This document shows, piece after piece, positions 1 to 64,000 of a stretch of DNA of 64,000 bases. A program made the position numbers and the translations under genes. The stretch is from Allobosea robiniae (GTDB lineage: Bacteria > Pseudomonadota > Alphaproteobacteria > Rhizobiales > Beijerinckiaceae), in contig NZ_FNBZ01000008.1 of assembly GCF_900102525.1 (NCBI RefSeq), positions 1 through 64,000 of the forward strand, given 5' to 3'. The notes beneath the pieces are model-generated. The model ran no database searches and was not told the DNA's origin. It saw nothing but the letters and a program-made list of their open reading frames with translations. The stretch's first letter is position 1. Each line of letters starts with the position of its first letter.

Positions 1-200
1 GCTGCGCTATCCAGACCGGCTGAGCCGACCGCGTTGGCGCCGAGGCCAACCGCACACTAACATTCAACCTGGACCTCTCGGCGGGGGCGGATCAGATCGC
101 GAATGTAACTCCGGCCAGCGTCCTGGCCGAGCAGCACCGCAAGATGGCCGCTCCCGGCACCGCGAAGCGCTGAACGGGCCAAGAGCGCGAGGAGCAAACG

Positions 201-296
201 ATGTCTGGACGCCAGAAGACAGAAACTGCTTTCGACCGAGCCCGCGAGCGGGTCGAGGGCCACCCGTCAGATCGGGATGGAAAGGGCACAAGCTGA
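201..296 (+). CDS. possible 31-residue protein
   Basis: A short reading frame (ATG to TGA, 31 codons) stands behind a good Shine-Dalgarno sequence (AGGAG at 189-193, seven bases before the ATG). The product would be very hydrophilic (MSGRQKTETAFDRARERV...). The rest of 1-440 shows no convincing gene. A frame ending at 173 is open only after a stop at 21 and I do not recognise it, so it may be the tail of a degraded gene. Low certainty. Confidence 0.25.
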   Translation: MSGRQKTETAFDRARERVEGHPSDRDGKGTS

Positions 297-441
297 CACC
301 GCCAGCTGGCCCACACTCCAGCGAAGAGACGACGGACCAGGCAAAGACCCCGGGGAGCGGCGCGCTGTCACCTCCCCGGCCGCGTCATGATATCGAGACG
401 GGCACGGGCTGAGGCACGCATTCTTAGACTAAACAGTTTCG

Positions 442-717
442 TTAGCCCTGCTTGTCGAGGTCGACAATCGTGATCGTTCCGCTCGGCTTGCGTTCTTGCG
501 CCTCCGTCTGCTGTCCTCCCCCGACTTCCGAATGATGCTTCTCGGCCGCGAAGCCTTCGGGATCATCCGCATCATAGGGCGCATGAGGTCCCGTCGGGTG
601 AGTCGAGCGTGGGTTGGGACCTGCGCGATTCTCGTTTTCTTCACCCGGCTGCCCAGGGCTGCGCGCGGTATTGTAGGCGGCCGGCGCATCCGTAACTTTG
701 TTGGGAACCTTGTTCAC
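442..717 (-). CDS. small hydrophilic hypothetical protein
   Basis: The 91-residue product is strongly hydrophilic, rich in Pro, Gly, Asp, Glu and His, and probably disordered (N-terminus MNKVPNKVTDAPAAYNTARS). I see no signal peptide or membrane segment. The start is GTG at 717, supported by an AGAGGA ribosome site a few bases upstream. It lies 54 bases downstream of the small membrane protein at 772-987 on the same strand and is probably transcribed with it from the EcfG-like promoter at 1025-1049. I do not recognise the family; the composition recalls the small stress proteins common in Rhizobiales genomes. Confidence 0.6.
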   Translation of the reverse strand: MNKVPNKVTDAPAAYNTARSPGQPGEENENRAGPNPRSTHPTGPHAPYDADDPEGFAAEKHHSEVGGGQQTEAQERKPSGTITIVDLDKQG

Positions 718-771
718 TGATCTATCCTCTTGTGGGGTGAATGCCCTACGCCGGGAAGGTCGAGCCGCCCC

Positions 772-987
772 CTACTGGCGAGGCGCAGGCAGCTTTTGAA
801 GATCAGTCGGGCTTTTCGGCGCGTCCTGCGGATCGACATGCCCGGACCGCTGCTCGCGCAGCGTGTCTGCATGGTAGAGATTGAAACCCACGAAGATCAC
901 CACTATCATCGCGGCAATGACGGCGACGATCATCAAAGCAGCTCTTCCGGCCTTGCGTGGCGGCGGCGGCGCATGATTTGCGGGCAT
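772..987 (-). CDS. small single-pass membrane protein
   Basis: The 71-residue product has a basic proline-rich N-terminus (MPANHAPPPPRKAGRA), one hydrophobic segment at about residues 18-36 (ALMIVAVIAAMIVVIFVGF) and a polar C-terminal tail. It is probably a single-pass inner-membrane protein with the tail in the periplasm. I chose the ATG at 987 because an upstream TTG/GTG start at 1044 would lie inside the -35 region of the EcfG-like promoter at 1025-1049. From that promoter the leader would be roughly 30 nt. The function is unknown; the promoter suggests general-stress expression. Confidence 0.6.
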   Translation of the reverse strand: MPANHAPPPPRKAGRAALMIVAVIAAMIVVIFVGFNLYHADTLREQRSGHVDPQDAPKSPTDLQKLPAPRQ

Positions 988-1024
988 GAGGGTCCGACTT
1001 CTGCCTAATCGGTGATTTTGATCG

Positions 1025-1049
1025 AACGCGAGCAGGGCCGGCACGTTCC
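1025..1049 (-). promoter_or_regulatory. sigma-EcfG-type promoter
   Basis: On the minus strand GGAAC (1045-1049) and CGTT (1025-1028) are separated by exactly 16 bases. This matches the GGAAC-N16/17-cGTT consensus of alphaproteobacterial general-stress sigma factors. It points at the small membrane protein at 772-987 and the hydrophilic protein at 442-717. Confidence 0.65.
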
Positions 1050-1192
1050 CTCGATCGAGAATCCGCTGATCCCGAAGAAAGCCATTTCCCTCTTTGATCG
1101 TCCGGCCACTCGCGGGAACCGAGTTCGTCTTGGTGGTGTTCTAAAAACGCCCGCCTGTTGGAGGCCGGCCGCTCAATCCGGGGGATTCCGCC

Positions 1193-2797
1193 TTGTCCGC
1201 ACCGTCTCGTCGCGCGATGCTCGCTCTGCTGCCCGGCGCCTGCATATTCGGGAGCCGGTCGGTGCGAGCCCAGGTGGCCGCTGGATCCAAGAAGGAATTC
1301 GGCTACGACGACGTCGTCCAGCAGGCGGCGGCCCTGGCGAAGCAGCCCTTCGATGCCGAAAGTGCGAAGATCCCGGCCGAGCTCTCGAGCCTGACCTATG
1401 ACAGCTATCGCGAAATCCGGCTTCGCCGCGACAAGGCCTTCTGGCGCGAGAACGGTTCGGATTTCCGCATGCTGCCCTTCCATCTTGGCTTCCTGCACGA
1501 CAAGCCGATCCAGGTTCACATCATCAACCACGGCAACGCGACCCCGATCCCGTTTACGACCGGCCTGTTCGAATACGGCAAGGTTCCCGTCCCCAAGGGC
1601 CTTTCGCCGGCGCTCGGCTTCGCGGGCTTTGCGGTGACCACCAACCTGAACGACCCGAAGGTGCAGGACGAAGTCATATCCTTCCTGGGTGCGAGCTATT
1701 TCCGCTTGATCGGCCGGGGGCACCGCTACGGGCTTTCAGCGCGCTCGCTGGCGCTCGATGTCGGTGGCAAGGGGCCTGAGGAATTCCCGTTCATGCGAGC
1801 GCTGTGGGTCGACGAGCCATCACGCGACACGATCGAGCTCGTCATCTACGCCCTGCTCGACTCACCATCGGTCGCCGGAGCCTTTCGCTATATCGTCCGT
1901 CCGGGCCGCCAAACCCATATGGACGTTACCGCGACGATCATCCCGCGCCGGGAGATCGAGCGGATCGGTATCGCGCCGCTGACCTCGATGTTCCAGGCTG
2001 GCGAAGGCGACCTCGGGCAGCGAACCGATTTCCGCCCCGAGATCCACGATTCCGACGGTCTGATGCTGCAGTCCGGCAGCGGAGAGTGGATCTGGCGCCC
2101 CATTCGCAACCCCAAGGCGCTGCGCATATCGAGCTTCAGCGACAAGAATCCGCGCGGCTTCGGCCTGATGCAACGCGACCGCGATTTCGGCAGCTATCAG
2201 GACCTGGAAGCGCGCTACGATGCGCGGCCCAGCTACTGGGTCCAGCCTCAGGGCGACTGGGGTGAAGGCCGGATCGAGCTCATCGAAATCCCGACGGATA
2301 ACGAAGCTTTCGACAACATCGTCGCCTGCTGGACGCCCAGCAAGTCCCTGCCCAGCGGAGAAGCCGCCGCGTTCAGCTACCGCATCTCGGCGCTGTCGAC
2401 GACCTGGCACCTGCACTCCTACGCGCAGGTTCAGCAGAGCTTCAACGGCTCGGATATCGAGGACGGCGTGTCCGAGGGTAAGGGTACGAAACGCTTCATC
2501 GTCGATTTTGCCGGCGGCGACCTCGCCTACTACCAGAGCGAGCCCGACCGCCTGGAGCTTGTCGCGACGACGACGGCCGGCGCGATCACCACGAAAATCC
2601 TGACATTCAATGCGCCACTGAAAGGCGTGCGTGCCATCGTCGACGCGACGCTGCCGGACGGACAGTCGGCGGAGCTTCGCATGTTCCTGAGGGCGCGTAA
2701 TCGCACCCTGAGCGAGACCTGGACGGCGACCTGGTCGGTTCCGGCCGGCGACTCCGCCAAGCCACAGCCTTCGAAGACCGAACCGGCACGCAACTGA
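1193..2797 (+). CDS. periplasmic glucan biosynthesis protein, OpgG/OpgD (MdoG) family
   Basis: This protein of about 534 residues matches the MdoG/OpgG family along its length, for example GHRYGLSARSLALDVG, FPFMRALWVDEP and FSDKNPRGFGLMQRDRDFGSYQDLEARY. Family members act in the periplasm on the backbone of osmoregulated periplasmic glucans. The N-terminus carries a twin-arginine-like signal (SRRAMLALLPGA, then a hydrophobic stretch and RAQ), which is typical of the OpgD branch. The start is taken as TTG at 1193 after a GGGGGA ribosome site; an in-frame ATG at 1217 would cut off the Arg pair. No opgH is beside it. The next gene, a phospholipase-D-type enzyme, starts 22 bases downstream and may be in the same transcript. 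OpgG versus OpgD is not decidable from sequence reading alone. Confidence 0.85.
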   Translation: MSAPSRRAMLALLPGACIFGSRSVRAQVAAGSKKEFGYDDVVQQAAALAKQPFDAESAKIPAELSSLTYDSYREIRLRRDKAFWRENGSDFRMLPFHLGFLHDKPIQVHIINHGNATPIPFTTGLFEYGKVPVPKGLSPALGFAGFAVTTNLNDPKVQDEVISFLGASYFRLIGRGHRYGLSARSLALDVGGKGPEEFPFMRALWVDEPSRDTIELVIYALLDSPSVAGAFRYIVRPGRQTHMDVTATIIPRREIERIGIAPLTSMFQAGEGDLGQRTDFRPEIHDSDGLMLQSGSGEWIWRPIRNPKALRISSFSDKNPRGFGLMQRDRDFGSYQDLEARYDARPSYWVQPQGDWGEGRIELIEIPTDNEAFDNIVACWTPSKSLPSGEAAAFSYRISALSTTWHLHSYAQVQQSFNGSDIEDGVSEGKGTKRFIVDFAGGDLAYYQSEPDRLELVATTTAGAITTKILTFNAPLKGVRAIVDATLPDGQSAELRMFLRARNRTLSETWTATWSVPAGDSAKPQPSKTEPARN

Positions 2798-2819
2798 TGC
2801 CTCTGCCTTTCAAGCCGAC

Positions 2820-4106
2820 ATGCTCATGACGCTCCGACGGCATCCTCTCGTCATCGCGCTCATCTCGGCCATTCTGGGTGTCGTGGGCTGTCTCGTCGTC
2901 GGCAACCTGCTGCCGGAGCCGCAGGAGCTGAAGCAACCGCTTCCACATCACCTCGCCTCGTCGGATCGTCAGCTCAGGACGTCGATGGGCGCCCTCTTCG
3001 GCTCGAACTACGTGCCCGGCAACAAGGTCGAGACGCTGGTCAACGGGATCAGGATCTTCCCCGCGATGCTGACAGCCATTCGCGAGGCGCGGCAGACAAT
3101 CAGCTTCGAGACCTATATCTACTGGCGCGGCGCCATCGCCGAGGAGTTTGCCGATGCCCTCTCGGCAAAGGCACGGGATGGATTGAGCGTAAAGGTGCTG
3201 CTCGACTGGGTCGGCAGCCTGCCTATGGACGAGCAGCTCATTCAGCGGATGCAAGACGCCGGCGTCGAGGTCGTCCGCTTTCGCCCCGTCACCTGGTATA
3301 CGCTCGACCGCGTCAACAACCGCACCCATCGGAAGTTGCTGGTCGTCGATGGGCGCATGGGTTTCACCGGCGGCGTCGGCATCGCCGATGAATGGAACGG
3401 CGATGCGCGCACGCCGAACGAATGGCGCGACACTCACTATCGCATCGAAGGGCCAGCCGTGGCGGAATTCCAGGCCGCCTTTGCCGAGCACTGGATCGAG
3501 GCGACCGGGGAGCTGCTCCTGGGCGACCGCTTCTTTCCGGAGATCGCCCCGGCAGGCGACCACGCCGCGCAGGTCGTCGTCAGCTCGACCCACCAGCGCA
3601 ACACCATGCATCTCATGCTGATGACGGCGCTTGCCGCCGCGCAGAAGAGCATCCGCATCGCGACGCCCTATTTCGTTCCCGACGACCTGACGCGCCAGCA
3701 GCTTCTCGAAGCCCGCAAGCGCGGCGTCGAGATCGAGATCATCGTGCCGGGGCCCCGCACGGATGCACGCGTCGTCAGGAAGGCGTCGCGACATCTTTGG
3801 GGCGACCTGCTCCAGGCCGGCGTGAAGATCAGCGAGTATCAGCCGACCTTCTTTCACTGCAAGCTCGTCATCGTCGACGATGTCTGGGCCTCCGTCGGCT
3901 CGACGAATATCGACGACCGCGCCCTCAGGCTGAACGACGAAGCCAACATCAACCTGTTCGACCGCGAATTCGCCCGAACCCAGACGACCTTGTTCGACAA
4001 AGATGCCGCAGCCTCCCGCCCCTATACCTTCTCGGACTGGCAAAACCGTTCACCCAGCGAGAAATTCTCGGACTGGCTCTCCAGCCTCGCTCGATCGCAG
4101 ATCTGA
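2820..4106 (+). CDS. phospholipase D-family cardiolipin synthase-like protein
   Basis: The 428-residue product has an N-terminal hydrophobic segment (about residues 10-28) and two phospholipase D domains. HKD motif 1 is HRKLLVVDGRMGFTGG at about residue 170 and motif 2 is HCKLVIVDDVWASVGSTNID at about residue 347. In this family the two HKD motifs form one active site, which in cardiolipin synthases condenses phospholipids to cardiolipin and glycerol or ethanolamine. The architecture fits ClsA/ClsB-like enzymes anchored at the inner membrane, although hydrolytic PLDs look similar. It directly follows the glucan biosynthesis gene, so both may serve envelope homeostasis. The start at 2820 is followed by a second in-frame ATG at 2826. 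Confidence 0.85.
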   Translation: MLMTLRRHPLVIALISAILGVVGCLVVGNLLPEPQELKQPLPHHLASSDRQLRTSMGALFGSNYVPGNKVETLVNGIRIFPAMLTAIREARQTISFETYIYWRGAIAEEFADALSAKARDGLSVKVLLDWVGSLPMDEQLIQRMQDAGVEVVRFRPVTWYTLDRVNNRTHRKLLVVDGRMGFTGGVGIADEWNGDARTPNEWRDTHYRIEGPAVAEFQAAFAEHWIEATGELLLGDRFFPEIAPAGDHAAQVVVSSTHQRNTMHLMLMTALAAAQKSIRIATPYFVPDDLTRQQLLEARKRGVEIEIIVPGPRTDARVVRKASRHLWGDLLQAGVKISEYQPTFFHCKLVIVDDVWASVGSTNIDDRALRLNDEANINLFDREFARTQTTLFDKDAAASRPYTFSDWQNRSPSEKFSDWLSSLARSQI

Positions 4107-4322
4107 CGTCGCGCCCAAGCCCCTTCGTTGAATGGTGCTCGCAAGGCACAACCAAGCCATCGACCACATCGCCGTGCCAGTGGCGGGCAGCTCGACCGAC
4201 CGATCCATGCCGAAATCAGAATCGGGAGCTTTCATAACGCTGCGGCTCATATAGCATTTGATGCAGCGCGAGCCGGCACGATCTCATATCTGCGAGACGT
4301 CATCCGACGTGGCAGGAAACGA

Positions 4323-5072
4323 ATGGACAAGCAGCACTATCTTGAACGGCTCGTTCTCAAGCTGGAAACCCATGTCCCCCTGCCCCCGGCCGAGCGGGAG
4401 AAGCTGTTGCAACTGCCGCTCACCTTGAAGCGCCTGGAAGCCAATCACGACATTGTCCGCGAAGGAGAACTTACGCAGCAGTGTTGCCTCGTCGCCGAAG
4501 GGCTGGTCTGTCGCTACAAGATCGTTGGCGACGGTGCGCGGCAGATATTGTCGCTCCACCTTCCCGGCGACATTCCGGATATCCACTCTCTCCTAATCGA
4601 GCGCATGGATCATTGCCTGGGAACGCTGACACCGGCGGTTGTCGGTCTCATCCCGCACGAAGCGGTCAGGTCTCTTACGCGGGCTTCCTACCGGGTATCG
4701 GAAGCGTTCTGGCGCGAAACGCTCATCGAAGCCTCGATTTATCGTGAGTGGATGGTCGGTATCGGGCGCCGCGCGGCGCCGAGCCGGATCGCCCATCTGC
4801 TCTGCGAGTTTATCACCAAGATGACGGCGATCGGCTTGTCCGACGGCGTGATCTGCAATTTGCCTTTGACGCAACCCGAGATCGCCGATGCGCTTGGCCT
4901 GTCAACGGTTCACATGAACAAGAAGCTCCGGGAAATCCGAGAGGCCAGACTTGTTCGGATCAGGGTCAATCGACTGACGGTTCTGGACTGGAAAGGCCTT
5001 TGCAGTTTGGCTGAGTTCGATCCGGATTATTTGCATCTCCAACCCGGCGCCGCCAAAATCAAAGACGATTGA
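4323..5072 (+). CDS. Crp/Fnr-family transcriptional regulator
   Basis: The 249-residue product has an N-terminal cyclic-nucleotide-binding-like domain (about residues 30-140, with ANHDIVREGELTQQCCLVAEGLVCRYK and LHLPGDIPDIHSL) and a C-terminal Crp-type winged helix (about residues 160-235, with LPLTQPEIADALGLSTVHMNKKLREIRE). The FNR-type iron-sulfur cysteine cluster is absent, so oxygen sensing by that route is unlikely. The start is ATG at 4323, preceded by AGGAAAC; the frame is open further upstream but has no better start. Similar regulators in Rhizobiales control single downstream stress genes. The DUF6894 gene begins 33 bases after the stop. No ligand can be inferred. Confidence 0.8.
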   Translation: MDKQHYLERLVLKLETHVPLPPAEREKLLQLPLTLKRLEANHDIVREGELTQQCCLVAEGLVCRYKIVGDGARQILSLHLPGDIPDIHSLLIERMDHCLGTLTPAVVGLIPHEAVRSLTRASYRVSEAFWRETLIEASIYREWMVGIGRRAAPSRIAHLLCEFITKMTAIGLSDGVICNLPLTQPEIADALGLSTVHMNKKLREIREARLVRIRVNRLTVLDWKGLCSLAEFDPDYLHLQPGAAKIKDD

Positions 5073-5105
5073 GGAACAGGTTTGCCTTGGCTGCATTAGG
5101 CAGGC

Positions 5106-5381
5106 ATGCCCAGCTATTTCTTTCACACGCGCGATGGATGGAAGCTCGAAATCGATGAGGAGGGTACGGATTTACCCGACGACCAAAGCGCGCGAAATGC
5201 CGCTAAGGAACTGTTGGCGGCCCTGAATCGCGAAAAGTTGCCCAATGGTGACCATATGTCCCTTTCGGTCACCGTGCAGAATGCCCAGGGCGTGGACATC
5301 TACGTTGCGAACTTGCGCCTCGATGGCGCCTCCACTGACATTCTGCCCGATCCGAAGCTCAGCAAGCAAGATGGCGGATAA
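5106..5381 (+). CDS. DUF6894 family small protein
   Basis: The 91-residue protein opens with MPSYFFHTRDGWKLEIDEEG, the hallmark start of the DUF6894 family found widely in Rhizobiales (family form roughly P-x-Y-F-F-H-x-x-D-G). The middle has DLPDDQSARNAAKELLAAL and the C-terminus is polar. There is no signal peptide or membrane segment. The function is unknown in the family. It follows the Crp/Fnr-type regulator by 33 bases on the same strand, and an AGGCAGG ribosome site precedes the ATG. The region between here and 5533 holds no other gene. Confidence 0.8.
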   Translation: MPSYFFHTRDGWKLEIDEEGTDLPDDQSARNAAKELLAALNREKLPNGDHMSLSVTVQNAQGVDIYVANLRLDGASTDILPDPKLSKQDGG

Positions 5382-5532
5382 GGTGAGCAGGCATCGGTTT
5401 CCGTACTGAGGCAATCGATCGCATTTCAGACTGCGGCCATGCACAGGGACGGACAGTGCGCAATATCATTTGTTATTGCTCCAAGAGCTTTGATTAGCGC
5501 AGAGAGATGCATCTCTCCAGCTGGTTCCATGC

Positions 5533-7029
5533 ATGCCTATCTCCCAGGCGTTCTTTCGACGCTCGAACGCCCTGCTTCTGGCCATCGGCATCGCGGTGCT
5601 GGTCGGCATCGTGGCGACGTCGCTGTGGCTGACGAGCGCGAGCGAGCGCTATTTCGGCGAGGTTACGGCCGCCCGCGCGGTCCGAAGCGCTACCGCAGAC
5701 CTGTTGTCACTGGTGCAGGATGCCGAAACGGGCCAGCGCGGCTTCCTGCTGACCCGGGAAGAAGCCTATCTTGAGCCTTACAACGTCGCGCTTTCCAAGC
5801 TGGCGGCTCAACGAGGGAATCTGGAGCGAGCCGCGGCCAAGCTGCGCGAGGTCGGCCCGCTGCTTCAGCGTGTGACGAGCGAACTCGATCAGAAGATGGC
5901 GGAACTTGCTGCAACGGTCGAGGCGACGCGCAAGGGTGACACCGAGACGGCTCTGCGAATGGTCCGCAGCGGAACCGGCAAGCAGCTCATGGACGATCTG
6001 CGGACCGACCTAACCGCTATTCTGACCAATTCTGAAGCGGAGCTGAGGGAAGCGATCGATGCGCAGCTCATCGCCTCGACGCGGCTGCGCTGGACGACGA
6101 TCATCGGCGCGATCCTGATCCTCGCCATGGCCGGCGCGGCGAGTTGGACCATTATCAGCTATACCCGCGAACTCGTCGCAGCGCGTCGCGAGGTCGAAAC
6201 ACTGAATGTCGGGCTTGAAGAACGCGTGCGCGAACGAACGGATGCCCTCGTCAAGGCGAACGAGGAGGTCCAGCGCTTTGCCTATATCGTGACGCATGAT
6301 CTGCGCGCGCCGCTGGTGAACATCATGGGCTTCACCAGCGAGCTGGAGGCAATGTTCAAGCCGATCGACGCCTATGTCGTGGCTGGGAGCGCAGCCTCGC
6401 CTGAGCAGAAGGCCGCAGCGGAGGAGGCTCTTCGGGTCGATGTCGCCGAGGCGATCGGCTTCATCCGCTCGTCGACGCGAAAGATGGACGGGCTCATCAA
6501 CGCGATCCTCAAAATCTCCCGTGAGGGGCGCCGCGAATTACGCGTAGAGACTGTTGATCTGACCGGGCTCATCGAGACCGCCGCAGCGGCGGTCCACCAT
6601 CAGGCCAGTGCGGAGGAAAGCGGCGGGATCGAGATCGACTCGCAGGTTCCTCGCGTTGTCAGCGATCGCCTGTCGCTTGACCAGATCATGGGCAACCTCA
6701 TCGACAATGCCATCAAATACCGGGCGCCCGACCGTCCGATCAAGATCGCCGTCCGCACGCGCCGGGAGCGCCGCGGCTGGGTGAAGATCGAGATCGAGGA
6801 CAATGGCCGCGGCATCGCGGCGACCGACCACGAGCGCATCTTCGAATTGTTCCGGCGCTCTGGCACGCAGAACACGGCGGGCGAAGGCATCGGCCTCGCC
6901 CATGTCCGCACGATGGTGCGCAATCTCGGCGGCGACATCGCCGTGCGCTCAGAACTTGGAAAAGGCACGACCTTTACCGTGACCCTGCCCCCCGACCTCG
7001 CGGCCTACAGACGGAGTGCCGAAGCGTGA
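5533..7029 (+). CDS. CHASE3-domain sensor histidine kinase
   Basis: This 498-residue inner-membrane kinase has a transmembrane helix at about residues 13-33, a periplasmic CHASE3 domain (about 38-180, with LVQDAETGQRGFLLTREEAYLEPY), a second helix at about 190-212, a short coiled coil, a HisKA domain with the phospho-acceptor His in IVTHDLRAPL (about residue 255) and a HATPase_c domain (N box NLIDNAIKYRAP, G boxes DNGRGIA and GEGIGLAHV). CHASE3 kinases sense unknown extracytoplasmic cues. Its stop overlaps the GTG start of the next response regulator by four bases, so the pair is translationally coupled. The architecture resembles kinases that signal to Rcp1-type regulators. Confidence 0.9.
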   Translation: MPISQAFFRRSNALLLAIGIAVLVGIVATSLWLTSASERYFGEVTAARAVRSATADLLSLVQDAETGQRGFLLTREEAYLEPYNVALSKLAAQRGNLERAAAKLREVGPLLQRVTSELDQKMAELAATVEATRKGDTETALRMVRSGTGKQLMDDLRTDLTAILTNSEAELREAIDAQLIASTRLRWTTIIGAILILAMAGAASWTIISYTRELVAARREVETLNVGLEERVRERTDALVKANEEVQRFAYIVTHDLRAPLVNIMGFTSELEAMFKPIDAYVVAGSAASPEQKAAAEEALRVDVAEAIGFIRSSTRKMDGLINAILKISREGRRELRVETVDLTGLIETAAAAVHHQASAEESGGIEIDSQVPRVVSDRLSLDQIMGNLIDNAIKYRAPDRPIKIAVRTRRERRGWVKIEIEDNGRGIAATDHERIFELFRRSGTQNTAGEGIGLAHVRTMVRNLGGDIAVRSELGKGTTFTVTLPPDLAAYRRSAEA

Positions 7030-7469
7030 CCAATGGAAAGCCCGTCTCGATCATCATGATCGAGGACGATGAAGGCCATGCCCGCCTCATCGAGAAGAAC
7101 ATCCGCCGCGCCGGTGTTAGCAACGAGATCATCCCCTTCGCCAACGGCACGGATGCGCTGAACTACCTGTTCGGCCCCGATGGCTCCGGTGCCGTCAGCG
7201 CCGGCCGCCAGCTCTTGATCCTGCTCGACCTGAACCTGCCCGACATGGGCGGCGTCGACATCCTCGAGAAGGTGAAGGCGAACACGCATACCAAGCGTTC
7301 GCCCGTCGTCGTGCTCACCACGACCGACGACAGCCGCGAGATCCAGCGCTGCTACGATCTCGGCGCCAATGTCTACATCACCAAGCCCGTGGATTACGAC
7401 GGCTTCGCCAACGCGATCCGCCAGCTTGGCCTGTTCTTCTCCGTCATCCAGGTTCCGGAAACGCCATGA
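7026..7469 (+). CDS. single-domain response regulator (Rcp1-like)
   Basis: The 147-residue protein is a lone receiver domain: acidic pocket IEDDEGHA, phospho-acceptor Asp in LLILLDLNLPDMGG (about residue 68), conserved Thr in VVVLTTTDD and Lys in YITKPVDYDGFANAI. There is no output domain, so it passes phosphate on or acts by protein contact. The long insert between beta-2 and alpha-2 and the LIEKNIRRAG helix match the Rcp1/phytochrome-associated regulators. The start is GTG at 7026, overlapping the kinase stop. It is probably the direct partner of the CHASE3 kinase and may also serve the downstream REC-kinase or the phytochrome. Confidence 0.88.
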   Translation: MTNGKPVSIIMIEDDEGHARLIEKNIRRAGVSNEIIPFANGTDALNYLFGPDGSGAVSAGRQLLILLDLNLPDMGGVDILEKVKANTHTKRSPVVVLTTTDDSREIQRCYDLGANVYITKPVDYDGFANAIRQLGLFFSVIQVPETP

Positions 7470-7491
7470 CCGGCTTGCGTGGCCGCCGCTG

Positions 7492-8559
7492 ATGCCGAAC
7501 CGGCCGATCAACGTCCTCTATATCGACGACGACGCCACACTCGGGCGCCTCGTGCAGCGCATGCTCGCGCGCCACAACTATGTCGTGGAGCATGTCGAAA
7601 CCGCCGATGCGGGCCTCGCGCGCGCAGAAGCGGGCGGCATCGACGTCATCATCCTCGATCATGATCTCGGGACAGCTTCAGGGCTCGATGTCCTCTCGGC
7701 GCTGTCCAAGGATGCAGCGTCTCCCGCCGTCATCTATGTGACCGCCTCATCGGAGCTGTCGATCGCGGTGACCGCGCTGAAAGCCGGTGCCATGGACTAT
7801 GTCGTGAAGACGGTCGGCGAGGATTTCGAGATTCTGCTGCGGGCGGCTCTGGAGCACGCCGTGGTGAAGACGCGATTGACCCGGGCCCGCGAACAGGCGG
7901 AGCATGAAGTGCGCGCCGCACGCGACCGCGCCGTGACGCTACTGGCCGAGGTCAATCACCGCGTCGCCAACAGCCTGTCGCTGGTCGGCTCGCTCGTCCG
8001 CATGCAGGCAAACTCCGTCGAGGACCCCGGCGCCAAGGCGGCGCTCGCCGAGACGCAGGCGCGCATCACCGCGATCGGCAACCTGCATCGCAGCCTCTAC
8101 ACCTCCGACGATGTCCGCGCCGTCGATCTCGCGGGCTATCTCCGTTCGCTACTGGAAGAGTTCGCGCAATCGCTCGCCGGCTCCGGCCAGATGCCGTCGA
8201 TCCGCTGCGAGGCGGAGCCCGTGCTGGCGAAAACCGACAAGGCGATCTCGATCGGGTTGATCGCGACGGAACTGGTGACCAACGCGCTGAAATACGCCTA
8301 TCCCAACGGCCAGGGCGAAGTCCGGGTTATCCTCTCCCGCGAGGGCGACACGGTCACGCTCAAGGTCGCCGATGATGGCATCGGCTGGACGGGAACCGGC
8401 ACGATCCGGGGAACCGGCCTCGGCAGCAAGATCGTGCGCGCGATGGCGAAAAGCCTCGCTACCGAGTTGCGCTATGCCGACACCGGTGGGTGCGGCACGC
8501 AGGCCGTCATGGAGCTGTCGCTGGCTGGCCTAGCACCTCCGGCATCTGAAGCGGCCTGA
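7492..8559 (+). CDS. receiver-HWE/HisKA_2 hybrid histidine kinase
   Basis: The 355-residue soluble protein has an N-terminal receiver domain (residues 1-125; acidic LYIDDDAT, Asp in VIILDHDLG near 54, Lys in YVVKTVGED), a coiled-coil linker, then an HWE/HisKA_2-type kinase with its acceptor His in LLAEVNHRVANSLSLV (about 155) and an ATPase domain (ELVTNALKYAYPNGQG; DDGIGW; GTGLGSKIV). It has no membrane segment, so its input is phosphate at the receiver. The start is ATG at 7492, 22 bases after the preceding gene; the frame is open further up but overlaps that gene. Together the three genes look like a phosphorelay: kinase, single receiver, receiver-kinase. Confidence 0.87.
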   Translation: MPNRPINVLYIDDDATLGRLVQRMLARHNYVVEHVETADAGLARAEAGGIDVIILDHDLGTASGLDVLSALSKDAASPAVIYVTASSELSIAVTALKAGAMDYVVKTVGEDFEILLRAALEHAVVKTRLTRAREQAEHEVRAARDRAVTLLAEVNHRVANSLSLVGSLVRMQANSVEDPGAKAALAETQARITAIGNLHRSLYTSDDVRAVDLAGYLRSLLEEFAQSLAGSGQMPSIRCEAEPVLAKTDKAISIGLIATELVTNALKYAYPNGQGEVRVILSREGDTVTLKVADDGIGWTGTGTIRGTGLGSKIVRAMAKSLATELRYADTGGCGTQAVMELSLAGLAPPASEAA

Positions 8560-8580
8560 GCCGCGGCGGATTCTGGCGAG

Positions 8581-11115
8581 CTAGACGACGCCCGGAAGCC
8601 TGCGCAGCGCAGCCTCCAGTGCAGCCAGATTGTAGGGCTTGCGCAGCGTCGCCGCCTCGGCGACGCCGAGGATCGCGAGATCGTCGTAACCCGTCGCAAA
8701 GAGGAAGGGGACACCGAGCTCGCGCAGGCGATTGCCGATCGGCTCCGAGGTTTCCGAGCCGAGATTGACGTCGAGGATGGCGAGATCCGGCGCCGTCCGG
8801 CTCAGGAAGGAAAGAGCCTCGGAGACGTTCGCGCAGACTTCGACCTGGCTTGCCCCCAGCGTCGCTAGCATGTCCTCGCAATCCATGGCGATGATGAACT
8901 GGTCCTCGACCAGCAGCACACGCTTGCCGTCGAGCGGCCGGCCGGGTTTGCCCTTGACCGGAACGGGCGCTTCCTCGGGAGATGCCGCATCCTCGGTCCA
9001 GCGGACGAACTTGGCGGGGATGCAGAGTTTTGCCGTGATGCCTTGGGGCTCGAACGATACATCGCTCCGCCCGCCGAGATCATAGGGGATGCTGCGGCCG
9101 ATCAGGATGCTGCCGAAACCCTGGCGGGACGGCGGCGTGACCGGCGGCCCGCCCCGCTCCTGCCAGACGATCTCGCAATCCCCGCCGGCATTTACAGACC
9201 AGTCGACGGTGAGCTCGCCGGTCTTGACGGACAAGGCCCCGTATTTCGCGGCGTTGGTGATCAGCTCATGGATCACCAGGGCGACGACCGAGAAGGCGCG
9301 GGCATCGAGTGATACGGACGGTCCGCGCACCGTGATCGTGCCGCCGCTCGTCCGATAGGGCGAAGCTTCCGCGTTGATGAGGTCGAGCAGCAATCCGCCG
9401 CCGCTCGCCCGCATCGCCTGGTCATGGGCGATGGCCAGCGCCTCGATCCGCCCTTTCAACGACGTCACATAGGCCTCGATCGTGGCGCCTTCCGCAAGCG
9501 GATGGGCAACGATCGACTTGATTAGGGCGAGGATGTTCTTGACCCGGTGGTTAAGCTCCTGATTGAGCATCTTCTGGCGGATTTCGGCCTTGTTGCGCTC
9601 GTCGGCCAGAAGCTCGCTCTGCCGCAGCACGACCTCGATCAGCGTCCGGCGCGCCGATTCCGCCAGCTCGCGCTCGACCGGCGTCCAGACTTTCGAATGG
9701 CCGGCCACCGTCTCCTTCCAGACTGCGAAGCTCTGCCGCGGCGTGAGCCGGTCGCCATGCGGGCCGGAGGCATAGGTCTTGTTGGGGTCGCCGCCCCACT
9801 CGATCATGTGGACGAGCTCACGACGGAAGAAGAACAGATAGTCGCGCGGGATTTGCGACAAGGGGATCGCAAGCAATCCGGCGAACTGCTCGGCATGAGC
9901 CCGCGCGGCAGGAAGCGCCTCGGCGAGCGCCGTCGTCGCCCAGATGCGTCCCTCGCAGACCTCACCGGCGAAGGCTGCGAGTTCGCCCGCGAATTCGGCC
10001 GGCGGGGCGCTGCCTTCGGCCCGCCACTCGCCGTTGACCCAGACGCCGACGCCGTCGCTTTCCACGAGATTACGGAACGCGGCGAGATGCTGGCCGAGGA
10101 AACCCGAAGCATCGGTCACATGGGCGGCGGACGAAAGCAGGCCGTTGAGAAAATCCCGCGCCCTTTCGGCAGCGAGCAGCATCTGCTTTTGCGTCAAGGC
10201 ACCAAGCTGGAGCGCGAAGAACTCGCCGAAGATCTCCGCGGCGATCCGGCGGTTCATCGAGAGCGAGCGCGGGCTGTAATGGTGGCAGGCGATCAGCCCC
10301 CAGAGCGCGCCGTCGACGATGATCGATACCGACATCGAGGCCGAAACCCCCATGTTGCGTAGGTATTCGCAATGAATGGGCGAAACGCTGCGCAGGTGGG
10401 CATAGGACAGATCGAGAGGCTCTCCGGCAGCGTCCAGCACCGGCATGATCGGGAAGCGCTCGCCGCTCGAATCCGAAACCACGCGGATCGGATTGAGGAG
10501 ATAGAGCTGCCGCGCCTGCTGCGGGATGTCGCTCGCCGGGAAATGTTGCCCCATGAAGCTTTCGAGGTCGGGGCGCTTGGCCTCGCTGACGACCTTGCCC
10601 GAACCATCGGGCGCGAACTGATAGATCATCACCCGGTCGTACTGGAGCACCGCCCGGAGCAGACGAGCCGCATTCTTGATCAGCTGAGCTGGCGTGGTGA
10701 CGTCCGAGAGCCGGCCAACCAGCGTCCGCGCGAATTCGAGCGGCGAGCTCGGCCCGGCCGGGACGCTCTTCTCGAATTCGATGATGGCGTTGCCCTTGAA
10801 GGCATGGATCGAGATGTCGAACTCGCGATCCAGCGAAGGTAGGCGATAGCGGGGCATCAAGCCCGCACGGGAAGGCACGCCAGAACGGGCGAGCGCATTG
10901 CGCATCTCATGAACGACCGGCCCGCCAAGGACCTCTTCGAGCCTGCGGCCGACGAGCTCGAATTCCTTGAGCCCGAGGAAGGCGCTGGCATTCGACGAAT
11001 GGCGCCTGATCGTCACCGCCTCGGCATCACACACGATCATACACCCATGGGGCTGGACGCTGCCGGGAATATGGATCGGCTCGCGATCACAGTTCGTCAG
11101 ATCAACGGTCGTCAT
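8581..11115 (-). CDS. bphP: bacteriophytochrome hybrid kinase (PAS-GAF-PHY-HWE-REC)
   Basis: This 844-residue red/far-red photoreceptor binds biliverdin. The chromophore-attaching Cys is residue 9 in TNCDREPIHIPGSVQPHG. The PAS_2 domain is followed by a GAF domain with the FPASDIPQQARQLYLLNPIR signature, a PHY domain (about 340-510), an HWE/HisKA_2 kinase (acceptor His in LNQELNHRVKNILALIK) with ATPase domain, and a C-terminal receiver (about 725-844; Asp in LAILDVNLGS, Lys in LRKPYNL). The fused receiver is an alternative to a separate response regulator. The start is ATG at 11115, overlapping the heme oxygenase stop by four bases; an upstream in-frame start would overlap that gene more. The stop lies 21 bases from the convergent REC-kinase gene. 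Confidence 0.92.
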   Translation of the reverse strand: MTTVDLTNCDREPIHIPGSVQPHGCMIVCDAEAVTIRRHSSNASAFLGLKEFELVGRRLEEVLGGPVVHEMRNALARSGVPSRAGLMPRYRLPSLDREFDISIHAFKGNAIIEFEKSVPAGPSSPLEFARTLVGRLSDVTTPAQLIKNAARLLRAVLQYDRVMIYQFAPDGSGKVVSEAKRPDLESFMGQHFPASDIPQQARQLYLLNPIRVVSDSSGERFPIMPVLDAAGEPLDLSYAHLRSVSPIHCEYLRNMGVSASMSVSIIVDGALWGLIACHHYSPRSLSMNRRIAAEIFGEFFALQLGALTQKQMLLAAERARDFLNGLLSSAAHVTDASGFLGQHLAAFRNLVESDGVGVWVNGEWRAEGSAPPAEFAGELAAFAGEVCEGRIWATTALAEALPAARAHAEQFAGLLAIPLSQIPRDYLFFFRRELVHMIEWGGDPNKTYASGPHGDRLTPRQSFAVWKETVAGHSKVWTPVERELAESARRTLIEVVLRQSELLADERNKAEIRQKMLNQELNHRVKNILALIKSIVAHPLAEGATIEAYVTSLKGRIEALAIAHDQAMRASGGGLLLDLINAEASPYRTSGGTITVRGPSVSLDARAFSVVALVIHELITNAAKYGALSVKTGELTVDWSVNAGGDCEIVWQERGGPPVTPPSRQGFGSILIGRSIPYDLGGRSDVSFEPQGITAKLCIPAKFVRWTEDAASPEEAPVPVKGKPGRPLDGKRVLLVEDQFIIAMDCEDMLATLGASQVEVCANVSEALSFLSRTAPDLAILDVNLGSETSEPIGNRLRELGVPFLFATGYDDLAILGVAEAATLRKPYNLAALEAALRRLPGVV

Positions 11116-11660
11116 GCAGGAGAGAGTTCTTCCGATGTGAAGGCCTGGATGGCGTGGAGGAAAACGGCTTTGGCGGACTGCGCGGCCGCATCCCACGCTG
11201 GCCGGTCGAGCCCCTCCAACGCAACCAGAAGCGTGCGCCAGCTATCGAGGGAGCCGGCTTGAGCCGAAAGGTAGCGTGCTCCGTTTTCAGGCCCGAACCC
11301 CAGCGGTTCCACTCCCTTCACAAGCACCCGAGCCCCCAGGGCCGAACCTTCAAGAACATAGGCAGCCCCCAGGAACGCAGCCATGTCATTTGACAGATGG
11401 AAAGGTTCGCTCGCCGGACATGCCAGCGTCAGGTCGGCGAGATCCGCCTCCAACTCAGGCAGAAGCTTGCGCGGTTGCCATGGCGAAACCCGCACGGGTG
11501 CGGCGTCCGACAAAGCCGCCTCGACCGGCACGCGATGGCGAAACGTACCATGCAGGAAGCGGGCGTACTCGGCACGGTTCGAGAAGACGCCGACGATAGC
11601 ATCCAGTTCGCGATGAAGCTCTTTCGTTTCACCGCGCAAAAAACTTCTGATCTCAATCAT
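11112..11660 (-). CDS. bphO: heme oxygenase (biliverdin-producing)
   Basis: The 182-residue protein resembles BphO-type bacterial heme oxygenases, which open heme to biliverdin IX-alpha. The proximal heme ligand is probably His16 in TKELHRELDAIVGVF, and the distal-helix-like motif is AFLGAAYVLEGSALGARVL (about residues 95-113), as in BphO and HemO. The product is the chromophore needed by the phytochrome encoded immediately downstream; the ATGA overlap implies coupled translation and matched supply. It starts at ATG 11660. A 180-base gap separates it from the divergent radical SAM operon and holds the SOS box for that operon. I saw no obvious FixK-type box for bphO. Confidence 0.85.
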   Translation of the reverse strand: MIEIRSFLRGETKELHRELDAIVGVFSNRAEYARFLHGTFRHRVPVEAALSDAAPVRVSPWQPRKLLPELEADLADLTLACPASEPFHLSNDMAAFLGAAYVLEGSALGARVLVKGVEPLGFGPENGARYLSAQAGSLDSWRTLLVALEGLDRPAWDAAAQSAKAVFLHAIQAFTSEELSPA

Positions 11661-11815
11661 TCTGTCGGCATCCAGAATCGCCTCGCATCGGCACCGCTAT
11701 AGCTCAGTTTCAGCGGAATCGGCGCTGTCTTCATCGTGGATTTGACCGGGAACGCCTTCAAGATGGCCCGCACCCTTCAACAGTCAGCCTTGAACTCAGC
11801 AGGCAAATTCCTTAA

Positions 11816-11830
11816 GAACATATAGTGAAC
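11816..11830 (+). promoter_or_regulatory. LexA (SOS) box upstream of rSAM-UdgX operon
   Basis: The sequence reads GAAC, seven bases, GAAC, which is the alphaproteobacterial LexA recognition pattern (GAAC-N7-GAAC). It ends 13 bases before the ATG at 11844, overlapping where the promoter and ribosome-binding site should be. Repression by LexA and induction by DNA damage is the expected behaviour. Confidence 0.7.
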
Positions 11831-11843
11831 AAAAGGAAGGGCG

Positions 11844-13076
11844 ATGGCACAGCTCACGGTCCTGGAGAAGCTCCAAATCCTCAGCGACGCCGCGAAATAC
11901 GACGCCTCCTGCGCGTCGAGCAACACCATGAAGCGTGATTCGCGTGACGGAAAGGGGCTGGGCTCGACCACGGGCGCCGGCATCTGCCATTCCTATGCGC
12001 CCGACGGCCGCTGCATCTCCCTGCTCAAGATCCTGCTGACGAATTTCTGCAGCTTCGACTGCGTCTTCTGCATCAATCGCTCATCCAGCAACGTGCGCCG
12101 CGCCCGCTTCTCGGTCGAGGAAGTCGTCGCGCTGACCCTGAATTTCTACCGCCGCAATTACATCGAAGGCCTTTTTCTGTCCTCGGGCATCATCCGCTCG
12201 GCCGACTACACGATGGCGGAACTGATCCGAGTGGCCGAAACGCTGCGCCGGCAACATGGGTTCCTCGGCTATATCCATCTCAAGCTGATCCCCGGTGCGA
12301 GCCGCGATCTAATCGAGCGCGCGGGGCTGTTCGCAGACCGGGTGTCGATCAATGTCGAATTGCCGAGCGAGGCGGCACTCGCGCGCTTCGCGCCGGAGAA
12401 GCAGGCTAGCGAGATCAAGAGTGCGATGGGGGGCCTCAAGCTGAAGATCGAGGCAGCGCGCGAGGAGCGTGGCAAGAGCGAAAAGGCCCCAGCCTTCTCG
12501 CCCGCAGGGCAGAGCACCCAGATGATCATCGGCGCTGATGGCGCGAGCGATTCTGCGGTCCTGAAGCGCAGCGCCTGGCTCTATGGCAGCTTCGGCCTGA
12601 AGCGCGTCTATTACTCGGCCTTCAGCCCGATTCCGGATGCCTCGCGTCAGTTGCCGCTCCAGCCGCCGCCGCTTATGCGCGAGCACCGGCTTTATCAGGC
12701 CGATTGGCTGACACGCTTCTACGGTTTCGAGACGGAGGAAATCCTGGGGCGCAACGAGATGCTCGATCTCGATATCGACCCCAAGCTCGCCTGGGCGTTG
12801 CGTGAGCGAGGACGCTTTCCCGTCGACGTGAACCGAGCCGATCGCGAAACCCTGCTGCGGGTTCCGGGTCTGGGTACGCGCAGCGTCGATCGCATCCTGA
12901 CCACGCGACGGTTCCGCCGGCTCAGGCTTGAGGATGTCGGCCGGCTGACACGATCGCTGACGACAATCCGGCATTTCATCCTGGCGGAGGGCTGGCGGCC
13001 GGGCAGCGGCCTCGACGCGCAGAACCTGCGGGCTCGGCTGATGCCGCGACCGCGACAATTGACGCTGTTCCCGTGA
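11844..13076 (+). CDS. putative DNA modification/repair radical SAM protein (UDG-linked)
   Basis: The 410-residue protein has a radical SAM cluster motif Cys69-Cys73-Cys76 (TNFCSFDCVFCINRS) and a C-terminal helix-hairpin-helix (FPVDVNRADRETLLRVPGLG, about residues 325-345), a DNA-binding element. It matches the family of radical SAM proteins always found beside a UdgX-type glycosylase. The chemistry is unknown; the context implies a DNA-base repair or modification role. The ATG at 11844 follows a strong AAGGAAGGG ribosome site. The stop overlaps the GTG start of the next gene by four bases. An SOS box lies just upstream. Cysteines in ASCASSN and GICHSYAPDGRC near the N-terminus may bind a second cluster. 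Confidence 0.87.
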   Translation: MAQLTVLEKLQILSDAAKYDASCASSNTMKRDSRDGKGLGSTTGAGICHSYAPDGRCISLLKILLTNFCSFDCVFCINRSSSNVRRARFSVEEVVALTLNFYRRNYIEGLFLSSGIIRSADYTMAELIRVAETLRRQHGFLGYIHLKLIPGASRDLIERAGLFADRVSINVELPSEAALARFAPEKQASEIKSAMGGLKLKIEAAREERGKSEKAPAFSPAGQSTQMIIGADGASDSAVLKRSAWLYGSFGLKRVYYSAFSPIPDASRQLPLQPPPLMREHRLYQADWLTRFYGFETEEILGRNEMLDLDIDPKLAWALRERGRFPVDVNRADRETLLRVPGLGTRSVDRILTTRRFRRLRLEDVGRLTRSLTTIRHFILAEGWRPGSGLDAQNLRARLMPRPRQLTLFP

Positions 13077-14515
13077 TCGCCGCCCGGCTGAACGGGCCTG
13101 CCGATTTTGCCGGCTGGCGCCGCGAGGCACGTAGGCTGGCGCTTGCCGGCATCCAGCCCGAGGCCGTCGACTGGCTGACAAGCGAAGACGATGCCGGCTT
13201 GTTCGCGATGGAGAATGCCACCCCGGTTGCGGGCGGAAGCACCGCCCTGACCGTGTCTCGCCGCTTCATCGAACTTGCCGAAAACGTCGTCTGTCATCGG
13301 GATGCCGGCCGTTTTGTCTTGCTGCACCGCCTGCTGCTGCGTTTGCAGGACGAGCCACGCTTGCTCGAGAATGCAGCTGACGCTGACATCGCACGCGCCG
13401 AGGCGATGGCCCGCTCGGTACGGCGCGACCTGCACAAGATGACGGCCTTTGTTCGGTTCCGCGCCGTGTCGGGCGCGAGCGAGGACGGCCCCTTCATCGC
13501 CTGGTTCGAACCGGAGCATTTCATCCTCGAACGAGCCGCAGCATTCTTCACAGCACGCTTCGGCACGATGATCTGGTCAATCCTGACACCGCAGGGGTCG
13601 CTGCACTGGGACGGCGTGGCCCTGCAATACGGTCCGGCCGCTAGCAAGGCCGATGCGCCGGACGGCGATGCCATCGAAGCCTATTGGCTGACCTACTACG
13701 CCAGTATCTTCAATCCGGCCCGCCTGAAGCCGAAGGCGATGAAAAGTGAGATGCCGGTGAAATACTGGCGGAACCTACCCGAGGCCGAATTGATTGTGCC
13801 TCTGATCGCAAGCGCCGCCCGGCGAGCAGAGGACATGGTGATGCGCGCCCCGACGCAGCCACCCGCACGACATGTCAGGCAGCTTCGGCACCGTCCCGAA
13901 CTGCCGGCCGATGAATCTGCGATCACGTCGTGGCGGGATGCCGCCGCTGCGGCGCAACGCTGTACGCGCTGCGATCTTCATTGCCACGCCACGCAAACGG
14001 TCTTCGGAGAAGGGCCGTTGGACGCGCGCGTTCTCTTCGTCGGCGAGCAGCCTGGAGATAAGGAGGACCTTGCCGGCCGGCCATTCGTCGGGCCGGCTGG
14101 GCAGGTTTTCGATCGGGCGATGAAGGAAGCTGGTCTCGATCGCGCGCGCGCCTATGTCACCAATGCGGTGAAGCACTTCAAATTCCAGCTTCGCGGCAAG
14201 CGCCGCATCCATGAGAAGCCCAATGTCGGGGAGATCAAGGCCTGCCGCTTCTGGCTCGATCTCGAACTGCAGTTCGTGAAACCTCGGTTTGTCGTTGCCC
14301 TCGGCGCCAGCGCCCTGCGATCGCTGACGGGGCATGCCAGTTCGCTAGCGAGCGCACGAGATCGCGAGCTCGCACTCGAAGACGGCACGCCGCTGCTGGC
14401 CACCGTCCACCCCTCATTTCTGCTGCGCCTTCCGGACGAGGATGCTCGGTCTCGAGAATACGCCCGGTTCGTCGCAGACCTCGCCCGCGTACAACAGCGC
14501 ATATTCCGGCATTAA
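13073..14515 (+). CDS. fusion of rSAM-linked domain (DUF4130) and UdgX-type uracil-DNA glycosylase
   Basis: The 480-residue protein has two parts. Residues 1-about 260 match the DUF4130 domain that accompanies the radical SAM partner (DLHKMTAFVRFRAV; WFEPEHFILERAAAFF). Residues about 290-480 are a family 4/5-like uracil-DNA glycosylase with cluster cysteines (RCTRCDLHCHATQ), motif GEQPGDKEDLAGRPFVGPAG near residue 324, the KRRIH loop near residue 376 and HPSFLLRLP near residue 446. The KRRIH loop is diagnostic of UdgX, in which the loop His forms a covalent bond with the abasic site after uracil removal. The start is GTG at 13073, coupled to the radical SAM gene. The SOS box at 11816-11830 should control both genes. 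Confidence 0.9.
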   Translation: MIAARLNGPADFAGWRREARRLALAGIQPEAVDWLTSEDDAGLFAMENATPVAGGSTALTVSRRFIELAENVVCHRDAGRFVLLHRLLLRLQDEPRLLENAADADIARAEAMARSVRRDLHKMTAFVRFRAVSGASEDGPFIAWFEPEHFILERAAAFFTARFGTMIWSILTPQGSLHWDGVALQYGPAASKADAPDGDAIEAYWLTYYASIFNPARLKPKAMKSEMPVKYWRNLPEAELIVPLIASAARRAEDMVMRAPTQPPARHVRQLRHRPELPADESAITSWRDAAAAAQRCTRCDLHCHATQTVFGEGPLDARVLFVGEQPGDKEDLAGRPFVGPAGQVFDRAMKEAGLDRARAYVTNAVKHFKFQLRGKRRIHEKPNVGEIKACRFWLDLELQFVKPRFVVALGASALRSLTGHASSLASARDRELALEDGTPLLATVHPSFLLRLPDEDARSREYARFVADLARVQQRIFRH

Positions 14516-14651
14516 GCAATATCGGGGAAGCCTATACGGCCAACCAGACGGCCTTCTTTTCTTGCGCTCGATTGGAGAGCGAGCAGCGGCTGTTCTGTCA
14601 GCTCCCGATCGAAGGCAGCCTTGCTTCAGCCTGGTTGTCGTTGCAGCGAAG

Positions 14652-14939
14652 CTACCGCTTCCGCCATTTCGCAAGGTGACCGGCTAGTGCCCGGAAGCCA
14701 GTTGGAATCTGCGGCTTGACTGGATTGCGCGATGCTGCCGGTAATTCTTCTTCCATCACATCGCGAAAGGCTCTTTCAGCTTCCGGCGTGAACTGGACCT
14801 GCGCACCCACTCTTTGCGCCATGCGCCGAGCAATTTCGAGAGAGTATTTAATATCATGGGATCGGCCGTATTCGGCGCCCGTCACGTCGCGGAAGCCCCA
14901 CTCGGTATCAATGCGGCACACCGTCAAGATTTGAACCAT
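14652..14939 (-). CDS. conserved-looking small hypothetical protein
   Basis: The 95-residue protein (MVQILTVCRIDTEWGFRDVT...) has a predicted helical middle (SLEIARRMAQRVGAQV) and a basic C-terminus. The ATG at 14939 follows an AGGAA ribosome site. An EcfG-type promoter (14966-14990) lies at the right distance upstream, which supports it as a real stress-induced gene. I do not recognise the family. The C-terminus runs to within 140 bases of the convergent UdgX gene; a weak GGCC-based hairpin with a T-rich tail near 14536-14560 may separate them. Confidence 0.55.
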   Translation of the reverse strand: MVQILTVCRIDTEWGFRDVTGAEYGRSHDIKYSLEIARRMAQRVGAQVQFTPEAERAFRDVMEEELPAASRNPVKPQIPTGFRALAGHLAKWRKR

Positions 14940-14965
14940 TGTCGTTCCTGAGCGAGACGGCAGTG

Positions 14966-14990
14966 AACGCCGTGAAGAAGCCGAGGTTCC
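14966..14990 (-). promoter_or_regulatory. sigma-EcfG-type promoter
   Basis: On the minus strand GGAAC (14986-14990) and CGTT (14966-14969) are 16 bases apart, a full match to the general-stress consensus. It points at the 95-residue hypothetical gene starting at 14939. Confidence 0.65.
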
Positions 14991-15085
14991 CCCGCTACTA
15001 TCAGTGCAGGAAACTGGCCGCCGGGTTCATGGTCTTCACAAATCCAGCCTGTCTTATCGGTGGCATCGGAGCAGTCACGAAGAAC

Positions 15086-15110
15086 GGAACCTCCGGTCGC
15101 AGCCGGCGTT
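15086..15110 (+). promoter_or_regulatory. sigma-EcfG-type promoter for a small RNA
   Basis: GGAAC (15086-15090) and CGTT (15107-15110) are 16 bases apart on the plus strand. No credible reading frame follows. Instead a strong terminator begins 34 bases after the CGTT, so the promoter seems to drive a very short transcript. Confidence 0.6.
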
Positions 15111-15116
15111 CACCTG

Positions 15117-15177
15117 TATCTCGTTTCACCTCGGAACTAAACCGCCCCGGCAGCTCGACTGGCGGGGCTTCTTTTTT
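15117..15177 (+). ncRNA. candidate ~60-nt general-stress small RNA
   Basis: The unit is inferred from an EcfG-type promoter just upstream (15086-15110) and a hairpin plus T-tract at its end (15144-15177). The start near 15117 assumes the usual spacing of about seven bases after the -10 element. The roughly 27-nt single-stranded 5' part contains TTCACCTCGG, whose CACCTC could pair with Shine-Dalgarno sequences, as in known anti-SD trans-acting small RNAs. Caulobacter GsrN is a precedent for a sigma-T/EcfG-driven small RNA; I am not claiming homology. The only frame crossing it begins upstream of the promoter and looks non-coding. Confidence 0.5.
15144..15177 (+). terminator. rho-independent terminator of the small RNA
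   Basis: A hairpin with GCCCCG (15144-15149) pairing CGGGGC (15163-15168) and an inner CAG/CTG stem is followed by TTCTTTTTT (15169-15177). This is a strong intrinsic terminator on the plus strand with no plus-strand gene upstream of it. Confidence 0.75.
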
Positions 15178-15484
15178 GGGGCGGTAGGAGTCAAGCAAAA
15201 GCTCCCTACGCCGGGGGCAGAGCCCGACGCTGATCGTGATCTGCTTGGATAGCGAGCGTACCGCGCCATGTTTGCCGTGCGCTGGTGAGTTCCCGCCAGG
15301 AGTCTGGCTTCTCTGCGAAGTCGGCACGGCGGCCGCTTCATGATCGGGTCGGATGGAGAGGCATCCCAATCTTTTTTGCGAACTGCCAGTTTGACCTGGC
15401 GTTCAGCCCCGCCTCGGGATTGCCTGCCCACTCGTCCCTGGACGGGACCTCTCTCCGCGCAGCGACGCAGAACTCTTCGCCGGA

Positions 15485-16273
15485 TCAGGCGGCCTCGGCC
15501 TCCCAGCGAAACGGCGTGTTGTCGACCCACATCCGATGCAGGATGACCGCCAGGCGCCGGGCGACAGCTATGGTCGCCTTCGCCATGCCGCGCCGGCGAG
15601 CGACGGCAAGGCCCCATGACTTCAGCGGCGAGCTCTTCTTCGAGACCCGCAGCACGATCCCGGCGGCCTCGACCAGGACCCAGCGGATCCCGGCATCACC
15701 GCACTTCGAGATGCCTCGATCCCGATCGATCTCTCCTGGTTGATAGCGCGAGGGCGTCAGCCCGAAATGGGCCGAGACGGAGCGTGATCGGCCGAAGCGG
15801 GCCGGTTCGTCGACACCAGCGCGGAAGCTCAGCGCGACCATCGGGCCGACGCCGGGCGCCGTCATCAGCAGCTTGCAGGTCTCGTCGCTCTCCGCCAGTC
15901 GTCCCATCGCCTTGTGCAGATGCTGGAACTGTTCCCGTAGCACCCGTCGCACCTCGAGAAGCGGCTCGATGATCAGCCGCAGATGCGGGGACTGTTCGAG
16001 TAGCTCGACGATGCGCCGCTCGAACTGCAGCCGCGTCACGGCGCCGACCTTGAGCCCGAAGTTGCGCAGCAGCCCGCGCAGATTGTTCTCGCTGTCGAGG
16101 ATCTTGCTCTGCACGAACTTGCGGGCGGTCAGCAGCAGCCGGATCTCCTGGCTGCGGACCGTCTTGACGTGCACCGGCTTGTACAGCCCGACCCGCATCA
16201 TCTGGGCGATGCCTCGGGCATCGTTGCGATCGGTCTTGTTGATCTGCGATTTCGACGCGGCCGAGAGGTCGAG
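15485..16273 (-). pseudogene. IS110-family transposase remnant (N-terminus missing)
   Basis: The frame is open from 16273 to the stop at 15485 and matches the C-terminal two thirds of IS110 transposases: INKTDRNDARGIAQMMR, GLYKPVHVKT, then the transposase_20 domain (APGVGPMVALSFRAGVDE, AHFGLTPSRYQPG). The N-terminal DEDD/RuvC-like half is absent, with a stop at 16274-16276 just upstream of the homology, so the element cannot transpose alone. Related complete elements are about 320-400 residues. The break at about 16270 joins a different small gene (16198-16509). No terminal repeats were found. The 300 bases left of 15485 may include the element's non-coding end. Confidence 0.85.
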
Positions 16274-16509
16274 CTACGCGCAGCTCCTTCTGAGCCAGCC
16301 TTCGGCGAGATATCCCTTGCGCGCGAAGCCCGCACTTCCAGATTGAACCGATAAAAGCTGTATCCGACCGCCCCAGCGAGGATCACCGACGTGGGCAGTC
16401 TGATTGCCAGTAGCCTCAATGGAACAGCAAATCTCTCAGGGATTTCGCCTCGCTCGACGTTTCGAGCGATCCAGGCCCCAGCCAAACTAGAGAACGCAGC
16501 CCGGATCAT
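16198..16509 (-). CDS. small membrane protein, C-terminus replaced by IS110 junction
   Basis: The first roughly 80 residues look genuine: a basic amphipathic region, then a hydrophobic segment (about residues 32-52, LAIRLPTSVILAGAVGYSFY) and a polar tail. From about residue 80 the frame runs out of register into the IS110 remnant, giving an Arg/Ser/Pro-rich tail (RSSTSRPRRNRR...) that is plainly not native. So the original C-terminus was lost or changed when the IS sequence arrived. The ATG at 16509 overlaps the stop of the upstream small gene by four bases; both probably depend on the EcfG-type promoter at 16731-16755. The function is unknown. Confidence 0.55.
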   Translation of the reverse strand: MIRAAFSSLAGAWIARNVERGEIPERFAVPLRLLAIRLPTSVILAGAVGYSFYRFNLEVRASRARDISPKAGSEGAARSSTSRPRRNRRSTRPIATMPEASPR

Positions 16510-16694
16510 TTCGTTTCCTCTGCCGCACCCGGCGTGATCGGAACCTGCTCGGCAACAGGATCGCTCGCCGGAAAGGTATCCTTCAATGCCCTCTCCAGCT
16601 TCTGATCAGGGGTCAGCTCTCGCTCCTCTTTGCGCTGAGTTTTCTGTTCCTGGCGCAGGCTCTCAACTACAGGGTTGTGCTCATTATTCTCCAT
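16506..16694 (-). CDS. small stress-type protein with DTFPASDPVA motif
   Basis: The 62-residue charged protein contains ERALKDTFPASDPVAEQ, a motif shared by many short uncharacterised alphaproteobacterial proteins. It has no membrane segment. The ATG at 16694 follows a strong GAGGAGGC ribosome site. A consensus EcfG-type promoter sits about 40 bases further up, and the downstream small membrane gene overlaps its stop. The biochemical role is unknown; the promoter and neighbours point to the general stress response. Confidence 0.75.
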   Translation of the reverse strand: MENNEHNPVVESLRQEQKTQRKEERELTPDQKLERALKDTFPASDPVAEQVPITPGAAEETK

Positions 16695-16730
16695 GGATGC
16701 CTCCTCGGCCGTTTGACGGAGTGGAGACTG

Positions 16731-16755
16731 AACGCTACGACCCCGCCCTCGTTCC
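16731..16755 (-). promoter_or_regulatory. sigma-EcfG-type promoter
   Basis: On the minus strand GGAAC (16751-16755) and CGTT (16731-16734) flank exactly 16 bases, a perfect consensus. It drives the DTFPASDPVA small protein and the membrane protein behind it. Confidence 0.7.
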
Positions 16756-16960
16756 GTGGCAGCTCGCCGATCGCCAAATCGACGCTAGGCCTTTCCGAAG
16801 CTGATGCCCACGACCTCACCTCCCGATCGACAAGCAACTAGGCGTTATCATGGCACCGCAGCTTTCCGCGATCGGCGCATAGCTACGAGCCAGCTGACGA
16901 GGGAACGCCCGCTGGCACATCGGAGTTCAGGAGGCTTCTTGCTTCTTTGGAGCTGCTGCC

Positions 16961-17485
16961 ATGACCCGGGTGACGGTGACCGCCTTGCATTTCGAGCCGC
17001 GGGGCTTCGTTCCGAATAATTTCAGGTTGCCGGCGCTAATCTACGAAAAGGCGTTCGATCCCGCGGCGATCGGTGACCTCGCCACGTTCATGGAAAAGCG
17101 CTTTCAGGACAATGGATGGCCGCCACAGTGGCGAGATGGGATTTACGATTTCGAGCACTATCACGCGCAGGGTCATGAGGTTCTCGGTATAGCAGCCGGA
17201 TCGGCCGAACTGGTTCTTGGCGGAGACGGCGGCCGTGAGATCAGGGTGGAAGCTGGCGACATCCTGGTGCTGCCCGCGGGGACTGGGCATCGGCGACTCA
17301 AGCAGAGTGAAGATTTCCTCGTGGTCGGGGCATACCCGCCTGGCCAAGCTGGAGATATCGTTCGCGAGGAGGCGTCGCCTGCGATGAAACAGAGGATCGC
17401 CCTCTTGAGCTTTCCACCCAAAGATCCGGTTCTGGGGGATGAGGGTCCGATGCTCCGCCTCTGGGCGAACACCAGCATCACTTGA
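16961..17485 (+). CDS. cupin-domain protein, YjlB-like
   Basis: The 174-residue single-cupin protein resembles the YjlB/COG4297 group. The metal-binding cupin motif 1 is seen in YDFEHYHAQGHEVLGIAAGSAEL (about residues 65-87) and motif 2 in VEAGDILVLPAGTGHRRL (about 103-120). The His and Glu positions needed for a bound metal are present. The substrate is unknown for the family. The ATG at 16961 has a GGAG element about 10 bases upstream. A GGAAC...GTT pair at about 16903-16928 has an 18-base spacer, too long for a good EcfG promoter. The neighbours are stress genes. Confidence 0.8.
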   Translation: MTRVTVTALHFEPRGFVPNNFRLPALIYEKAFDPAAIGDLATFMEKRFQDNGWPPQWRDGIYDFEHYHAQGHEVLGIAAGSAELVLGGDGGREIRVEAGDILVLPAGTGHRRLKQSEDFLVVGAYPPGQAGDIVREEASPAMKQRIALLSFPPKDPVLGDEGPMLRLWANTSIT

Positions 17486-17599
17486 TGTTCGCAGATGGCG
17501 GTCTTGCCTCTCGGCTGACATGTGACGAAGCGCGCGAAATCGACCCGCTGTGCCGTCGCCGGCTCTCAACCCTGTGTGTCGTCGCCACCTCGGCAAATC

Positions 17600-17625
17600 G
17601 GAACTTCGGTGCCAGACGGTCCGTT
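17600..17625 (+). promoter_or_regulatory. sigma-EcfG-type promoter
   Basis: GGAAC (17600-17604) and CGTT (17622-17625) are 17 bases apart. The site precedes the DUF2171 gene by 33 bases and should also transcribe the downstream hydrolase remnant and exonuclease. Confidence 0.65.
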
Positions 17626-17658
17626 GCCGTTCCGTGACGTTCGGAAGGAGAGCAACGC

Positions 17659-17898
17659 ATGATGTTCGTAGAGCAAATCAAGGAAGGCCAGCGTGTCATC
17701 GGCTCCGACGAAGGACATGTCGGAACCGTCGATTCTTTGAGTGGCCAGCTCATCAAGCTGAAGAAGAATGATCCCGAGTCGGGAGGAGCCCATCATTACC
17801 TCGACCTGGCGCTCGTCGTTGCGCTCGATGACGATACGATCAAGCTGATCGTCCCGGCCGCTGAAGCCAAAGAGAGATGGTCGGAGGCGACCGAGTAA
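17659..17898 (+). CDS. DUF2171 (PRC-barrel-like) protein
   Basis: The 79-residue protein matches DUF2171: [22 protein letters not shown] followed by a beta-rich core ([23 protein letters not shown]), which looks like a small PRC-barrel fold. Such proteins are typical members of alphaproteobacterial stress regulons, with no known activity. Two adjacent ATGs (17659 and 17662) follow a GGAAGGAG ribosome site. An EcfG-type promoter lies directly upstream. The stop overlaps the next start by one base. Confidence 0.82.
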
Positions 17899-18538
17899 TG
17901 GACCGACGCCATTTCGTTGCTGGAGCTGGCGCGACCATCGTGTCTGGGCCAGCCCAGGCGAGCGTCGCAGTCGATCGCTTTGGTCCGAGCGTTTCCGGAG
18001 GCAGCGTCATCCTGCTCTATGGTTCGGACGGTCTGACGAATAGTGGCCGATATCAGTTCGCCGCGAACATGATCGCGGGGGCTGGCTACAGCGTCCTGCT
18101 ACCGCGCTACTTCGAGGCCACCGGCGATCAGCGGGCCCGCTACGGCGAAATCAAAAGCAAGTTTCCGGTCTGGCTGGAAGCGATCGAGACAATCACAGGC
18201 GATCAGCAGGCCCGTTTCGCCGTTGTCGGCTTTTCGCTTGGCGGCGCATTGGCCTTGGCGCTGGCGGGGCGCGATCGCAGGATCAAAGCCGTCGTCGACT
18301 TCTTCGGATTTCTGCCGCCAGGCCTGGAAAGAGCTTCTCTGCCCCCGATGCTTATTCTGCATGGGGATGCGGACCGAGTGGTGCCTGTGTCCAACGCCGG
18401 AGCCATCGAGAGACTGGTCAAAAGCAATGGGGCTCTGTCCAAAGCCATATCTATCCCGGCGAAGGACATGGTCTCTCCTTGGCGAGCTGGCCCGATGCGA
18501 TCGCGAGGACACAAACTTTTCTGCGCGAGCACCTCTGA
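17898..18538 (+). pseudogene. dienelactone hydrolase family protein, frameshifted
   Basis: The alpha/beta hydrolase begins at ATG 17898 with a signal-like N-terminus ([21 protein letters not shown]). It has the nucleophile elbow GFSLGGALAL and the acid motif LHGDADRVVP. At about 18440-18453 the frame is lost. The in-frame reading continues to 18581 with unrelated residues, while the +2 frame gives the expected ending, YPGEGHGLSLASWPDA to FLREHL, with the catalytic His and a stop at 18536-18538. A one-base deletion (or an equivalent indel) explains this. Without the His the product should be inactive, unless this is a sequencing error. It lies between DUF2171 and the exonuclease gene. Confidence 0.75.
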
Positions 18539-18561
18539 CGATCGTGTTGGAGGAGCCTTCG

Positions 18562-19338
18562 TTGAAGATCGCGACCTATAATGTGAACGGCATCAATGGC
18601 CGGTTGCCCGTTTTGCTCCGGTGGCTGAAGCAGGACCATCCTGATGTCGTATGCCTGCAAGAGCTAAAATGCTCAGACGACCGCTTTCCCGAGCACGAAC
18701 TTCAGGAAGCCGGCTACGCGGCGGTGTGGCACGGTCAGAAGAGCTGGAATGGTGTCGCGATCCTCGCACGGGGCGGACCGCCGGTCCTGACACGCCGAGG
18801 ATTACCGGGGGATCCTGACGACAACCATAGCCGCTATATCGAGGCGGCGGTTAACGGCGTACTGATTGGATGTCTTTATCTTCCCAACGGGAATCCCGCT
18901 CCCGGCCCCAAGTTCGAATACAAGCTCCGCTGGTTTGCCCACTTGCTGAGTTATGCAGAAGAGCTTCTCTCCTACGACGTGCCGATCGCACTCGTAGGCG
19001 ACTTTAACGTCATGCCGACCGAGCTCGATGTCTACGCACCCGAGCGATGGGGAGATGACGCCCTCTTTCGTCCGGAGGTCCGAAGAGCTTATGCTGAGCT
19101 GGTCAATCAGGGTTGGACGGACGCCATCAGGCACCTTCACCCGAGAGAGCGCATCTACACGTTCTGGAAGTACTGGCGGAACTCGTTCGAACGCGACGCC
19201 GGCCTTCGCCTCGACCACCTCCTGCTTAGTCCTACCCTGGCGCCGCGGTTGAAATCCGCGGAGGTCCGGCGGTCGCCGCGAGGCTGGGAGCACACTAGCG
19301 ACCACGCGCCGGTGATGATCGAGCTTCTGCCGGCATAG
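18562..19338 (+). CDS. xthA: exodeoxyribonuclease III (AP endonuclease)
   Basis: The 258-residue protein begins LKIATYNVNGINGRLPVLLRWL, the ExoIII start, and has the metal and catalytic residues of the family: CLQELKCSDDRF (Glu), GDFNVMPTELD (Asp-x-Asn), RLDHLLLSP and HTSDHAPVMIEL (Asp-His pair). It nicks abasic sites and has 3'-5' exonuclease and 3'-phosphatase activity in base-excision repair. The start is TTG at 18562 after a GGAGGAG ribosome site; there is no better in-frame ATG nearby. It may share the EcfG-type promoter at 17600 through the broken hydrolase, which would make this a stress-induced copy. Confidence 0.9.
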   Translation: MKIATYNVNGINGRLPVLLRWLKQDHPDVVCLQELKCSDDRFPEHELQEAGYAAVWHGQKSWNGVAILARGGPPVLTRRGLPGDPDDNHSRYIEAAVNGVLIGCLYLPNGNPAPGPKFEYKLRWFAHLLSYAEELLSYDVPIALVGDFNVMPTELDVYAPERWGDDALFRPEVRRAYAELVNQGWTDAIRHLHPRERIYTFWKYWRNSFERDAGLRLDHLLLSPTLAPRLKSAEVRRSPRGWEHTSDHAPVMIELLPA

Positions 19339-19406
19339 GCGCGGGCGCGCCAGAGCTTTCACCGCTTCACAGGCTCTCAACACAATGCCCGGCCTATAAC
19401 GCGCGA

Positions 19407-19437
19407 AAGCCCGGCCCCGCTGGAAAGGGCCGGGCTT
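19407..19437 (+). terminator. hairpin terminator after xthA
   Basis: AAGCCCGGCCC (19407-19417) and GGGCCGGGCTT (19427-19437) form an 11-bp perfect stem with a 9-nt loop, 70 bases after the xthA stop. There is no real T-tract, but the stem sits between convergent genes and could serve both strands. Confidence 0.6.
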
Positions 19438-19487
19438 CCTCACGCGGCGAGCACACGCTGGGCAGCGAGGGGCTCAGCCGTCGGTGA

Positions 19488-19691
19488 TCACCATGTCTGG
19501 CGATTGTACCAGATGTCGACGTCAGTCTTCACCTTGTCCTTCTCGATGCCGTAGCGCTCCTGGATCTTACCTTCGAGCTGATCGCGCTTACCGGCGATGA
19601 CGTCGAGATCGTCATCGGTGAGCTTGCCCCACTGCTCCTTCACCTTGCCCTTGAGTTGCTTCCAGTTTCCTTCGACGCGATTCCAGTCCAT
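19488..19691 (-). CDS. CsbD-family stress protein
   Basis: The 67-residue protein starts MDWNRVEGNWKQLKGKVKEQ and continues WGKLTDDDLDVIAGKRDQLEGK, the diagnostic CsbD pattern. CsbD-like proteins are abundant, highly charged helical proteins induced by general stress; their activity is not known. I take ATG at 19691, which follows GGAGG, rather than the frame's ATG four codons upstream. It lies 47 bases after the PRC-barrel gene on the same strand and can be co-transcribed from the promoter at 20178-20202. Confidence 0.9.
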   Translation of the reverse strand: MDWNRVEGNWKQLKGKVKEQWGKLTDDDLDVIAGKRDQLEGKIQERYGIEKDKVKTDVDIWYNRQTW

Positions 19692-19737
19692 CGGGACCTC
19701 CATCAGTTTCGAGTTGCGGATAAAGGCGAACGGCGCG

Positions 19738-20139
19738 TTAGCGCTTCCAGCGGCCTTCGTACTTGAACTCCGGCGCGGCCTTCAGGGCATCCTTGGTCGT
19801 GTCCATGGTCGCGGACCACTTCTTGTCGTTCTCGGAGTAGACGACCTTGACCGCGGGCGGTGCAACGACGACGTAGCGCTCGCCGATACCGAGGAAGCCA
19901 CCCACCGAAAGGATCAGCCCGGACAGGCTGCCATTGGAAACGACGAGATCCTTGATCTCACCGACGTTGTCCTTGGCGTTATTCTGAACGTTCAGCCCAA
20001 TGAGATTGCTGCTGAGCACGTCCGTCGGCTGCGCCTTGATATAGACTTCGCGCGCAGTGGTCGCCGCAGTTTGAGCATAAGCCATGCTAGCTCCGAAGAT
20101 CGTCGAGGTAATAGCGAGAGCGACGAGCATTTTACGCAT
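19738..20139 (-). CDS. secreted PRC-barrel domain protein
   Basis: The 133-residue protein has a cleavable signal peptide (MRKMLVALAITSTIFGASMAYA) followed by a PRC-barrel (about residues 35-110: SSNLIGLNVQNNAKDNVGEI KDLVV and LSVGGFLGIGERYVVV). Such periplasmic PRC-barrel proteins are common in Rhizobiales and often controlled by EcfG. The ATG at 20139 follows GGAGAA. A GGAAC-N16-AGTT promoter lies about 40 bases upstream. The next gene on the strand is csbD. Confidence 0.85.
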   Translation of the reverse strand: MRKMLVALAITSTIFGASMAYAQTAATTAREVYIKAQPTDVLSSNLIGLNVQNNAKDNVGEIKDLVVSNGSLSGLILSVGGFLGIGERYVVVAPPAVKVVYSENDKKWSATMDTTKDALKAAPEFKYEGRWKR

Positions 20140-20177
20140 ATTATAATTCTCCAGATACATCTTCCAGCCGCCTCAAC

Positions 20178-20202
20178 AACTGATTTTGGGGCAATATGTT
20201 CC
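20178..20202 (-). promoter_or_regulatory. sigma-EcfG-like promoter
   Basis: On the minus strand GGAAC (20198-20202) is followed after 16 bases by AGTT (20178-20181), one mismatch from the consensus CGTT. It precedes the PRC-barrel gene by about 40 bases. Confidence 0.55.
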
Positions 20203-20222
20203 TGCCGAAAACATCAGAGAAC

Positions 20223-20250
20223 AAAAAAATCGCCAGCGCTGCCGCTGGCG
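20223..20250 (-). terminator. intrinsic terminator with no clear upstream gene
   Basis: On the minus strand CGCCAGCG (20243-20250) pairs with CGCTGGCG (20231-20238) around a four-base loop, followed by A then seven T (20223-20229). It would stop minus-strand transcription coming from the right, where no minus-strand gene is apparent until 22029, so a small RNA or a lost gene may lie there. Confidence 0.65.
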
Positions 20251-20834
20251 GGTGAGTCCGATCTGTCGGGGTGAGACAGGAGAATGACCAACAAACGATT
20301 CTGTAACCGCAATGGTTTCGACGAGCGCGACGATCAGGAAAGTACTATTGCGCCCGGAAGCACTCCCGTGCAGGAGTTCCACCGCTTCGCGCGTCGCTTT
20401 AGCTGGACGGGGCTGGCGCGCTCATCTCGTGGGGCGCTGCCAGCCCTTCATTCGCTCGTTCCCCGAGGCGGCGACAATGGCTCGCCATTTGGTGATCAGC
20501 AATCAGATCAAGGTTGCGATTGTTAGAGGGAAGTTCTCTGTTGCAGCTCAGCCGAGCGCGGTTTGTTACAGGATTTATGCGCCAGCCCCGCGCCTGCCGC
20601 ATGGGATCGTTATCTAAACGGCGGATTGCGATCGCTGCTGCATACCCCATATCTCGAATGCGGTTCGCTCACCGCTTCGGCCCCTCCCGCCGGAGCCCGG
20701 TCGCTCCGTTCCCCTCGAAGCTTTTGGCTTAGCGCCTCGGCTTCTACTTGGCCGGCTCCTTCAAGGGATGCCGGCCTTTTTCTTGGCGCTGCCGCCGAGC
20801 GCGCTCGGCGGCTCAAAATACTCGCCCCTGATAA
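20251..20834 (+). other. 584-base stretch without a confident gene
   Basis: A frame at 20284-20526 has a good ribosome site (AGGAG before the ATG) but its product shows no family features and looks out of frame after the first 25 residues. A promoter-like pair (TTGCGA near 20626, then TATCTC about 17 bases on) could give a transcript of about 120 nt that ends at the terminator at 20750-20782. Nothing else is recognisable; the sequence looks like degraded accessory DNA. Confidence 0.3.
20750..20782 (+). terminator. strong rho-independent terminator
   Basis: GGCCGGC (20750-20756) pairs with GCCGGCC (20770-20776) around a 13-nt loop and is followed by TTTTTCTT. It is a classic plus-strand terminator. 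No convincing plus-strand gene precedes it, so it may end a small RNA or a degraded gene. Confidence 0.7.
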
Positions 20835-21089
20835 GCCGCGCAGATCGCTGGTGACGACTTCAGCAGCACTCCCGGCAATCTGGGCTTCCAACTTTTGCTC
20901 CGCGAGCTTCACGACGGCACGACGGAAATCGAGACACTTAGCTGGTGGGTCTCGACCGAGGCCATCATCGCCTTCGCCGGCGCCGATTTTGAGCGAGCCC
21001 GCTACTATCCCGACGACGGCCGCTTTCTGCTCAGCAAGCCCGAGTTCGTGACGCACTATGAGGTCGTCGCTGACGCGCGCAATGGATAG
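20835..21089 (+). pseudogene. antibiotic-biosynthesis-monooxygenase-like fragment, N-terminus lost
   Basis: After a stop at 20832-20834 the frame reads STPGNLGFQLLLRELHDG, then a tryptophan-containing strand (ETLSWWVSTEAIIAFAGADF) and YPDDGRFLL ending in THYEVV. This is the C-terminal two thirds of an ABM-type dimeric alpha/beta barrel protein of about 100 residues. The N-terminal strand, which normally begins with a Met-Ile-Ala/Arg-Thr-Trp pattern, is missing. Translation could still begin at TTG 20895. The next gene starts inside its last codons, so the pair was probably co-translated. Confidence 0.6.
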
Positions 21090-21417
21090 GCGCGCCTACC
21101 CCACGACGCCCGAAGGTCGCTATTTCTTGGTGGCCGGCAGGCTTTGGCGGTCGACCGACCCCGCCTTATCGGAAGTCAGGCGTCACCAGCTTGTCGCCGA
21201 ACTGATGGATGCTCTCCGGGCCGTCAAAGAGGCTAGGCGCGGACATGGCGATTTGAACGCCGCCCGCGCCGTCGTCGATTCCGCGAAGGTTGCCCTTGGT
21301 GAGCGAGGACCAGTCTGGTGGAGCGACGGGTCGCCTGACTTCAATCGCCATCTCGTGAACAACACGCCTTATGCCGAGTGGGCTTTGCAATTGAAGACGC
21401 CGGAAAGGCAGGCGTAG
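21082..21417 (+). CDS. conserved hypothetical protein
   Basis: The 111-residue protein (MDRRAYPTTPEGRYFLVAGR) has a helical centre (LVAELMDALRAVKEARRG) and the phrase ALGERGPVWWSDGSPDFNRH near the C-terminus. I recall similar short proteins in Rhizobiales but no function. The ATG at 21082 overlaps the stop of the preceding ABM-like fragment by eight bases. An upstream in-frame start at 21058 would overlap more. The next gene starts 38 bases downstream in the same direction. Confidence 0.6.
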   Translation: MDRRAYPTTPEGRYFLVAGRLWRSTDPALSEVRRHQLVAELMDALRAVKEARRGHGDLNAARAVVDSAKVALGERGPVWWSDGSPDFNRHLVNNTPYAEWALQLKTPERQA

Positions 21418-21454
21418 CATGAAGCGATCGACACCTGAGAAGCAGGAGGGCGAC

Positions 21455-21703
21455 ATGCAGCAAACTGCCGTCGCCGTGACCATCCGTGTTGGACTGAAAG
21501 GCGCTTTCGACGTTGATCTACCGCTCGACGTGCCAATGCTAAACGAGCGCCTCTACGAGATAGGCCTCTGGCTCATTGACCGTCATATTCCGCACCAGGC
21601 TCGCATTCTCTGGGAGCCGGACCACAGACGGATCCGAGTAAGCTTTCCCGATGCGGACGATGCCCAGGCGTTCCGGATGCGCTTTCGTTCTCCTCTGCAC
21701 TGA
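21455..21703 (+). CDS. hypothetical protein
   Basis: The 82-residue product (MQQTAVAVTIRVGLKGAFDV) is predicted mixed alpha/beta with no signal peptide or membrane segment. I chose ATG 21455 because AGGAGGG lies just before it; the frame is also open from ATG 21419. It follows the hypothetical gene at 21082-21417 and seems co-transcribed. The 325 bases after it (21704-22028) contain only a 63-codon frame (21748-21939) with no supporting features. Confidence 0.5.
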   Translation: MQQTAVAVTIRVGLKGAFDVDLPLDVPMLNERLYEIGLWLIDRHIPHQARILWEPDHRRIRVSFPDADDAQAFRMRFRSPLH

Positions 21704-22028
21704 GCGCCTCAGCAGCAAGCTCTCTCGGCTCTTACGTCGGCGAACTGATGAGCCTCGTCGATATAGAGGCCGCCAGATCCCTCGGGCTCCCCAGTCGAAG
21801 CCGCTCCGTTAAGCGTAGGGCATTGACCTTAGGTGAGGCCTCGCTTCTAGATTGGCTCGCTGTTCAGTTCGTTTCGTGGCTGAGTTCGTCATGCAGAGTT
21901 CCTGGATCTTCTCGCCCCACACTCGAGCCGTCTGGTTGAGAACGTTTGTCGTGATCGTGTTGGGCGCGGCGACGATCTCGCCGGCCCTATTTTTGCGCTG
22001 AAGGCAACACGCCCGGCAGAGGCGGCCT

Positions 22029-22817
22029 CTAAAGCTCGATTACGCATCGAGGATCAAACCAGGGGTTCTCGCGATCTCCATGCAGGTTGGGATAGCCGGC
22101 CTGGTTCGCGAAGATTCTGGTTTTGCCAACGCGATAATCGTGGGAGCCGTGATCGTGGCCATGGATCCAGAGATCGGGTTGGAGCTCTTCGATGACGCGG
22201 CTCAAATCTGAGACAAACGCAGGAGTTAGCGAGCTGCCTTCATGGCGCAGTTGAACTGAATTTCTATGCGGCGCGTGATGCGTAACCACGACCGTCGGCC
22301 CGTCGAATTGCTCCGCCAACTCCTTCCTTATGAACGCTAGGTCGAGGCGATGCTCCGCGGCCGCATGCCAAGGCATGAACCTGCTGAAGTGCCCACTCTC
22401 CTCTTGGTATCGGATCAGCCTATGGTCGTTGAGCGTCTCGCCGGCAAAAACCATTGAGGGCTTTGGCGTTCCATGCAGTCGGTAATCCGTCCAGAGGACG
22501 CAGCCGATAAATCTGACCCCGTCGATCACGACAGAATTCCGCGACAGGAAATCGATACCCGCAGCCGATGCAGCTGCCCTGCCCTCTGCCAGACTGCGCT
22601 TTAGCTCGAAGCCATAGAATTCATGATTTCCTGCAACGTAGATCGATCTGGCGCCTCGGAGCGCTCCCGATCGCTGAGCGGCCATCCATGCGATAGCCGA
22701 TGATATCGGCTGCCCCATGTCGCCTGCAAAAACGGCCACATCAAAGGCCGGCATCGACGAGGGAAATTCAAACGGGCCAAATTCGAGATGCAGGTCGGAG
22801 ATGACGAGCAGGCGCAT
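22029..22817 (-). CDS. calcineurin-like metallophosphoesterase
   Basis: The 262-residue protein has all metallophosphoesterase motifs in order: SDLHLE (Asp8, His10), AGDMG, AGNHEFYG, VVTHHAPH and IHGHDHGSHD. These bind two metal ions and cleave phosphomono- or diesters. The substrate is unknown; the closest fold is the single-domain Icc/YfcE-like phosphodiesterase type. There is no signal peptide, so it is cytoplasmic. It begins 50 bases downstream of the antitoxin-HAD fusion gene on the same strand, so the two form a likely operon of two phosphate-ester-cleaving enzymes with a DNA-binding or antitoxin module. Confidence 0.85.
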   Translation of the reverse strand: MRLLVISDLHLEFGPFEFPSSMPAFDVAVFAGDMGQPISSAIAWMAAQRSGALRGARSIYVAGNHEFYGFELKRSLAEGRAAASAAGIDFLSRNSVVIDGVRFIGCVLWTDYRLHGTPKPSMVFAGETLNDHRLIRYQEESGHFSRFMPWHAAAEHRLDLAFIRKELAEQFDGPTVVVTHHAPHRNSVQLRHEGSSLTPAFVSDLSRVIEELQPDLWIHGHDHGSHDYRVGKTRIFANQAGYPNLHGDRENPWFDPRCVIEL

Positions 22818-22867
22818 TTTGCCTCCAGTTCGGTCGAAGGGTGGAAATTCGGATCGGGAGGGAGGAG

Positions 22868-23971
22868 TCAGGCGGACTTGGCCGCGATAATCCGATCGAG
22901 CAGGGCCGCTATCGGAGGCGGAGCATAGAACGACGCGCCGTCCGCGAATGACCGCTCAAACTCGGCGATCGGCATCGAGAACGCACCAATCGCGTTTGGG
23001 CCGGCCACATCCGCCTGCATCGAGTCACCGACAAACATTACCTGCCGGGATTCCAGGCCGAGCCGGTTGCAAACAAGATGGTAGATTTCGGGTTGCGGCT
23101 TCATCAGCCGCGTTTGAAACGAAAGAACTGAGACATCCGGCTTCCCAGGCAAGCGCTCGCGCAGGGGCGCCTCGTAGGGTTCAGCCAGGTTGGAGCATAT
23201 TGCAATTGGAAGGCCGGCCCGCTGGACCGCCTGCCACACAAAATCCATGCCCGGCCGAAGTCGCACGGATTTCAATTCCGCGCTCAAATCGGCCTCAAGT
23301 TCGTCTAGGCGTTCTTCCGAAACCGGCGAGGACAACTGCTGTGACAGTTCCCGCAGACCAATGGGGTATTTCATCGCCCGGTGGAGCAGCGCATTCGAAG
23401 GTTCGTTTGCGACCAGCGCCCGAAATGGCCGTCGCTTGTCCGTGATGTCGACCAACGTGCCATACCCGTCAAAGGCGATGGCTTCGATGGGAGCCATGGC
23501 AAATCGCGCATCCAAGAAGTCGTAATCTAAATCAGGGCGATGCTCTAACCCCGACGCGCGGTAAGGATCGGCATTGGCTGCGATAGCTGCCAGGTGCCGC
23601 CGGACGTCCATTTGCTCTTCGAAGCCCCTGCTCAGGATTTCGAGCGGAGCGCGTCCGTTGAAGGGCGCGAATTTCTGCGGGGCTGTTAGCCAGGCTCGCT
23701 CTTCGCGCTCCCCAGCGACAGTCGCCAGGAATCGACGAAGATCGGCGAACACACCGAGGATCACTGATAGACGCATAAGGGTCCTCGTCTCGAGAACGAG
23801 GTGCCTTTGCCCTACGGCGGTCGCGGCCCAGCCGCGCAGTGTGGGGATGTCGGCGGCCAGCAGATAAGCTTGCTCGCGCTCAGTCAACTGCCAACGACGC
23901 GCGATATTGACGAATGTCCGCATGCAGGGCGCGCTCAAGCGCGCCCGCTCCTCGAAGCTTCGCTCTTCCAT
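22868..23971 (-). CDS. Xre/MbcA/ParS-type antitoxin domain fused to HAD hydrolase
   Basis: The 367-residue protein joins two known modules. Residues about 10-130 resemble Xre-type antitoxins of RES/MbcT systems: an HTH-like helix set (TFVNIARRWQLTEREQAYLL), then the DUF2384-type toxin-binding part (LVLETRTLMRLSVILGVF, WLTAPQKFAPFNGRAPLEIL). Residues about 155-365 are a HAD hydrolase with motif I AFDGYGTLVD, motif II ICSNLA, motif III Lys in TRLMKPQPEIY and motif IV VGDSMQADVAG. HAD enzymes of this class are phosphatases or dehalogenases. No RES toxin gene is adjacent. I start at ATG 23971; the frame is open for 28 more codons upstream. The downstream metallophosphoesterase is the probable partner. 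Confidence 0.8.
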   Translation of the reverse strand: MEERSFEERARLSAPCMRTFVNIARRWQLTEREQAYLLAADIPTLRGWAATAVGQRHLVLETRTLMRLSVILGVFADLRRFLATVAGEREERAWLTAPQKFAPFNGRAPLEILSRGFEEQMDVRRHLAAIAANADPYRASGLEHRPDLDYDFLDARFAMAPIEAIAFDGYGTLVDITDKRRPFRALVANEPSNALLHRAMKYPIGLRELSQQLSSPVSEERLDELEADLSAELKSVRLRPGMDFVWQAVQRAGLPIAICSNLAEPYEAPLRERLPGKPDVSVLSFQTRLMKPQPEIYHLVCNRLGLESRQVMFVGDSMQADVAGPNAIGAFSMPIAEFERSFADGASFYAPPPIAALLDRIIAAKSA

Positions 23972-24434
23972 CACGGAAATCCCTCGGTTCGGATAAGGAA
24001 TCGCAGAGAGGCAATCGGACGTAACGAGGCTGCGGACCGGCGTAGCCTCTCGCACGGGTCCGCTAAGTCAGATTTTCGATGCGGCCGTGCCGCGGCGAAT
24101 GTTCAAGGAAAAGCCATCCGCTGCCCTCGACCGGAAGCTGGGCATTTGTCATGCTCAGCAAACGACGGAACTCGACACCAACCGGTGCCCTATCTCTCAG
24201 GTGCGCTCGCTGTGATCAGCGAGCCGAGCAGCCATGGTTGTGGGAGTTCCGTAGGATTTTTGGGCAAAGAGCGCGGAACGGATGGATTCTCCGTCGAAGG
24301 CACAGTCTCGAAAGAAAACGCCGCTGAGCTCCCCCAAGCCGTTCAGCGACGCACGTTATTATACAAGTTCCATAAAACTATTCCACCTAAATGATACCGG
24401 CCCTGTTCTCCTAACCGGAAACGCATTCGTCCCC
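23972..24434 (+). other. 463-base stretch without a confident gene
   Basis: The DNA between the antitoxin-HAD gene and the XRE gene holds only short unsupported frames on both strands. It should contain the divergent promoters for these two genes. I see no clear inverted repeat or recognised operator. Confidence 0.3.
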
Positions 24435-24686
24435 ATGCCTCCCGGGGCCCCAATCAAGGGCTTCGTGTGTAAGGCCGCAAGGATGCTCCTCGATCAAAAT
24501 CAGGATGACCTTGCGGCTGCGGCTCCAGTTTCTCGCAAAACACTCTTTGACTTCGAAACAGGAGACATCGAGCCAAAAATCGCCATAAATAATCGCATTC
24601 GGAAAGCTTTGGAGGACTGGGGAGCGAGTTTCGTTGTCGGAGAAGGCGTTGTTGGCGTGGCGGTGTACTCACGGCCAGCAGCCTAG
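24435..24686 (+). CDS. XRE-family DNA-binding protein
   Basis: The 83-residue protein carries a lambda-repressor-like helix-turn-helix (ARMLLDQNQDDLAAAAPVS, then RKTLFDFETGDIEP) and a short C-terminal strand (VVGEGVVGVAVYS). It resembles the small Cro/CI-like regulators of mobile elements. The ATG at 24435 is preferred to earlier starts because the homology begins right after it. It lies between the antitoxin-HAD operon and the Tn7-like genes and could regulate either. There is no partner toxin gene immediately next to it. Confidence 0.7.
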   Translation: MPPGAPIKGFVCKAARMLLDQNQDDLAAAAPVSRKTLFDFETGDIEPKIAINNRIRKALEDWGASFVVGEGVVGVAVYSRPAA

Positions 24687-25822
24687 GCGCGCGAGCCACA
24701 AGCGGCATCAGCACTCCTGTTAACCATAATCGTAAGCCATCAATGCATTTTATTTTACATTTTGTATAATTTATCCACATTGAGCCCACGACTTCCCCTG
24801 CCGATCGAAGGGGCTCAGTAACCGAGCGCCTAGGCCTCCCACCACCTTCCCGGCTTCACTCAAAACGCGAGGACTTGAATGATCCACGTCGTGCGGCCTG
24901 TCCTATCCCGCTCCCAGACCCTTAAATCCGCTCCGGTGAAATCGCCGGGCGCCCGGGACCCCCTGTGGCGTCACCGGCTATCGGACGGGGACGTTCTATG
25001 CGACCCGATGCTTCTCGACCCCCTCTTTGACGAGATGGGCTGCGAAACGTCGATCCTCCTTAAGATCGTAAATCAACCCTAGAACCAACAAGCAGTCTCA
25101 TCGCGGCGCCCTTTTCGCGGCAGACAGCTGCACCACGAGCGCGCTTCCGCATCGAAAGCCGCTCCATCTCGGCTTGGCATCGCCGAGCTCGCGTAGCGCC
25201 CGCGACCAGGCGCGCACCGCGCTCTCGGTCTCACGATATTTCAGAACGGAGGCGCAGCGTACGGCGATGGTTCCAGGCCTCACGCAGCCGACAATGTTGT
25301 GCAATCCCTGCGTAGAACGCAGGCTACCCATGCACGAACGCCCGCAATCTAAGCGAAAGGCACCGAAATAAATCAACCAAAAATTAATCCGGAAGAAGTC
25401 ACGCGCGCCTTAGTTAATGTAAAAATGAGCGACAATTGTAGAAGGACAAGGAGTCTATAAAAGTCACTTGCCCGGATAGTTAAAAAAATCCTCCGATAGA
25501 TTACGCTTTACATCCCCCCTCCCCGATCGAATAGAACATCCCTACTTCGAACTGCCGAGGCTCAGTTCGAGATGGTGATGAACTCACTTGTAGCTGAGTC
25601 TCGTTCCCCGCCACTGGCGGGAGGCCAGCGCCCTCGTTTGTCGGGGCCAGTGCTCACAGCGAAAATCACTCACTCACTGTTGAGGGAATGCCTTTGGGCA
25701 CGACGCGTCGTGACTCTCAGGTTTTCCCTCGACGCCAAGAAGGAACGCCCATGCATTGCAGTAGAGACCCGCCTGCCTTGTTGAGCAGAGCCTGCCTATC
25801 GCTCCCCAGACCTGCTGAACGC
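24687..25822 (+). other. 1.1-kb stretch without a confident gene, partly AT-rich
   Basis: Two parts (about 24721-24780 and 25370-25530) are notably AT-rich compared with the surroundings, with runs such as TTTATTTTACATTTTGTATAAT, typical of promoters or mobile-element ends. Frames at 24879-25082 and 25098-25376 have no family features. This is the most likely place for the left end of the Tn7-like element, but I could not find repeats matching those at 32261-32320. Confidence 0.35.
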
Positions 25823-26062
25823 ATGGAGGAAGCAATAGATAAGCTCGCCTCGCTGGTAATCAGACTCAGTCAGATCAGAATTGAGTTTGGCGAGGAAGTT
25901 GGCTCACGGGCAATTCATGCAGCGTCCGTGGCCGCCGCACAGGTGGTGCTGGCAGAGGCTGAGGCGGAAGCACGGCTCAAAACAGCACCGAGCGCGAAGA
26001 TCATCGTCTTTCCGGTGATCATTCACAATCGGCCCCAACCCGATCAGGAACCGCAGATGTAG
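25823..26062 (+). CDS. hypothetical helical protein
   Basis: The 79-residue frame MEEAIDKLASLVIRLSQIRI continues into an alanine-rich helix (SVAAAQVVLAEAEAEARL) and the strand SAKIIVFPVI. It looks protein-like, with amphipathic helices, but I recognise no family. The frame is open to 25688; ATG 25751 is an alternative start. It lies 227 bases before tnsA and is followed by a hairpin at 26088-26122. Confidence 0.35.
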   Translation: MEEAIDKLASLVIRLSQIRIEFGEEVGSRAIHAASVAAAQVVLAEAEAEARLKTAPSAKIIVFPVIIHNRPQPDQEPQM

Positions 26063-26087
26063 AGACGCGACCAAAGCTCGAAAGCAA

Positions 26088-26122
26088 AAGGGGCATCCTG
26101 ACTGGAATCAGGACACCCCCTT
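26088..26122. terminator. hairpin between small gene and tnsA
   Basis: AAGGGG/CCCCTT and TCCTGA/TCAGGA pair to form a long stem (26088-26122) with a 6-nt loop and a small internal mismatch. There is no T-tract beyond two bases, so it is a hairpin of uncertain use, possibly a terminator insulating tnsA. Confidence 0.45.
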
Positions 26123-26288
26123 CAGCGGCAAGCTCCACGACGGCCTAGCAACCTACGGAGCAAGCCTACACCAAATCCGGCAGCTGCCGAACTCAATCTC
26201 TCGTTTATACCTGTACGTGCAATAAAGCGCAAGCAGTTTTTACGAGAAACTGGGATCGGGGCAGTGCGCCTACCGAAGTGAATCCCAA

Positions 26289-26996
26289 ATGCTAAATATT
26301 GAAAGCCTACCTATCTCCCCGGCTCCGATGGTCTACCTGCCGGGTGAGCATCGCTCTTCTCGAAACGTCCACTCAAAAAGCCGTGGCGCCTGCCGCCCCA
26401 GCGTCGTCATCCATGATCGCGAGGTCATGTGCGAATCGGGCGAAGAGCGAGATACAGCACTCATCATCGCTTCCGATCCTGATGTTATCGACCTTCGGGA
26501 GCAGCCCCCGGCGGTGACCTGGCTCGACGCGGAGGGGACGCCGCGGCGTCATACTTTCGATTTTCTCGCAACGCTTCGATGCGGAAAGAAGATCGCTATC
26601 GCAGTCAAACCGATGGCTGTCGTGAAACGCACCCGTTTCCGTGAAACACTCCGTCTCATCGCCCGGCAAGTCCCGAAGAGTTTTGCCGACGGGGTCAAAC
26701 TCGTCACCGACGAGAATCTGCCCCTTGATGAAGTCCATAATGCGGTGCTGCGCAAGCACATGCTCCGCACCTCAAACCCGGAGCACGACGCGCTCGTCAA
26801 AAACCTGCTGACTGAGCAAGGCCGGGCTTCAATTGCGCAGATCGTCGAAACTAGCGGCCTGGAGGGCCAAGCGTTCCAGGCGATTATCCGACTTGTTGCC
26901 TCTGGCATCATTCGCGTCGTTGACAATGCCCGTGTCAGCTATGACGCCTTGATTGAACTGGCTGCCGCCTCCCGCACCAACGAGGAGGTCGCGTGA
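26289..26996 (+). CDS. tnsA: TnsA-like transposase endonuclease subunit
   Basis: The 235-residue protein has the TnsA restriction-endonuclease-like core: Glu49 in CESGEERD, Asp91 in RHTFDFLATL and Lys107 in IAIAVKP. In Tn7 TnsA cuts the 5' ends of the transposon and so allows cut-and-paste movement. The Gln of the usual Q-x-K is replaced here (A-V-K). A C-terminal winged-helix region (ASIAQIVETSGLEGQAFQAI) is the part that binds TnsC in Tn7. The ATG at 26289 is near the end of a gene-free stretch. Its stop overlaps the next start, with GAGGAGG between the genes, so expression with tnsB is coupled. Confidence 0.85.
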   Translation: MLNIESLPISPAPMVYLPGEHRSSRNVHSKSRGACRPSVVIHDREVMCESGEERDTALIIASDPDVIDLREQPPAVTWLDAEGTPRRHTFDFLATLRCGKKIAIAVKPMAVVKRTRFRETLRLIARQVPKSFADGVKLVTDENLPLDEVHNAVLRKHMLRTSNPEHDALVKNLLTEQGRASIAQIVETSGLEGQAFQAIIRLVASGIIRVVDNARVSYDALIELAAASRTNEEVA

Positions 26997-29146
26997 TGAG
27001 CACCGATTTCACCCCGCGCTTCAGCCTGTCGCGCCAAGATCGCCTGGTCATCAACAATATTGCCTACAAGCGCCGTAACCGCCTGGCGAACGGTTACGTG
27101 CTTGAGCGTGTCGAGGATCCCGACGTAGCGGAGACGTTCACTGACAGGGATCTATTGCTGGCTTCGGCCAAGTCCGATTTCCGTTTCGAGCGCAATGCAT
27201 TTGCTGAAAGCAAAGCGTCTGCAACAGCAGGCTCGGTGGATGGGCTGATCGGCTGGCTTCCCGAAGAGCAGCAGGAAGAGGTGCTCTGGCGCACCAACTT
27301 CTGCGGGGAATACGAGAAGGAGATCCAGGCGCGCAACGCCACCCTGTCCGATGCGTCATACAAGAATCGGGCGCCTATCGTCGCGCAGAGGATTCACGAC
27401 GCGGAGCTGCTCCGTACTAAAAAGCGCAACGCCGATGGCGAAATCATCAAGCCGAAGGCGGGCGAGCGAGAGCTAGGCTGCCGCAAACCACCGAGCGCGC
27501 GCACCTACCGCAAATGGCGCAAGTGGTTCCTGGAGGGCGGAGAACGAGCCATCGCTCTCCGGAAGCGCTATTTCAGATCGGGCAATCGCGTAACTGAGCG
27601 GCTGGGCCTGCCGGAGCGGCAAATCATGCACCGCTTCGCGCTGGAGTACATGTCAGAATCTCGGCCGACCAAGCGAGACGTCTACCGCTTGATGAAGGCT
27701 CATATCGTCGATGAGGAAAACCCGAAGCGTCTCGCTGCGAGTGAAAAGCCCCTTCGCGTTCCGAGCTATGAACGCCTGGCGGCGGAGATTAACTCATTTC
27801 CTGAGTTCGATGTTCAGGCATGCCGACACGGTCTCGACGCCGCCAGAAAGCGCTTTGCAATGGTGCGAAATGGCGTGGATGTGGAGAGGCCGCTGCAGCG
27901 TGTCGAGATCGACGAGTGGCGGATCAATCTCCAAACGCTCTGCGCGGATCTCGGTATCCTGGACAAGCTTTCAGACAAGCTGAAGTCCGAAATCGCAACG
28001 GCTCGGCCTTGGTTGTGTGCCGCCTTGGACAGCGCAACCTCCGTCTGCGTGGGATTCAAGATCGCCCTCACCCCATCGTCCGATCTGGCGATGGACACGC
28101 TGGAGATGGTGGTCACGCCCAAGGCTCCATACGCCTTGGCTGCGGGAGCCCTTAGCCGTGACGACTACTACGGCTCGCCAGAACGTATCGTAACCGACCA
28201 GGGAGCTGCATTCCTGTCGTTGCGCTTTCGCAGAGCCATCATCGATCTCGAAGCCGACGCAGAGGCACCTCCGGCTGGACTTCCGGCCCTTCGGGGTCGA
28301 ATCGAGCGGTTTTTCAGAACCGCGGGCACGCAAGCGCTTTGCCCGTTTACGGGTCGGACCTTTGAATCGATTGCCGCAAAGGGCGACTACGACCCCGTCG
28401 CCCGGGTCAGCCTGACTCTTCTGGAGCTTTGCGACGTCATCACCCGATGGGTGCTCGACATCTACCACAATACGCCGCACGCCGGATTGAAGGGCGAGAC
28501 GCCTGCCAACTGCTGGAAGCGCCTGGTCAAAGCCTACGGGGTCATCCCCGCACCCGACCGCCACCGCCGCCGAGCTGTATTCGGCGTTAAGGCCAACCGC
28601 TGCCTGACGCCCAAAGGCGTACGGATGCTCGGTCTTCACTACAATAGCCGGGAGCTGCAGGAGTTTCGCCGCCGCAACGGCGACGTCACCCTTGAGGTCC
28701 GTCTCAATCACATGGATCTCGGCCATGTCTCCGTGAGGTTGGACGACGGCGGTTGGCTCCCCGTCCCCAACGTCAGGTCAGGCTTTGACGATGTGCCGAT
28801 GACGGTCTGGCTCGCTGCCGAGGCGGACCTGAAGCGCCGCTTCAAGGCTCAGGCAGTCCTCGCCGACGAAGTCGTTGCCAAGGCTGTCAAGGATGCCTGG
28901 GAGCTCGGCAAGGCCAGCGCGGCCCGCGTGAGCATCTTCTCTACGCGGCCCAGCACCGAGGAGCTGAACTACACGGAGGACGAGCTCGGCTTCGCGTTCG
29001 ACCGACCGGCGCAGCTGCCTGAAGGTGGGACATCGCTCTCCGGCAATTTGCTCGAGGGCTCTATCCCAACAGGCGCCTGCGAAAATGCCGCGCTCTCCCC
29101 GGCCGCCCCCAAGGCGAAGCCCCGCTCATTCAAGATTACGGATTAA
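26996..29146 (+). CDS. tnsB: TnsB/TniA-like DDE transposase
   Basis: The protein of about 716 residues is the strand-transfer transposase, with an rve/Mu-type integrase core. The catalytic triad is Asp306 (VEIDEWRIN), Asp401 (VTDQGAAF) and Glu437 (LRGRIERFFR), a DD35E arrangement. N-terminal helix-turn-helix regions precede it (SARTYRKWRKWFLEGG), and a Mu-transposase C-terminal domain follows (about 520-620). I prefer ATG 26996 to GTG 26993 because of its spacing from the GAGGAGG ribosome site. It recognises repeats at the element ends and acts with TnsA, TnsC and TniQ. The C-terminal tail (NAALSPAAPKAKPRSF) is the usual site of TnsC contact. Confidence 0.9.
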   Translation: MSTDFTPRFSLSRQDRLVINNIAYKRRNRLANGYVLERVEDPDVAETFTDRDLLLASAKSDFRFERNAFAESKASATAGSVDGLIGWLPEEQQEEVLWRTNFCGEYEKEIQARNATLSDASYKNRAPIVAQRIHDAELLRTKKRNADGEIIKPKAGERELGCRKPPSARTYRKWRKWFLEGGERAIALRKRYFRSGNRVTERLGLPERQIMHRFALEYMSESRPTKRDVYRLMKAHIVDEENPKRLAASEKPLRVPSYERLAAEINSFPEFDVQACRHGLDAARKRFAMVRNGVDVERPLQRVEIDEWRINLQTLCADLGILDKLSDKLKSEIATARPWLCAALDSATSVCVGFKIALTPSSDLAMDTLEMVVTPKAPYALAAGALSRDDYYGSPERIVTDQGAAFLSLRFRRAIIDLEADAEAPPAGLPALRGRIERFFRTAGTQALCPFTGRTFESIAAKGDYDPVARVSLTLLELCDVITRWVLDIYHNTPHAGLKGETPANCWKRLVKAYGVIPAPDRHRRRAVFGVKANRCLTPKGVRMLGLHYNSRELQEFRRRNGDVTLEVRLNHMDLGHVSVRLDDGGWLPVPNVRSGFDDVPMTVWLAAEADLKRRFKAQAVLADEVVAKAVKDAWELGKASAARVSIFSTRPSTEELNYTEDELGFAFDRPAQLPEGGTSLSGNLLEGSIPTGACENAALSPAAPKAKPRSFKITD

Positions 29147-29151
29147 TTTTC

Positions 29152-30216
29152 ATGACCCATAACTCTGATTTCATTGAAAAGTATCGCGCGCTCCTGTCCG
29201 AGTCAGAACGTGTCGTTCTCGCGGCTCGACAGAAGCTGAAAAACACGCACATCGAGACAGATTGGGATCCGGAGCTGCGCCGCAAAGGCGAGTCGCTCGT
29301 ACGATCGGTCATGGTCCCACAGCAGCACGGTGGAGCTTCGGCCGCACACGGTCGTCACGAAGGCCGGTGCCTCTTCGTCACTGGAGACGCAGGAACAGGC
29401 AAGACCGCCTCCCTAGAGCGGCTATTTCGGACACTTCCTGTCCTTCAGCCGAGAGGAGGGCAGCGCTCTCCCCTCCTTCGGGTGATCGTGCCGGCCCCGT
29501 GCACGCTCAAAACGCTTGGACGGGAGGTTCTTAGGGCTTTGGGATATCCCCTCGCCCGAGAGCTCGCTGAACACATTATCTGGGCGCGCATCCAGGAGCT
29601 GCTGCCGGCGGCGGGCGTGCTCATCATCCACTTCGATGAGACGCACAACCTGACAGACAACGCCAATGTCGTTCAGATGGACAACATCAGGAAGACCTTC
29701 AAAATGCTGATGGTCTCGTCCTGGCCAGTCGGGCTGATCATCTCCGGCCTGCCCAGCTTGATCCCAGAGATGCGGAAAATCGACGAGATCCGTCGGCGGG
29801 GACAATTTGTCTCTGTTCCGCTGCTCACGATGCCTGACGACAATGAAATGGTCGCCGGTATCGTCGGCGGCTTGGCCGAGGTCGTTGGCCTTACGATCGG
29901 GGAGGAAGCCGCAGGAGAGATCGCCCCGCGCCTGATCCATGCCTCATTGCGCCGCTTCGGGATCGCGATCGAGCTGACCCACGAAGCCATTGAGCTCGCT
30001 ATGCTGGAGGAGAAGTCCCTCTCGATCGAACATTTTGCAACAGCATTCGTCGATCGAACCGGCTCCGGGGCGCTGATGAACCCGTTCGTTGCGCCCAATT
30101 GGGCCGAAGTCGATTGCTCGCTGGTTTTGACTGATGAGCCGCCGATCGAGCCCGTTCTGCCGCTGGACCCGCCGCGTCGTGGAAGTCGCACGGGCAGGAA
30201 GGGAGGCCGCTCATGA
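29152..30216 (+). CDS. tnsC: TnsC/TniB-like AAA+ ATPase
   Basis: The 354-residue AAA+ protein has Walker A GDAGTGKT (residues 78-85), Walker B GVLIIHFDETHNL (about residues 155-165), sensor-like SWPVGLIISGLP and an arginine-rich region (EIRRRGQF). In Tn7-type systems it forms the ATP-dependent platform that connects the target selector (TniQ) with TnsAB and gives target immunity. It starts five bases after tnsB stops, and its own stop overlaps the tniQ start. The C-terminal basic tail (GSRTGRKGGRS) is unusual but plausible. Confidence 0.9.
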   Translation: MTHNSDFIEKYRALLSESERVVLAARQKLKNTHIETDWDPELRRKGESLVRSVMVPQQHGGASAAHGRHEGRCLFVTGDAGTGKTASLERLFRTLPVLQPRGGQRSPLLRVIVPAPCTLKTLGREVLRALGYPLARELAEHIIWARIQELLPAAGVLIIHFDETHNLTDNANVVQMDNIRKTFKMLMVSSWPVGLIISGLPSLIPEMRKIDEIRRRGQFVSVPLLTMPDDNEMVAGIVGGLAEVVGLTIGEEAAGEIAPRLIHASLRRFGIAIELTHEAIELAMLEEKSLSIEHFATAFVDRTGSGALMNPFVAPNWAEVDCSLVLTDEPPIEPVLPLDPPRRGSRTGRKGGRS

Positions 30217-32048
30217 GCGACCTCTATCCATCTCTCCCGCTGCGGACTGGAGAGTCTCCTGCGAGCTTCGTGTCGCGGCTGGCTCTCTTGCACCGCGCTC
30301 AGAGCCAGAACGTCTTCGCACTCGACATGGGCTTCGAGCTTCAGGCCGTCGTTGACGGCGACACCACCGCCCTTACGAGGCTTGCAAGGATCTCCGGCGC
30401 ATCGCTGGAGCAGCTCTTCGACAATGCCATTGTCCGCCACGAGGACCACTACCTCTATCGCGGGCATAAGTTTGCGCGCGCGTCGTTGCGTCGAGCACGG
30501 GTCATGGCCTGCCCTCAATGCCTGACAGAGGATATAGCCGGAGGATGCGATCCATGGCTGGCGAGCGGCCGCAGTGATTGGCTCTTCCAGCACTATCGAA
30601 TCTGCCTGAAGCATTGTGTCGAGCTTGTGGAACTAGGCGATGCGAGCGATCCCCACCCTACTCACGACTTCGCGCGGCGAACCGCATCCCACATCGCCAG
30701 CATTCCAGCACTTGCTCGCCAGGCAAGCCCGTCAGATGCGACGAAGTTGGAACGCTATCTCGCAGCTCGTCTAGGCGGTCATGCCGGCCCCGAGTGGCTC
30801 GATACGTTGCCCTGCTACGTTGCCTGGAGAACGTGCGAGGTCATTGGCGCCGTTGATCTCAACGGTCGTGACGCGCCCATGCGTGACCTCAGCGAAGCGG
30901 ATTGGCGACGCGCCGGTGATCGCGGCTATGCCATCGCGGCCAGCGGCAAAAGCGGCGTTCGAGAATTTTTGAACGCGCTTAGGGCGACGGGCGATCACGG
31001 CAGGGAGGGTTCTGCGGGTCCGCAGGCTCGGTTTGGTCAATTTTTCAAATGGCTTTACTCCATGAAGTCCGATCCGAACTATGATCCGGTTCGCAACCTC
31101 GTAATCGACTTTGTCGCGGATACCGCCCCTGTAGCTCCGGACGAAATGATCTTCGGCAGGCAGATCGTGCCGGAGCGTCGGCGGCATTCGATTCATTCGG
31201 CCTCTAGAGAGAGCGGGATCCACCATAAGCGCCTCAGACGGGTTCTGAGCGCCGCCGGCGTACTGCCGCCTGACAGTCTGCACCTCACGGCCAACGTGGT
31301 GACGTTCCCGGTTGCTGCCTCCGCCCCGATCGTGGATCTGCTTCAGAATTTGATCACCCTGAAGCAGGCCGAGACGTATCTGAACGCCGGGCGGGTCCAC
31401 ACCAAGCTGCTGGCCGCACACGGCTTCGTCGAACCCGTCGAGGGGCATGAACGCCTAGAGCTCGGCGACCAGCGCTATGATCGTCGCCAACTCGATGAAT
31501 TCATGAAGCGCCTTTTCGCCAATGTCGTATGGGTCAAAGAGCCCGAATGGCCCCAGATGACGATTGCCGAGGCAGCCAAGCGAACCTGCTGCTCGGCCAT
31601 GGAGATTGTCAGACTGATCCTGGACCACCAGCTCCGTTGGGTCGGTTCTTGGACCGCCACGACCGGCTACCAGTCCGTATTGGTCGATGTCACCGAGGTC
31701 AAAAAGCTTATACACCGTGAGGACGGCGACCATCTTACGATCCGCCAAGCCGCAGAGTTCCTCGGCACCACCGACAGGGTCGTAAGCGCGCTCGTCGAGC
31801 GTCTGCTGCTTTCGAGCGAGAGTCGTATCAGCCCAAAGAACCGATGCCCCTACCTCGCCGTCCCTCGAAAAGCCGCCGAAGCGTTCAAGTCTCAGTTTGC
31901 ATCGCTCCATGAACTCGCTCGCAGCCGCGGAAAGCACATGCCCATCCTGAAGCGCGAATTGGCAACGCGGGGCATCGAACCGGCATTGAGGCAAGAGCAG
32001 GCGGTAGCTTCATTCTATCTACGGTCTGTCATTCCACCGGATCTGTAG
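30213..32048 (+). CDS. tniQ: TniQ/TnsD-family target selector
   Basis: The 611-residue protein begins with the TniQ signature (LYPSLPLRTGESPASFVSRLALLH) and carries a zinc-binding cluster of MACPQCLTED with the later YRICLKHC, as in TnsD/TniQ. It is longer than the shortest TniQ proteins (about 400 residues). The C-terminal part holds excisionase/MerR-like helix-turn-helix units (MTIAEAAKRTCCSAMEIVRL and LTIRQAAEFLGTTDRVVSAL), which could read a specific DNA site. The gene ends 26 bases before a strong terminator. The target site is unknown; there is no CRISPR array or Cas gene in the window. Confidence 0.88.
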   Translation: MSDLYPSLPLRTGESPASFVSRLALLHRAQSQNVFALDMGFELQAVVDGDTTALTRLARISGASLEQLFDNAIVRHEDHYLYRGHKFARASLRRARVMACPQCLTEDIAGGCDPWLASGRSDWLFQHYRICLKHCVELVELGDASDPHPTHDFARRTASHIASIPALARQASPSDATKLERYLAARLGGHAGPEWLDTLPCYVAWRTCEVIGAVDLNGRDAPMRDLSEADWRRAGDRGYAIAASGKSGVREFLNALRATGDHGREGSAGPQARFGQFFKWLYSMKSDPNYDPVRNLVIDFVADTAPVAPDEMIFGRQIVPERRRHSIHSASRESGIHHKRLRRVLSAAGVLPPDSLHLTANVVTFPVAASAPIVDLLQNLITLKQAETYLNAGRVHTKLLAAHGFVEPVEGHERLELGDQRYDRRQLDEFMKRLFANVVWVKEPEWPQMTIAEAAKRTCCSAMEIVRLILDHQLRWVGSWTATTGYQSVLVDVTEVKKLIHREDGDHLTIRQAAEFLGTTDRVVSALVERLLLSSESRISPKNRCPYLAVPRKAAEAFKSQFASLHELARSRGKHMPILKRELATRGIEPALRQEQAVASFYLRSVIPPDL

Positions 32049-32073
32049 ATCCATTTCCCATTCGTCTGAATGG

Positions 32074-32102
32074 AGCCCGGCCTTCCAGGCCGGGCTTTTT
32101 TT
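32074..32102 (+). terminator. strong terminator after tniQ
   Basis: AGCCCGGCCT (32074-32083) pairs with AGGCCGGGCT (32087-32096) around three bases and runs into seven T. It is a textbook rho-independent terminator that closes the tnsA-tniQ operon. Confidence 0.85.
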
Positions 32103-32260
32103 GCGCTTTAGAACAGCCGTTGCGCCAGATTCTGCGGAAGTACTATCCCTCAAACTGCGGAACTTAGCCCAAGGAAACCGCAAGCCACGATTGAATGATT
32201 TCAATGACATACGCACGCGCGAGCGGAAACACTATGCCTCTCTCTTCATCTCAGGACGCA

Positions 32261-32320
32261 GAAAGTTTGGCACCTTGAAGCGTTAGTGTGGCACCAAGAA
32301 GCACATAGATTGGCACCGGC
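32261..32320 (+). repeat. three phased GGCACC repeats, candidate right-end TnsB sites
   Basis: GGCACC occurs at 32269, 32290 and 32312, that is, every 21-22 bases (two helical turns). The repeats share flanks: AGTTTGGCACCTTGAAGC, AGTGTGGCACCAAGAAGC and AGATTGGCACCGG. Closely spaced direct repeats about 22 bp apart are how TnsB sites are arranged at Tn7 right ends. They lie 220-270 bases past tniQ. The exact end is not resolved; ACA at 32303-32305 is one candidate terminus. No matching set was found on the left. Confidence 0.5.
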
Positions 32321-32605
32321 CTGCAAGAGGCCGGCCCGCTAATCAATCGAAGAGAACGGCCGGCGAACTGCGTCGGCCGTTCCAATTCGAGGAAGTTCCA
32401 TTCAAAATCGAAGCATGTCGCCGTTCAGCTCCGCGCCAACAGCAGACATTGGCTAGTGACCGAGAAGCAGGCCTGGGGATAAATCCGCCACGCTCCCAAC
32501 TCTCTCTCAAGGTCCTTGGATTGCGGACAACAAGACGGCGCGATTGCAAGAGACCTGACGAGCATCGGACGCGTTGCGGCGCGATTGATTTGAATCAGAC
32601 GGACG
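32321..32605 (+). other. 285-base stretch at the element's right flank
   Basis: No gene is supported here. Inverted repeats occur at GGCCGGC/GCCGGCC-like sequences near 32316-32337 and around CGGCCG at 32358-32377. The short frames on the minus strand show no family features. If the Tn7-like element ends near 32305-32330, this is the host sequence next to the insertion. Confidence 0.3.
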
Positions 32606-33052
32606 CTATTTCCAGCCGATAAGAACACCGTCCGCGCCGAGCGAGAGCTGCAAGCCCTGCCTGCGCGCCGCCAATCTGAGGATTACGCCGCTGGGGTTGC
32701 GAAGCCAGAGACGACCCCGCCCATGATCGCCAATAGCCCAGCCCTCACGAATCTGGACGTAAGCGCCCGTGAAATCCTCCCGGCGGGTCAGGCCATAGAC
32801 GCTCCCCGTCGCGGTCAAGCGCGAAGCACCGATGCCGCCAATGCCCAGACCGCCCACTGTGATCCCGTAGGATCGCCCTCGATAAGTGAGAGTGCCGCCT
32901 CCGATTGCACCCGAACCGATGAAAGCGACCTGCAACTGACGGATGGAAACCTTACCTGTTTCCGGACCGAGATTTCGCTGCTGCGCTGATGCGGCGGAAG
33001 CCGACAGGAAGGCAGCCGCGAGGAAGGTCAAGGTCGCTCTGAGAAACCCCAT
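32606..33052 (-). CDS. secreted protein of unknown function (DUF1134-like)
   Basis: The 148-residue protein has a signal peptide (MGFLRATLTFLAAAFLSASAASA), then a Gly-rich beta domain (VAFIGSGAIGGGTLTYRGRS; YGITVGGLGIGGIGASRLTA) and ends in LRLAARRQGLQLSLGADGVL. The Gly-rich pattern with TATGSVYGLTRREDF recalls the DUF1134/EipA envelope family, but I am not certain. The ATG at 33052 follows GGGAAG. It is the last gene of a minus-strand group after the HlyD-type gene (42 bases away). The frame extends upstream on paper, but that part is a shadow of the HlyD gene. Confidence 0.7.
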   Translation of the reverse strand: MGFLRATLTFLAAAFLSASAASAQQRNLGPETGKVSIRQLQVAFIGSGAIGGGTLTYRGRSYGITVGGLGIGGIGASRLTATGSVYGLTRREDFTGAYVQIREGWAIGDHGRGRLWLRNPSGVILRLAARRQGLQLSLGADGVLIGWK

Positions 33053-33093
33053 GTTGTCTTCCCTTCCATGACGCGAATGTCGGTTACGATGAG

Positions 33094-34035
33094 CTAGAAT
33101 GGGTTGACGTAGTTCGTGATGGCGATCTGGCGCAGCAGGACCTTCCGGATGACATGGGCTGCCTTGACCCGGTCGGTGAAGATCGCGGCATCGCCGGCGC
33201 TGCCGGCTGGCAGCATGCGGGCGAAGGCTTCGTCGTCGAGCTTCACGCGGACAACGAAGGGCGCTGCCTGGACGGATTTCGGCGCCACTGCGATGCCGGA
33301 GGTCTGGACCTGGCCTGTCGCGACGGCCTGGAGCACGCTCTCGACCTTGCCCGTCTGCACCGTTCCCGGCGCCCATTTGAAGGTGAGCTCGACCGGCTGG
33401 CCTGCCGCGACATAGCGCGCGTCGATCTGGTTGATCTCGACGCCGAGGAGGGTGTCGGCGGTATCGATGAAGGCCATCACCGGCGCCAGCGGCAGGCTGG
33501 TCACCCGCGCGCCCTTGCGCAGGGCGAGATTGGTGACATAGCCGTCGGCCGGTGCGCGCACCGTCGTCTTGTCCAGATTCCACTTCGCGCCGGCGAGCTG
33601 GGCCTTGAGCTGCTCTACCTCGGCCTCGCGCTGCTCAACATCGAACGCCCGGCCCGTGCCGCGCGACTGGAGCTGGGTCATCTCGGCAAGGCGCGTCTCC
33701 TGAAACTTGAGTTGCGCAGCCAAGGCATCCACCTGAGCCTGGAACGGCACCGGATCGATCCGGAAGAGCACGTCGCCGGTCTTGAGCGGCGTATTGGCTG
33801 TGACCGGCACGTCGACTACCTCGCCTGCAACGTCCGGCACGATCGCGACCGAATTGCGCACGACCAGCACCGGTCCCTGCGGCGCGCCCCAGTTCATCGG
33901 GATGAACAGCCCGATCAGCAGGACGAGGAGAACAAGGACCGGCGAAACCTTCCAGAACAGGTTGAAGGGCACGACCTTGAGCTTCACCAGGATGAAAAGC
34001 AGCGCCAGATAGGTGTTGAGCAGGACAACGATCAT
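33094..34035 (-). CDS. HlyD-family secretion/efflux adaptor (YibH/YiaV-like)
   Basis: The 313-residue membrane-fusion protein has one N-terminal transmembrane segment (about 27-47), a lipoyl/biotinyl-like half (VVPDVAGEVVDVPVTANTPL, KTGDVLFRIDP), a coiled-coil hairpin (about 85-130) and the second lipoyl half (TTVRAPADGYVTNLALRKGA) with a beta-barrel domain after it. These adaptors bridge an inner-membrane pump and the periplasm. Its start overlaps the DUF3302 gene by four bases. The DUF3302-HlyD pair is the same as YibI-YibH and YiaW-YiaV in enterobacteria. No pump subunit is adjacent. Confidence 0.85.
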   Translation of the reverse strand: MIVVLLNTYLALLFILVKLKVVPFNLFWKVSPVLVLLVLLIGLFIPMNWGAPQGPVLVVRNSVAIVPDVAGEVVDVPVTANTPLKTGDVLFRIDPVPFQAQVDALAAQLKFQETRLAEMTQLQSRGTGRAFDVEQREAEVEQLKAQLAGAKWNLDKTTVRAPADGYVTNLALRKGARVTSLPLAPVMAFIDTADTLLGVEINQIDARYVAAGQPVELTFKWAPGTVQTGKVESVLQAVATGQVQTSGIAVAPKSVQAAPFVVRVKLDDEAFARMLPAGSAGDAAIFTDRVKAAHVIRKVLLRQIAITNYVNPF

Positions 34036-34292
34036 CGCGCCGTCTCCGCATCGCCATTGCCACGGCCCGGTTTTGCCGGCACGTCGACATAGGCCCAGAT
34101 CAGCACCACCGGCCAGAGCACGAAGCCGAGGAAGAGCGTCACCCAGCCGCCGATGGCGACAGCTTCAGCCCAGGGATGGTTGCGGCGCCTGGCGACCATG
34201 CCCGGCCACATCGCCATGAAGACGGCGACGAAGACCGTACTGGCGACGAGCACCACGAGGACGATCCAGGCGAAGATGTCGAGGCCGGACAT
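34032..34292 (-). CDS. DUF3302 family inner-membrane protein (YibI/YiaW-like)
   Basis: The 86-residue protein has two transmembrane helices (about 5-30 and 45-68) with a conserved-looking basic loop (WPGMVARRRNHPWAEAVAIG). It is the constant small partner of YibH/YiaV-type HlyD proteins and starts the coupled pair. The function is not known. It lies nine bases after the DUF1254 gene (34302-35336), implying a shared transcript with that gene and the one above it. Confidence 0.82.
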   Translation of the reverse strand: MSGLDIFAWIVLVVLVASTVFVAVFMAMWPGMVARRRNHPWAEAVAIGGWVTLFLGFVLWPVVLIWAYVDVPAKPGRGNGDAETAR

Positions 34293-34301
34293 GCCAGAGG
34301 C

Positions 34302-35336
34302 TCACTGCACGGATTGCGGCTCTGGAAATTTCCAGCGCCCGTTCAGAACCTCTGCGCGCGGCCGGTAAAGCCGGACCGTGTAGTTCCAGCCCTTCATCAC
34401 CGGCAGGCAATTCGGGATTTTGCCGTCGCAGCCGCCGAACTGGATGTCGACGGCGCCGTCCGCGCTCTTCTTCGCGGTGATGTTGTTCAGCGAATAGGCG
34501 TTGTAGGCGTTCTTCTCGTAGTAGCCCTCGGCATTGTAGACGCTGACCGACCAGAAGGCGTCGACCGGCACGGACCCGACCTTGAGCCTGTAGACGGTCG
34601 TGCCGTCATTCTTCGCGGGCGTGAAGCTCAGATAGGTCGCGTCCTTGTCGGGGTTGCCGCCCCAGCCGGCGGCGGTCACGATCAGGTGGCGGATCGGATC
34701 GACCTGCCCTTTCTGGCCGAAGCCGTTCTTGAAGCCGCCTATGGTGGAGGCCAGCACCAGGAGGGCATCGCGAACCTTCTTCTGGCTGGCCTCGTCCCAT
34801 TTCGGTATCTCGAACGTGCCGGAGCCCTTCTGCCCGAGCTTGAGCGCGTCCTGCAACGCATGGACCTGCTGGAGATCCTTCGGATCGTTGGGATCAACCA
34901 GCGTGCGCACGCCGACCATCGCGTAGCGGGTGCCGACCTTGGCGCGCGTCAGCGTCACCGGGCCGGGCTTGTAGGAGACGAGCGGCACATAGTGGTCTTC
35001 GTTGATGACCTGCAGCGACATGAAGCGCTTGCCGGCATCGGGCAGGGTGATCGTCACCGGGCCGGCATCGAGGTCGACGACAGCCGAAGAATAGAGCGTG
35101 TCGCGATTCAGGCGGATAACGGTCTGGTTCTCGATCTCCGCCGGCATTCTCCGATGAATAAATTTGCCGAGGCCGCCGTCCTGAACGGTCCTGCTCATGT
35201 AGAGGTCGGATTCCGCCCGCGGAAAGTTATCGACCGTGACCGGAACGGCGCTGCCTGGCGCGGCGCTTTGCTGGGCGAAGGCAACGCTCGCCATAGCGAG
35301 CGACAGCACGACCTGGGATATCAGACTGACCTTCAT
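34302..35336 (-). CDS. secreted DUF1254/DUF1214 protein
   Basis: The 344-residue protein has a signal peptide (MKVSLISQVVLSLAMASVAFA), then the DUF1254 part (FIHRRMPAEIENQTVIRLNRDTLYSS; VDLDAGPVTITLPD) and a C-terminal DUF1214 part (VDAFWSVSVYNAEGYYEKN; KGWNYTVRLYRPRAEVLNGR). Proteins of this family are periplasmic and have no settled function. It is shorter than the two others in the window (444 and 489 residues) because the N-terminal region is reduced. It follows the frameshifted paralogue by 18 bases in the same operon. Confidence 0.87.
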   Translation of the reverse strand: MKVSLISQVVLSLAMASVAFAQQSAAPGSAVPVTVDNFPRAESDLYMSRTVQDGGLGKFIHRRMPAEIENQTVIRLNRDTLYSSAVVDLDAGPVTITLPDAGKRFMSLQVINEDHYVPLVSYKPGPVTLTRAKVGTRYAMVGVRTLVDPNDPKDLQQVHALQDALKLGQKGSGTFEIPKWDEASQKKVRDALLVLASTIGGFKNGFGQKGQVDPIRHLIVTAAGWGGNPDKDATYLSFTPAKNDGTTVYRLKVGSVPVDAFWSVSVYNAEGYYEKNAYNAYSLNNITAKKSADGAVDIQFGGCDGKIPNCLPVMKGWNYTVRLYRPRAEVLNGRWKFPEPQSVQ

Positions 35337-35354
35337 GGCCGATCTCCTCTCGAT

Positions 35355-36772
35355 TCAGGGGGTTGCGACCTTCTCGACGTCAGGCAGTACCCAGCTCTTG
35401 TCGAATAGCGCCTTGGTCGGCGCGTAGGCGCGGAACATCAGCTCGAACTTGCGCGCCGGATCGGTGGGCACCCAATTCGTCTCTTTGCCGGCCGGCGGAT
35501 TCGGCCCGAAATAGACCTCGAGCGAACCATCGGCGTTCTTCTGCTCTGCATCTCAGGGATTTGCGAGGAGCGACTGGCGCGCGGCATTCCCCGGATCAAC
35601 GCATGTGTCTGCCGGTCATAGGCCGTCACCGACCAGTATTGTTCGACCGGTGCCTTGGGCGGCACGGTCAGGCGATAGGTCCTGGCGCCGTCGAAGGCGT
35701 CGCCATCCTTGTCACGGATCGAGATCATGTAGAATTGGCCAGCGCCGAGCCGCTTGATGCCGATATAGGCGTAGCTATAGGCGAGGCCGCGCAGGTCGGT
35801 CGGATAGGCATCGGTGTCGCTGTAGCCGCTTTGCGTGGACTTGATCAGTTCGGGAGGCGCCGGGAAGGTCCAGCGGCTCGTCGGCGAGAAGAAAGGCGGC
35901 AGCCCGGCATCGTATGCCCGTTCGAGCCAATCTCGTGCCTCTTGCACGCCGGCAGTCAGCGCCGTCGTTCGCGCCTCGTCCGGTCGGTAAGGCTTGCCCT
36001 TCTCGATGCCCAGCGACTTGAGCTGGTCGATCATCGCCCGGTCGCGCGGCAGCCAGGGCTCCGTCTGCACGATCCGGTCGAGATGCGCGAAGAAGCTCGC
36101 ATCGTAGCGGATCGTCGAATCGAAGCCGATGTCCTTGACGTCGTTGAACACTGTCGCGGGCGGATGTGCCGCTTGCGACAGCGGGTAAATCTTCATCCGC
36201 TTGCCATAGGCAACCGAACTGGCGACGTCGGCCTCACCGTGACTCTTCAGGTTCGAGCGAAGCAGCATGTAGCCGCCGAATGTGTCGGATTGCAGTGGGA
36301 TGTAGCCGCGCGGCGGCTTGCCCTTGTAGCCCGGCGGGAGGACGAGATACTTGCCACCCTTGCCCTTGTCGGCGCCGAGCAACCCGGCATCTTCGAGGGG
36401 CATTTGCCAGATCGTGACGATATTTCCGTTGAACGAGCCTTTCGCGTCGCCGGGCGGCAAGTCGAGTACGATCGGCCCGTCCTTCGTATTGAAGAAAGCC
36501 ATGAAGTAGAGCGCGTCGGGATTCGGCGTCAGTGTCTGATTCTTCGAATCAAGCGGACGGCCCCAATAGATGACCTGATGCACCTTGCCCGGTGTTTTGG
36601 TCAGCATCTCCTGCAGCATCAGATCGTAATTGACCGCCGGCATGCCCCAGATGACGGCCTCGACTGCGCGCCGTTCAACCAGCCGGCGTTCGAGATCGCC
36701 GGGCGTTGGCTGCTGCGCCTGCGCGGTCGCGAAGAGCAAGGCGAAAATGGCAGCGAAGACCGCTCTCATCAT
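35355..36772 (-). pseudogene. secreted DUF1254/DUF1214 protein, frameshifted by a 5-bp duplication
   Basis: The gene begins at ATG 36772 with a signal peptide (MMRAVFAAIFALLFATAQA) and has the full DUF1254 part (ALYFMAFFNTKDGPIVLDLP) and most of DUF1214 (VEQYWSVTAYDRQTHALIRG). At 35540-35549 (plus strand TCTGC repeated twice) a 5-bp tandem duplication shifts the frame, and the in-frame reading ends at 35438 with unrelated residues. Removing one copy restores the ending KNADGSLEVYFGPNPPAGKE ... FELMFRAYAP ... WVLPDVEKV and a stop at 35355-35357. The C-terminal strands are therefore lost unless the duplication is an assembly error or phase-variable. A GTAAC-type site lies 110 bases upstream. 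Confidence 0.8.
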
Positions 36773-36881
36773 GGGCTCCCACGATCGGCGTCACGCGACC
36801 GCATCTGCCGAAGAGCGGTTTGCGTCTTCTCTGTCTGCGTGACGAGGAAAGCTCGCACGCGCCGTTGCCGCGTTTAAGACT

Positions 36882-36892
36882 GTAACGGTTAC
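36882..36892. promoter_or_regulatory. GTAAC-N-GTTAC palindrome upstream of DUF1254 operon
   Basis: The perfect inverted repeat GTAACgGTTAC is 110 bases upstream of the DUF1254 start at 36772. Related sites occur before MoxR (43291), the sulfatase (48585), the putative regulator (49483) and a secreted protein (52981). I infer a shared operator; the binding protein is not known. Confidence 0.5.
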
Positions 36893-36942
36893 GAGAGTGA
36901 GCAGCAGGTACCGCTTGCCCTGGCACGCTGCGATAGGCGGTT

Positions 36943-38199
36943 TCACGTCGCTGGGTTGAGCGGGGGCAATGGACCACCCGCGCTTCGATGAGACCGAGGG
37001 GCGTGCCGCCACGCCGAAACAGCACGCGCCAGCTCCCGCCCGCTTCGCCTGTTCCAGCCCCCGCCGCCGAATACCGCGCGCTCGAGTTCCGCCAGGCGTG
37101 GGGCCACGCGCGGGTCTCTGCACAAGGCCTCCCGGTCAGCCGAGGACAGGCGGCCATGCCAGATCGCGAAGGCACGATAGCTTGCGCCGGGTTCTCCGCT
37201 CCTCGCGGCTCTCCGCAACCGCCGGCGTGCGAACCATTCCGAGCCACCAAGCCCGATGACGGCCTGCCGCCAAACCGCGTGGAGGCGCTCGCGCAGCAAC
37301 GCCAGCGAGAGCAGCGCGATCAGGATCAGAGCCAATCCTCCAAGCGCCCACGGCCATATGGCAGGTCTGCCGGAGCGGAAGGGTTGCGCTGCGGCCGCAA
37401 CCGTGACCGTCAGCCCCGGCAGCGTTTCGGTCCTCGCCCTCTTGTCGGCGAGACTCCACCAGGGCTGCGACAGGGCCGGCAGCGCGAAAGTCCCCGGCTG
37501 CTCGAAGACGTAGGTGACCTTGTCGGTGCGAAGCCCGTCCACGCTGCCGCGGTTGCTGCGATCCTCGATCACCGGCGGATCGACATAGACCCGCACACCG
37601 TCCGGCGCCTCGAGGCGGAACTCGGCCATGCCGAGCGCCGGCACGCCCGTCGCCTGACGCCGGATCGACCTGACCACCGCATCTCCGGCGCGGAACGAAC
37701 GCTCCCGAGGCTCCGGCGACCAGCTCTCGCTCGCGCTCACGCTATCGGCGACAAGTACCGGGCCGGACGGGTCGATACCGGGAGGCACGCTGGCGGTGAA
37801 ATGCGTCCTCGTGCCGGTCATCGAACCCGTGGGGTCGCCGTCCCGCGTCAGCAGCGTGACGGCCGGCGCCGGTATCGCAATTTCGCCGCCGCGCCGCGGG
37901 AAGACGACGAATTCGAAGCTCTGGCCGACATAGTCCCGGCCATCGATCCGGTCACGGATGGTGATCGCCTGCGTCTCGAATCTCAGGATTTGGACGCCGG
38001 CCGCTTCCGGCACGCGGACGACCGGCGGGTGCTGCATCTCGCCGGGGAACAGCACCGCGACGGTGAGCCGAACCGGCTGGCCGATGACGATCCCGCTCGC
38101 GGGATCGAGCGTCGTGCGGATGATCGCCGGCTCGGCAGGCGTCTGCGCGAGCGCGATCATCGGGACAGCGAGCAACAGAAGCAGGAGAAGAGCTCTCAC
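36943..38199 (-). CDS. batD: BatD-like membrane protein
   Basis: The 418-residue protein has a signal-like N-terminus (VRALLLLLLLAVPMIALAQ), BatD-type beta-sandwich repeats (IVIGQPVRLTVAVLFPGEMQ; GQSFEFVVFPRRGGEIAIPA), a transmembrane segment near residues 310-330 (WPWALGGLALILIALLSLAL) and a cytoplasmic tail. BatD proteins are the large periplasmic subunits of MoxR/Bat (aerotolerance-type) complexes. The start is GTG 38199, overlapping the stop of the TPR gene; the frame open above this is a shadow of batB/C. It is the last gene of the MoxR operon. Confidence 0.78.
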   Translation of the reverse strand: MRALLLLLLLAVPMIALAQTPAEPAIIRTTLDPASGIVIGQPVRLTVAVLFPGEMQHPPVVRVPEAAGVQILRFETQAITIRDRIDGRDYVGQSFEFVVFPRRGGEIAIPAPAVTLLTRDGDPTGSMTGTRTHFTASVPPGIDPSGPVLVADSVSASESWSPEPRERSFRAGDAVVRSIRRQATGVPALGMAEFRLEAPDGVRVYVDPPVIEDRSNRGSVDGLRTDKVTYVFEQPGTFALPALSQPWWSLADKRARTETLPGLTVTVAAAAQPFRSGRPAIWPWALGGLALILIALLSLALLRERLHAVWRQAVIGLGGSEWFARRRLRRAARSGEPGASYRAFAIWHGRLSSADREALCRDPRVAPRLAELERAVFGGGGWNRRSGRELARAVSAWRHAPRSHRSAGGPLPPLNPAT

Positions 38200-38828
38200 G
38201 GCGCTGCTCCCGGCTGCGTACCGAGCTGATAGGCGAACTTGGCCCGCAGAAAATCCGCCGGGCGGGTCTGCACGCGTTTCAGCCAGAGCGCGCGCACCGC
38301 CTCGTCCGACATCGGGGTCGCCGCCTGGACCGTCGTGTCCTCGCCGCCGGGCTTGGTCTTGTCGAAAACGACCTGATCCGGCCGAGAGTCGGTTTGCCCG
38401 GTCTCGCCCCCCTCCGTCTTGCGGCGCTCGGCGCGGATGCGGGCGATCTCGCGGTTGCGCAGCGCTTCCGGCCAGCCCGGTCGCAGCACGAGCGACCGGT
38501 CGAAGCGCTTCAACGCGTCGTCGTACTGGCCGAGCATCACCAGCGCATTGCCCTGGTCGAAGGCTGCCGCCGCCGTATCGCGCGCCGCGAAGGCTTGGGC
38601 CGCGCCTTTGAAATCTCCGGCCCTGAACAGGGCGACCCCACGCCAGAGCGGGTCGCGAAACGCCTGCGCGGCCTCCACCGTCTGGCCCCGTTGCAGAAGC
38701 AGGCGGCCGCGTTGGTCCGGGCTCAGCCACAGATCGCGAAAGCCCAGCCAGCATCCGGCCGCCAGCAAAGCCAGAGTCGCGAGAAAAGCGAGGGCCGCAT
38801 AGGGCGTAAGACGGTGCGAGCGGATCAT
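38196..38828 (-). CDS. BatC-like TPR protein
   Basis: The 210-residue protein has one N-terminal transmembrane helix (about 10-30) and a short tetratricopeptide region (GDFKGAAQAFAARDTAAAAF; DQGNALVMLGQYDDALKRFD). In Bat operons a TPR protein sits between the two VWA proteins and BatD and is thought to help assemble the complex. The C-terminal 70 residues are charged and probably disordered. Starts and stops overlap by four bases on both sides (38825-38828 and 38196-38199). Confidence 0.78.
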   Translation of the reverse strand: MIRSHRLTPYAALAFLATLALLAAGCWLGFRDLWLSPDQRGRLLLQRGQTVEAAQAFRDPLWRGVALFRAGDFKGAAQAFAARDTAAAAFDQGNALVMLGQYDDALKRFDRSLVLRPGWPEALRNREIARIRAERRKTEGGETGQTDSRPDQVVFDKTKPGGEDTTVQAATPMSDEAVRALWLKRVQTRPADFLRAKFAYQLGTQPGAAP

Positions 38829-39733
38829 GCCGCCCCCCAGCCGCGCCGGAACCAGGGCAGCGCCAGAAGCCCGAGGATCGGGACCAGCCAGTAGCCAGCC
38901 TCGCTCCAGTGATCCCCCTCGCCAGCGATGCCGGAAGCATTGTCGCCACGGTCGAGACGGCGGACGATGGCCGCGACGTCAGACTGGTCGGGCGTGGTTG
39001 GGACCACCATGCCGCCCAAGGTCTTTGCCACCTCGGCGAGCCCGGCCGACTCGGCATCGCGCAGGGCCAGGATCGTCACCGGCGGCGAACCAGCCGGCTG
39101 TGATTCCACGCTGCCCGGTAGGGTCTCATCGGCGAGGAGGAGGATCGCCCCGCCCTGACCGATGCCGGCAAGCGCGCGTCTCGCCAGAGCGAGCGCGCCG
39201 GCAAGATCGTCACCCTGCTTCGGCATGATCTCGGGGGAGAGCGCCTTGGCGAGGTCGAGGATGACGGCGCTGTCCGGCGTCGGCGGCAGGACAAGATGCG
39301 CCGAGCCGGCATAGGCGATCAATGCCGTCGAGGCGCCCTCCCGGGCCGCCAGGATATCGGCCAGCTTCTGCCGGGCGCGGTCGAGCCGCGTCGGAGCAAG
39401 ATCCTCGGTCAGCATGGACGGCGTGACCCTGAGCACGATCGCGACGGTAGGCTTGGCCTCGGCAAAAGGCGAAGGCTCGCGCTGCCAGGCCGGTCCGGCG
39501 ATCGCGGCGGCTGCCAGCGCCATTGCGGCGAACAGCCAGTCGGCGGGGGGGATGCGTACGCGCTGGTCGCCCCCGGTCAGGAGATAGGGAAGCAGTGCCG
39601 GATCGATGACGCTGCGCCATTGCTGTGCGGGATCGGAGCCGCGGCGCGCCAAAAGCCAGAGGGCGGCTGCCGGCACAAGCGCCAACAGCCAAAGCGGGCG
39701 TTCGACATGGAGGGCGGCGAGTGCGTTCATCAT
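38825..39733 (-). CDS. BatB-like VWA-domain protein with degenerate metal site
   Basis: The 302-residue protein has N-terminal transmembrane segments (about 12-30 and 65-85), a von Willebrand A domain (about 92-255) and a C-terminal helix (WLVPILGLLALPWFRRGW). The metal-ion site normally reads D-x-S-x-S, but here the strand is AIVLRVTPSML, so the Asp and first Ser are missing, and it probably does not bind metal. The fold is otherwise intact (GDDLAGALALARRALAG). The degeneracy could mean a structural rather than adhesive role beside the intact BatA paralogue. Start and stop overlap the neighbours. Confidence 0.8.
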   Translation of the reverse strand: MMNALAALHVERPLWLLALVPAAALWLLARRGSDPAQQWRSVIDPALLPYLLTGGDQRVRIPPADWLFAAMALAAAAIAGPAWQREPSPFAEAKPTVAIVLRVTPSMLTEDLAPTRLDRARQKLADILAAREGASTALIAYAGSAHLVLPPTPDSAVILDLAKALSPEIMPKQGDDLAGALALARRALAGIGQGGAILLLADETLPGSVESQPAGSPPVTILALRDAESAGLAEVAKTLGGMVVPTTPDQSDVAAIVRRLDRGDNASGIAGEGDHWSEAGYWLVPILGLLALPWFRRGWGAA

Positions 39734-40752
39734 GGCCCGGCCTCCGTAACCATAGCCGGCTGGGCAGGAAGGCGGCGCATATGCCGGCGCAGGGTGCCGA
39801 CTGCCTGCGCGAGCAAAACCAGCGTGAGCGCTGCGGCGAGCGGCACCCAGTACACATCGCGCCGCGGACGAAAGCTGACGCTGTCGATTCGGCGCGTTTC
39901 GATCGCGTCGAGACGCTGATAGATCTGCGCGAGCCCGGCCCGATCCAGCGCGCGGAAGAAGCCGCCGCCCGTCGTCGTCGCGACCTCCTTCAGCGCGGCC
40001 TCGTCGAGCTTGTCCTCGCCGGCCGCCTGCGGGTCGCCGACCGCCACCGTGTGAATGACGATGCCCTTGTCCTTCGCAACGCGGGCGGCCTCGACTGGCG
40101 GCACCTTGCTCAGCGTGTCGTTGCCATCTGTCAGCGCGATGATGGTCTTCGCCTTGACCGTGCTCCGGGCGAACAGCCCGATGCCGAGGCCGATCGCGTC
40201 GCCGAAAGCCGTGCGCGGCCCGGCCATGCCGACGGCCGTATCACGCAGCATGGCGCGGCACAGATCGAGATCGGTGGTGAACGGCACGAGCGCGAAAGGC
40301 GCGTCGCCGAAGACGACGACGCCGACACGGTCGCCCTTGCGGCGTGACAGGAAATCGTCGAACACCTGCTTCACCGCCGTGAGGCGATCAACGGTCGCCC
40401 CGGATGCATCGACGAAATCGCGCGTATCCATCGATCCCGAGAGGTCGACTAGCAGCAGCAGGTCGCGCGTCGGCAAGTCGCGATGCAAGGGCGGTTCGAT
40501 CCATTGCGGCCGGGCAAGCGCCGCCATGACGAGCAGCCAGACCATCACCAGCACAACGAGGCTGGCGGGCTTGCGCCTCGCGACCACGCCGCCTGAGAAG
40601 GGCTGCCGCCCGCTGAGCCGGACCAGCCTGTCGAAGAACGGCACAGTCAGACCGGTGCGCCGTTCGGCATGCGCAGGCAACCCGAACCAGACAAGCAACG
40701 GCAGCGGGATAAGCAGCGCGATCCAGGGATAGGCGAAGCTCAGCATCGTCAC
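39730..40752 (-). CDS. batA: BatA-like VWA-domain protein
   Basis: The 340-residue protein has N-terminal (about 6-24 and 64-80) and C-terminal (about 312-328) transmembrane helices around a von Willebrand A domain with an intact metal site (Asp103-x-Ser105-x-Ser107 in LLVDLSGSMDT; later TDGND). BatA-type VWA proteins sit at the inner membrane with the domain in the periplasm and work with MoxR ATPases. The Asp-Gly-Ala insert (FVDASGATVDRL) follows the typical pattern. The gene overlaps the DUF4381 gene and batB by four bases. Confidence 0.85.
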   Translation of the reverse strand: MTMLSFAYPWIALLIPLPLLVWFGLPAHAERRTGLTVPFFDRLVRLSGRQPFSGGVVARRKPASLVVLVMVWLLVMAALARPQWIEPPLHRDLPTRDLLLLVDLSGSMDTRDFVDASGATVDRLTAVKQVFDDFLSRRKGDRVGVVVFGDAPFALVPFTTDLDLCRAMLRDTAVGMAGPRTAFGDAIGLGIGLFARSTVKAKTIIALTDGNDTLSKVPPVEAARVAKDKGIVIHTVAVGDPQAAGEDKLDEAALKEVATTTGGGFFRALDRAGLAQIYQRLDAIETRRIDSVSFRPRRDVYWVPLAAALTLVLLAQAVGTLRRHMRRLPAQPAMVTEAGP

Positions 40753-41228
40753 GCTTCCTTCGCCGCTCGCCCGCGCTGACTGCGGAGCCAGTCCTTGGCC
40801 TGTGCGACAAGCGCGCTCGCCCCCGGCGCGCGCCCACCGGGAACGAACATGTCCGTCAGGCCCTCACCCAGATCGGCCGTCTGGATGCCGGCCGGGGTGG
40901 TCTGCCTGATGAACGCCGCCCAGCCTGGCCCGGTCAGCGACGCCACCTCTTCCCGACCGTATGCGACGATCGCCGCGCGCTTCAGGACAGCCGAGACCGC
41001 TTCCGCCGTCTCGGCTCCACCTCCGGCCAATGCATCGATCTCGGCTTCAGCGCCTCGGAGATAGGCATCGGCCCGGTAGCGCCGAAGCGCCCGCCACGCC
41101 ACGACGGCCAGCATTGCCCCAACCGTCACGCCGACGATCCAGACACCGGCTGCGGGAGGCCAGAACGATATCGGCTCCGGCAAGGCCAGGTCGGCCATGT
41201 TGGCGAGATCGCCGGGGTCGCTGCTCAT
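40749..41228 (-). CDS. DUF4381 membrane protein of the Bat operon
   Basis: The 159-residue protein has a short N-terminal region with PEPISFWPPAAGVWIVGV leading into a transmembrane helix (about 28-48), then a cytoplasmic domain with the family's GREEVASLTGPGWAAFIRQT motif. DUF4381 proteins occur only in MoxR-DUF58-VWA operons. The ATG at 41228 is used because it overlaps the DUF58 stop by four bases; the frame is open up to 41375 but that overlaps the upstream gene. Confidence 0.82.
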   Translation of the reverse strand: MSSDPGDLANMADLALPEPISFWPPAAGVWIVGVTVGAMLAVVAWRALRRYRADAYLRGAEAEIDALAGGGAETAEAVSAVLKRAAIVAYGREEVASLTGPGWAAFIRQTTPAGIQTADLGEGLTDMFVPGGRAPGASALVAQAKDWLRSQRGRAAKEA

Positions 41229-42223
41229 GGCGCTCTCCCGCCGAGGCGGCTCAATCTCTGAGCCTGGCGCCGGCCGATCAGCGCGCGCAATTGCGTGGCG
41301 ACGTCGCGTTCGGTCGAGATCGGCAGGACCGGAATGGCTCGATTGCGCGACAGCGCCGCGAGTCGTGCACGCCATTGCACGCGCTCTTCGCTGAACCGGG
41401 ACCGCAGAGTGGCAGATGATGCATCGACCTCGAGCTGCGCGGATCCGGAGCTGAAAATCGCGGGCCCGATATCCGGCAGGTCCTGCTCAAGCGGATCATG
41501 GATGAAGACGGCCAGAACGTCGTTATGGGCACACAGGCGAGTCACCAGACGATGGGTGTCGTCATCCTCGCCGGCGGCGTCGGAGATCAGGCAGATCAAT
41601 CCGTCATGTGCGACCATCCGGGCCGCGGCGGCGAGCGCTTCGTTCAGCCGCGCGGCTCCGCGCCCGCTCGGCGAGGGCGGTGTCAGAGCAGCGTTCTGGC
41701 GGGCGATCTCCGCGAGGACGCGGACCACGCCGTGGTCGCGGGTCTGCGGGCGGACGGTGACGATGCCGTCATCACTGAAGACGACGGCGCCGACACGATC
41801 TCCCAGCGAGGTCACGCGCCAGGCTGCAAGCGCCGCGACCTCCGCGGCGGCGACCGATTTCATCATCCGGCGGCTGCCGAAGAACATCGTGCTGCGTTGG
41901 TCGACGAGCAGCAGCACTGGCCGGTCGCGCTCCTCCGAATAGACCCGGACATGTGGGCTGCCGAGCCGCGCCGTCGCGAGCCAGTCGATGGTGCGGGTAT
42001 CGTCGCCCTCGAAATAGTGCCGCAACTCCTCGAAATTCAGCCCGCGCCCGCGCAGGCGCGAAGCATGGCGGCCGGCGAGCAGGCTGTGCACCGGCTGGCG
42101 GGGCTGGAAGCTGAAGCCATGGGCGCGGTGCTTGAGGCGCAGCAGTTCGTCGAGGGTGACGAAGGCGCGTGCGGATGCCGCTGGCTTCGTCCCCACTCCT
42201 GACCGTTCCCGCATCAGTGCCAT
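41225..42223 (-). CDS. DUF58 domain protein
   Basis: The 332-residue protein contains the DUF58 core (LRGRGLNFEELRHYFEGDDT RTIDWLATARLG; VYSEERDRPVLLLVDQRSTM) and a VWA-like fold behind it (VAAAEVAALAAWRVTSLGDR VGAVVFSDDG). DUF58 proteins accompany MoxR ATPases everywhere and probably recognise the substrate or position the VWA proteins. The N-terminus is soluble. It lies nine bases after moxR and overlaps the DUF4381 gene. Confidence 0.87.
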   Translation of the reverse strand: MALMRERSGVGTKPAASARAFVTLDELLRLKHRAHGFSFQPRQPVHSLLAGRHASRLRGRGLNFEELRHYFEGDDTRTIDWLATARLGSPHVRVYSEERDRPVLLLVDQRSTMFFGSRRMMKSVAAAEVAALAAWRVTSLGDRVGAVVFSDDGIVTVRPQTRDHGVVRVLAEIARQNAALTPPSPSGRGAARLNEALAAAARMVAHDGLICLISDAAGEDDDTHRLVTRLCAHNDVLAVFIHDPLEQDLPDIGPAIFSSGSAQLEVDASSATLRSRFSEERVQWRARLAALSRNRAIPVLPISTERDVATQLRALIGRRQAQRLSRLGGRAP

Positions 42224-42232
42224 GCCCGGCTC

Positions 42233-43216
42233 CTAGATCGCGACGGCGACCTGCTTCACCACCTCGTCCAGCACCGCATCCGCATTCACGCCGTCGGCAC
42301 CGGCCTCATAGGCAAGCGAGACGCGATGCCTGAGGCAATCATGCACGACCGACTGGACGTCCTCGGGCGTGACGTAATCGCGTCCCTGCAGCCAGGCATG
42401 GGTCCGCGAGCAGCGGTCGAGCGCGAGCGAGCCGCGCGGGCTCGCGCCGACCGCGATCCAGCTTTTGAGATGCTCGCCGAATTCGGCCGGCCGCCGCGTC
42501 GCGGCGATGAGCGCGACCATGTAGGTCTCGACGACATCCTTCGTCGCGACCCGGTCGATTTCCGCCCTGGCCCGCAGAACGGCCTCCTGCGGGATCTTCG
42601 CAGGAGCTGGCGCCGGACTGCCGGAGGCGGCCGCGTTCTCGGAGCGGACCAGCCGCATCACCTTCACTTCGTCGGCGTCGGATGGATAATCGATCCGGAT
42701 ATGCATCAGGAAGCGGTCCATCTGCGCTTCCGGGAGCGGATAGGTGCCTTCCTGCTCGATCGGGTTCTGGGTCGCCAGGACCATGAAGAGCGGCGGCAGG
42801 TCATAGCGCTTGCCGGCGACGGTGACGTGCCGCTCCTCCATCGCCTCGAGCAGGGCCGACTGGACCTTGGGCGGGGCGCGGTTGATCTCGTCGGCCAAGA
42901 TGAGGTTGCCGAAGACGGGGCCCTTGCGGAATTCGAACTGGCCGTCGGGGCGTAGGATCTCGCCGCCGGTCACGTCGGAGGGCAGCAGGTCCGGCGTGAA
43001 CTGGATGCGGCTGAAATCGGCTTCGAGATTCTTCGACAGGCTCTTGATCGCCCGGGTCTTGGCGAGGCCGGGCAAGCCTTCCAGCAGGACGTTGCCGTCG
43101 GCGAGCAGCGCGATGACGATGCGCTCGACCACCTTTTCCTGGCCGATGATATCCTGGTTGATCCGGTTCTGGAGTTCCCGGACGGCATCGCGTGCGCTCG
43201 GTCCGGCTCCATCCAT
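42233..43216 (-). CDS. moxR: MoxR-family AAA+ ATPase
   Basis: The 327-residue AAA+ chaperone has Walker A GLPGLAKT (residues 47-54), Walker B LILADEINRAPP (Asp111-Glu112), sensor 1 LATQNPIEQEGTYPLPEAQM and a C-terminal lid (ASPRGSLALDRCSRTHAWLQ). MoxR ATPases with DUF58 and VWA partners assist maturation or metal loading of envelope proteins. It leads the operon moxR-DUF58-DUF4381-batA-batB-TPR-batD. A GTTACg-GTTACg direct repeat is 75 bases upstream. The sulfatase-activating gene ends only 104 bases further up on the same strand, so read-through is possible. Confidence 0.92.
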   Translation of the reverse strand: MDGAGPSARDAVRELQNRINQDIIGQEKVVERIVIALLADGNVLLEGLPGLAKTRAIKSLSKNLEADFSRIQFTPDLLPSDVTGGEILRPDGQFEFRKGPVFGNLILADEINRAPPKVQSALLEAMEERHVTVAGKRYDLPPLFMVLATQNPIEQEGTYPLPEAQMDRFLMHIRIDYPSDADEVKVMRLVRSENAAASGSPAPAPAKIPQEAVLRARAEIDRVATKDVVETYMVALIAATRRPAEFGEHLKSWIAVGASPRGSLALDRCSRTHAWLQGRDYVTPEDVQSVVHDCLRHRVSLAYEAGADGVNADAVLDEVVKQVAVAI

Positions 43217-43290
43217 CGTCCCATTCCCGAAAACGCCGACATCGGCGTCGATCCGGAGATTTGGGCGGCAGGCCCGGCGAAGTCAGCCCT

Positions 43291-43301
43291 GTTACGGTTA
43301 C
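43291..43301. promoter_or_regulatory. GTTAC repeat upstream of moxR
   Basis: GTTACgGTTAC is a direct repeat 75 bases upstream of the moxR start. It shares the half-site of the inverted GTAAC-N-GTTAC sites before the neighbouring operons, although the first half is in the opposite orientation. Inferred operator. Confidence 0.4.
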
Positions 43302-43319
43302 GGTCGCACCGGGAGGTCG

Positions 43320-44279
43320 TCAGCCGCGCTCGCGCAGGACGCAGCGGAAGCCGACATGGCTGGTCGAGGTGTCGACCGGTTCGGCATGGCGCGCCGCCGG
43401 GCGATAGCGCCGGCAATAGCTCGGGGCGCAGAGATGCGAGCCGCCCTTCAGGACCTTGCGGGCAATGCGGATCGCCGGCTGACGCGGATCGTAGCTTTCG
43501 GCTTCCGGGCCGCCACGGGGATTCTGCGGCACGCAGCAGGCTTTCGGCGCATCGGCCTGATGGCGCACGGACCAGAAATCGGCGGTCCATTCCCAGACAT
43601 TGCCGATCATATCGTGGAGCCCGTAGCCGTTGGGCGGAAAGGCCCGGACCGGCGAGGTGCGCGCCCAGCCGTCCTCCCTGGTATTCTCGTGCGGGAAGCT
43701 GCCCTGCCAGGTATTGGCCATGTGGCGGCCATCCGGCATGAACTCGTCGCCCCAGGCGAACTCGCTGTCCTCGCGCCCGCCCCAGGCCGCGAATTCCCAT
43801 TCGGCTTCGGTCGGCAGCGCCTTGCCGGCCCACGCGGCATAGGCCTCGGCATCGCGATAGGCGACGTGGACGACGGGATGATCGTCCAGGCCCTTGATCG
43901 AGGAGCCGGCGCCATAGGGCTTGCGCCAGGTCGCACCGAACCTGAACGTCCACCACTGCGCCCAGTCGTGCAGGGCGACCGGATGCCTCGGCGGGTCGAA
44001 CATCAGCGACCCCGCCCGCAGCATGTGGGGCAAGGCGCCGGGATAATCCCTGGGATCGGGGGCGAGCTCGGCGAAGGTGACATGGCCGGTCGCTTCGACG
44101 AAGCTGCGGAACTGGCTGTTGGTCACCGGCGTCGCGTCGATCCAGAAGCCGTCGACGTTGGCGCGATGGCTCGGCGCCTCCTCGGCATAGTGCCGGTCGG
44201 AGCCCATGCGGAAAGTGCCGCCTTGGATGCGGACCATGCCGTCCGTAAGCAAACGCGCCTCTGCGATCGCGGCGTTCAT
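43320..44279 (-). CDS. formylglycine-generating enzyme (sulfatase activator)
   Basis: The 319-residue FGE/SUMF1-family protein has the C-terminal active-site signature GGSHLCAPSYCRRYRPAARH with Cys284 and Cys289, the copper-binding pair of true FGE. It has MVRIQGGTFRMGSDRH near the start and GNVWEWTADFW around residue 226. FGE oxidises the Cys of the C-x-P/A-x-R motif in sulfatases to formylglycine, the catalytic residue. Its target is probably the arylsulfatase of the same operon (46880-48475). There is no signal peptide, so it should act in the cytoplasm before export. Confidence 0.92.
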   Translation of the reverse strand: MNAAIAEARLLTDGMVRIQGGTFRMGSDRHYAEEAPSHRANVDGFWIDATPVTNSQFRSFVEATGHVTFAELAPDPRDYPGALPHMLRAGSLMFDPPRHPVALHDWAQWWTFRFGATWRKPYGAGSSIKGLDDHPVVHVAYRDAEAYAAWAGKALPTEAEWEFAAWGGREDSEFAWGDEFMPDGRHMANTWQGSFPHENTREDGWARTSPVRAFPPNGYGLHDMIGNVWEWTADFWSVRHQADAPKACCVPQNPRGGPEAESYDPRQPAIRIARKVLKGGSHLCAPSYCRRYRPAARHAEPVDTSTSHVGFRCVLRERG

Positions 44280-44318
44280 TATGGTTGCGCTCCCTCGATC
44301 GTCCCTATGCTGCCATGG

Positions 44319-45314
44319 TCACGGCTTGCCGGGGAAGACCGTCTTCCAGTCGGCTTTCATGTCGACGATGGTCCAGCCCTTGGCCCGGCCCTCGTCCAGC
44401 GCCTTGTCGAGCTTGCCGATCGGCGAGCTGCGATCATAGGCCCATTCGCGCTCGGAATCGGTGTGGTGGATGATCAGCGCCAATCGTGGCCCGCTGCCCG
44501 CAGCCGTATACTGGAGCATCTGCAGGTCGCCGTCGGAATTACCGAAAGCGAGGATCGGGCGGCGGCCGATGAAGCGGTTGATGCCGACCGGCTTGCCCGG
44601 ACCATCATCAACGAACTCGGCCTTCGCCTGCTTGAACAGCTCCGGCCTGCCGCGGGCATCGAGACGATAGGTGACGACGCCCGATGAGCCCACGACCTGC
44701 TCCGGCGGGATGCCATAGGTCTTCTCGGCGAAGACGCGCATGAACTCGACGCCGCCTCCCGAGACGATGAAGGTCTTGAAGCCTTGGCTGCGAAGAAAGC
44801 GCAGCAATTCGACTTGCGGCTGGTAGACCATCTCGTCATAGCGCCGCTGCTTCGTCGGATGCCGCGCCACGTCCAACCAATTGCCGACGATATTGGCGAA
44901 AGCGTCGGTCGTCATGCCGGTATGGGTCGTCATCATGGCCTGCAGCAGGCCTTTGCCATGGTCGGCGGAAAGTGCCTTGAGGTCACGGGCGAGAACCGAG
45001 CGGTAAGGCTCCTTGCCCTTGAGCTCGGGCTTCTCGGCGGCCAGCCGCCTGATTTCGTCGAGCGCGAACTGAAGCTGGAAATAGACCGGCTGCTCGGCCC
45101 AGAGCGTGCCGTCATTGTCGAAGGTGGCGATGCGCCTTTCGGACGGTACGAAGTCCGGGCCGCCCTCCTGCGAGACCTTCCCGACGAAATCGAGAATGGC
45201 CTGCTTGGCCTTGCCGTCGTTCCAGGACGGGAGGGGATCGGTCTGGGCGAAGGCCGGCGCGCCCAAGCTCGATAGACCGGCGGCAAGCAGAGCAAGGACG
45301 GTTCGGCGCAGCAT
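44319..45314 (-). CDS. secreted HAD-family phosphatase
   Basis: The 331-residue protein has a signal peptide (MLRRTVLALLAAGLSSLGAPAFA) and HAD motifs: motif I ATFDNDGTLWAEQP, motif II FIVSGGGVEF, a motif III Lys and motif IV AFGNSDGDLQML. It belongs with the periplasmic HAD phosphatases related to phosphoserine phosphatase. The substrate is unknown. It is the third gene of the sulfatase operon, 16 bases below the DUF1254 gene and 39 bases above FGE, so it may process products freed from sulfated or phosphorylated compounds. Confidence 0.85.
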   Translation of the reverse strand: MLRRTVLALLAAGLSSLGAPAFAQTDPLPSWNDGKAKQAILDFVGKVSQEGGPDFVPSERRIATFDNDGTLWAEQPVYFQLQFALDEIRRLAAEKPELKGKEPYRSVLARDLKALSADHGKGLLQAMMTTHTGMTTDAFANIVGNWLDVARHPTKQRRYDEMVYQPQVELLRFLRSQGFKTFIVSGGGVEFMRVFAEKTYGIPPEQVVGSSGVVTYRLDARGRPELFKQAKAEFVDDGPGKPVGINRFIGRRPILAFGNSDGDLQMLQYTAAGSGPRLALIIHHTDSEREWAYDRSSPIGKLDKALDEGRAKGWTIVDMKADWKTVFPGKP

Positions 45315-45330
45315 GGCTATCGCGGCCTCC

Positions 45331-46800
45331 TCAGTTCGCTTTCAGCACCGGGGGCGGGGTCCATGCTCCCTGCATCACCTCCGCCTTCGGCCAATAGGCG
45401 CGGACGTAAAGCGAGAAGTCGCCTTTCGGGGCCGGGAGCCAGTTGGCGCGCTGTGCGGGATCGCTGGGAGCTTCGGACTGAACGTAGATGGTCAACGATC
45501 CGTCAGTGTTGAGCTTCAGGTCCTTGTTCTTCGTGCCGACCGAGAAGCGGTTGATCGGGTTGGCGACGAAGAAGTGGTGCTCGTTGTAGATCGACAGGGA
45601 CCAGAACCCGTTCACCGGCGGAGTGCCCCCCTTCGGGAAGGTGACGGTATAGCGGCTCGCGGCATTGAGGCGGCCACCCGCATTGTCGAGGTCCTGGTAG
45701 AAATACTTGGTCTCGTTCGGCGAGTTCACCATGATGTTCGACTTCGCCACTGCCGTTCGGGTAAAATAATCGGTGCCGAAAGCGGACTCGTTCGAAATCG
45801 TCGACCAGTTATGCGGGAGCTGCTGGCCGTAATTGCGAAACTGGAAGAGCGGCGTCACCAACCTCTCATCGGCCTCGGCGGCACCTTCGGTCATCGCCCG
45901 CTTCAGCTTGGGATCGGTCTTCGCTGCGGTGAGCACGGCGAGCACCTGTGCATAGCGAGCTTCCTCTCCCGGAAGCGGCGGTGCGTCGGCCAGGACGAGG
46001 GGCAATTCGTCGACGAATTTCTCCGGAAACACCCAGCGGGTCTCTGTTTCGCTCGGAGGCGGAGGCGGCACGACCGGCAGCTTCGTCCAGTTCATCGTCT
46101 TCACCGTCCCGTCGAACTCGGCGAGCGGGTACATCATGATGCCCGGCAGGACGGACTGGATCGCCCGCTTGTCCTCGGGCGTGTCGTCCTGGAAGATTCG
46201 GGGGGCCATCAGCCCGGTATTGCTCGGGGATCGAAACACCTTGGTGATCCCGGGCGGGACATCCCCGTTCCAGTTGGGCCCTACCAGCAGATAGAAACCC
46301 GGCAACGTGCCATACATCTTGCCGAGCTGGACGAAGCTGTCGGTACGCAGATCGACGGTCTGATAGACCCAGAAGCGATCCCCGAAATCGGGTACCTGGA
46401 TGACGACCGGGGAGATGTCGAGCGCGAGCGAACCGATCCCGTAGACGACATCCTGGTTCGGGCAGGCGATGGAGCGCTCCTCCGGTTCGACATAGTCCGT
46501 CAGCATGGCGAGTCGATTGAGCGGAGCCTGCATCAACGGACCGGAGCGAGCGGTCTCCTTTACCTGGGCGAAATGCAGGCGACGGTTGAAGATATTGACC
46601 ATCGGCCAGGTCCAGAAATAGGCGTCGCGACCGACGAGACGCGCATATGCCTCGGTGATCTTCACGCGCGTATCGGGGCCGGGCGGCATGGCGCGGCCCC
46701 AGCCGGGCGAAGCCTGCAAGGCGGGTCCCTGAGCCAGGGCCGGCATGCCGATCAAAAGCGCGACGGCGCCAAGCAACGCACCAGAATGAATGGCCCGCAT
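45331..46800 (-). CDS. secreted DUF1254/DUF1214 protein
   Basis: The 489-residue protein has a signal peptide (MRAIHSGALLGAVALLIGMPALA), a DUF1254 part (RDAYFWTWPMVNIFNRRLHF; ACPNQDVVYGIGSLALDISP) and a DUF1214 part (VNGFWSLSIYNEHHFFVANP; FSLYVRAYWPKAEVMQGAW). It is the third family member here, more distant from the pair at 34.3-36.8 kb. Its place between sulfatase and HAD genes suggests a link to the sulfatase pathway, although the family's activity is unknown. A hairpin lies between the sulfatase stop and its start. Confidence 0.87.
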   Translation of the reverse strand: MRAIHSGALLGAVALLIGMPALAQGPALQASPGWGRAMPPGPDTRVKITEAYARLVGRDAYFWTWPMVNIFNRRLHFAQVKETARSGPLMQAPLNRLAMLTDYVEPEERSIACPNQDVVYGIGSLALDISPVVIQVPDFGDRFWVYQTVDLRTDSFVQLGKMYGTLPGFYLLVGPNWNGDVPPGITKVFRSPSNTGLMAPRIFQDDTPEDKRAIQSVLPGIMMYPLAEFDGTVKTMNWTKLPVVPPPPPSETETRWVFPEKFVDELPLVLADAPPLPGEEARYAQVLAVLTAAKTDPKLKRAMTEGAAEADERLVTPLFQFRNYGQQLPHNWSTISNESAFGTDYFTRTAVAKSNIMVNSPNETKYFYQDLDNAGGRLNAASRYTVTFPKGGTPPVNGFWSLSIYNEHHFFVANPINRFSVGTKNKDLKLNTDGSLTIYVQSEAPSDPAQRANWLPAPKGDFSLYVRAYWPKAEVMQGAWTPPPVLKAN

Positions 46801-46842
46801 CGAAGTCTCCTCCCTCGCCTGGCGCTCTTCCGTCGAAAGCCT

Positions 46843-46868
46843 ACGGGCCGCTCGATCGAACGGCCCGT
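46843..46868 (-). other. intra-operon hairpin
   Basis: ACGGGCCG (46843-46850) and CGGCCCGT (46861-46868) form an 8-bp stem with a 10-nt loop in the 79-base gap after the sulfatase. There is no T-tract. It may stabilise or attenuate the operon transcript. Confidence 0.5.
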
Positions 46869-46879
46869 GGCGAGAACCC

Positions 46880-48475
46880 CTATTTCGAGGTCCGGGCGGC
46901 GGCCTGATCGAGGTTCTTCATCAGGGCGTCCACCATCTGGTCGACGCTGAAGCTCGCCGGCCGCTGGCTCGGCGGGTAGTCCTTGAAGGTGCCCAGGAAG
47001 GGAGCGACCTTGTAGACGCCGTACTGGATCAGATAGGCGTTCCGGGCGAGCCAGTCGTAATACTGGTCGGAGACGACGTCGGCCCGTTCCATCGGATCCA
47101 TGCGCAGATTGAAGACCTTCGGGGCGCGCAGGCAGGTGAAGGGATTGGCCCAGACCTCGAAACCGCCGGGCTTGCGCTGTTCGCAGAACACGACCTTCCA
47201 GTTATCGTAACGATAGGCGACGAGATTGCCGTCGTCGTTGAAGTAGAAGAACTCGTTGCGGGCCGATTTCGGCTGCTGACCGGTGAGGTAGGGCAGCTGG
47301 TTGTAGCCGTCGAGATGGACCTTGGCCTGCTTGCTGCCGAGGCTCGTGCCCTTCTGCAGCTTGTCCTTGATCTCGCCGTCGCCCGCGGCAGCGACAAGGG
47401 TCGGGAACCAGTCCAGGCCGGAGACCATCTCGTTCGAGATTTCGCCCGCCTTGATCTTGCCGGGCCAGCGGATCAACGCCGGCACACGGAAGGCACCTTC
47501 CCAGTTCGTGTCCTTCTCGGAGCGGAACTGCGTCGTCGCGGCATCCGGCCAGGACCACTGGTTAGGGCCGTTATCGGTGGCGTAGACGACGATGGTATTG
47601 TTGGCGATCCCGAGATCGTCGAGCGCCTTTAGCAGCTTGCCGACATCGCGATCGTGTTCGACCATGCCGTCGGCGTAGTCGTTCCCGGGCATGCCGCTGA
47701 TACCCTTGTTGGCTTCGCGGATATGGGTGAACACATGCATGCGCGTGGTGTTCATCCAGGTGAAGAACGGCTTGTTGGCTTTCACCTGACGCTGCATGAA
47801 GTCGATCGCGCCGGCCGTGGTCTCGTCGTCGACCGTTTCCATGCGCTTGCGGGTGAGCGGGCCGGTATCCTCGATCTTGCCGTCGGCGGAGGATTTGAGC
47901 ACGCCGCGCGGCGAGCCCGACTTGACGAAATTCGTGTCGTTCTTGGGATAGTAGGGGCCTTCCGGCTCCTCTTCGGCATTGAGGTGGTAGAGATTGCCGA
48001 AGAACTCGTCGAAGCCATGCCGCGTCGGCAAGTATTCGTCGCGGTCGCCGAGATGGTTCTTGCCGAACTGCCCGGTGGCATAGCCGAGCGGCTTCAAGGC
48101 CTCCGCAATCGTCACGTCGCGATCCTGCAGGCCGACTGTCGCTCCGGGGATGCCGACCTTGCAGAGACCCGTGCGCAGGCAGACCTGCCCCGTGATGAAG
48201 GTCGAGCGCCCGGCCGTGCAGCTGTTCTCCGCATAGTAATCGGTGAACATCATGCCTTCCTTGGCGATGCGGTCGATATTCGGCGTCTTGTAGCCGACCA
48301 GGCCGTGCGAATAGGCGCTGATGTTGGATTGGCCGATATCGTCGCCGAAGATGACGAGGATGTTCGGTCTGGCCGAACTTGGCGGGCTTGGAGCGGGTTG
48401 CGCTTGCGCCGGCAGCGCCGACAGGCCCAATCCGACCACAAGGCCGACCGCGGCAAGGAATTTATGGCGTCCCAT
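46880..48475 (-). CDS. secreted arylsulfatase (formylglycine type)
   Basis: The 531-residue protein has a signal peptide (MGRHKFLAAVGLVVGLGLSALPAQA) and sulfatase motifs: metal ligands in ILVIFGDDIGQSN, the modified Cys86 in SCTAGRSTFITG (C-T-A-G-R, a C-x-A-x-R variant of C-x-P-x-R), GKNHLGD and TDNGPNQWSWPD. Sulfate-ester hydrolysis depends on formylglycine made by FGE, encoded 2.6 kb downstream in the same operon. The substrate is unknown. The operon order is sulfatase, DUF1254 protein, HAD phosphatase, FGE. A GTAACtGTATC site is 110 bases upstream. Confidence 0.92.
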   Translation of the reverse strand: MGRHKFLAAVGLVVGLGLSALPAQAQPAPSPPSSARPNILVIFGDDIGQSNISAYSHGLVGYKTPNIDRIAKEGMMFTDYYAENSCTAGRSTFITGQVCLRTGLCKVGIPGATVGLQDRDVTIAEALKPLGYATGQFGKNHLGDRDEYLPTRHGFDEFFGNLYHLNAEEEPEGPYYPKNDTNFVKSGSPRGVLKSSADGKIEDTGPLTRKRMETVDDETTAGAIDFMQRQVKANKPFFTWMNTTRMHVFTHIREANKGISGMPGNDYADGMVEHDRDVGKLLKALDDLGIANNTIVVYATDNGPNQWSWPDAATTQFRSEKDTNWEGAFRVPALIRWPGKIKAGEISNEMVSGLDWFPTLVAAAGDGEIKDKLQKGTSLGSKQAKVHLDGYNQLPYLTGQQPKSARNEFFYFNDDGNLVAYRYDNWKVVFCEQRKPGGFEVWANPFTCLRAPKVFNLRMDPMERADVVSDQYYDWLARNAYLIQYGVYKVAPFLGTFKDYPPSQRPASFSVDQMVDALMKNLDQAAARTSK

Positions 48476-48584
48476 GAAACACTCCCGGTTGCGGATCCGT
48501 CGCCGGGGATTGCGTCTCTGCGAGAGCGCAAGCCTGGGTGCGCGACGCCGGAAAGTCGCATGGAGGTATCGCGCGCTTAAGGCC

Positions 48585-48595
48585 GTAACTGTATC
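48585..48595. promoter_or_regulatory. GTAAC-type site upstream of the sulfatase operon
   Basis: GTAACtGTATC lies 110 bases upstream of the sulfatase start. It shares the 12 bases GGCCGTAACTGT with the site at 52981, and the second half-site has two mismatches to GTTAC. Inferred operator of the shared regulon. Confidence 0.5.
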
Positions 48596-48614
48596 GACAG
48601 CGCCCGTCCGGAAC

Positions 48615-49433
48615 TCAATGGGAGGCGATCACGGCCGAGATGGATTGCGCCGCGGTCTCAGCAAGATCGTCGATCAGCTCGAAGCAGGGCGTCGCCTTCG
48701 CGACAAAATCCCGGAAGTCGGAAGCCAGCACCTCGCCGTTGCGCAGATCGCTGAAACGCCAGGAATAGCGGCGCCGCTCGGCCAGCGGACGCACGGCGAT
48801 GTCGAGGGAATAGGTCTCGCCGGGATGAGCGAAAAGTGCGTTGATCGAGCCGGTCGCCGCGCTGCGCTCTACCGATGGAACGACGAGCGTCTTGAAGCGG
48901 GCCTTTCGCAACAGGGGAAGCAGGGCATCGGTGAAAAGCTCACCACGCAAAGCAACTTCGGGGTCCGCCTGATCCGAGTGATCATGGATCACCACCGCCG
49001 CTAGCGTCCCGTCCACAATCTCGGCGACCATGCCTTCAAGGAGGCAATCGCGCCCATCTCGTCCGGGCAATCCGGCTGCCCAGCCGAATGTCGGCACATA
49101 ACTGCCGCGCGGTATCGTGATCCTGATGCGATCGCCGCTTCCCGCACCATCATAATAGGCGTTCAGCGCCGAACGCAGGCGCGTCGCCTCGATGCGAACG
49201 ATGGGATCGACGGTCGGGTCAAAGCTGTCATCCCGACCGAAGACGTCGACGCCGATCGAGTAGGCTTTGATCCGGTCGGAACGCCCACCGATCGTCTGAT
49301 TCACGACGAAGCTCAGGAAGCGCCTATTTCTTTCCGAGATTCTGAACGAACCGCTGGCTACCAATGCTTCGAGAGCCGAAAGTACTTCTCCAGGCGAGGG
49401 CTCCTCACCCTCGGTCAACACCTTTCCGTCCAT
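48615..49433 (-). CDS. putative regulator with winged-helix-like N-terminal domain
   Basis: The 272-residue soluble protein has an N-terminal part (FRISERNRRFLSFVVNQTIG; KAYSIGVDVFGRDDSFDPTV; RIEATRLRSALNAYYDG) that matches the module found at the front of many TolB-type and adenylate-cyclase-like proteins in Rhizobiales. It is often annotated as a CadC-like or uncharacterised regulator. The remainder (about 130-272) resembles the TolB-like FlgO/TolB_N fold (LLRKARFKTLVVPS). A weak GTAAC site is 50 bases upstream. It precedes the sulfatase operon on the same strand, so it may regulate it, but the DNA-binding role is inferred. Confidence 0.55.
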   Translation of the reverse strand: MDGKVLTEGEEPSPGEVLSALEALVASGSFRISERNRRFLSFVVNQTIGGRSDRIKAYSIGVDVFGRDDSFDPTVDPIVRIEATRLRSALNAYYDGAGSGDRIRITIPRGSYVPTFGWAAGLPGRDGRDCLLEGMVAEIVDGTLAAVVIHDHSDQADPEVALRGELFTDALLPLLRKARFKTLVVPSVERSAATGSINALFAHPGETYSLDIAVRPLAERRRYSWRFSDLRNGEVLASDFRDFVAKATPCFELIDDLAETAAQSISAVIASH

Positions 49434-49482
49434 TGCTCCGCCTCCAAAGCCTGGATCGAAAAACTATCTCTCATCAATCGTT

Positions 49483-49493
49483 GTAACAGTGAC
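49483..49493. promoter_or_regulatory. GTAAC-type site upstream of the putative regulator
   Basis: GTAACaGTGAC (one mismatch to GTAAC-N-GTTAC) lies 50 bases upstream of the start at 49433. If the protein at 48615-49433 binds it, the gene would be self-controlled. Inference only. Confidence 0.4.
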
Positions 49494-49554
49494 GCAACTA
49501 TAGCGAGCTTGGCAAGCACAGACCCTCGCCACGGCATGGCCAAGAGCGACACCG

Positions 49555-49809
49555 TTAGGAAATCCTCTCCAGAATATCTTGTTCTGTCGCGGAAGCGAGC
49601 GCGTTGTATTCCTCCGCGCGTTCCCGGCCAACCACCGAAGGTGATTTTGCCCAATAGGCCGCGGCCTCCCAGGCGGCCTCGTAGGCTTCGCACAGTTCCG
49701 CCAGGCGGATGTCTTGGCCGTATTTCTCACGCAGCGCGGCGCGCCGATCCGGCCAGCGGAGCATCAGGCGGGCAAGCCCGCGTTTTTGCGCCTGTTCCAT
49801 ATGAGACAT
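49555..49809 (-). CDS. small hypothetical protein
   Basis: The 84-residue frame from ATG 49809 (MSHMEQAQKRGLARLMLRWP) continues with RREALREKYG-like basic and acidic helices (KYGQDIRLAELCEAYEAAWE) and ends SATEQDILERIS. It looks like a helical soluble protein. A second start at 49830 is possible. I recognise no family. It is on the same strand as the regulator gene and lies 121 bases upstream of that gene's start. Confidence 0.5.
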   Translation of the reverse strand: MSHMEQAQKRGLARLMLRWPDRRAALREKYGQDIRLAELCEAYEAAWEAAAYWAKSPSVVGRERAEEYNALASATEQDILERIS

Positions 49810-49982
49810 CCGTCGAAGCGCTGAACGCATCCAGAGCCTATACGCCCGTAATCCTGCCCCGGATGCAGTCGATACAGTTGCAATGCCGGCTGTTACGCCC
49901 AGTCCGATTATTTACCTCCTCAACTTGACGCTACGCGCTGAATCATCGGACCGTCCGTTCTCGTGACGGGAGGGCGCAGATC

Positions 49983-50990
49983 ATGAAGCGATTCAGGACC
50001 GCGCTTCTTGGGGCCACGGTCGCCCTGTGTGGCAGCCTGACCCATAGCCAACTTGCAGCGACGGAAGGCGGCGCAAGCCTGTTTCTCCCGGGATTGCACG
50101 GCCCCGGAGCCGGCATGCTGCCGCCACCCGGCTTCTATTTCGAGAATGACTTCTATTCTTATTCTGGACGGCTTTCGGCAGGAACCCAGACGCAGTTCGG
50201 CGGCGCCGTACTAGCCAATGTTAAAGTCGAGGCGCGGGCCAATTTCATGACCCCGACCTGGGTCACTCCTTTCCAGATATTCGGCGGCAACCTCGCTTTT
50301 GCCGTCTCCATCCCATTCGGCACGCCGCGGATCAGCGCTGGTGCCGTGATTGCGGCGCCCCGTCTTGGCCGCTCCTTCGGGCTCAGCAGCCGCGATGCCA
50401 CCTTCAATCTCGGCGATCCCATCGTCTCCAGCTTTATCGGCTGGCATGCCGGCAATTTCCACTGGCAGGTCGGCGGCTCGCTGAGCATTCCGGCCGGCGC
50501 CTACCAGGAGGGCGAGCTCTCCAATCTGGCGTTCAATCGCTGGATCGGCGACGTTTTCGCGGCAGGGACCTGGCTCGACCCCAAAATCGGCCTCGACATC
50601 TCCGCTGCCGTGGGTTTCGAGATCAACGGCAAGAATAAAGACACCGACTACCGCAGCGGCAATGCCGTGCATGCCGACCTCGCGATCACGCAGTATCTCA
50701 GCAAGGAATTCTCGATCGGCGTGATCGCCTCGCATTACCAGCAGGTCAGCGGCGATGGCGGCGGCGGGGCCTCGCTCGGCTCCTACAAGGGCCGTGTCAC
50801 CGCAGTCGGCGGCTCGATCGGCTATAATTTCAGCGTCGCGGGCACTCCGGTCGCCGCACATCTCAAGGTGCTACGCGAGGTCAGCGTTGAGAATCGGCCC
50901 CAGGGAACGATCGCCCTGATCAGTCTCGCCTTCCCATTGGGACATGTTCCAGCCCCCGCTGCTCCGTCTCCGACGGTCGTCAAGCGCTGA
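49983..50990 (+). CDS. outer-membrane protein, MetA-pathway-of-phenol-degradation family
   Basis: The 335-residue protein has a signal peptide (MKRFRTALLGATVALCGSLT), then alternating beta strands with aromatic belts (FYFENDFYSYSGRLSAGTQT; FQIFGGNLAFAVSIPFGT; VGFEINGKNKDTDYRSGNAV HADLAITQYL). This fits the SphX/MetA family of beta-barrel proteins (Phenol_MetA_deg), thought to move hydrophobic substrates into the cell. There is no adjacent degradation pathway, so the substrate is open. The ATG at 49983 has a GGGAGG ribosome site upstream. Confidence 0.82.
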   Translation: MKRFRTALLGATVALCGSLTHSQLAATEGGASLFLPGLHGPGAGMLPPPGFYFENDFYSYSGRLSAGTQTQFGGAVLANVKVEARANFMTPTWVTPFQIFGGNLAFAVSIPFGTPRISAGAVIAAPRLGRSFGLSSRDATFNLGDPIVSSFIGWHAGNFHWQVGGSLSIPAGAYQEGELSNLAFNRWIGDVFAAGTWLDPKIGLDISAAVGFEINGKNKDTDYRSGNAVHADLAITQYLSKEFSIGVIASHYQQVSGDGGGGASLGSYKGRVTAVGGSIGYNFSVAGTPVAAHLKVLREVSVENRPQGTIALISLAFPLGHVPAPAAPSPTVVKR

Positions 50991-51167
50991 TAAATCAGTA
51001 CACACGTCCGCAATAGCGTTCCGGCTGAAAACGCCCCGGGCAACGCAGGCTGCGGCATCACCCCGCCGGCATCGTCAGCCTCGCCCAGCGTGGTAATCCA
51101 CGGCGCCGGCCTCCCCCTCGAACCAAGACGAGAGGAAAGCCACCGTCGAGGCGCTGGGGACGAACGT

Positions 51168-51749
51168 CTAGTTCAGGATGATGTAGAATGCCTCGGCGAG
51201 GGTCAGATCGACCATGTCGCCCCTCCGCAGACGCAGCAGATCGGCCTTGAGCGCGGGATCGGCGACCTTGAGCGAACGCGCGCCGAACGGGCCGACATAG
51301 CTCACGACGCTCGTGGCCGCGTCGAACCTTTCGAACCGCGCGGTCAGCGTGATCGTCCGCACGACGAACCTGTCCGGCAGGTTCTGGAATTGCGGTTCGC
51401 CGGCCGCTTCCGTGTAGGCGATCCCCGGCCTGGCCCCGCGCCTGCTGCGTCCGATATCCAAGAGCGCGCCCTCGATCCGTCGGATCTCGACCCTGTCGCC
51501 CTCGCGAAGCCGTTCGAGATTGCCGAACGCCGGCGGGACGTCGACGCGCCAGGTGTTGCCCTGCTGCTCGACGACGACCGAGCGATCGCTCCGGTCGATC
51601 GACACCACCCGGACATTCAGGCGTTCGATCTCGACCGGGCCGACCCCGGCGACGATGACGGTTTCGCTGGCGATCTCGGGATACGGGGCGCAAGCCGCGA
51701 CGCCCGCAGCGATCGAAAGCGCGACGATCAGGCTGATATGCCTTGGCAT
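51168..51749 (-). CDS. putative lipoprotein
   Basis: The 193-residue protein starts at ATG 51749 (MPRHISLIVALSIAAGVAAC), a short signal with a lipobox-like VAAC (Cys about 20). The mature part is a beta-rich repeat: two similar blocks that contain VEIERLNVRVVSIDRSDRSV and LTARFERFDAATSVVSYVGP, each followed by a DxLRLRRGD or ERLREGD segment. It lies between the envelope genes; I do not recognise a named family. The 177 bases before its stop (50991-51167) hold no gene. Confidence 0.65.
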   Translation of the reverse strand: MPRHISLIVALSIAAGVAACAPYPEIASETVIVAGVGPVEIERLNVRVVSIDRSDRSVVVEQQGNTWRVDVPPAFGNLERLREGDRVEIRRIEGALLDIGRSRRGARPGIAYTEAAGEPQFQNLPDRFVVRTITLTARFERFDAATSVVSYVGPFGARSLKVADPALKADLLRLRRGDMVDLTLAEAFYIILN

Positions 51750-51815
51750 GAATACCTCCGTCTTGAATCGGCCTATTGCAGGCCCGCCTGGTTTCTCTCG
51801 CAATGACCAGTCTTC

Positions 51816-52391
51816 TCAGGGTGGGCAGACGTCCCAGAAGCCCTGCGTTCGCTGCGGATTTGTGTAGAACCAGCAATAGCCGGGTGCCGGCGGTTGCGAA
51901 CTGACATAGGCTCGGGCCGCCGCGGCCGTTGCGAAGCCGATTGCCGCCCCCGACACGACCGCCAGGCCCGGATGCCACCAATAGCCGGCTGGGCGAACCC
52001 AGGGACGAACCGGAGCAGGCACAGGCCGATAGCCGGGGCGGACAACGGCCCCACGACCCGCAACGACATTCCCTCGTGGCCCGCGCGCGACATAACCCCT
52101 GCCGGCCACAGCACCGCGCGGCCCGCGAGCGACATAGCCGCGCCGGGCGACTACGCCGCCTCTCGGCCCGACGGCGACGCCCCGTTCAGCAAAACCCCGG
52201 CGGTATTGGGTCGGCTCGACGAACTCGGGCGCGACATTCCCCAATCTCGATCCGATCGGCGTGAATGCCTGTGCGTCAAACGAAACGAGCGAGATCGGCA
52301 ACAACGTCACGGCCATGGCCTTCGATACAAGGCCGACGATCGACGCTGCCCGAAGGGAACGGGCCGCGTTCGCACTCAAGAACGACATCAT
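51816..52391 (-). CDS. secreted Gly/Arg-repeat protein
   Basis: The 191-residue protein has a hydrophobic N-terminus (AARSLRAASIVGLVSKAMAVTLLPISLVS) and a repeat region with RRGYVARGPRG, GRGYVARGPRG and related copies (about residues 70-115), then a hydrophobic stretch (VVSGAAIGFATAAAARAYVS) and a C-terminal domain with two Cys (PPAPGYCWFYTNPQRTQGFW DVCPP). The pattern is that of small surface or periplasmic proteins in Rhizobiales. The ATG at 52391 follows AAGGAGATGG. The frame upstream of it is a shadow. Confidence 0.72.
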   Translation of the reverse strand: MMSFLSANAARSLRAASIVGLVSKAMAVTLLPISLVSFDAQAFTPIGSRLGNVAPEFVEPTQYRRGFAERGVAVGPRGGVVARRGYVARGPRGAVAGRGYVARGPRGNVVAGRGAVVRPGYRPVPAPVRPWVRPAGYWWHPGLAVVSGAAIGFATAAAARAYVSSQPPAPGYCWFYTNPQRTQGFWDVCPP

Positions 52392-52428
52392 CCATCTCCT
52401 TCTGTCCTGATCCATCTCATCAACGAGG

Positions 52429-52449
52429 AAAAAGCAGAGCCAGGCTCTG
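52429..52449 (-). terminator. intrinsic terminator
   Basis: On the minus strand CAGAGC (52444-52449) pairs with GCTCTG (52435-52440) around three bases, followed by C and five T (52429-52433). It closes the gene ending at 52466. Confidence 0.7.
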
Positions 52450-52465
52450 TGCTGGCGGGTGGCTG

Positions 52466-52876
52466 TTATTTGTCGCACCGGTGATAGCTGGTCTCGACCT
52501 CCGGAAACTCCGGGTCGAAGCGCAGGACATCGCCGTCGGGCTTGAAGCGGACGGACACGCTCGACGTCTCGAAGATAACTGCAGTCTTGCAGCCGAGCAG
52601 AACGGTCAACACGTCCCCCTTCTGCTTCGAGGAGATCACATCGCAGGTGGCGTTCGCACCGCGAATATGCTTGCCGGTCGCAATAAATCCCGACCAACCT
52701 TCGGCTGAGTGCTTGAAGACGAGTTGCCCGTTGCGTTTGGCGAAGACCTGGTCGCAGCTCGCCGCACTCGTTGCCCACGCGCCTTGCAGACGCTCGACCG
52801 CCAGGCTCGGCTGCCCGATGGCCGTGGCAGCGACCGCGAGAAGCGCCAAGGCGACAGGTTTCGTACCTCGTTTCAT
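52466..52876 (-). CDS. secreted hypothetical protein
   Basis: The 136-residue protein begins at ATG 52876 (MKRGTKPVALALLAVAATAIG), a clear signal peptide. The mature part has four Cys (SCDQVF, ATCDVIS, LLGCKTAV, YHRCDK), probably two disulfides, and beta strands (FKHSAEGWSGFIATGKHI). There is no recognised family. A perfect GTAACtGTTAC site lies 105 bases upstream and a terminator just after its stop, so it is a single-gene unit with the shared regulatory site. Confidence 0.7.
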   Translation of the reverse strand: MKRGTKPVALALLAVAATAIGQPSLAVERLQGAWATSAASCDQVFAKRNGQLVFKHSAEGWSGFIATGKHIRGANATCDVISSKQKGDVLTVLLGCKTAVIFETSSVSVRFKPDGDVLRFDPEFPEVETSYHRCDK

Positions 52877-52980
52877 GCTTTCATCCACTGAAGTGTCGGC
52901 CCGATCGACCTTGCCCGCATGTCGCGGCAGGCAATATCTTCGAACGAACTCCGCAGAGTCGGAAGCAGTTTGGCGGCCGT

Positions 52981-52991
52981 AACTGTTACAC
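52981..52991. promoter_or_regulatory. GTAAC-N-GTTAC palindrome upstream of the secreted protein
   Basis: The perfect inverted repeat GTAACtGTTAC lies 105 bases upstream of the start at 52876, the same distance as the sites before the sulfatase (110) and the DUF1254 operon (110). It shares GGCCGTAACTGT with the sulfatase site. Between 52992 and 53281 there is otherwise nothing identifiable. Confidence 0.55.
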
Positions 52992-53281
52992 TCCAGAATG
53001 CGGATGCTCGACAGCTACCGGACGAAGACGCTCGAATTTGCAGACCCAGCCAGAAATTTCGCGGGGCCGCCGGAAACATGCGCGCTCCACCAAGCCGCTA
53101 ACGCGCCGCGTAAGCGCCGACTTGCAAAGCCGGAGCGTTGGTACGCCTGATGGCGGAACCGTCAGCATTACGCAGCTCCCTTGCTCACAAGAAGCGAGAT
53201 CATTGGATGAGGGGTCTCGAAACAGGTTGGGGATTTCGCGGCATTCGTGGCGCTCAAACGCGACGATCAAACGAGGAGTCG

Positions 53282-54601
53282 ATGTTCGTTCCTAAACGCA
53301 TTCTGCCTGACGAGAAGCGCGTTCCGCCAGTTCGGCGCGGCGCTCTGTCGATCGCGACCAGAATGCATGCGGCAACGGCGCTTGCCGCTATCTGTATTCC
53401 CGTATTCGCAAGCCCACATGCGCTCGCGGCCAGCAAGCCTCCCCTGTTCCTGCGCAGCTGCACGATCACTCCTCCTGAACCGAGTCCGGTTTTTTCATTT
53501 CCTGCCGCCTCGAAGCCTGCTGCGGTAAGCGATGACGAAGACGATGATGAGGATGACGAAAGCCCCCACGGCTTCGTATCGCCGGGGTTAGGCGCCTGCG
53601 TAGCCGTCTCCGGCACGGTGAATGCGGGGCTCCAGCGCGACAGCTACAAGGCGAACGCGCTGGCCCGGGCGACCGGTCTGGTGCCGCAGGGGGCCATCAG
53701 TTTCCCGCTGAGCGCCTCCTTCCGCATCGAAACCGGGCAAACGCTTTCCGATGGACACTATCTGGCGAGCGCCTTCGAGTTCTCGATCGACACGTCCAGC
53801 GACGGTGGCAGCGAGCTCACGATGAGCGAGGCCAGCGTTACTTTCGGCGCGTTCGCCTTCGGGTTGGCGGGCTCGCGCTTTGATTTCTGGACCGGCGACG
53901 ACTTCGCCTTCATCGGTCGGATTCCGAGCCGCACCGTTGCGCTGATCGGCTACGAGCGACAGCTGACCGAACAGCTTAGCCTGTCGCTGTCGGTCGAAGA
54001 CACCTCCGCCGACCGGCGCACGGTGCTGCCAAACCGGGGCAATCGCGTGCCCGACGGTGTCGCGCGTTTGCTCTACGAGCAGGACGGTTTGACGTTGCAC
54101 GGAGCCATCGCGGTGCGTGACGTACCGGGCGGTGGTTCCGGCCGCGTCGGCCGGGCTGCGATCCTCGGCGCGACCTGGGAGAAGACGCTGCTGGACCGGC
54201 CGTTGACGCTGACGGCCCAGATCGCCGGAGCCGTGGACGCGGCCCCCTATATCGGTTCCAGGCTTGACCAGCGCACGGCCTTTTCGGCCCTGACCGGAGA
54301 CCTGACAACGCGCGGCTGGTCCGGCGTAGTCGCTATCGGGCGTGAATGGACGGATGAATGGTCGACCAACACCTATGTCAGCCGGTATCGGCTTTCGATT
54401 CCGACCTCTTCCGGGTTGGCCGGCTTGATTCAGATCGACCGGGTCGCGGCGAACCTGGTCTGGGCGCCGGTCGATGGACTGCGCATCGGCCTCGAAGGTT
54501 CCATCGCTTGGCAGAAGCTCGACATCGCCGGGAATGCACGCGCGGCGAGCCTCTCGGGCCGGCAAAGTTCGGCGCAGCTTTTCTTCGAACGAACCTTCTG
54601 A
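53282..54601 (+). CDS. alphaproteobacterial porin
   Basis: The 439-residue protein has a signal region (SIATRMHAATALAAICIPVFA), an acidic spacer (DDEDDDEDDESPHG) and a 16-stranded-type beta barrel (ACVAVSGTVNAGLQRDSYK; ASFRIETGQTLSDGHYLASA; FAFIGRIPSRTVALIGYERQ) ending in a terminal Phe (LFFERTF), needed for outer-membrane insertion. It fits the porin family of Rhizobiales, with a general diffusion role. I take ATG 53282 after GAGGAG; the frame upstream to 53138 is unlikely. The acidic spacer is unusual for a porin. Confidence 0.8.
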   Translation: MFVPKRILPDEKRVPPVRRGALSIATRMHAATALAAICIPVFASPHALAASKPPLFLRSCTITPPEPSPVFSFPAASKPAAVSDDEDDDEDDESPHGFVSPGLGACVAVSGTVNAGLQRDSYKANALARATGLVPQGAISFPLSASFRIETGQTLSDGHYLASAFEFSIDTSSDGGSELTMSEASVTFGAFAFGLAGSRFDFWTGDDFAFIGRIPSRTVALIGYERQLTEQLSLSLSVEDTSADRRTVLPNRGNRVPDGVARLLYEQDGLTLHGAIAVRDVPGGGSGRVGRAAILGATWEKTLLDRPLTLTAQIAGAVDAAPYIGSRLDQRTAFSALTGDLTTRGWSGVVAIGREWTDEWSTNTYVSRYRLSIPTSSGLAGLIQIDRVAANLVWAPVDGLRIGLEGSIAWQKLDIAGNARAASLSGRQSSAQLFFERTF

Positions 54602-54970
54602 CGACCATCCTCGATTACGCATGCGCGATTATGATCTGCAGTGTGGAAGTAATGTGTCGAGCTGAACCCCGCCAGCGTCGCCCTTCGAAATAAGGCAAAC
54701 TTTTTACTCGGCCTTCCTCTTCGCTGTCGGCCCGCCGACAAAGGCAGCAAGGGCTCGTCGCACGCACATTAGCTTCGCTAATGAGACAGCCCGAAAGCAG
54801 ACACCTTCAGAGTCCGCTTAGGGCCACAAACGCAGGTCGCTCTTCCGGGTGAGATGCGCCAGTTGCGGACATTGGGAGCTTACCCAGAAGCTGACGTTCG
54901 CGAGGGATAGGCGCCGAATCTGAGGACGACCGTCCTGCAAGGGGTATCCTCTGCCGTCGCCGAGTGGACG
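54602..54970. other. 369-base intergenic stretch with two small hairpins
   Basis: TGTCGGcccgCCGACA (about 54726-54741) and CATTAGCttcGCTAATG (about 54769-54785) are the only structure I see. No gene is supported. The second hairpin is followed by no T-tract. Confidence 0.35.
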
Positions 54971-55195
54971 TTAGATTTCGGGAGCGATGAGTAGGTCTTG
55001 AATGGCCAACCCGGAGCTATCGAACACGGTGATATCGGCATCAGTATCCTGCCCAACACCTCGCCGGTTAGATCCATCCGGATACGGGCGAGCGCCGCGA
55101 CTTCGTAGCGGGCCTGGTGGCCAGTTCCAAAAATGGCAAGCATGGAGGCGTCGCGGCGCGCCAATAGATCGGTCGCGACCGCGTCAGCCTCTCCG
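54971..55195 (-). pseudogene. ornithine cyclodeaminase/mu-crystallin fragment
   Basis: The N-terminal part (ADAVATDLLARRDASMLAIFGTGHQARYE, split across 20-residue windows ADAVATDLLARRDASM and LAIFGTGHQARYEV) carries the Rossmann motif of the ornithine cyclodeaminase family. About 20 residues later the frame shifts, and the other frame gives DADITVFDSSGLAIQDLL and a stop at 54971-54973, the family's C-terminus. So roughly 130 central residues are deleted and the frame is broken. The N-terminal third is also missing. It is a clear relic with no function. Confidence 0.7.
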
Positions 55196-55397
55196 CCTCA
55201 GCCGTGTGGTAGGCGTTGGGCGGAAGTCAGAAAGGCGTTCGATCGTTTAGCCGAGGCCGGCTGCGCGGCGTGTGTCACTACGTCTGCCTCAGGCAAAAAC
55301 GGGATCATCTTGTTCGTCTTCTCTACTTTCTACGGCTGAACCGCTCGACAGGTCCAATGCGGCCGGATCAAGCAGCGAACATTGGCTACGCAGCAAG
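55196..55397 (+). other. 202-base gap
   Basis: The DNA between the cyclodeaminase relic and the sensor kinase holds only short frames with no family features. It is probably part of the same decayed area. Confidence 0.25.
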
Positions 55398-56738
55398 TCA
55401 ACTGCGGGAATCGGGTGCCATCTGGAGCGTTGCTTCCAGGCCGCCATGGTCGCCGCGGTTGGCGAGACGGAGTTGTCCGCCCATGCGCCGCACGGCAGCA
55501 TCGGCGATCGCCAACCCAAGTCCGGTTCCGATCGCGCTCTTGTTGCGGCCGCGGAAGAAGCGCTGCGTGACGAGGGGGATTTCATCCTCTGGAATGCCCA
55601 TACCCTCGTCTTCGACCACGATCCCGTTCCCGGCCGCAGCCTTGCGCCAGGTCACCATGCCGCCTGAGGGCATGTGCCGCACAGCGTTGTCGTGGAGGTT
55701 GCGAAGGGCGAGCGTCAGCAGTTCGCGGCTGACGACCACGGTCAGCTCCCTGAGCGCGGGTTCGATCGTGACCGAAATGCCGGCTTCGGGAGCGGGGGCC
55801 GTGGCCGTGATCTCGTCGAAGACGTCACCGATGATGACGGGCTCGCGAGCCTGCGGCTCGGCATTCGCGTCGAGCTTCGCGAGCGCCAGCAGCTGGCGCA
55901 CGAGGCGCGTGGTCCTGTCGACGGAGAGCACGATCTGCTGCAGCGCCCCCTGTCTGACCTCCGGAGCGGCGGCGCTCATCGCGATCTGGGCCTGCATCTT
56001 GAGCCCTGCAAGCGGTGTCCGCAGCTCATGCGCCGCGAAGGCCGTGACCTCCCGTTCGTGCCGCCGGGCCGCCTCGACCTTGGCGAACAGACCGTTCAGT
56101 GCCTGCGTCAGCGGCTTGACCTCCGCTGGTGCGCGCACGGGATCGATCGGGCTCATATCGTCGGCGTCACGCCCGCCGACGTCGCGGGCCATCGTCCGCA
56201 GCGGCCGCAGGCCTCGCCCTAGGCTGATCCAGATCAGCAGGGCGAGCAGCGGTGCGATCAAAAGGGCTGGCGCCAGCAGCCCTTTGATCAGATCGGAGAC
56301 GAGGCGGTCGCGCAGGCCGAGCCGGTCTCCGACCATAACCCGCGCGCCCGTGGCGGCATTGGCGATGGTGTAGATGCGCCAGGTCTCGCCATCGACGACG
56401 CGGTCGGAAAAGCCCGCCGCCGCTTCCGTCAGGCGGCTATCGGGCGCACCGCTCGACCGAGCCATCAGGCGGCCATCCAGCGACCAGATCTGGCACGAAA
56501 GCTGGCGCTCATAGCCCGCCCCTTCTGCGGGCAGGCTCGGAAGGACGGCAGCGGGGGATGTCATGTCGGCGTTGGCAACGAGCGAATTCACCATCCGCGC
56601 CGCCTCCTGCAGACGGGTATCGAGGACGTGCTCCAGCTCCCCGCGCGTCCCAGCGTAGATCCACAGGACGGCCGACAGCCAGATCATCCCGGTCGCGCTC
56701 AGCAGGATCGCGAAGAGGCGCCCGCGCAAGGAGGTCAT
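55398..56738 (-). CDS. sensor histidine kinase (QseC/PmrB-like)
   Basis: The 446-residue inner-membrane kinase has transmembrane helices at about 8-28 and 155-175 around a periplasmic 2CSK_N-type sensor domain, a HAMP region (about 176-228), HisKA with His237 (AFAAHELRTPLAGL) and HATPase_c (N box NLHDNAVRHMPSG; DEGMGIPED; GTGLGLAIAD). In QseC/PmrB-type kinases the cue is extracellular metals, pH or small molecules; here the input is unknown. The start overlaps the response regulator stop by four bases, so the pair is co-translated. Confidence 0.9.
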   Translation of the reverse strand: MTSLRGRLFAILLSATGMIWLSAVLWIYAGTRGELEHVLDTRLQEAARMVNSLVANADMTSPAAVLPSLPAEGAGYERQLSCQIWSLDGRLMARSSGAPDSRLTEAAAGFSDRVVDGETWRIYTIANAATGARVMVGDRLGLRDRLVSDLIKGLLAPALLIAPLLALLIWISLGRGLRPLRTMARDVGGRDADDMSPIDPVRAPAEVKPLTQALNGLFAKVEAARRHEREVTAFAAHELRTPLAGLKMQAQIAMSAAAPEVRQGALQQIVLSVDRTTRLVRQLLALAKLDANAEPQAREPVIIGDVFDEITATAPAPEAGISVTIEPALRELTVVVSRELLTLALRNLHDNAVRHMPSGGMVTWRKAAAGNGIVVEDEGMGIPEDEIPLVTQRFFRGRNKSAIGTGLGLAIADAAVRRMGGQLRLANRGDHGGLEATLQMAPDSRS

Positions 56739-57397
56739 GACGGCACCCTGATCCGGTAGCCGAGGCCGCGAACCGTCTCGATCACGTCACGGCCGATCTT
56801 GGCCCGCAGGTGGTGGATATGGACTTCGACCGCATTGCTCTCGATCTCCTCCTGCCAACCATAGAGCCGATCCTCGATCTCGGCCTTGGAGCGCACCGTG
56901 CCGGGCCGCTCCAGCAAGGCCGCCAGCACCGAAAACTCGCGCCGGGACAGTGAGAGAGGCACGCCGTGCAGGGCGACCGACAGATTCGACGGGTCCAGCA
57001 TGATGCCTGCGGCGGCAAGGCAAGGCGACGCCCGCCCCGAGCCACGCCGGGCGATGGCTCGGACGCGGGCACCGAGCTCGTCGAGGTCGAATGGCTTGCC
57101 GAGATAATCGTCCGCCCCGGTGTCGAGGCCGCGGATGCGGTCGGATGTCTCGTCCATCGCCGTGAGCAGCAGAACGGGGGTCTGGTTGCCCGATCCGCGC
57201 ATCTCGCGCAGCAGATCGAGGCCGGAGCCATCCGGCAGCATCAGGTCGAGCACGACCGTATCGAAGACAGAGGTGGACAACGCGGCGCGCGCATCGGCGC
57301 ATGTCCCGACGCAGTCCACCGTCATGCCGGCGAGGCCGAGCCCCACCTTGAGCCCATCGGCCAGAACCGGATCGTCCTCGACCACGAGAATGCGCAT
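56735..57397 (-). CDS. OmpR-family response regulator (QseB/PmrA-like)
   Basis: The 220-residue regulator has a receiver domain (acidic LVVEDD, phospho-acceptor Asp51 in TVVLDLMLPDGSG, Thr in LLLTAMDE, Lys in YLGKPFDLDEL) and a C-terminal winged helix (SRREFSVLAALLERPGTV; SNAVEVHIHHLRAKIGRD; ETVRGLGYRI). In the PmrA/QseB branch the DNA site is CTTAAG-N5-CTTAAG. Exactly such a box lies 51 bases upstream of its start at 57449-57465, so it probably controls itself and the divergent dsbD operon. Confidence 0.9.
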   Translation of the reverse strand: MRILVVEDDPVLADGLKVGLGLAGMTVDCVGTCADARAALSTSVFDTVVLDLMLPDGSGLDLLREMRGSGNQTPVLLLTAMDETSDRIRGLDTGADDYLGKPFDLDELGARVRAIARRGSGRASPCLAAAGIMLDPSNLSVALHGVPLSLSRREFSVLAALLERPGTVRSKAEIEDRLYGWQEEIESNAVEVHIHHLRAKIGRDVIETVRGLGYRIRVPS

Positions 57398-57448
57398 GTG
57401 TCGGTATCCTCCCTCGCATCATCGATCCCGGCGATCAGCCAGCCCAGC

Positions 57449-57465
57449 CTTAAGGCTGGCTTAAG
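57449..57465. promoter_or_regulatory. PmrA/QseB-type response regulator box
   Basis: The sequence CTTAAG-GCTGG-CTTAAG is a perfect match to the PmrA/QseB direct repeat. It is overlapped by the palindrome CCAGCCTTAAGGCTGG (57444-57459). It lies between the regulator gene (start 57397) and dsbD (start 57508), in a position to affect both. The link to the local regulator is inference from family. Confidence 0.65.
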
Positions 57466-57507
57466 CTGCGATGTCGAGATGGCGGCCTCAACCGATCGAA
57501 GGTCGCC

Positions 57508-59292
57508 ATGTACCGCCCGTTTCTCGCAGCGCTCGCCAGCCTCGCCCTCTGCCTCATGGCGATGGTGGGCGTCGCGTCCGCCGCCACGCCGCGCCCGGCT
57601 GACGAGGTCTTCCGCCTCGGCGTGGATCGCGCTGCCGACCGTAGCCTCATCCTCACCTGGACGGCCTTGCCGGGCCATTACCTCTATCGCGAAAGCCTGA
57701 AAGCGCAGCGGCAGGACGGCACGCCATTGACGCTTTCCACTGAGGCCGGCGAGCAGAAGGACGATCCCAATTTCGGACTGACCGAAATCTATCACGGCCA
57801 GACGCAGGCCCGCATCGCGGCCAGCGACGCGCCGGCAACAGGCACTCTTGTCGTGACCTATCAGGGCTGTGCCGAGCAGGGCGTCTGCTATCCGCCGATC
57901 GTCAAGGCTGTCGATCTAGCGACGGGTGCCCTGTCGAAGGCGCAGTCCACCTCCGTCCCGGACACCTCGCCGGCTGTCGCTTCCTCTCCCAGCAACGCAA
58001 CGACAGCCGTAGCACCGGCCGGTCTGTTCTCCGGCAGCTTGGCGTTGACGCTGGCAAGCTTTCTCGGCTTTGGCCTGCTCTTGTCGCTGACGCCGTGCAT
58101 TTTTCCGATGATCCCGATCCTGTCGGGCCTGCTGGCTCAGACGGGCGCGCAACTGTCGGCCAGGCGTGGTTTCGTTTTGTCGGGGGCCTATGTGCTCGCC
58201 ATGGCCTCGGCTTATGCCGCCCTGGGCGTCGCCGCGGCGATGTCAGGCCGCAACCTGCAGATCGCTTTGCAGACACCCTTGGCCCTCGGGCTGATGAGCC
58301 TCGTCTTCGTCACCCTGGCGTTGTCGATGTTTGGCCTCTTCGATCTGCAGCTTCCGCAGGGCTGGGGCACGCGGCTTGCGGGAACCGGCCGCGGTCGCAG
58401 CGGCTCGCCGGGCGGTGCGGCGATGCTCGGCTTCAGCTCGGCGCTGATCGTCGGTCCATGCGTAACGCCGCCGCTGGCGGCCGCGCTGCTCTATGTCGCG
58501 CAGACCGGAGACATGGTGCGCGGGGCGGCGGCGCTGTTTGCGCTCGGCCTCGGCATGGGCCTGCCGCTCGTGCTGTTCGGCACGTTCGGCGCTCGCATCC
58601 TGCCGCGGTCGGGCCCCTGGCTGGTCAAGGCGAAGCAGGGTTTCGGCTTTGTTTTCATCGGCCTCGCCATCTGGATGCTCGCGCGTGTCCTGCCGGCCGG
58701 CATCACGCTCCTGCTGTGGGGCCTGCTGGCGATCGCGGCCGGCGCCTGGTTCGGCGGCTATTCGCTAATCCGCGACCACCTGCGCCTGCTGCCGCGTTTC
58801 GCTGGGGCAGTTCTTGCGCTGTACGGCCTGGTGCTGGTCGGGGCTGCTGCGACGGGGCGACCGGATCCGCTACGCCTCGCGGCCTTTCTCGACGGCGCCG
58901 GTGCGTCGGAGCCGGCTGCGGCAACTGCGAGGGCGAGGATCGTCTCCACGCCCGCCGCCTTCGATGTTGTGCTCGCCGAGGCCCGGGCGGCGAAGCGGCC
59001 GATCCTCGTCGACTTCACTGCCGACTGGTGCACAATCTGCAAGGAGATCGACCGCGGCGTGATGCGCGATCCCGCCATCAGCGCCCGCCTCGACAGGCTC
59101 ACGATCATCCGCGCCGACCTGACCGTCTATGGCAGCGAGGGGCAGGCCCTGATGGACCGCTTCGGCGTCGTGGGCCCGCCGACCCTGTTCTTCATCGATG
59201 CCGGCAGCGGCCGTGAGGTCGATGGGGCCCGCACGACGGGCGCCACCACCGTCGACGCCTTCGCGGCGATGCTCACGAAAGCCGGTGCCTGA
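57508..59292 (+). CDS. dsbD: thiol:disulfide interchange protein DsbD
   Basis: The 594-residue protein has a signal peptide (about 1-26), an N-terminal alpha domain with redox cysteines 121 and 127 (YQGCAEQGVCYPP), an eight-helix beta domain with Cys197 (TPCIFPMIP) and Cys318 (GPCVTPPLA), and a C-terminal thioredoxin gamma domain with Cys508-Cys511 (ADWCTICKE). It carries electrons from cytoplasmic thioredoxin to the periplasm. It is in line with the DsbA-like gene downstream, and both may be under the PmrA/QseB-type box. The full cysteine set is present, so it should work. The ribosome site is GAAGG upstream of ATG 57508. Confidence 0.93.
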   Translation: MYRPFLAALASLALCLMAMVGVASAATPRPADEVFRLGVDRAADRSLILTWTALPGHYLYRESLKAQRQDGTPLTLSTEAGEQKDDPNFGLTEIYHGQTQARIAASDAPATGTLVVTYQGCAEQGVCYPPIVKAVDLATGALSKAQSTSVPDTSPAVASSPSNATTAVAPAGLFSGSLALTLASFLGFGLLLSLTPCIFPMIPILSGLLAQTGAQLSARRGFVLSGAYVLAMASAYAALGVAAAMSGRNLQIALQTPLALGLMSLVFVTLALSMFGLFDLQLPQGWGTRLAGTGRGRSGSPGGAAMLGFSSALIVGPCVTPPLAAALLYVAQTGDMVRGAAALFALGLGMGLPLVLFGTFGARILPRSGPWLVKAKQGFGFVFIGLAIWMLARVLPAGITLLLWGLLAIAAGAWFGGYSLIRDHLRLLPRFAGAVLALYGLVLVGAAATGRPDPLRLAAFLDGAGASEPAAATARARIVSTPAAFDVVLAEARAAKRPILVDFTADWCTICKEIDRGVMRDPAISARLDRLTIIRADLTVYGSEGQALMDRFGVVGPPTLFFIDAGSGREVDGARTTGATTVDAFAAMLTKAGA

Positions 59293-59340
59293 CACCGCCT
59301 CTCCCCTCGCATGTCCATCTCGTCACCCCTGGAGCTTGCC

Positions 59341-59991
59341 ATGAACCGCAGAACCTTCATCTCCCGCTTCGCTGGATTGAGCGCCTCGGGCGTTCTCGCC
59401 ACGATCTGGCCCGCACTGGTGGGGATTCCCACTGCCCTGGGCCAGGAAATCGACACCAACGCCATCCTCAACGACCCCGAGGCGCCCACCGCCGGCAATC
59501 CGAAGGGTGACGTCACCATCGTCGCTTTCCTCGATTACAACTGCCCTTTCTGCAAGCAATCGGCGCCTGATCTCGTTCGCATCGTCAAGTCCGACGGCAG
59601 GATCAGGCTCGTCTACAAGGATTGGCCGATCCTGTCGGAGGCCTCGGTCTATGGCGCGCAGCTCGCGGTCGCAGCCCACTATCAGGGCAAGTACGACGCC
59701 GTGCACCATGCGCTGATGGGCATTCCCGGCAGGCGGATTTCCAAGGAGAGGATGCTGGAAGCCGTGAGGGCATCGGGCGTCGACATGGTCCGCCTCCAGG
59801 CCGATCTCGACGCCAAGGCGGACGCCATCACCGCCCTGCTGCGGCGCAACCTCGCCCAGGCCGACTCCATCGACCTCCAGGGGACGCCGGCCTATCTCGT
59901 CGGCCCGTTCCGGACCTCGACGCTGGATTATGCCGGCTTCAAGCAGGTCGTGGCCGACGCGCGCGCCAAGCAGGCGGCGAAACAGAATTGA
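59341..59991 (+). CDS. DsbA-like thioredoxin-fold protein
   Basis: The 216-residue protein has a twin-arginine-like signal (MNRRTFISRFAGLSASG) and a thioredoxin fold with CPFC (Cys68-Cys71 in LDYNCPFCKQSAPD) and the cis-Pro loop GTPAYLVGP. It resembles the DsbA/BdbD oxidoreductases with a thioredoxin_4 domain. Beside dsbD it may be reduced and act as a reductant or isomerase, rather than as an oxidase. The ATG at 59341 is chosen over a start ten codons upstream because of the signal. It lies 48 bases after dsbD. Confidence 0.88.
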   Translation: MNRRTFISRFAGLSASGVLATIWPALVGIPTALGQEIDTNAILNDPEAPTAGNPKGDVTIVAFLDYNCPFCKQSAPDLVRIVKSDGRIRLVYKDWPILSEASVYGAQLAVAAHYQGKYDAVHHALMGIPGRRISKERMLEAVRASGVDMVRLQADLDAKADAITALLRRNLAQADSIDLQGTPAYLVGPFRTSTLDYAGFKQVVADARAKQAAKQN

Positions 59992-60040
59992 CCGCCATCC
60001 TCGCATCGCCTGCCATCCAAGCCTCATCAGAAAGATCAGA

Positions 60041-60703
60041 ATGATCCGCGTCCTCCGAGCGGCGAAGCCGCTCGCCGTCATCGCCTTGCCGCTGCTGATC
60101 GCCGCCTGCACCACGGTCCAGCCGCAACCGCCTGCAACGGCCTCCTACAGCGCCATCCCGCCTCACGTCGCGCAGCGCTATGCCGCGATCGAGACCGAGA
60201 AGTTCAAGGTGCCGGCGGTCGATCTCGACGATCTCCAGCCCCGCAATATGCGTCAACTCGTCGACTACCCGACGAAACACCGGCCCGGGACGCTCGTCGT
60301 GGATCCACATCAGCGCTTCCTCTATCTGGTGCAGGAGCATGGCAAGGCGCTGCGCTACGGTGTCGGCGTCGGCAAGGCCGGCCTCGAATTCACCGGAACG
60401 GCGACGGTCCAACGCAAGGCGCAATGGCCGCGCTGGACACCGACGCCCGACATGATCCGGCGCGATCCGCGGCGCTACGCGAAATGGTCGGGCGGCATGG
60501 CCGGCGGCGAAAGCAACCCGCTGGGCGCGCGCGCCCTCTACCTGTTCAAGAACGGCAACGATACCCTCTACCGGATCCACGGAACCAACGAGCCTGAAAC
60601 GATCGGCGAGGCCGTCTCCTCCGGATGCATCCGCATGATGAACCAGGACGTCATCGACCTCTACAACCGCATCCCGAGCGGCTCGAAGGTGGTCGTTCTC
60701 TGA
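60041..60703 (+). CDS. L,D-transpeptidase (ErfK/YbiS/YkuD family) lipoprotein
   Basis: The 220-residue protein has a lipoprotein signal (PLAVIALPLLIAAC, Cys about 22) and a YkuD domain with the catalytic motif HGTNEPETIGEAVSSGCIRM (His and Cys present) and PGTLVVDPHQRFLYLVQEHG at the start of the domain. Such enzymes form 3-3 cross-links in peptidoglycan or attach lipoproteins to it. I take ATG 60041; the frame is open upstream, but it overlaps the previous gene. It lies 49 bases after the DsbA-like gene. Confidence 0.9.
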   Translation: MIRVLRAAKPLAVIALPLLIAACTTVQPQPPATASYSAIPPHVAQRYAAIETEKFKVPAVDLDDLQPRNMRQLVDYPTKHRPGTLVVDPHQRFLYLVQEHGKALRYGVGVGKAGLEFTGTATVQRKAQWPRWTPTPDMIRRDPRRYAKWSGGMAGGESNPLGARALYLFKNGNDTLYRIHGTNEPETIGEAVSSGCIRMMNQDVIDLYNRIPSGSKVVVL

Positions 60704-60716
60704 CGCTTGCAAGTTG

Positions 60717-60729
60717 CTAGTATATATTC
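60717..60729. promoter_or_regulatory. AT-rich element before blh, candidate BigR operator
   Basis: The element TAGTATATATT stands 24 bases before the blh ATG in otherwise GC-rich DNA. BigR, the ArsR-type repressor of blh operons, binds AT-rich imperfect palindromes at this place. The exact site is uncertain, and the local bigR gene is broken. Confidence 0.35.
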
Positions 60730-60752
60730 GCGGCGAGTCCTGGAGGCCGGCG

Positions 60753-62063
60753 ATGCACCCCATCAAGATCACGGAAACACTGTCGGTCGCCGGCCAACCG
60801 GCTCTGGCCGACTTCGTGCCTCTTGCTGCGCAGGGCTTCAAGGCCGTCGTCAACGTTCGGCCTGCCGGCGAGGAGGCGGGACAGCCCGGCTCGGCTGCCG
60901 AGAGGAAGGCGGCCGAGGAGGCCGGTATGGCCTACAGCTTCATTCCGGTGACCGGCCCGACCATCACCGAGGCTGACGTAGCAGCCTTCCGCGCGGCGGT
61001 CGCGCGGGCGCCGGGGCCAGTATTCGCACATTGCAAAAGCGGCACCCGCGCGCTGACTCTTCATGTGCTGGGCGAAGTCCTCGACGACCGTCTGTCGGCC
61101 GATGCGGTCGTTGGACTCGGCCAGACGTTCGGTTTCGACCTCGCCGGCGCCGAGGCCTGGCTCGACCGTCGTGCGGCCCGGGCGCCACAGGTCACCGGCT
61201 TCTACGAGCCGAGGAGCGGCAGCATCCAGTACGTCGTCTCCGACCCTGCGACGAAGGCCTGCGCCATCATCGATCCCGTCCTCGACTATGACGAGAAATC
61301 CTGCGCGACCGCCACGACCCAGGCCGACGCCATCCTCGCCTTCGTCCGTGAGAATGGCCTGCGCGTGGATTGGATCCTCGACACCCACCCCCACGCCGAT
61401 CACTTCTCCGCCGCGCAGTATCTCAAGGGCAAGACCGGCGCGCAGACCGCGATCGGCGCGCAGGTCGTCGCCGTGCAGAAGCTCTGGAAGGATCTCTACA
61501 ACCTCCCGGATCTCGCCACTGACGGCTCGCAATGGGATCGGCTCTTTGCCCATGGTGAGCGGTTCAGGCTCGGCTCGCTGGAGGCCTCCGTGCTGTTTTC
61601 GCCGGGACACACGCTGGCCTCGATCACCTATGTCATTGGCGACGCCGCCTTCGTCCACGATACGCTGTTCATGCCCGAATCCGGCACGGCGCGGGCCGAT
61701 TTCCCCGGCGGCAGCGCCAGCGCGCTCTGGGCTTCGATCCAGACCATTCTCGCGCTGCCCGACGAGACGAGGCTGTTCACGGGGCATGACTACCAGCCCC
61801 ATGGCCGCGCGCCGCGCTGGGAGAGCACGGTCGGCCAGCAGAAGCTGACGAACCCGCATGTCGCCGGGCAGGACGAAGCCTCGTTCGTCGCCCTGCGTCA
61901 GGCGCGTGACAAAACGCTCCCCATGCCCAAGCTCATCCTGCATGCGCTGCAGGTGAACCTCCGCGGCGGTCGCTTGCCCGAGCCGGAAGCGAACGGCCGG
62001 CGTTATCTCAAGATCCCGCTCGATGCCTTCGCCGGAGCGGCCTGGGACGAGACGGCGCCATGA
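60753..62063 (+). CDS. blh: bifunctional sulfur transferase/persulfide dioxygenase Blh
   Basis: The 436-residue protein joins an N-terminal DUF442 (phosphatase-like, sulfurtransferase) domain with the P-loop-like HCKSGTR (His93-Cys94) to a C-terminal metallo-beta-lactamase persulfide dioxygenase (DTHPHADHFSAAQYL, GHTLASITYV and TGHDYQPHGR as metal-site motifs). It detoxifies hydrogen sulfide by oxidising persulfide to sulfite. The ATG 60753 follows GGAGG. Its stop overlaps the ATG of bigR by four bases, the normal bigR-blh coupling, although bigR is disrupted here. Confidence 0.92.
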   Translation: MHPIKITETLSVAGQPALADFVPLAAQGFKAVVNVRPAGEEAGQPGSAAERKAAEEAGMAYSFIPVTGPTITEADVAAFRAAVARAPGPVFAHCKSGTRALTLHVLGEVLDDRLSADAVVGLGQTFGFDLAGAEAWLDRRAARAPQVTGFYEPRSGSIQYVVSDPATKACAIIDPVLDYDEKSCATATTQADAILAFVRENGLRVDWILDTHPHADHFSAAQYLKGKTGAQTAIGAQVVAVQKLWKDLYNLPDLATDGSQWDRLFAHGERFRLGSLEASVLFSPGHTLASITYVIGDAAFVHDTLFMPESGTARADFPGGSASALWASIQTILALPDETRLFTGHDYQPHGRAPRWESTVGQQKLTNPHVAGQDEASFVALRQARDKTLPMPKLILHALQVNLRGGRLPEPEANGRRYLKIPLDAFAGAAWDETAP

Positions 62064-62381
62064 CTCAGGTGCCGATGAACCTGGCGGAGCTGGCGAGCCG
62101 GGTGGCGGAGGTCGCCGGCCTGCTCAAGGCGCTCGCCCGTCCCAGCCGACTGATGCTCGTCTGCACGCTGGTGGAGGCGGAGTATGCCGTCGGCCAGCTC
62201 GAGAAGATGCTGGACGTTCACCAGCCGACACTCTCGCAGCAGCTCCGATGTTGAGGGGAGCCGGCATCGTCGAGATACCACGCGAGGCCCGGCAGACCTT
62301 CTACCGATTGACCTTGCGGAAGGCCGTAGGTCTTGTCTCGGCGTTCATACCATCTTCTGCGCGCCGAAGCCTGTCCTATGA
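62060..62381 (+). pseudogene. bigR: ArsR-family repressor BigR, double-frameshift remnant
   Basis: The gene starts at ATG 62060 with LLKALARPSRLMLVCTLVEA and VGQLEKMLDVHQPTLSQQL, the start of an ArsR winged helix. The frame then breaks near 62248 (stop at 62252-62254). In the second frame the text continues as LRGAGIVEIPREARQTFYRL. Near 62340 a further shift is needed to reach TIFCAPKPVL and the stop at about 62381, which match the BigR C-terminus. Two indels in one small gene indicate loss of function and loss of blh repression. Confidence 0.8.
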
Positions 62382-62480
62382 CCGCCCATTGGCCTTGCCT
62401 ACCCGCCGTTCCTGATAGAGGGCGCTGCTCAAGTCAGAAGTCGGTCGGCATCGGCCTCTCCGAACTCGTCCGCAAGGGGC

Positions 62481-62606
62481 TCATGCCACAAGCGCGAGCG
62501 CGCCCACAGTGAAGCCGACCAGTACCTCGGGAATGCTGTGCGCGCCCAGCTTGACGCGGCTGATCCCGCTGACAACCAGGAGCAGGACTATCCTGAGCAC
62601 CGAATT
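62481..62606 (-). pseudogene. PAP2-phosphatase C-terminal fragment
   Basis: The minus-strand frame gives RIVLLLVVSGISRVKLGAHS and IPEVLVGFTVGALALVA to the stop at 62481-62483. It is the last transmembrane helices of a PAP2 phosphatase, with the SR-x(4)-GAH motif that holds a catalytic His. The remainder is missing and no start is near, so it is a relic. The 62382-62480 gap before it contains nothing else I can identify. Confidence 0.5.
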
Positions 62607-62680
62607 TGACCGGTTTGTCGCCGCAGGAGGAGGCCGCCTTCGGAGGCCGCTTTGCCGGTGGCTTCTTGGAGCGGCTCTTT

Positions 62681-64000
62681 TCAGGAGCGGCTCGCGGTTA
62701 TCTTGGCTTTGTTCCGAGGGACATGCTGGAGGTGGATGCTGCGCTGGAAGAAATGATGGCCGATATCACCACCGGTGCTGACAATGGTACACTGGCTGAG
62801 CTTGGCCGCGAAGGCCGCCAGCAATGCGGCGCGGCTTTTTTCGCGAACGGCGCCCAGTGAATCATTGAGAAAGACCCATCGTGGCGTGTGTAGGAAAACG
62901 CGCGCGAAGCCGAGTGTCTGCTGCTCTTCCAGCGACAGATGCCGGTCCCAGTCGGCGACGCGGTCGAGGTCTTCCACCAGACGGTCGAGGCCGACCGCGT
63001 GCAGCGCGCCGGCATAGTGCTCGTCCGTATGGTCTTGCGCGTCGGCGGGATAGGCCAGCGCGATCCTCAGCGTGGCGCGCGGAAAATAGGGGCGCTCGGG
63101 CAGGAACAGCATGTCGGCTCGCGGCGGCAGGCCGATGCGGCCGTCGCCCCAGGGCCAGAGTCCGGCGAGGCTCATGAAGAGCGTTGTTTTTGCCGCCGCG
63201 CTGTCGCCCTCGATCAGGACATGCTCGCCGGCCTTCAGCTCGATCCTGCTTTCCTCGATCGCGGCGCATTCGACGAGCGAGCCGGGCAGATAGGCTTCCA
63301 CCTGTTCGAGGACTAGGACGCCGGCCGGGGCTTCGTAGAAGGTGATCCTGTGCTGGTCGGCGTGCAGCTCCTCGATACGCTGGAGCCTGTCGCGCAGGGC
63401 CATGATCCGAAACAACGTTGCCCGCCAATCCGCGATCTTCGAGAAATTGTCGACGAACCAGCGCAGGGCGTACTGGACCTGGTTGAAGGCGCCGACCGCG
63501 ACCATCAGGGTTCCGAGGGAGAGCCGGCCGCCGAAATAACCGGGCGACGCGATCACGAAGGGCGCGGCCATGGCGAGCCAGCCATGGCCCGACGTCACCC
63601 AGGTCAGCGAGACGATGCCGTTGGCGAGCTGGCGCGCCAGCGATTGGACTTTGTGAAAGGTCTGGTCGAGATGGGCGCGCTCGTCGCTTTCACCCTGATA
63701 GAGCACGACGGCTTCCGACCGCTCGGCCACCTTGATCAGGGACGCCCTGAAATCGGCCTCGCGCGCATAGCGCTCGGCGTTCAGCGCGATCAACGGCCGG
63801 CCGACCCGCCATGCCAGCCACGAGCCGATGGAGGCATACGCGATCGCGCACCAGACCATGTAGCCGGGAATGGTGAAGTCGCCATGGCCGAAATTGAACA
63901 CGACCTGCGTCGAGAGGATCCAGAGCACGCCGATGAAGCTCACCAGCATCAGCGAGGCCTGCAGCAGGCCATTGCCGAGATCGACGGAGAGCTCCGTCAG
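62681..64000 (-). CDS. ABC transporter, SbmA/BacA or YddA-like (partial; degenerate ATP site)
   Basis: The gene runs past the right edge, and its visible 440 codons lack the true start. The visible N-terminal part has transmembrane helices (YMVWCAIAYASIGSWLAWRV) and SbmA/YddA-like transporter domain sequences (RYAREADFRASLIKVAERSE AVVLYQGESDE). The ATPase domain has Walker A GDSAAAKTTLF, the signature-like LSLEEQQTLGFARVFL and a Walker B position VFLNDSLGAV, in which the usual Asp and Glu are replaced (Asn, Asp). ATP hydrolysis may be lost. The family exports or imports peptides or sugars; the substrate is unknown. It could be a decaying copy. Confidence 0.8.
   Translation of the reverse strand: MTELSVDLGNGLLQASLMLVSFIGVLWILSTQVVFNFGHGDFTIPGYMVWCAIAYASIGSWLAWRVGRPLIALNAERYAREADFRASLIKVAERSEAVVLYQGESDERAHLDQTFHKVQSLARQLANGIVSLTWVTSGHGWLAMAAPFVIASPGYFGGRLSLGTLMVAVGAFNQVQYALRWFVDNFSKIADWRATLFRIMALRDRLQRIEELHADQHRITFYEAPAGVLVLEQVEAYLPGSLVECAAIEESRIELKAGEHVLIEGDSAAAKTTLFMSLAGLWPWGDGRIGLPPRADMLFLPERPYFPRATLRIALAYPADAQDHTDEHYAGALHAVGLDRLVEDLDRVADWDRHLSLEEQQTLGFARVFLHTPRWVFLNDSLGAVREKSRAALLAAFAAKLSQCTIVSTGGDIGHHFFQRSIHLQHVPRNKAKITASRS

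What the first reader, a model, noticed from the sequence alone, without database searches (positions are those of the whole stretch)
36882..52991. A repeated GTAAC-N-GTTAC site links the sulfatase, MoxR/Bat and DUF1254 operons
Perfect inverted repeats GTAAC-N-GTTAC are at 36882 and 52981, with near-matches at 48585 (GTAACtGTATC) and 49483 (GTAACaGTGAC) and a direct repeat GTTACgGTTAC at 43291. All lie upstream of minus-strand operons, and three are at the same distance from the start codon (105-110 bases). The sites at 48585 and 52981 share GGCCGTAACTGT. This looks like one regulon controlled by an unknown regulator, perhaps the protein at 48615-49433.
Basis: partly seen in the sequence, partly recalled or inferred. 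Interest (0 to 1): 0.75.

Follow-up and report, generated by a model that had tools for sequence, protein, structure and literature searches.

The report
Sulfatase regulon: operator and its regulator
A rare 11-letter mirror-image DNA word sits in front of a set of sulfatase-related operons in Bosea-type bacteria, and evolutionary evidence indicates that it is the docking site of an uncharacterised regulator protein encoded in their midst.

Summary
GTAAC-N-GTTAC occurs exactly at 36882 and 52979; 43291 and 49483 have one mismatch, 48585 two. In the 5.28-Mb genome the exact word occurs five times; the other three copies lie inside genes. In 67 same-genus genomes it recurs ahead of the same genes (sulfatase, MoxR/Bat operon, DUF1254, the regulator's own operon). 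All 15 genomes carrying the 48615-49433 protein, or a shortened relative, at the cluster have it there; 1 of the other 52 does. Sixteen loci with genes of the same families but without the protein beside them lack it. Three genomes of a second genus with the protein, found afterwards, have it too. The protein is a soluble 272-residue putative regulator: an N-terminal domain of winged-helix-like predicted topology without Pfam or PDB match, and a TolB/CsgG-like C-terminal domain. Two residues of the predicted recognition helix separate motif-linked from other family members (18 of 18 versus 0 of 55). The site lies 4 bp upstream of -35/-10-like elements with 17-bp spacing, so I propose an autoregulated activator. 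DNA binding, direction of regulation and signal are untested.

The parts
36882..36892 (.). operator, exact GTAACGGTTAC, 109 bp upstream of the DUF1254 gene 35438-36772
43291..43301 (.). operator, 1 mismatch (GTTACGGTTAC), 74 bp upstream of MoxR; 12 orthologous MoxR genes have the exact form 44-77 bp upstream
48585..48595 (.). decayed operator, 2 mismatches (GTAACTGTATC), 109 bp upstream of the sulfatase; exact in 11 orthologous promoters
49483..49493 (.). operator, 1 mismatch (GTAACAGTGAC), 49 bp upstream of the regulator gene
52979..52989 (.). operator, exact GTAACTGTTAC, upstream of the small, probably exported protein gene 52466-52876
48615..49433 (-). proposed regulator (272 aa): N-terminal DNA-binding-like domain plus TolB/CsgG-like C-terminal domain
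49074..49409 (-). N-terminal domain of the regulator (residues 9-120), predicted wHTH-like topology, no Pfam/NCBIfam match
49149..49202 (-). predicted recognition helix (residues 78-95) with the residues T84 and S88 that go with the motif
48618..49001 (-). C-terminal TolB_N/FlgO/CsgG-like domain (about residues 145-272)
48552..48580 (-). -35-like (48575-48580) and -10-like (48552-48557) elements of the sulfatase promoter, 17-bp spacing
36849..36877 (-). -35-like (36872-36877) and -10-like (36849-36854) elements of the DUF1254 promoter
43258..43286 (-). -35-like (43281-43286) and -10-like (43258-43263) elements of the MoxR promoter
46880..48475 (-). sulfatase (PF00884) with N-terminal hydrophobic stretch; CTAGR near the place of the usual active-site motif
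45331..46800 (-). DUF1254/DUF1214 protein
44319..45314 (-). HAD-like hydrolase
43320..44279 (-). formylglycine-generating-enzyme-like protein (PF03781)
42233..43216 (-). MoxR-type AAA ATPase, first gene of the MoxR/DUF58/DUF4381/VWA/VWA/BatD operon
36943..42223 (-). rest of the Bat operon: DUF58, DUF4381, two VWA proteins, a 210-aa protein, BatD-like (this last name is recalled; Pfam match weak, DUF7939)
33094..36772 (-). DUF1254 gene, second DUF1254/1214 gene, 86-aa hydrophobic protein, HlyD-like protein
49555..49800 (-). 81-aa small protein ahead of the regulator; in L069, L070, L072 and L077 its orthologue follows an exact site by 66-76 bp
49983..50990 (+). divergent Phenol_MetA_deg-like gene (PF13557); in several relatives it lies across the regulator operon's site
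52466..52876 (-). small protein with N-terminal hydrophobic stretch (called u52466), preceded by an exact site here and in L067 and L071

Best explanation
GTAAC-N-GTTAC (often C-N-GTAAC-N-GTTAC-N-G) is the operator of the 48615-49433 protein, a soluble one-component regulator. Its N-terminal domain (about residues 9-120; helices 14-26, 34-48, 57-64, 78-95, then a beta hairpin) reads the operator with the helix at 78-95, residues 84 and 88 helping to set specificity. Its C-terminal TolB/CsgG-like domain probably dimerises or senses a signal. Bound about 45 bp upstream of the inferred transcription start, next to a poor -35 element, it most likely activates the sulfatase/HAD/FGE, MoxR/Bat, DUF1254/HlyD and small-protein operons, and its own operon. 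Shown by computation: the conserved site, its link to the gene, the domain layout, the promoter geometry. Inferred: direct binding, activation, autoregulation. Unknown: the signal.
For: Rarity: 5 exact places in 5.28 Mb, 3 of them in genes. Genus: 63 exact places in 67 genomes, 52 called intergenic; 46 of these 52 lie within 250 bp upstream of a sulfatase, MoxR, DUF1254, HlyD-operon, MetA-like, regulator-operon or u52466 gene. Enumeration of all 5-mer palindromes with gaps 0-8 in intergenic DNA: GTAAC-1 is first, in 17 of 18 regulator-bearing loci (38 copies) and 0 of 16 loci without the regulator; the next palindrome that does not overlap it is in 5 of 18. Genome tally 15 of 15 versus 1 of 52, Fisher 4.6e-14, kinship ignored. 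MoxR orthologues at 85% identity or more: site in 15 of 15 with the regulator (13 exact, 2 with one mismatch), 0 of 2 without. Out of genus: 3 of 3 genomes with the protein have sites (0-1 mm) beside its gene. In G024 the MoxR site is on another contig than the regulator, as a trans-acting factor allows. Recognition helix: the 18 motif-linked proteins have [TN] at 84 and [SAT] at 88; 0 of 55 other domain sequences read have both. G011 and G022 have short proteins (203 and 141 aa) with little besides the N-domain and keep the sites. Promoter geometry: -35-like at +15..+20 and -10-like at +38..+43 from the site start. C-domain: PelC/TolB/CsgG fold hits and a 95.4% hhalign match to TolB-like segments of long relatives. 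No other gene family is in more than 15 of the 18 loci, and none that I left unlabelled is in more than 7.
Against: No binding or expression data. G058 has 3 exact intergenic sites, two of them at a sulfatase and a DUF1254 gene, but no close regulator; its four N-domain proteins lack the T84/S88 signature. The orthologous sulfatase promoters of G012 and G050 have no site at 1 mismatch or less. The N-domain has no PDB fold match (best E 0.83) and no significant profile match to OmpR/PhoB winged helices (at least 5 of 60 column shuffles score higher), so its DNA-binding nature rests on topology and correlation. The signature could be a clade marker: 16 of the 18 form one supported clade. Most of the 18 loci were fetched around the regulator gene, so its constancy there is partly by choice. 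Only 2-3 genomes test absence at close orthologues. Half-site centres 6 bp apart are tight for two ordinary winged helices (recalled).
Confidence: 0.8

Rival explanations
1. The regulon is real, but the operator is bound by another transcription factor encoded elsewhere (for instance a TetR- or GntR-type protein); the 48615-49433 protein is a co-regulated passenger or a co-regulator.
For: G058 keeps sites without a close copy of the protein. An 11-bp 5-1-5 palindrome is unusual for OmpR-like winged helices (recalled). Unlabelled neighbours were not scanned for regulator domains.
Against: At the 18 loci no other gene family reaches more than 15, and no unlabelled one more than 7. Sites are missing in G021 and G062, which lack the protein but keep MoxR, sulfatase and FGE genes at 70-88% identity. 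Recognition-helix residues go with the site.
Confidence: 0.13
2. The protein binds the site but as a repressor that blocks RNA polymerase, relieved by a signal sensed by the C-terminal domain.
For: The operator lies next to the -35-like element, and a divergent, probably autoregulated promoter is common for repressors (recalled).
Against: The centre near -45 with weak -35 sequences (TTAAGC, CTGACT) is the usual place of an activator touching sigma (layout; comparison recalled).
Confidence: 0.25
3. The sites are chance or a selfish repeat without regulatory meaning.
For: Matches with up to two mismatches in the window are not far above the chance number (10 against 4.81).
Against: 0.00 exact matches expected in the window; 17 of 18 regulator-bearing loci versus 0 of 16 others; similar distances to the same genes across species; the flanks differ between target classes, so it is not a copied repeat.
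Confidence: 0.02

Closest known systems
OmpR/PhoB-type winged helix (Pfam PF00486 Trans_reg_C)
   Same: Order of helices followed by a beta hairpin; hhalign puts 'VFGR..FDP..DPIVRIEA.RLR..L' on the family's 'vwg....drtvdvhi.rLR.K.' in a sensible register.
   Different: No Pfam hit, insignificant profile score, an extra N-terminal helix; the operator is a 5-1-5 inverted repeat rather than the direct repeats usual for that family (recalled).
CadC/ToxR-like membrane one-component regulators (N-terminal DNA-binding domain, membrane helix, periplasmic sensor; layout recalled)
   Same: Many N-domain relatives are about 540-640 aa with N-domain, hydrophobic segment, TolB/FlgO-like region and TPRs, a CadC-like layout.
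   Different: The window protein and its motif-linked relatives are short (203 and 141 aa in G011 and G022, otherwise about 270 aa) and without a clear membrane segment.
TolB N-terminal / FlgO / CsgG / PelC fold
   Same: C-terminal half matches these by fold (best E 3.0e-4) and the TolB-like part of relatives by profile (95.4%).
   Different: Those are envelope proteins (recalled); here the fold is on a protein without evident export signal, joined to a DNA-binding-like domain.

Membership tests
PF00486 Trans_reg_C (OmpR/PhoB wHTH) | Pfam profile match | tested here: not met
   0 families for P0001 at E 0.001; no Trans_reg_C for 9 relatives at E 0.1
PF00486 Trans_reg_C (OmpR/PhoB wHTH) | profile-profile homology | tested here: inconclusive
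   hhalign probability 1.5%, score 15.8; at least 5 of 60 column-shuffled profiles scored higher
PF00486 Trans_reg_C (OmpR/PhoB wHTH) | fold match to solved winged helices | tested here: inconclusive
   Foldseek on the N-domain model (pLDDT 89.6, pTM 0.81): no match at E 0.001, best 0.83 to PerR; the second aligner was not available
CadC/ToxR-like membrane regulator | transmembrane helix after the DNA-binding domain | tested here: not met
   highest 19-residue hydropathy of the 18 motif-linked proteins 0.71-1.71, of the 41 long relatives 1.17-3.0; the ranges overlap
TolB_N/CsgG-like fold (C-domain) | fold and profile similarity | tested here: met
transcriptional regulator of this regulon | specific binding to the operator | not testable with these tools
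   only co-occurrence and residue correlation

The most novel reading that the evidence does not exclude
The N-terminal domain defines a DNA-binding domain family that Pfam and NCBIfam do not model, with matches in 63 of 67 genomes of the genus (many on long proteins with a hydrophobic segment, TolB-like region and TPRs) and in other Alphaproteobacteria. This regulon supplies its first operator, a 5-1-5 inverted repeat read by helix 78-95, with positions 84 and 88 as part of a specificity code and the VFGRDDSFD loop (invariant in the 15-sequence alignment) as a candidate contact to RNA polymerase.
Probability: 0.6. Interest if true: 0.75.

Novelty: new variant of a known kind. Interest (0 to 1): 0.6.

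Why it matters
It pairs an orphan protein family, not modelled as regulators in Pfam or NCBIfam and seen across several alphaproteobacterial families, with a concrete DNA target. That turns a set of 'TPR' or hypothetical proteins into testable transcription factors. It also ties sulfatases and an FGE-like enzyme to MoxR/Bat AAA+ operons and DUF1254 proteins by common regulation; what these do together is not known to me.

Tried and rejected
(1) Looked for a GTAAC-like or other repeated palindrome at three distant clusters that carry a long relative (L028, L034, L035): no exact palindrome with 5-7-bp arms holding two or more A/T occurs twice in the intergenic DNA of any one locus, so the motif of those subfamilies is unknown. 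(2) Tested OmpR/PhoB homology of the N-domain three times; searches had 1 and 5 template sequences and were too thin, one search was inconclusive. (3) The first fold search was dominated by the C-domain; the N-domain was then modelled alone. (4) RNA hairpin reading rejected: arms of five with a one-base loop cannot fold as such (reasoning, not run). (5) The three exact sites outside the window were candidates for further regulon members; all lie in coding genes. (6) The histidine kinase/OmpR-type pair at 55398-57397 was considered as regulator; among the 17 other site-bearing loci such labels appear only in L071 and L150. (7) Papers: searches gave listings and abstract openings only; no paper was opened. 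Of the 20 papers holding the exact word none concerns such a regulon by title and abstract opening; one is about E. coli GalR sites (PMC5110547) and was not read.

Limits and dropped rows. One search was cut ('more matches are not listed') and one search lists only part of its 397 genomes. A second sulfatase copy in G024 (C9, 70%, one stop inside, no exact site near it) was left out of the sulfatase count. G011 and G022 were counted as 'with regulator' after inspection; counted as 'without', the tally is 13 of 13 versus 3 of 54. The 16 'without' loci include distant FGE clusters, and 6 of them (L135-L138, L145, L147) are in genomes that do carry the regulator elsewhere; in G037 (L137) it is next door. 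The other 10 are from 7 genomes without it. In one search the motif-linked group was picked by the signature itself; that it equals the 18 site-bearing loci was checked by eye. Not every N-domain hit was read: 73 distinct domain sequences were. The gene finder is home-made and missed the G022 protein.
Full report
OBSERVATION. 43291 and 49483 have one mismatch and 48585 two. None is expected by chance in exact form (0.00), while matches with up to two mismatches are less striking (10 seen, 4.81 expected, 1 of 100 shuffles reaching 10). In the whole genome there are 5 exact places: two here, two in paralogous glycosyltransferase genes 4.5 kb apart, one in a shikimate dehydrogenase gene. At up to one mismatch there are 20 places, four of them in this 16 kb.

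SETTING. The sites precede, on the minus strand: a DUF1254 gene, the MoxR/DUF58/DUF4381/VWA/VWA/BatD-like operon, a sulfatase followed by DUF1254, HAD and FGE-like genes, the 272-aa protein at 48615-49433, and a small protein. The closest named relatives of the 272-aa protein are Bosea and Rhizobiales isolates. Contig G012:C41 has the same length as a Bosea sp. WAO contig (771,710), so I call the genus Bosea.

CONSERVATION. In 67 same-genus genomes the full-length protein is in 13 (matches of 200 bits or more). I mapped all 63 exact sites of those genomes on fetched stretches with a home-made gene finder. 52 were called intergenic and 11 in genes, one of the 11 being at the first codons of what looks like an over-extended call, L078:10738. 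Of the 52, 46 lie within 250 bp upstream of a member of the families named above; the exceptions are L068:1227, L082:6482, L089, L092, L100, and L081:10906, whose label came from its own locus. For 11 close sulfatase orthologues with an exact site the gap to the start is 98-110 bp in 10 and 139 in one (G010); for 12 MoxR orthologues it is 44-77 bp. Unlinked members appear in single species: sulfatase paralogues (L082, L083, L085, L097) and DUF1254 genes (L093, L101, L102).

DOES THE SITE FOLLOW THE PROTEIN? Two more genomes, G011 and G022, carry shorter proteins with the same N-domain beside the cluster (203 and 141 aa). Counting these, 15 of 15 genomes with the protein have target-associated exact sites, against 1 of 52 others (G058); Fisher 4.6e-14, not corrected for kinship. 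MoxR orthologues at 85% or more exist in 17 genomes: the 15 with the protein have the site (13 exact; in G050 ahead of a sulfatase-MoxR operon; G000 and G022 with one mismatch), while G021 and G062, without it, have none. For the sulfatase at 70% or more: 12 of 15 at one mismatch or less with the protein (G000 has two mismatches; G012 and G050 none), 0 of 3 without (G003, G021, G062) (P = 0.025). The own genome's second cluster, with FGE and MetA-like genes 84% and 77% identical, has no protein beside it and no site at 2 mismatches or less. An enumeration of 5-mer palindromes gave GTAAC-1 in 17 of 18 protein-bearing loci and 0 of 16 loci without it; 6 of those 16 are in genomes that have the protein elsewhere. 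The 18th protein-bearing locus (G404) has three one-mismatch sites.

OUT-OF-GENUS CHECK. A profile search of 397 family genomes found the protein in three genomes of another genus. All three have sites of 0-1 mismatch next to the gene. In G346 and G381 there are also sites between the regulator and the HlyD/DUF1254 genes, and in G346 ahead of MoxR. In G404 one site is 112 bp upstream of the small gene before the regulator, one is 162 bp upstream of an unlabelled gene, and one is in a convergent gap; its only exact site is inside a gene.

OTHER CANDIDATES. Grouping all called proteins of the 18 loci, the regulator is in 17 (the gene finder missed the G022 one), then sulfatase 15, FGE 14, HAD 14, MetA-like 13, MoxR 12, DUF58 12; no group that I had left unlabelled is in more than 7. 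As most loci were chosen around the regulator, its own count is not evidence; the lack of a second constant regulator is, as far as labels go.

THE PROTEIN. No Pfam or NCBIfam family matches. The N-domain models well alone (pLDDT 89.6, pTM 0.81): helices 14-26, 34-48, 57-64, 78-95 and strands 103-106 and 115-118, the order of a winged helix. Yet Foldseek finds no solved relative (best E 0.83), and comparison with 20 Trans_reg_C rows is inconclusive. The C-domain matches PelC/TolB/CsgG structures (best E 3.0e-4) and the TolB-like part of long relatives (95.4%, E 1.8e-8). Those relatives carry a hydrophobic stretch and TPRs. So the window protein looks like a soluble, cut-down cousin of CadC-like receptors. 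Of 73 distinct N-domain sequences read, the 18 at site-bearing loci have [TN] at position 84 and [SAT] at 88; none of the other 55 has both. In 61 stretches with other N-domain hits (322,520 bases, some overlapping) there is no exact site and two with one mismatch. Sixteen of the 18 form one supported clade; G011 and G022 sit in a wider clade with non-signature proteins, so independent origin of the signature is not shown.

MECHANISM. Aligned on the operator (first base 0), the sulfatase sites have TTAAgc and the MoxR sites cTGACt at +15 to +20, and -10-like sequences (often preceded by TG in the sulfatase class) at +38 to +43, a 17-bp spacing. This puts the operator centre at about -45, where class II activators sit (recalled), and the weak -35 sequences suit an activator. 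The small gene plus regulator operon has an exact site 66-76 bp upstream in four other species, which suggests autoregulation. Binding, direction and signal are inferred or unknown.

WHAT IS NEW. Searches gave no paper, by title and abstract opening, on this motif, this domain as a regulator, or this gene set; the library holds open-licence papers only and no paper was opened. I file it as a new variant of a known kind: an ordinary one-component regulon with a DNA-binding domain not modelled in the libraries searched.

Noticed in passing
L086 (G002:C15:9000-28900): Array of six N-domain proteins (five of about 590-608 aa close together and one of 316 aa further on) in one genome, suggesting local expansion of this family.
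   Followed up: partly
L135 (G000:C12:32000-51900): The same genome has a second sulfatase/FGE/HAD/HlyD/MetA-like cluster without the operator and without the regulator.
   Followed up: partly
L081 and L093 (G058): Three exact operator sites at a sulfatase, an 829-aa gene and a DUF1254 gene in a genome without a close regulator: recent loss or another binder.
   Followed up: partly
L079:18594-19205 (G011): N-domain protein whose tail looks like the coiled start of an IS3-type transposase subunit (impression from recall only; no Pfam match).
   Followed up: no
window 46880-48475: The sulfatase has CTAGR where the usual motif is C/S-x-P-x-R (recalled), although an FGE-like gene sits in the same cluster.
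   Followed up: no
window 55398-57397: Histidine kinase and OmpR-type response regulator pair next to the cluster.
   Followed up: no
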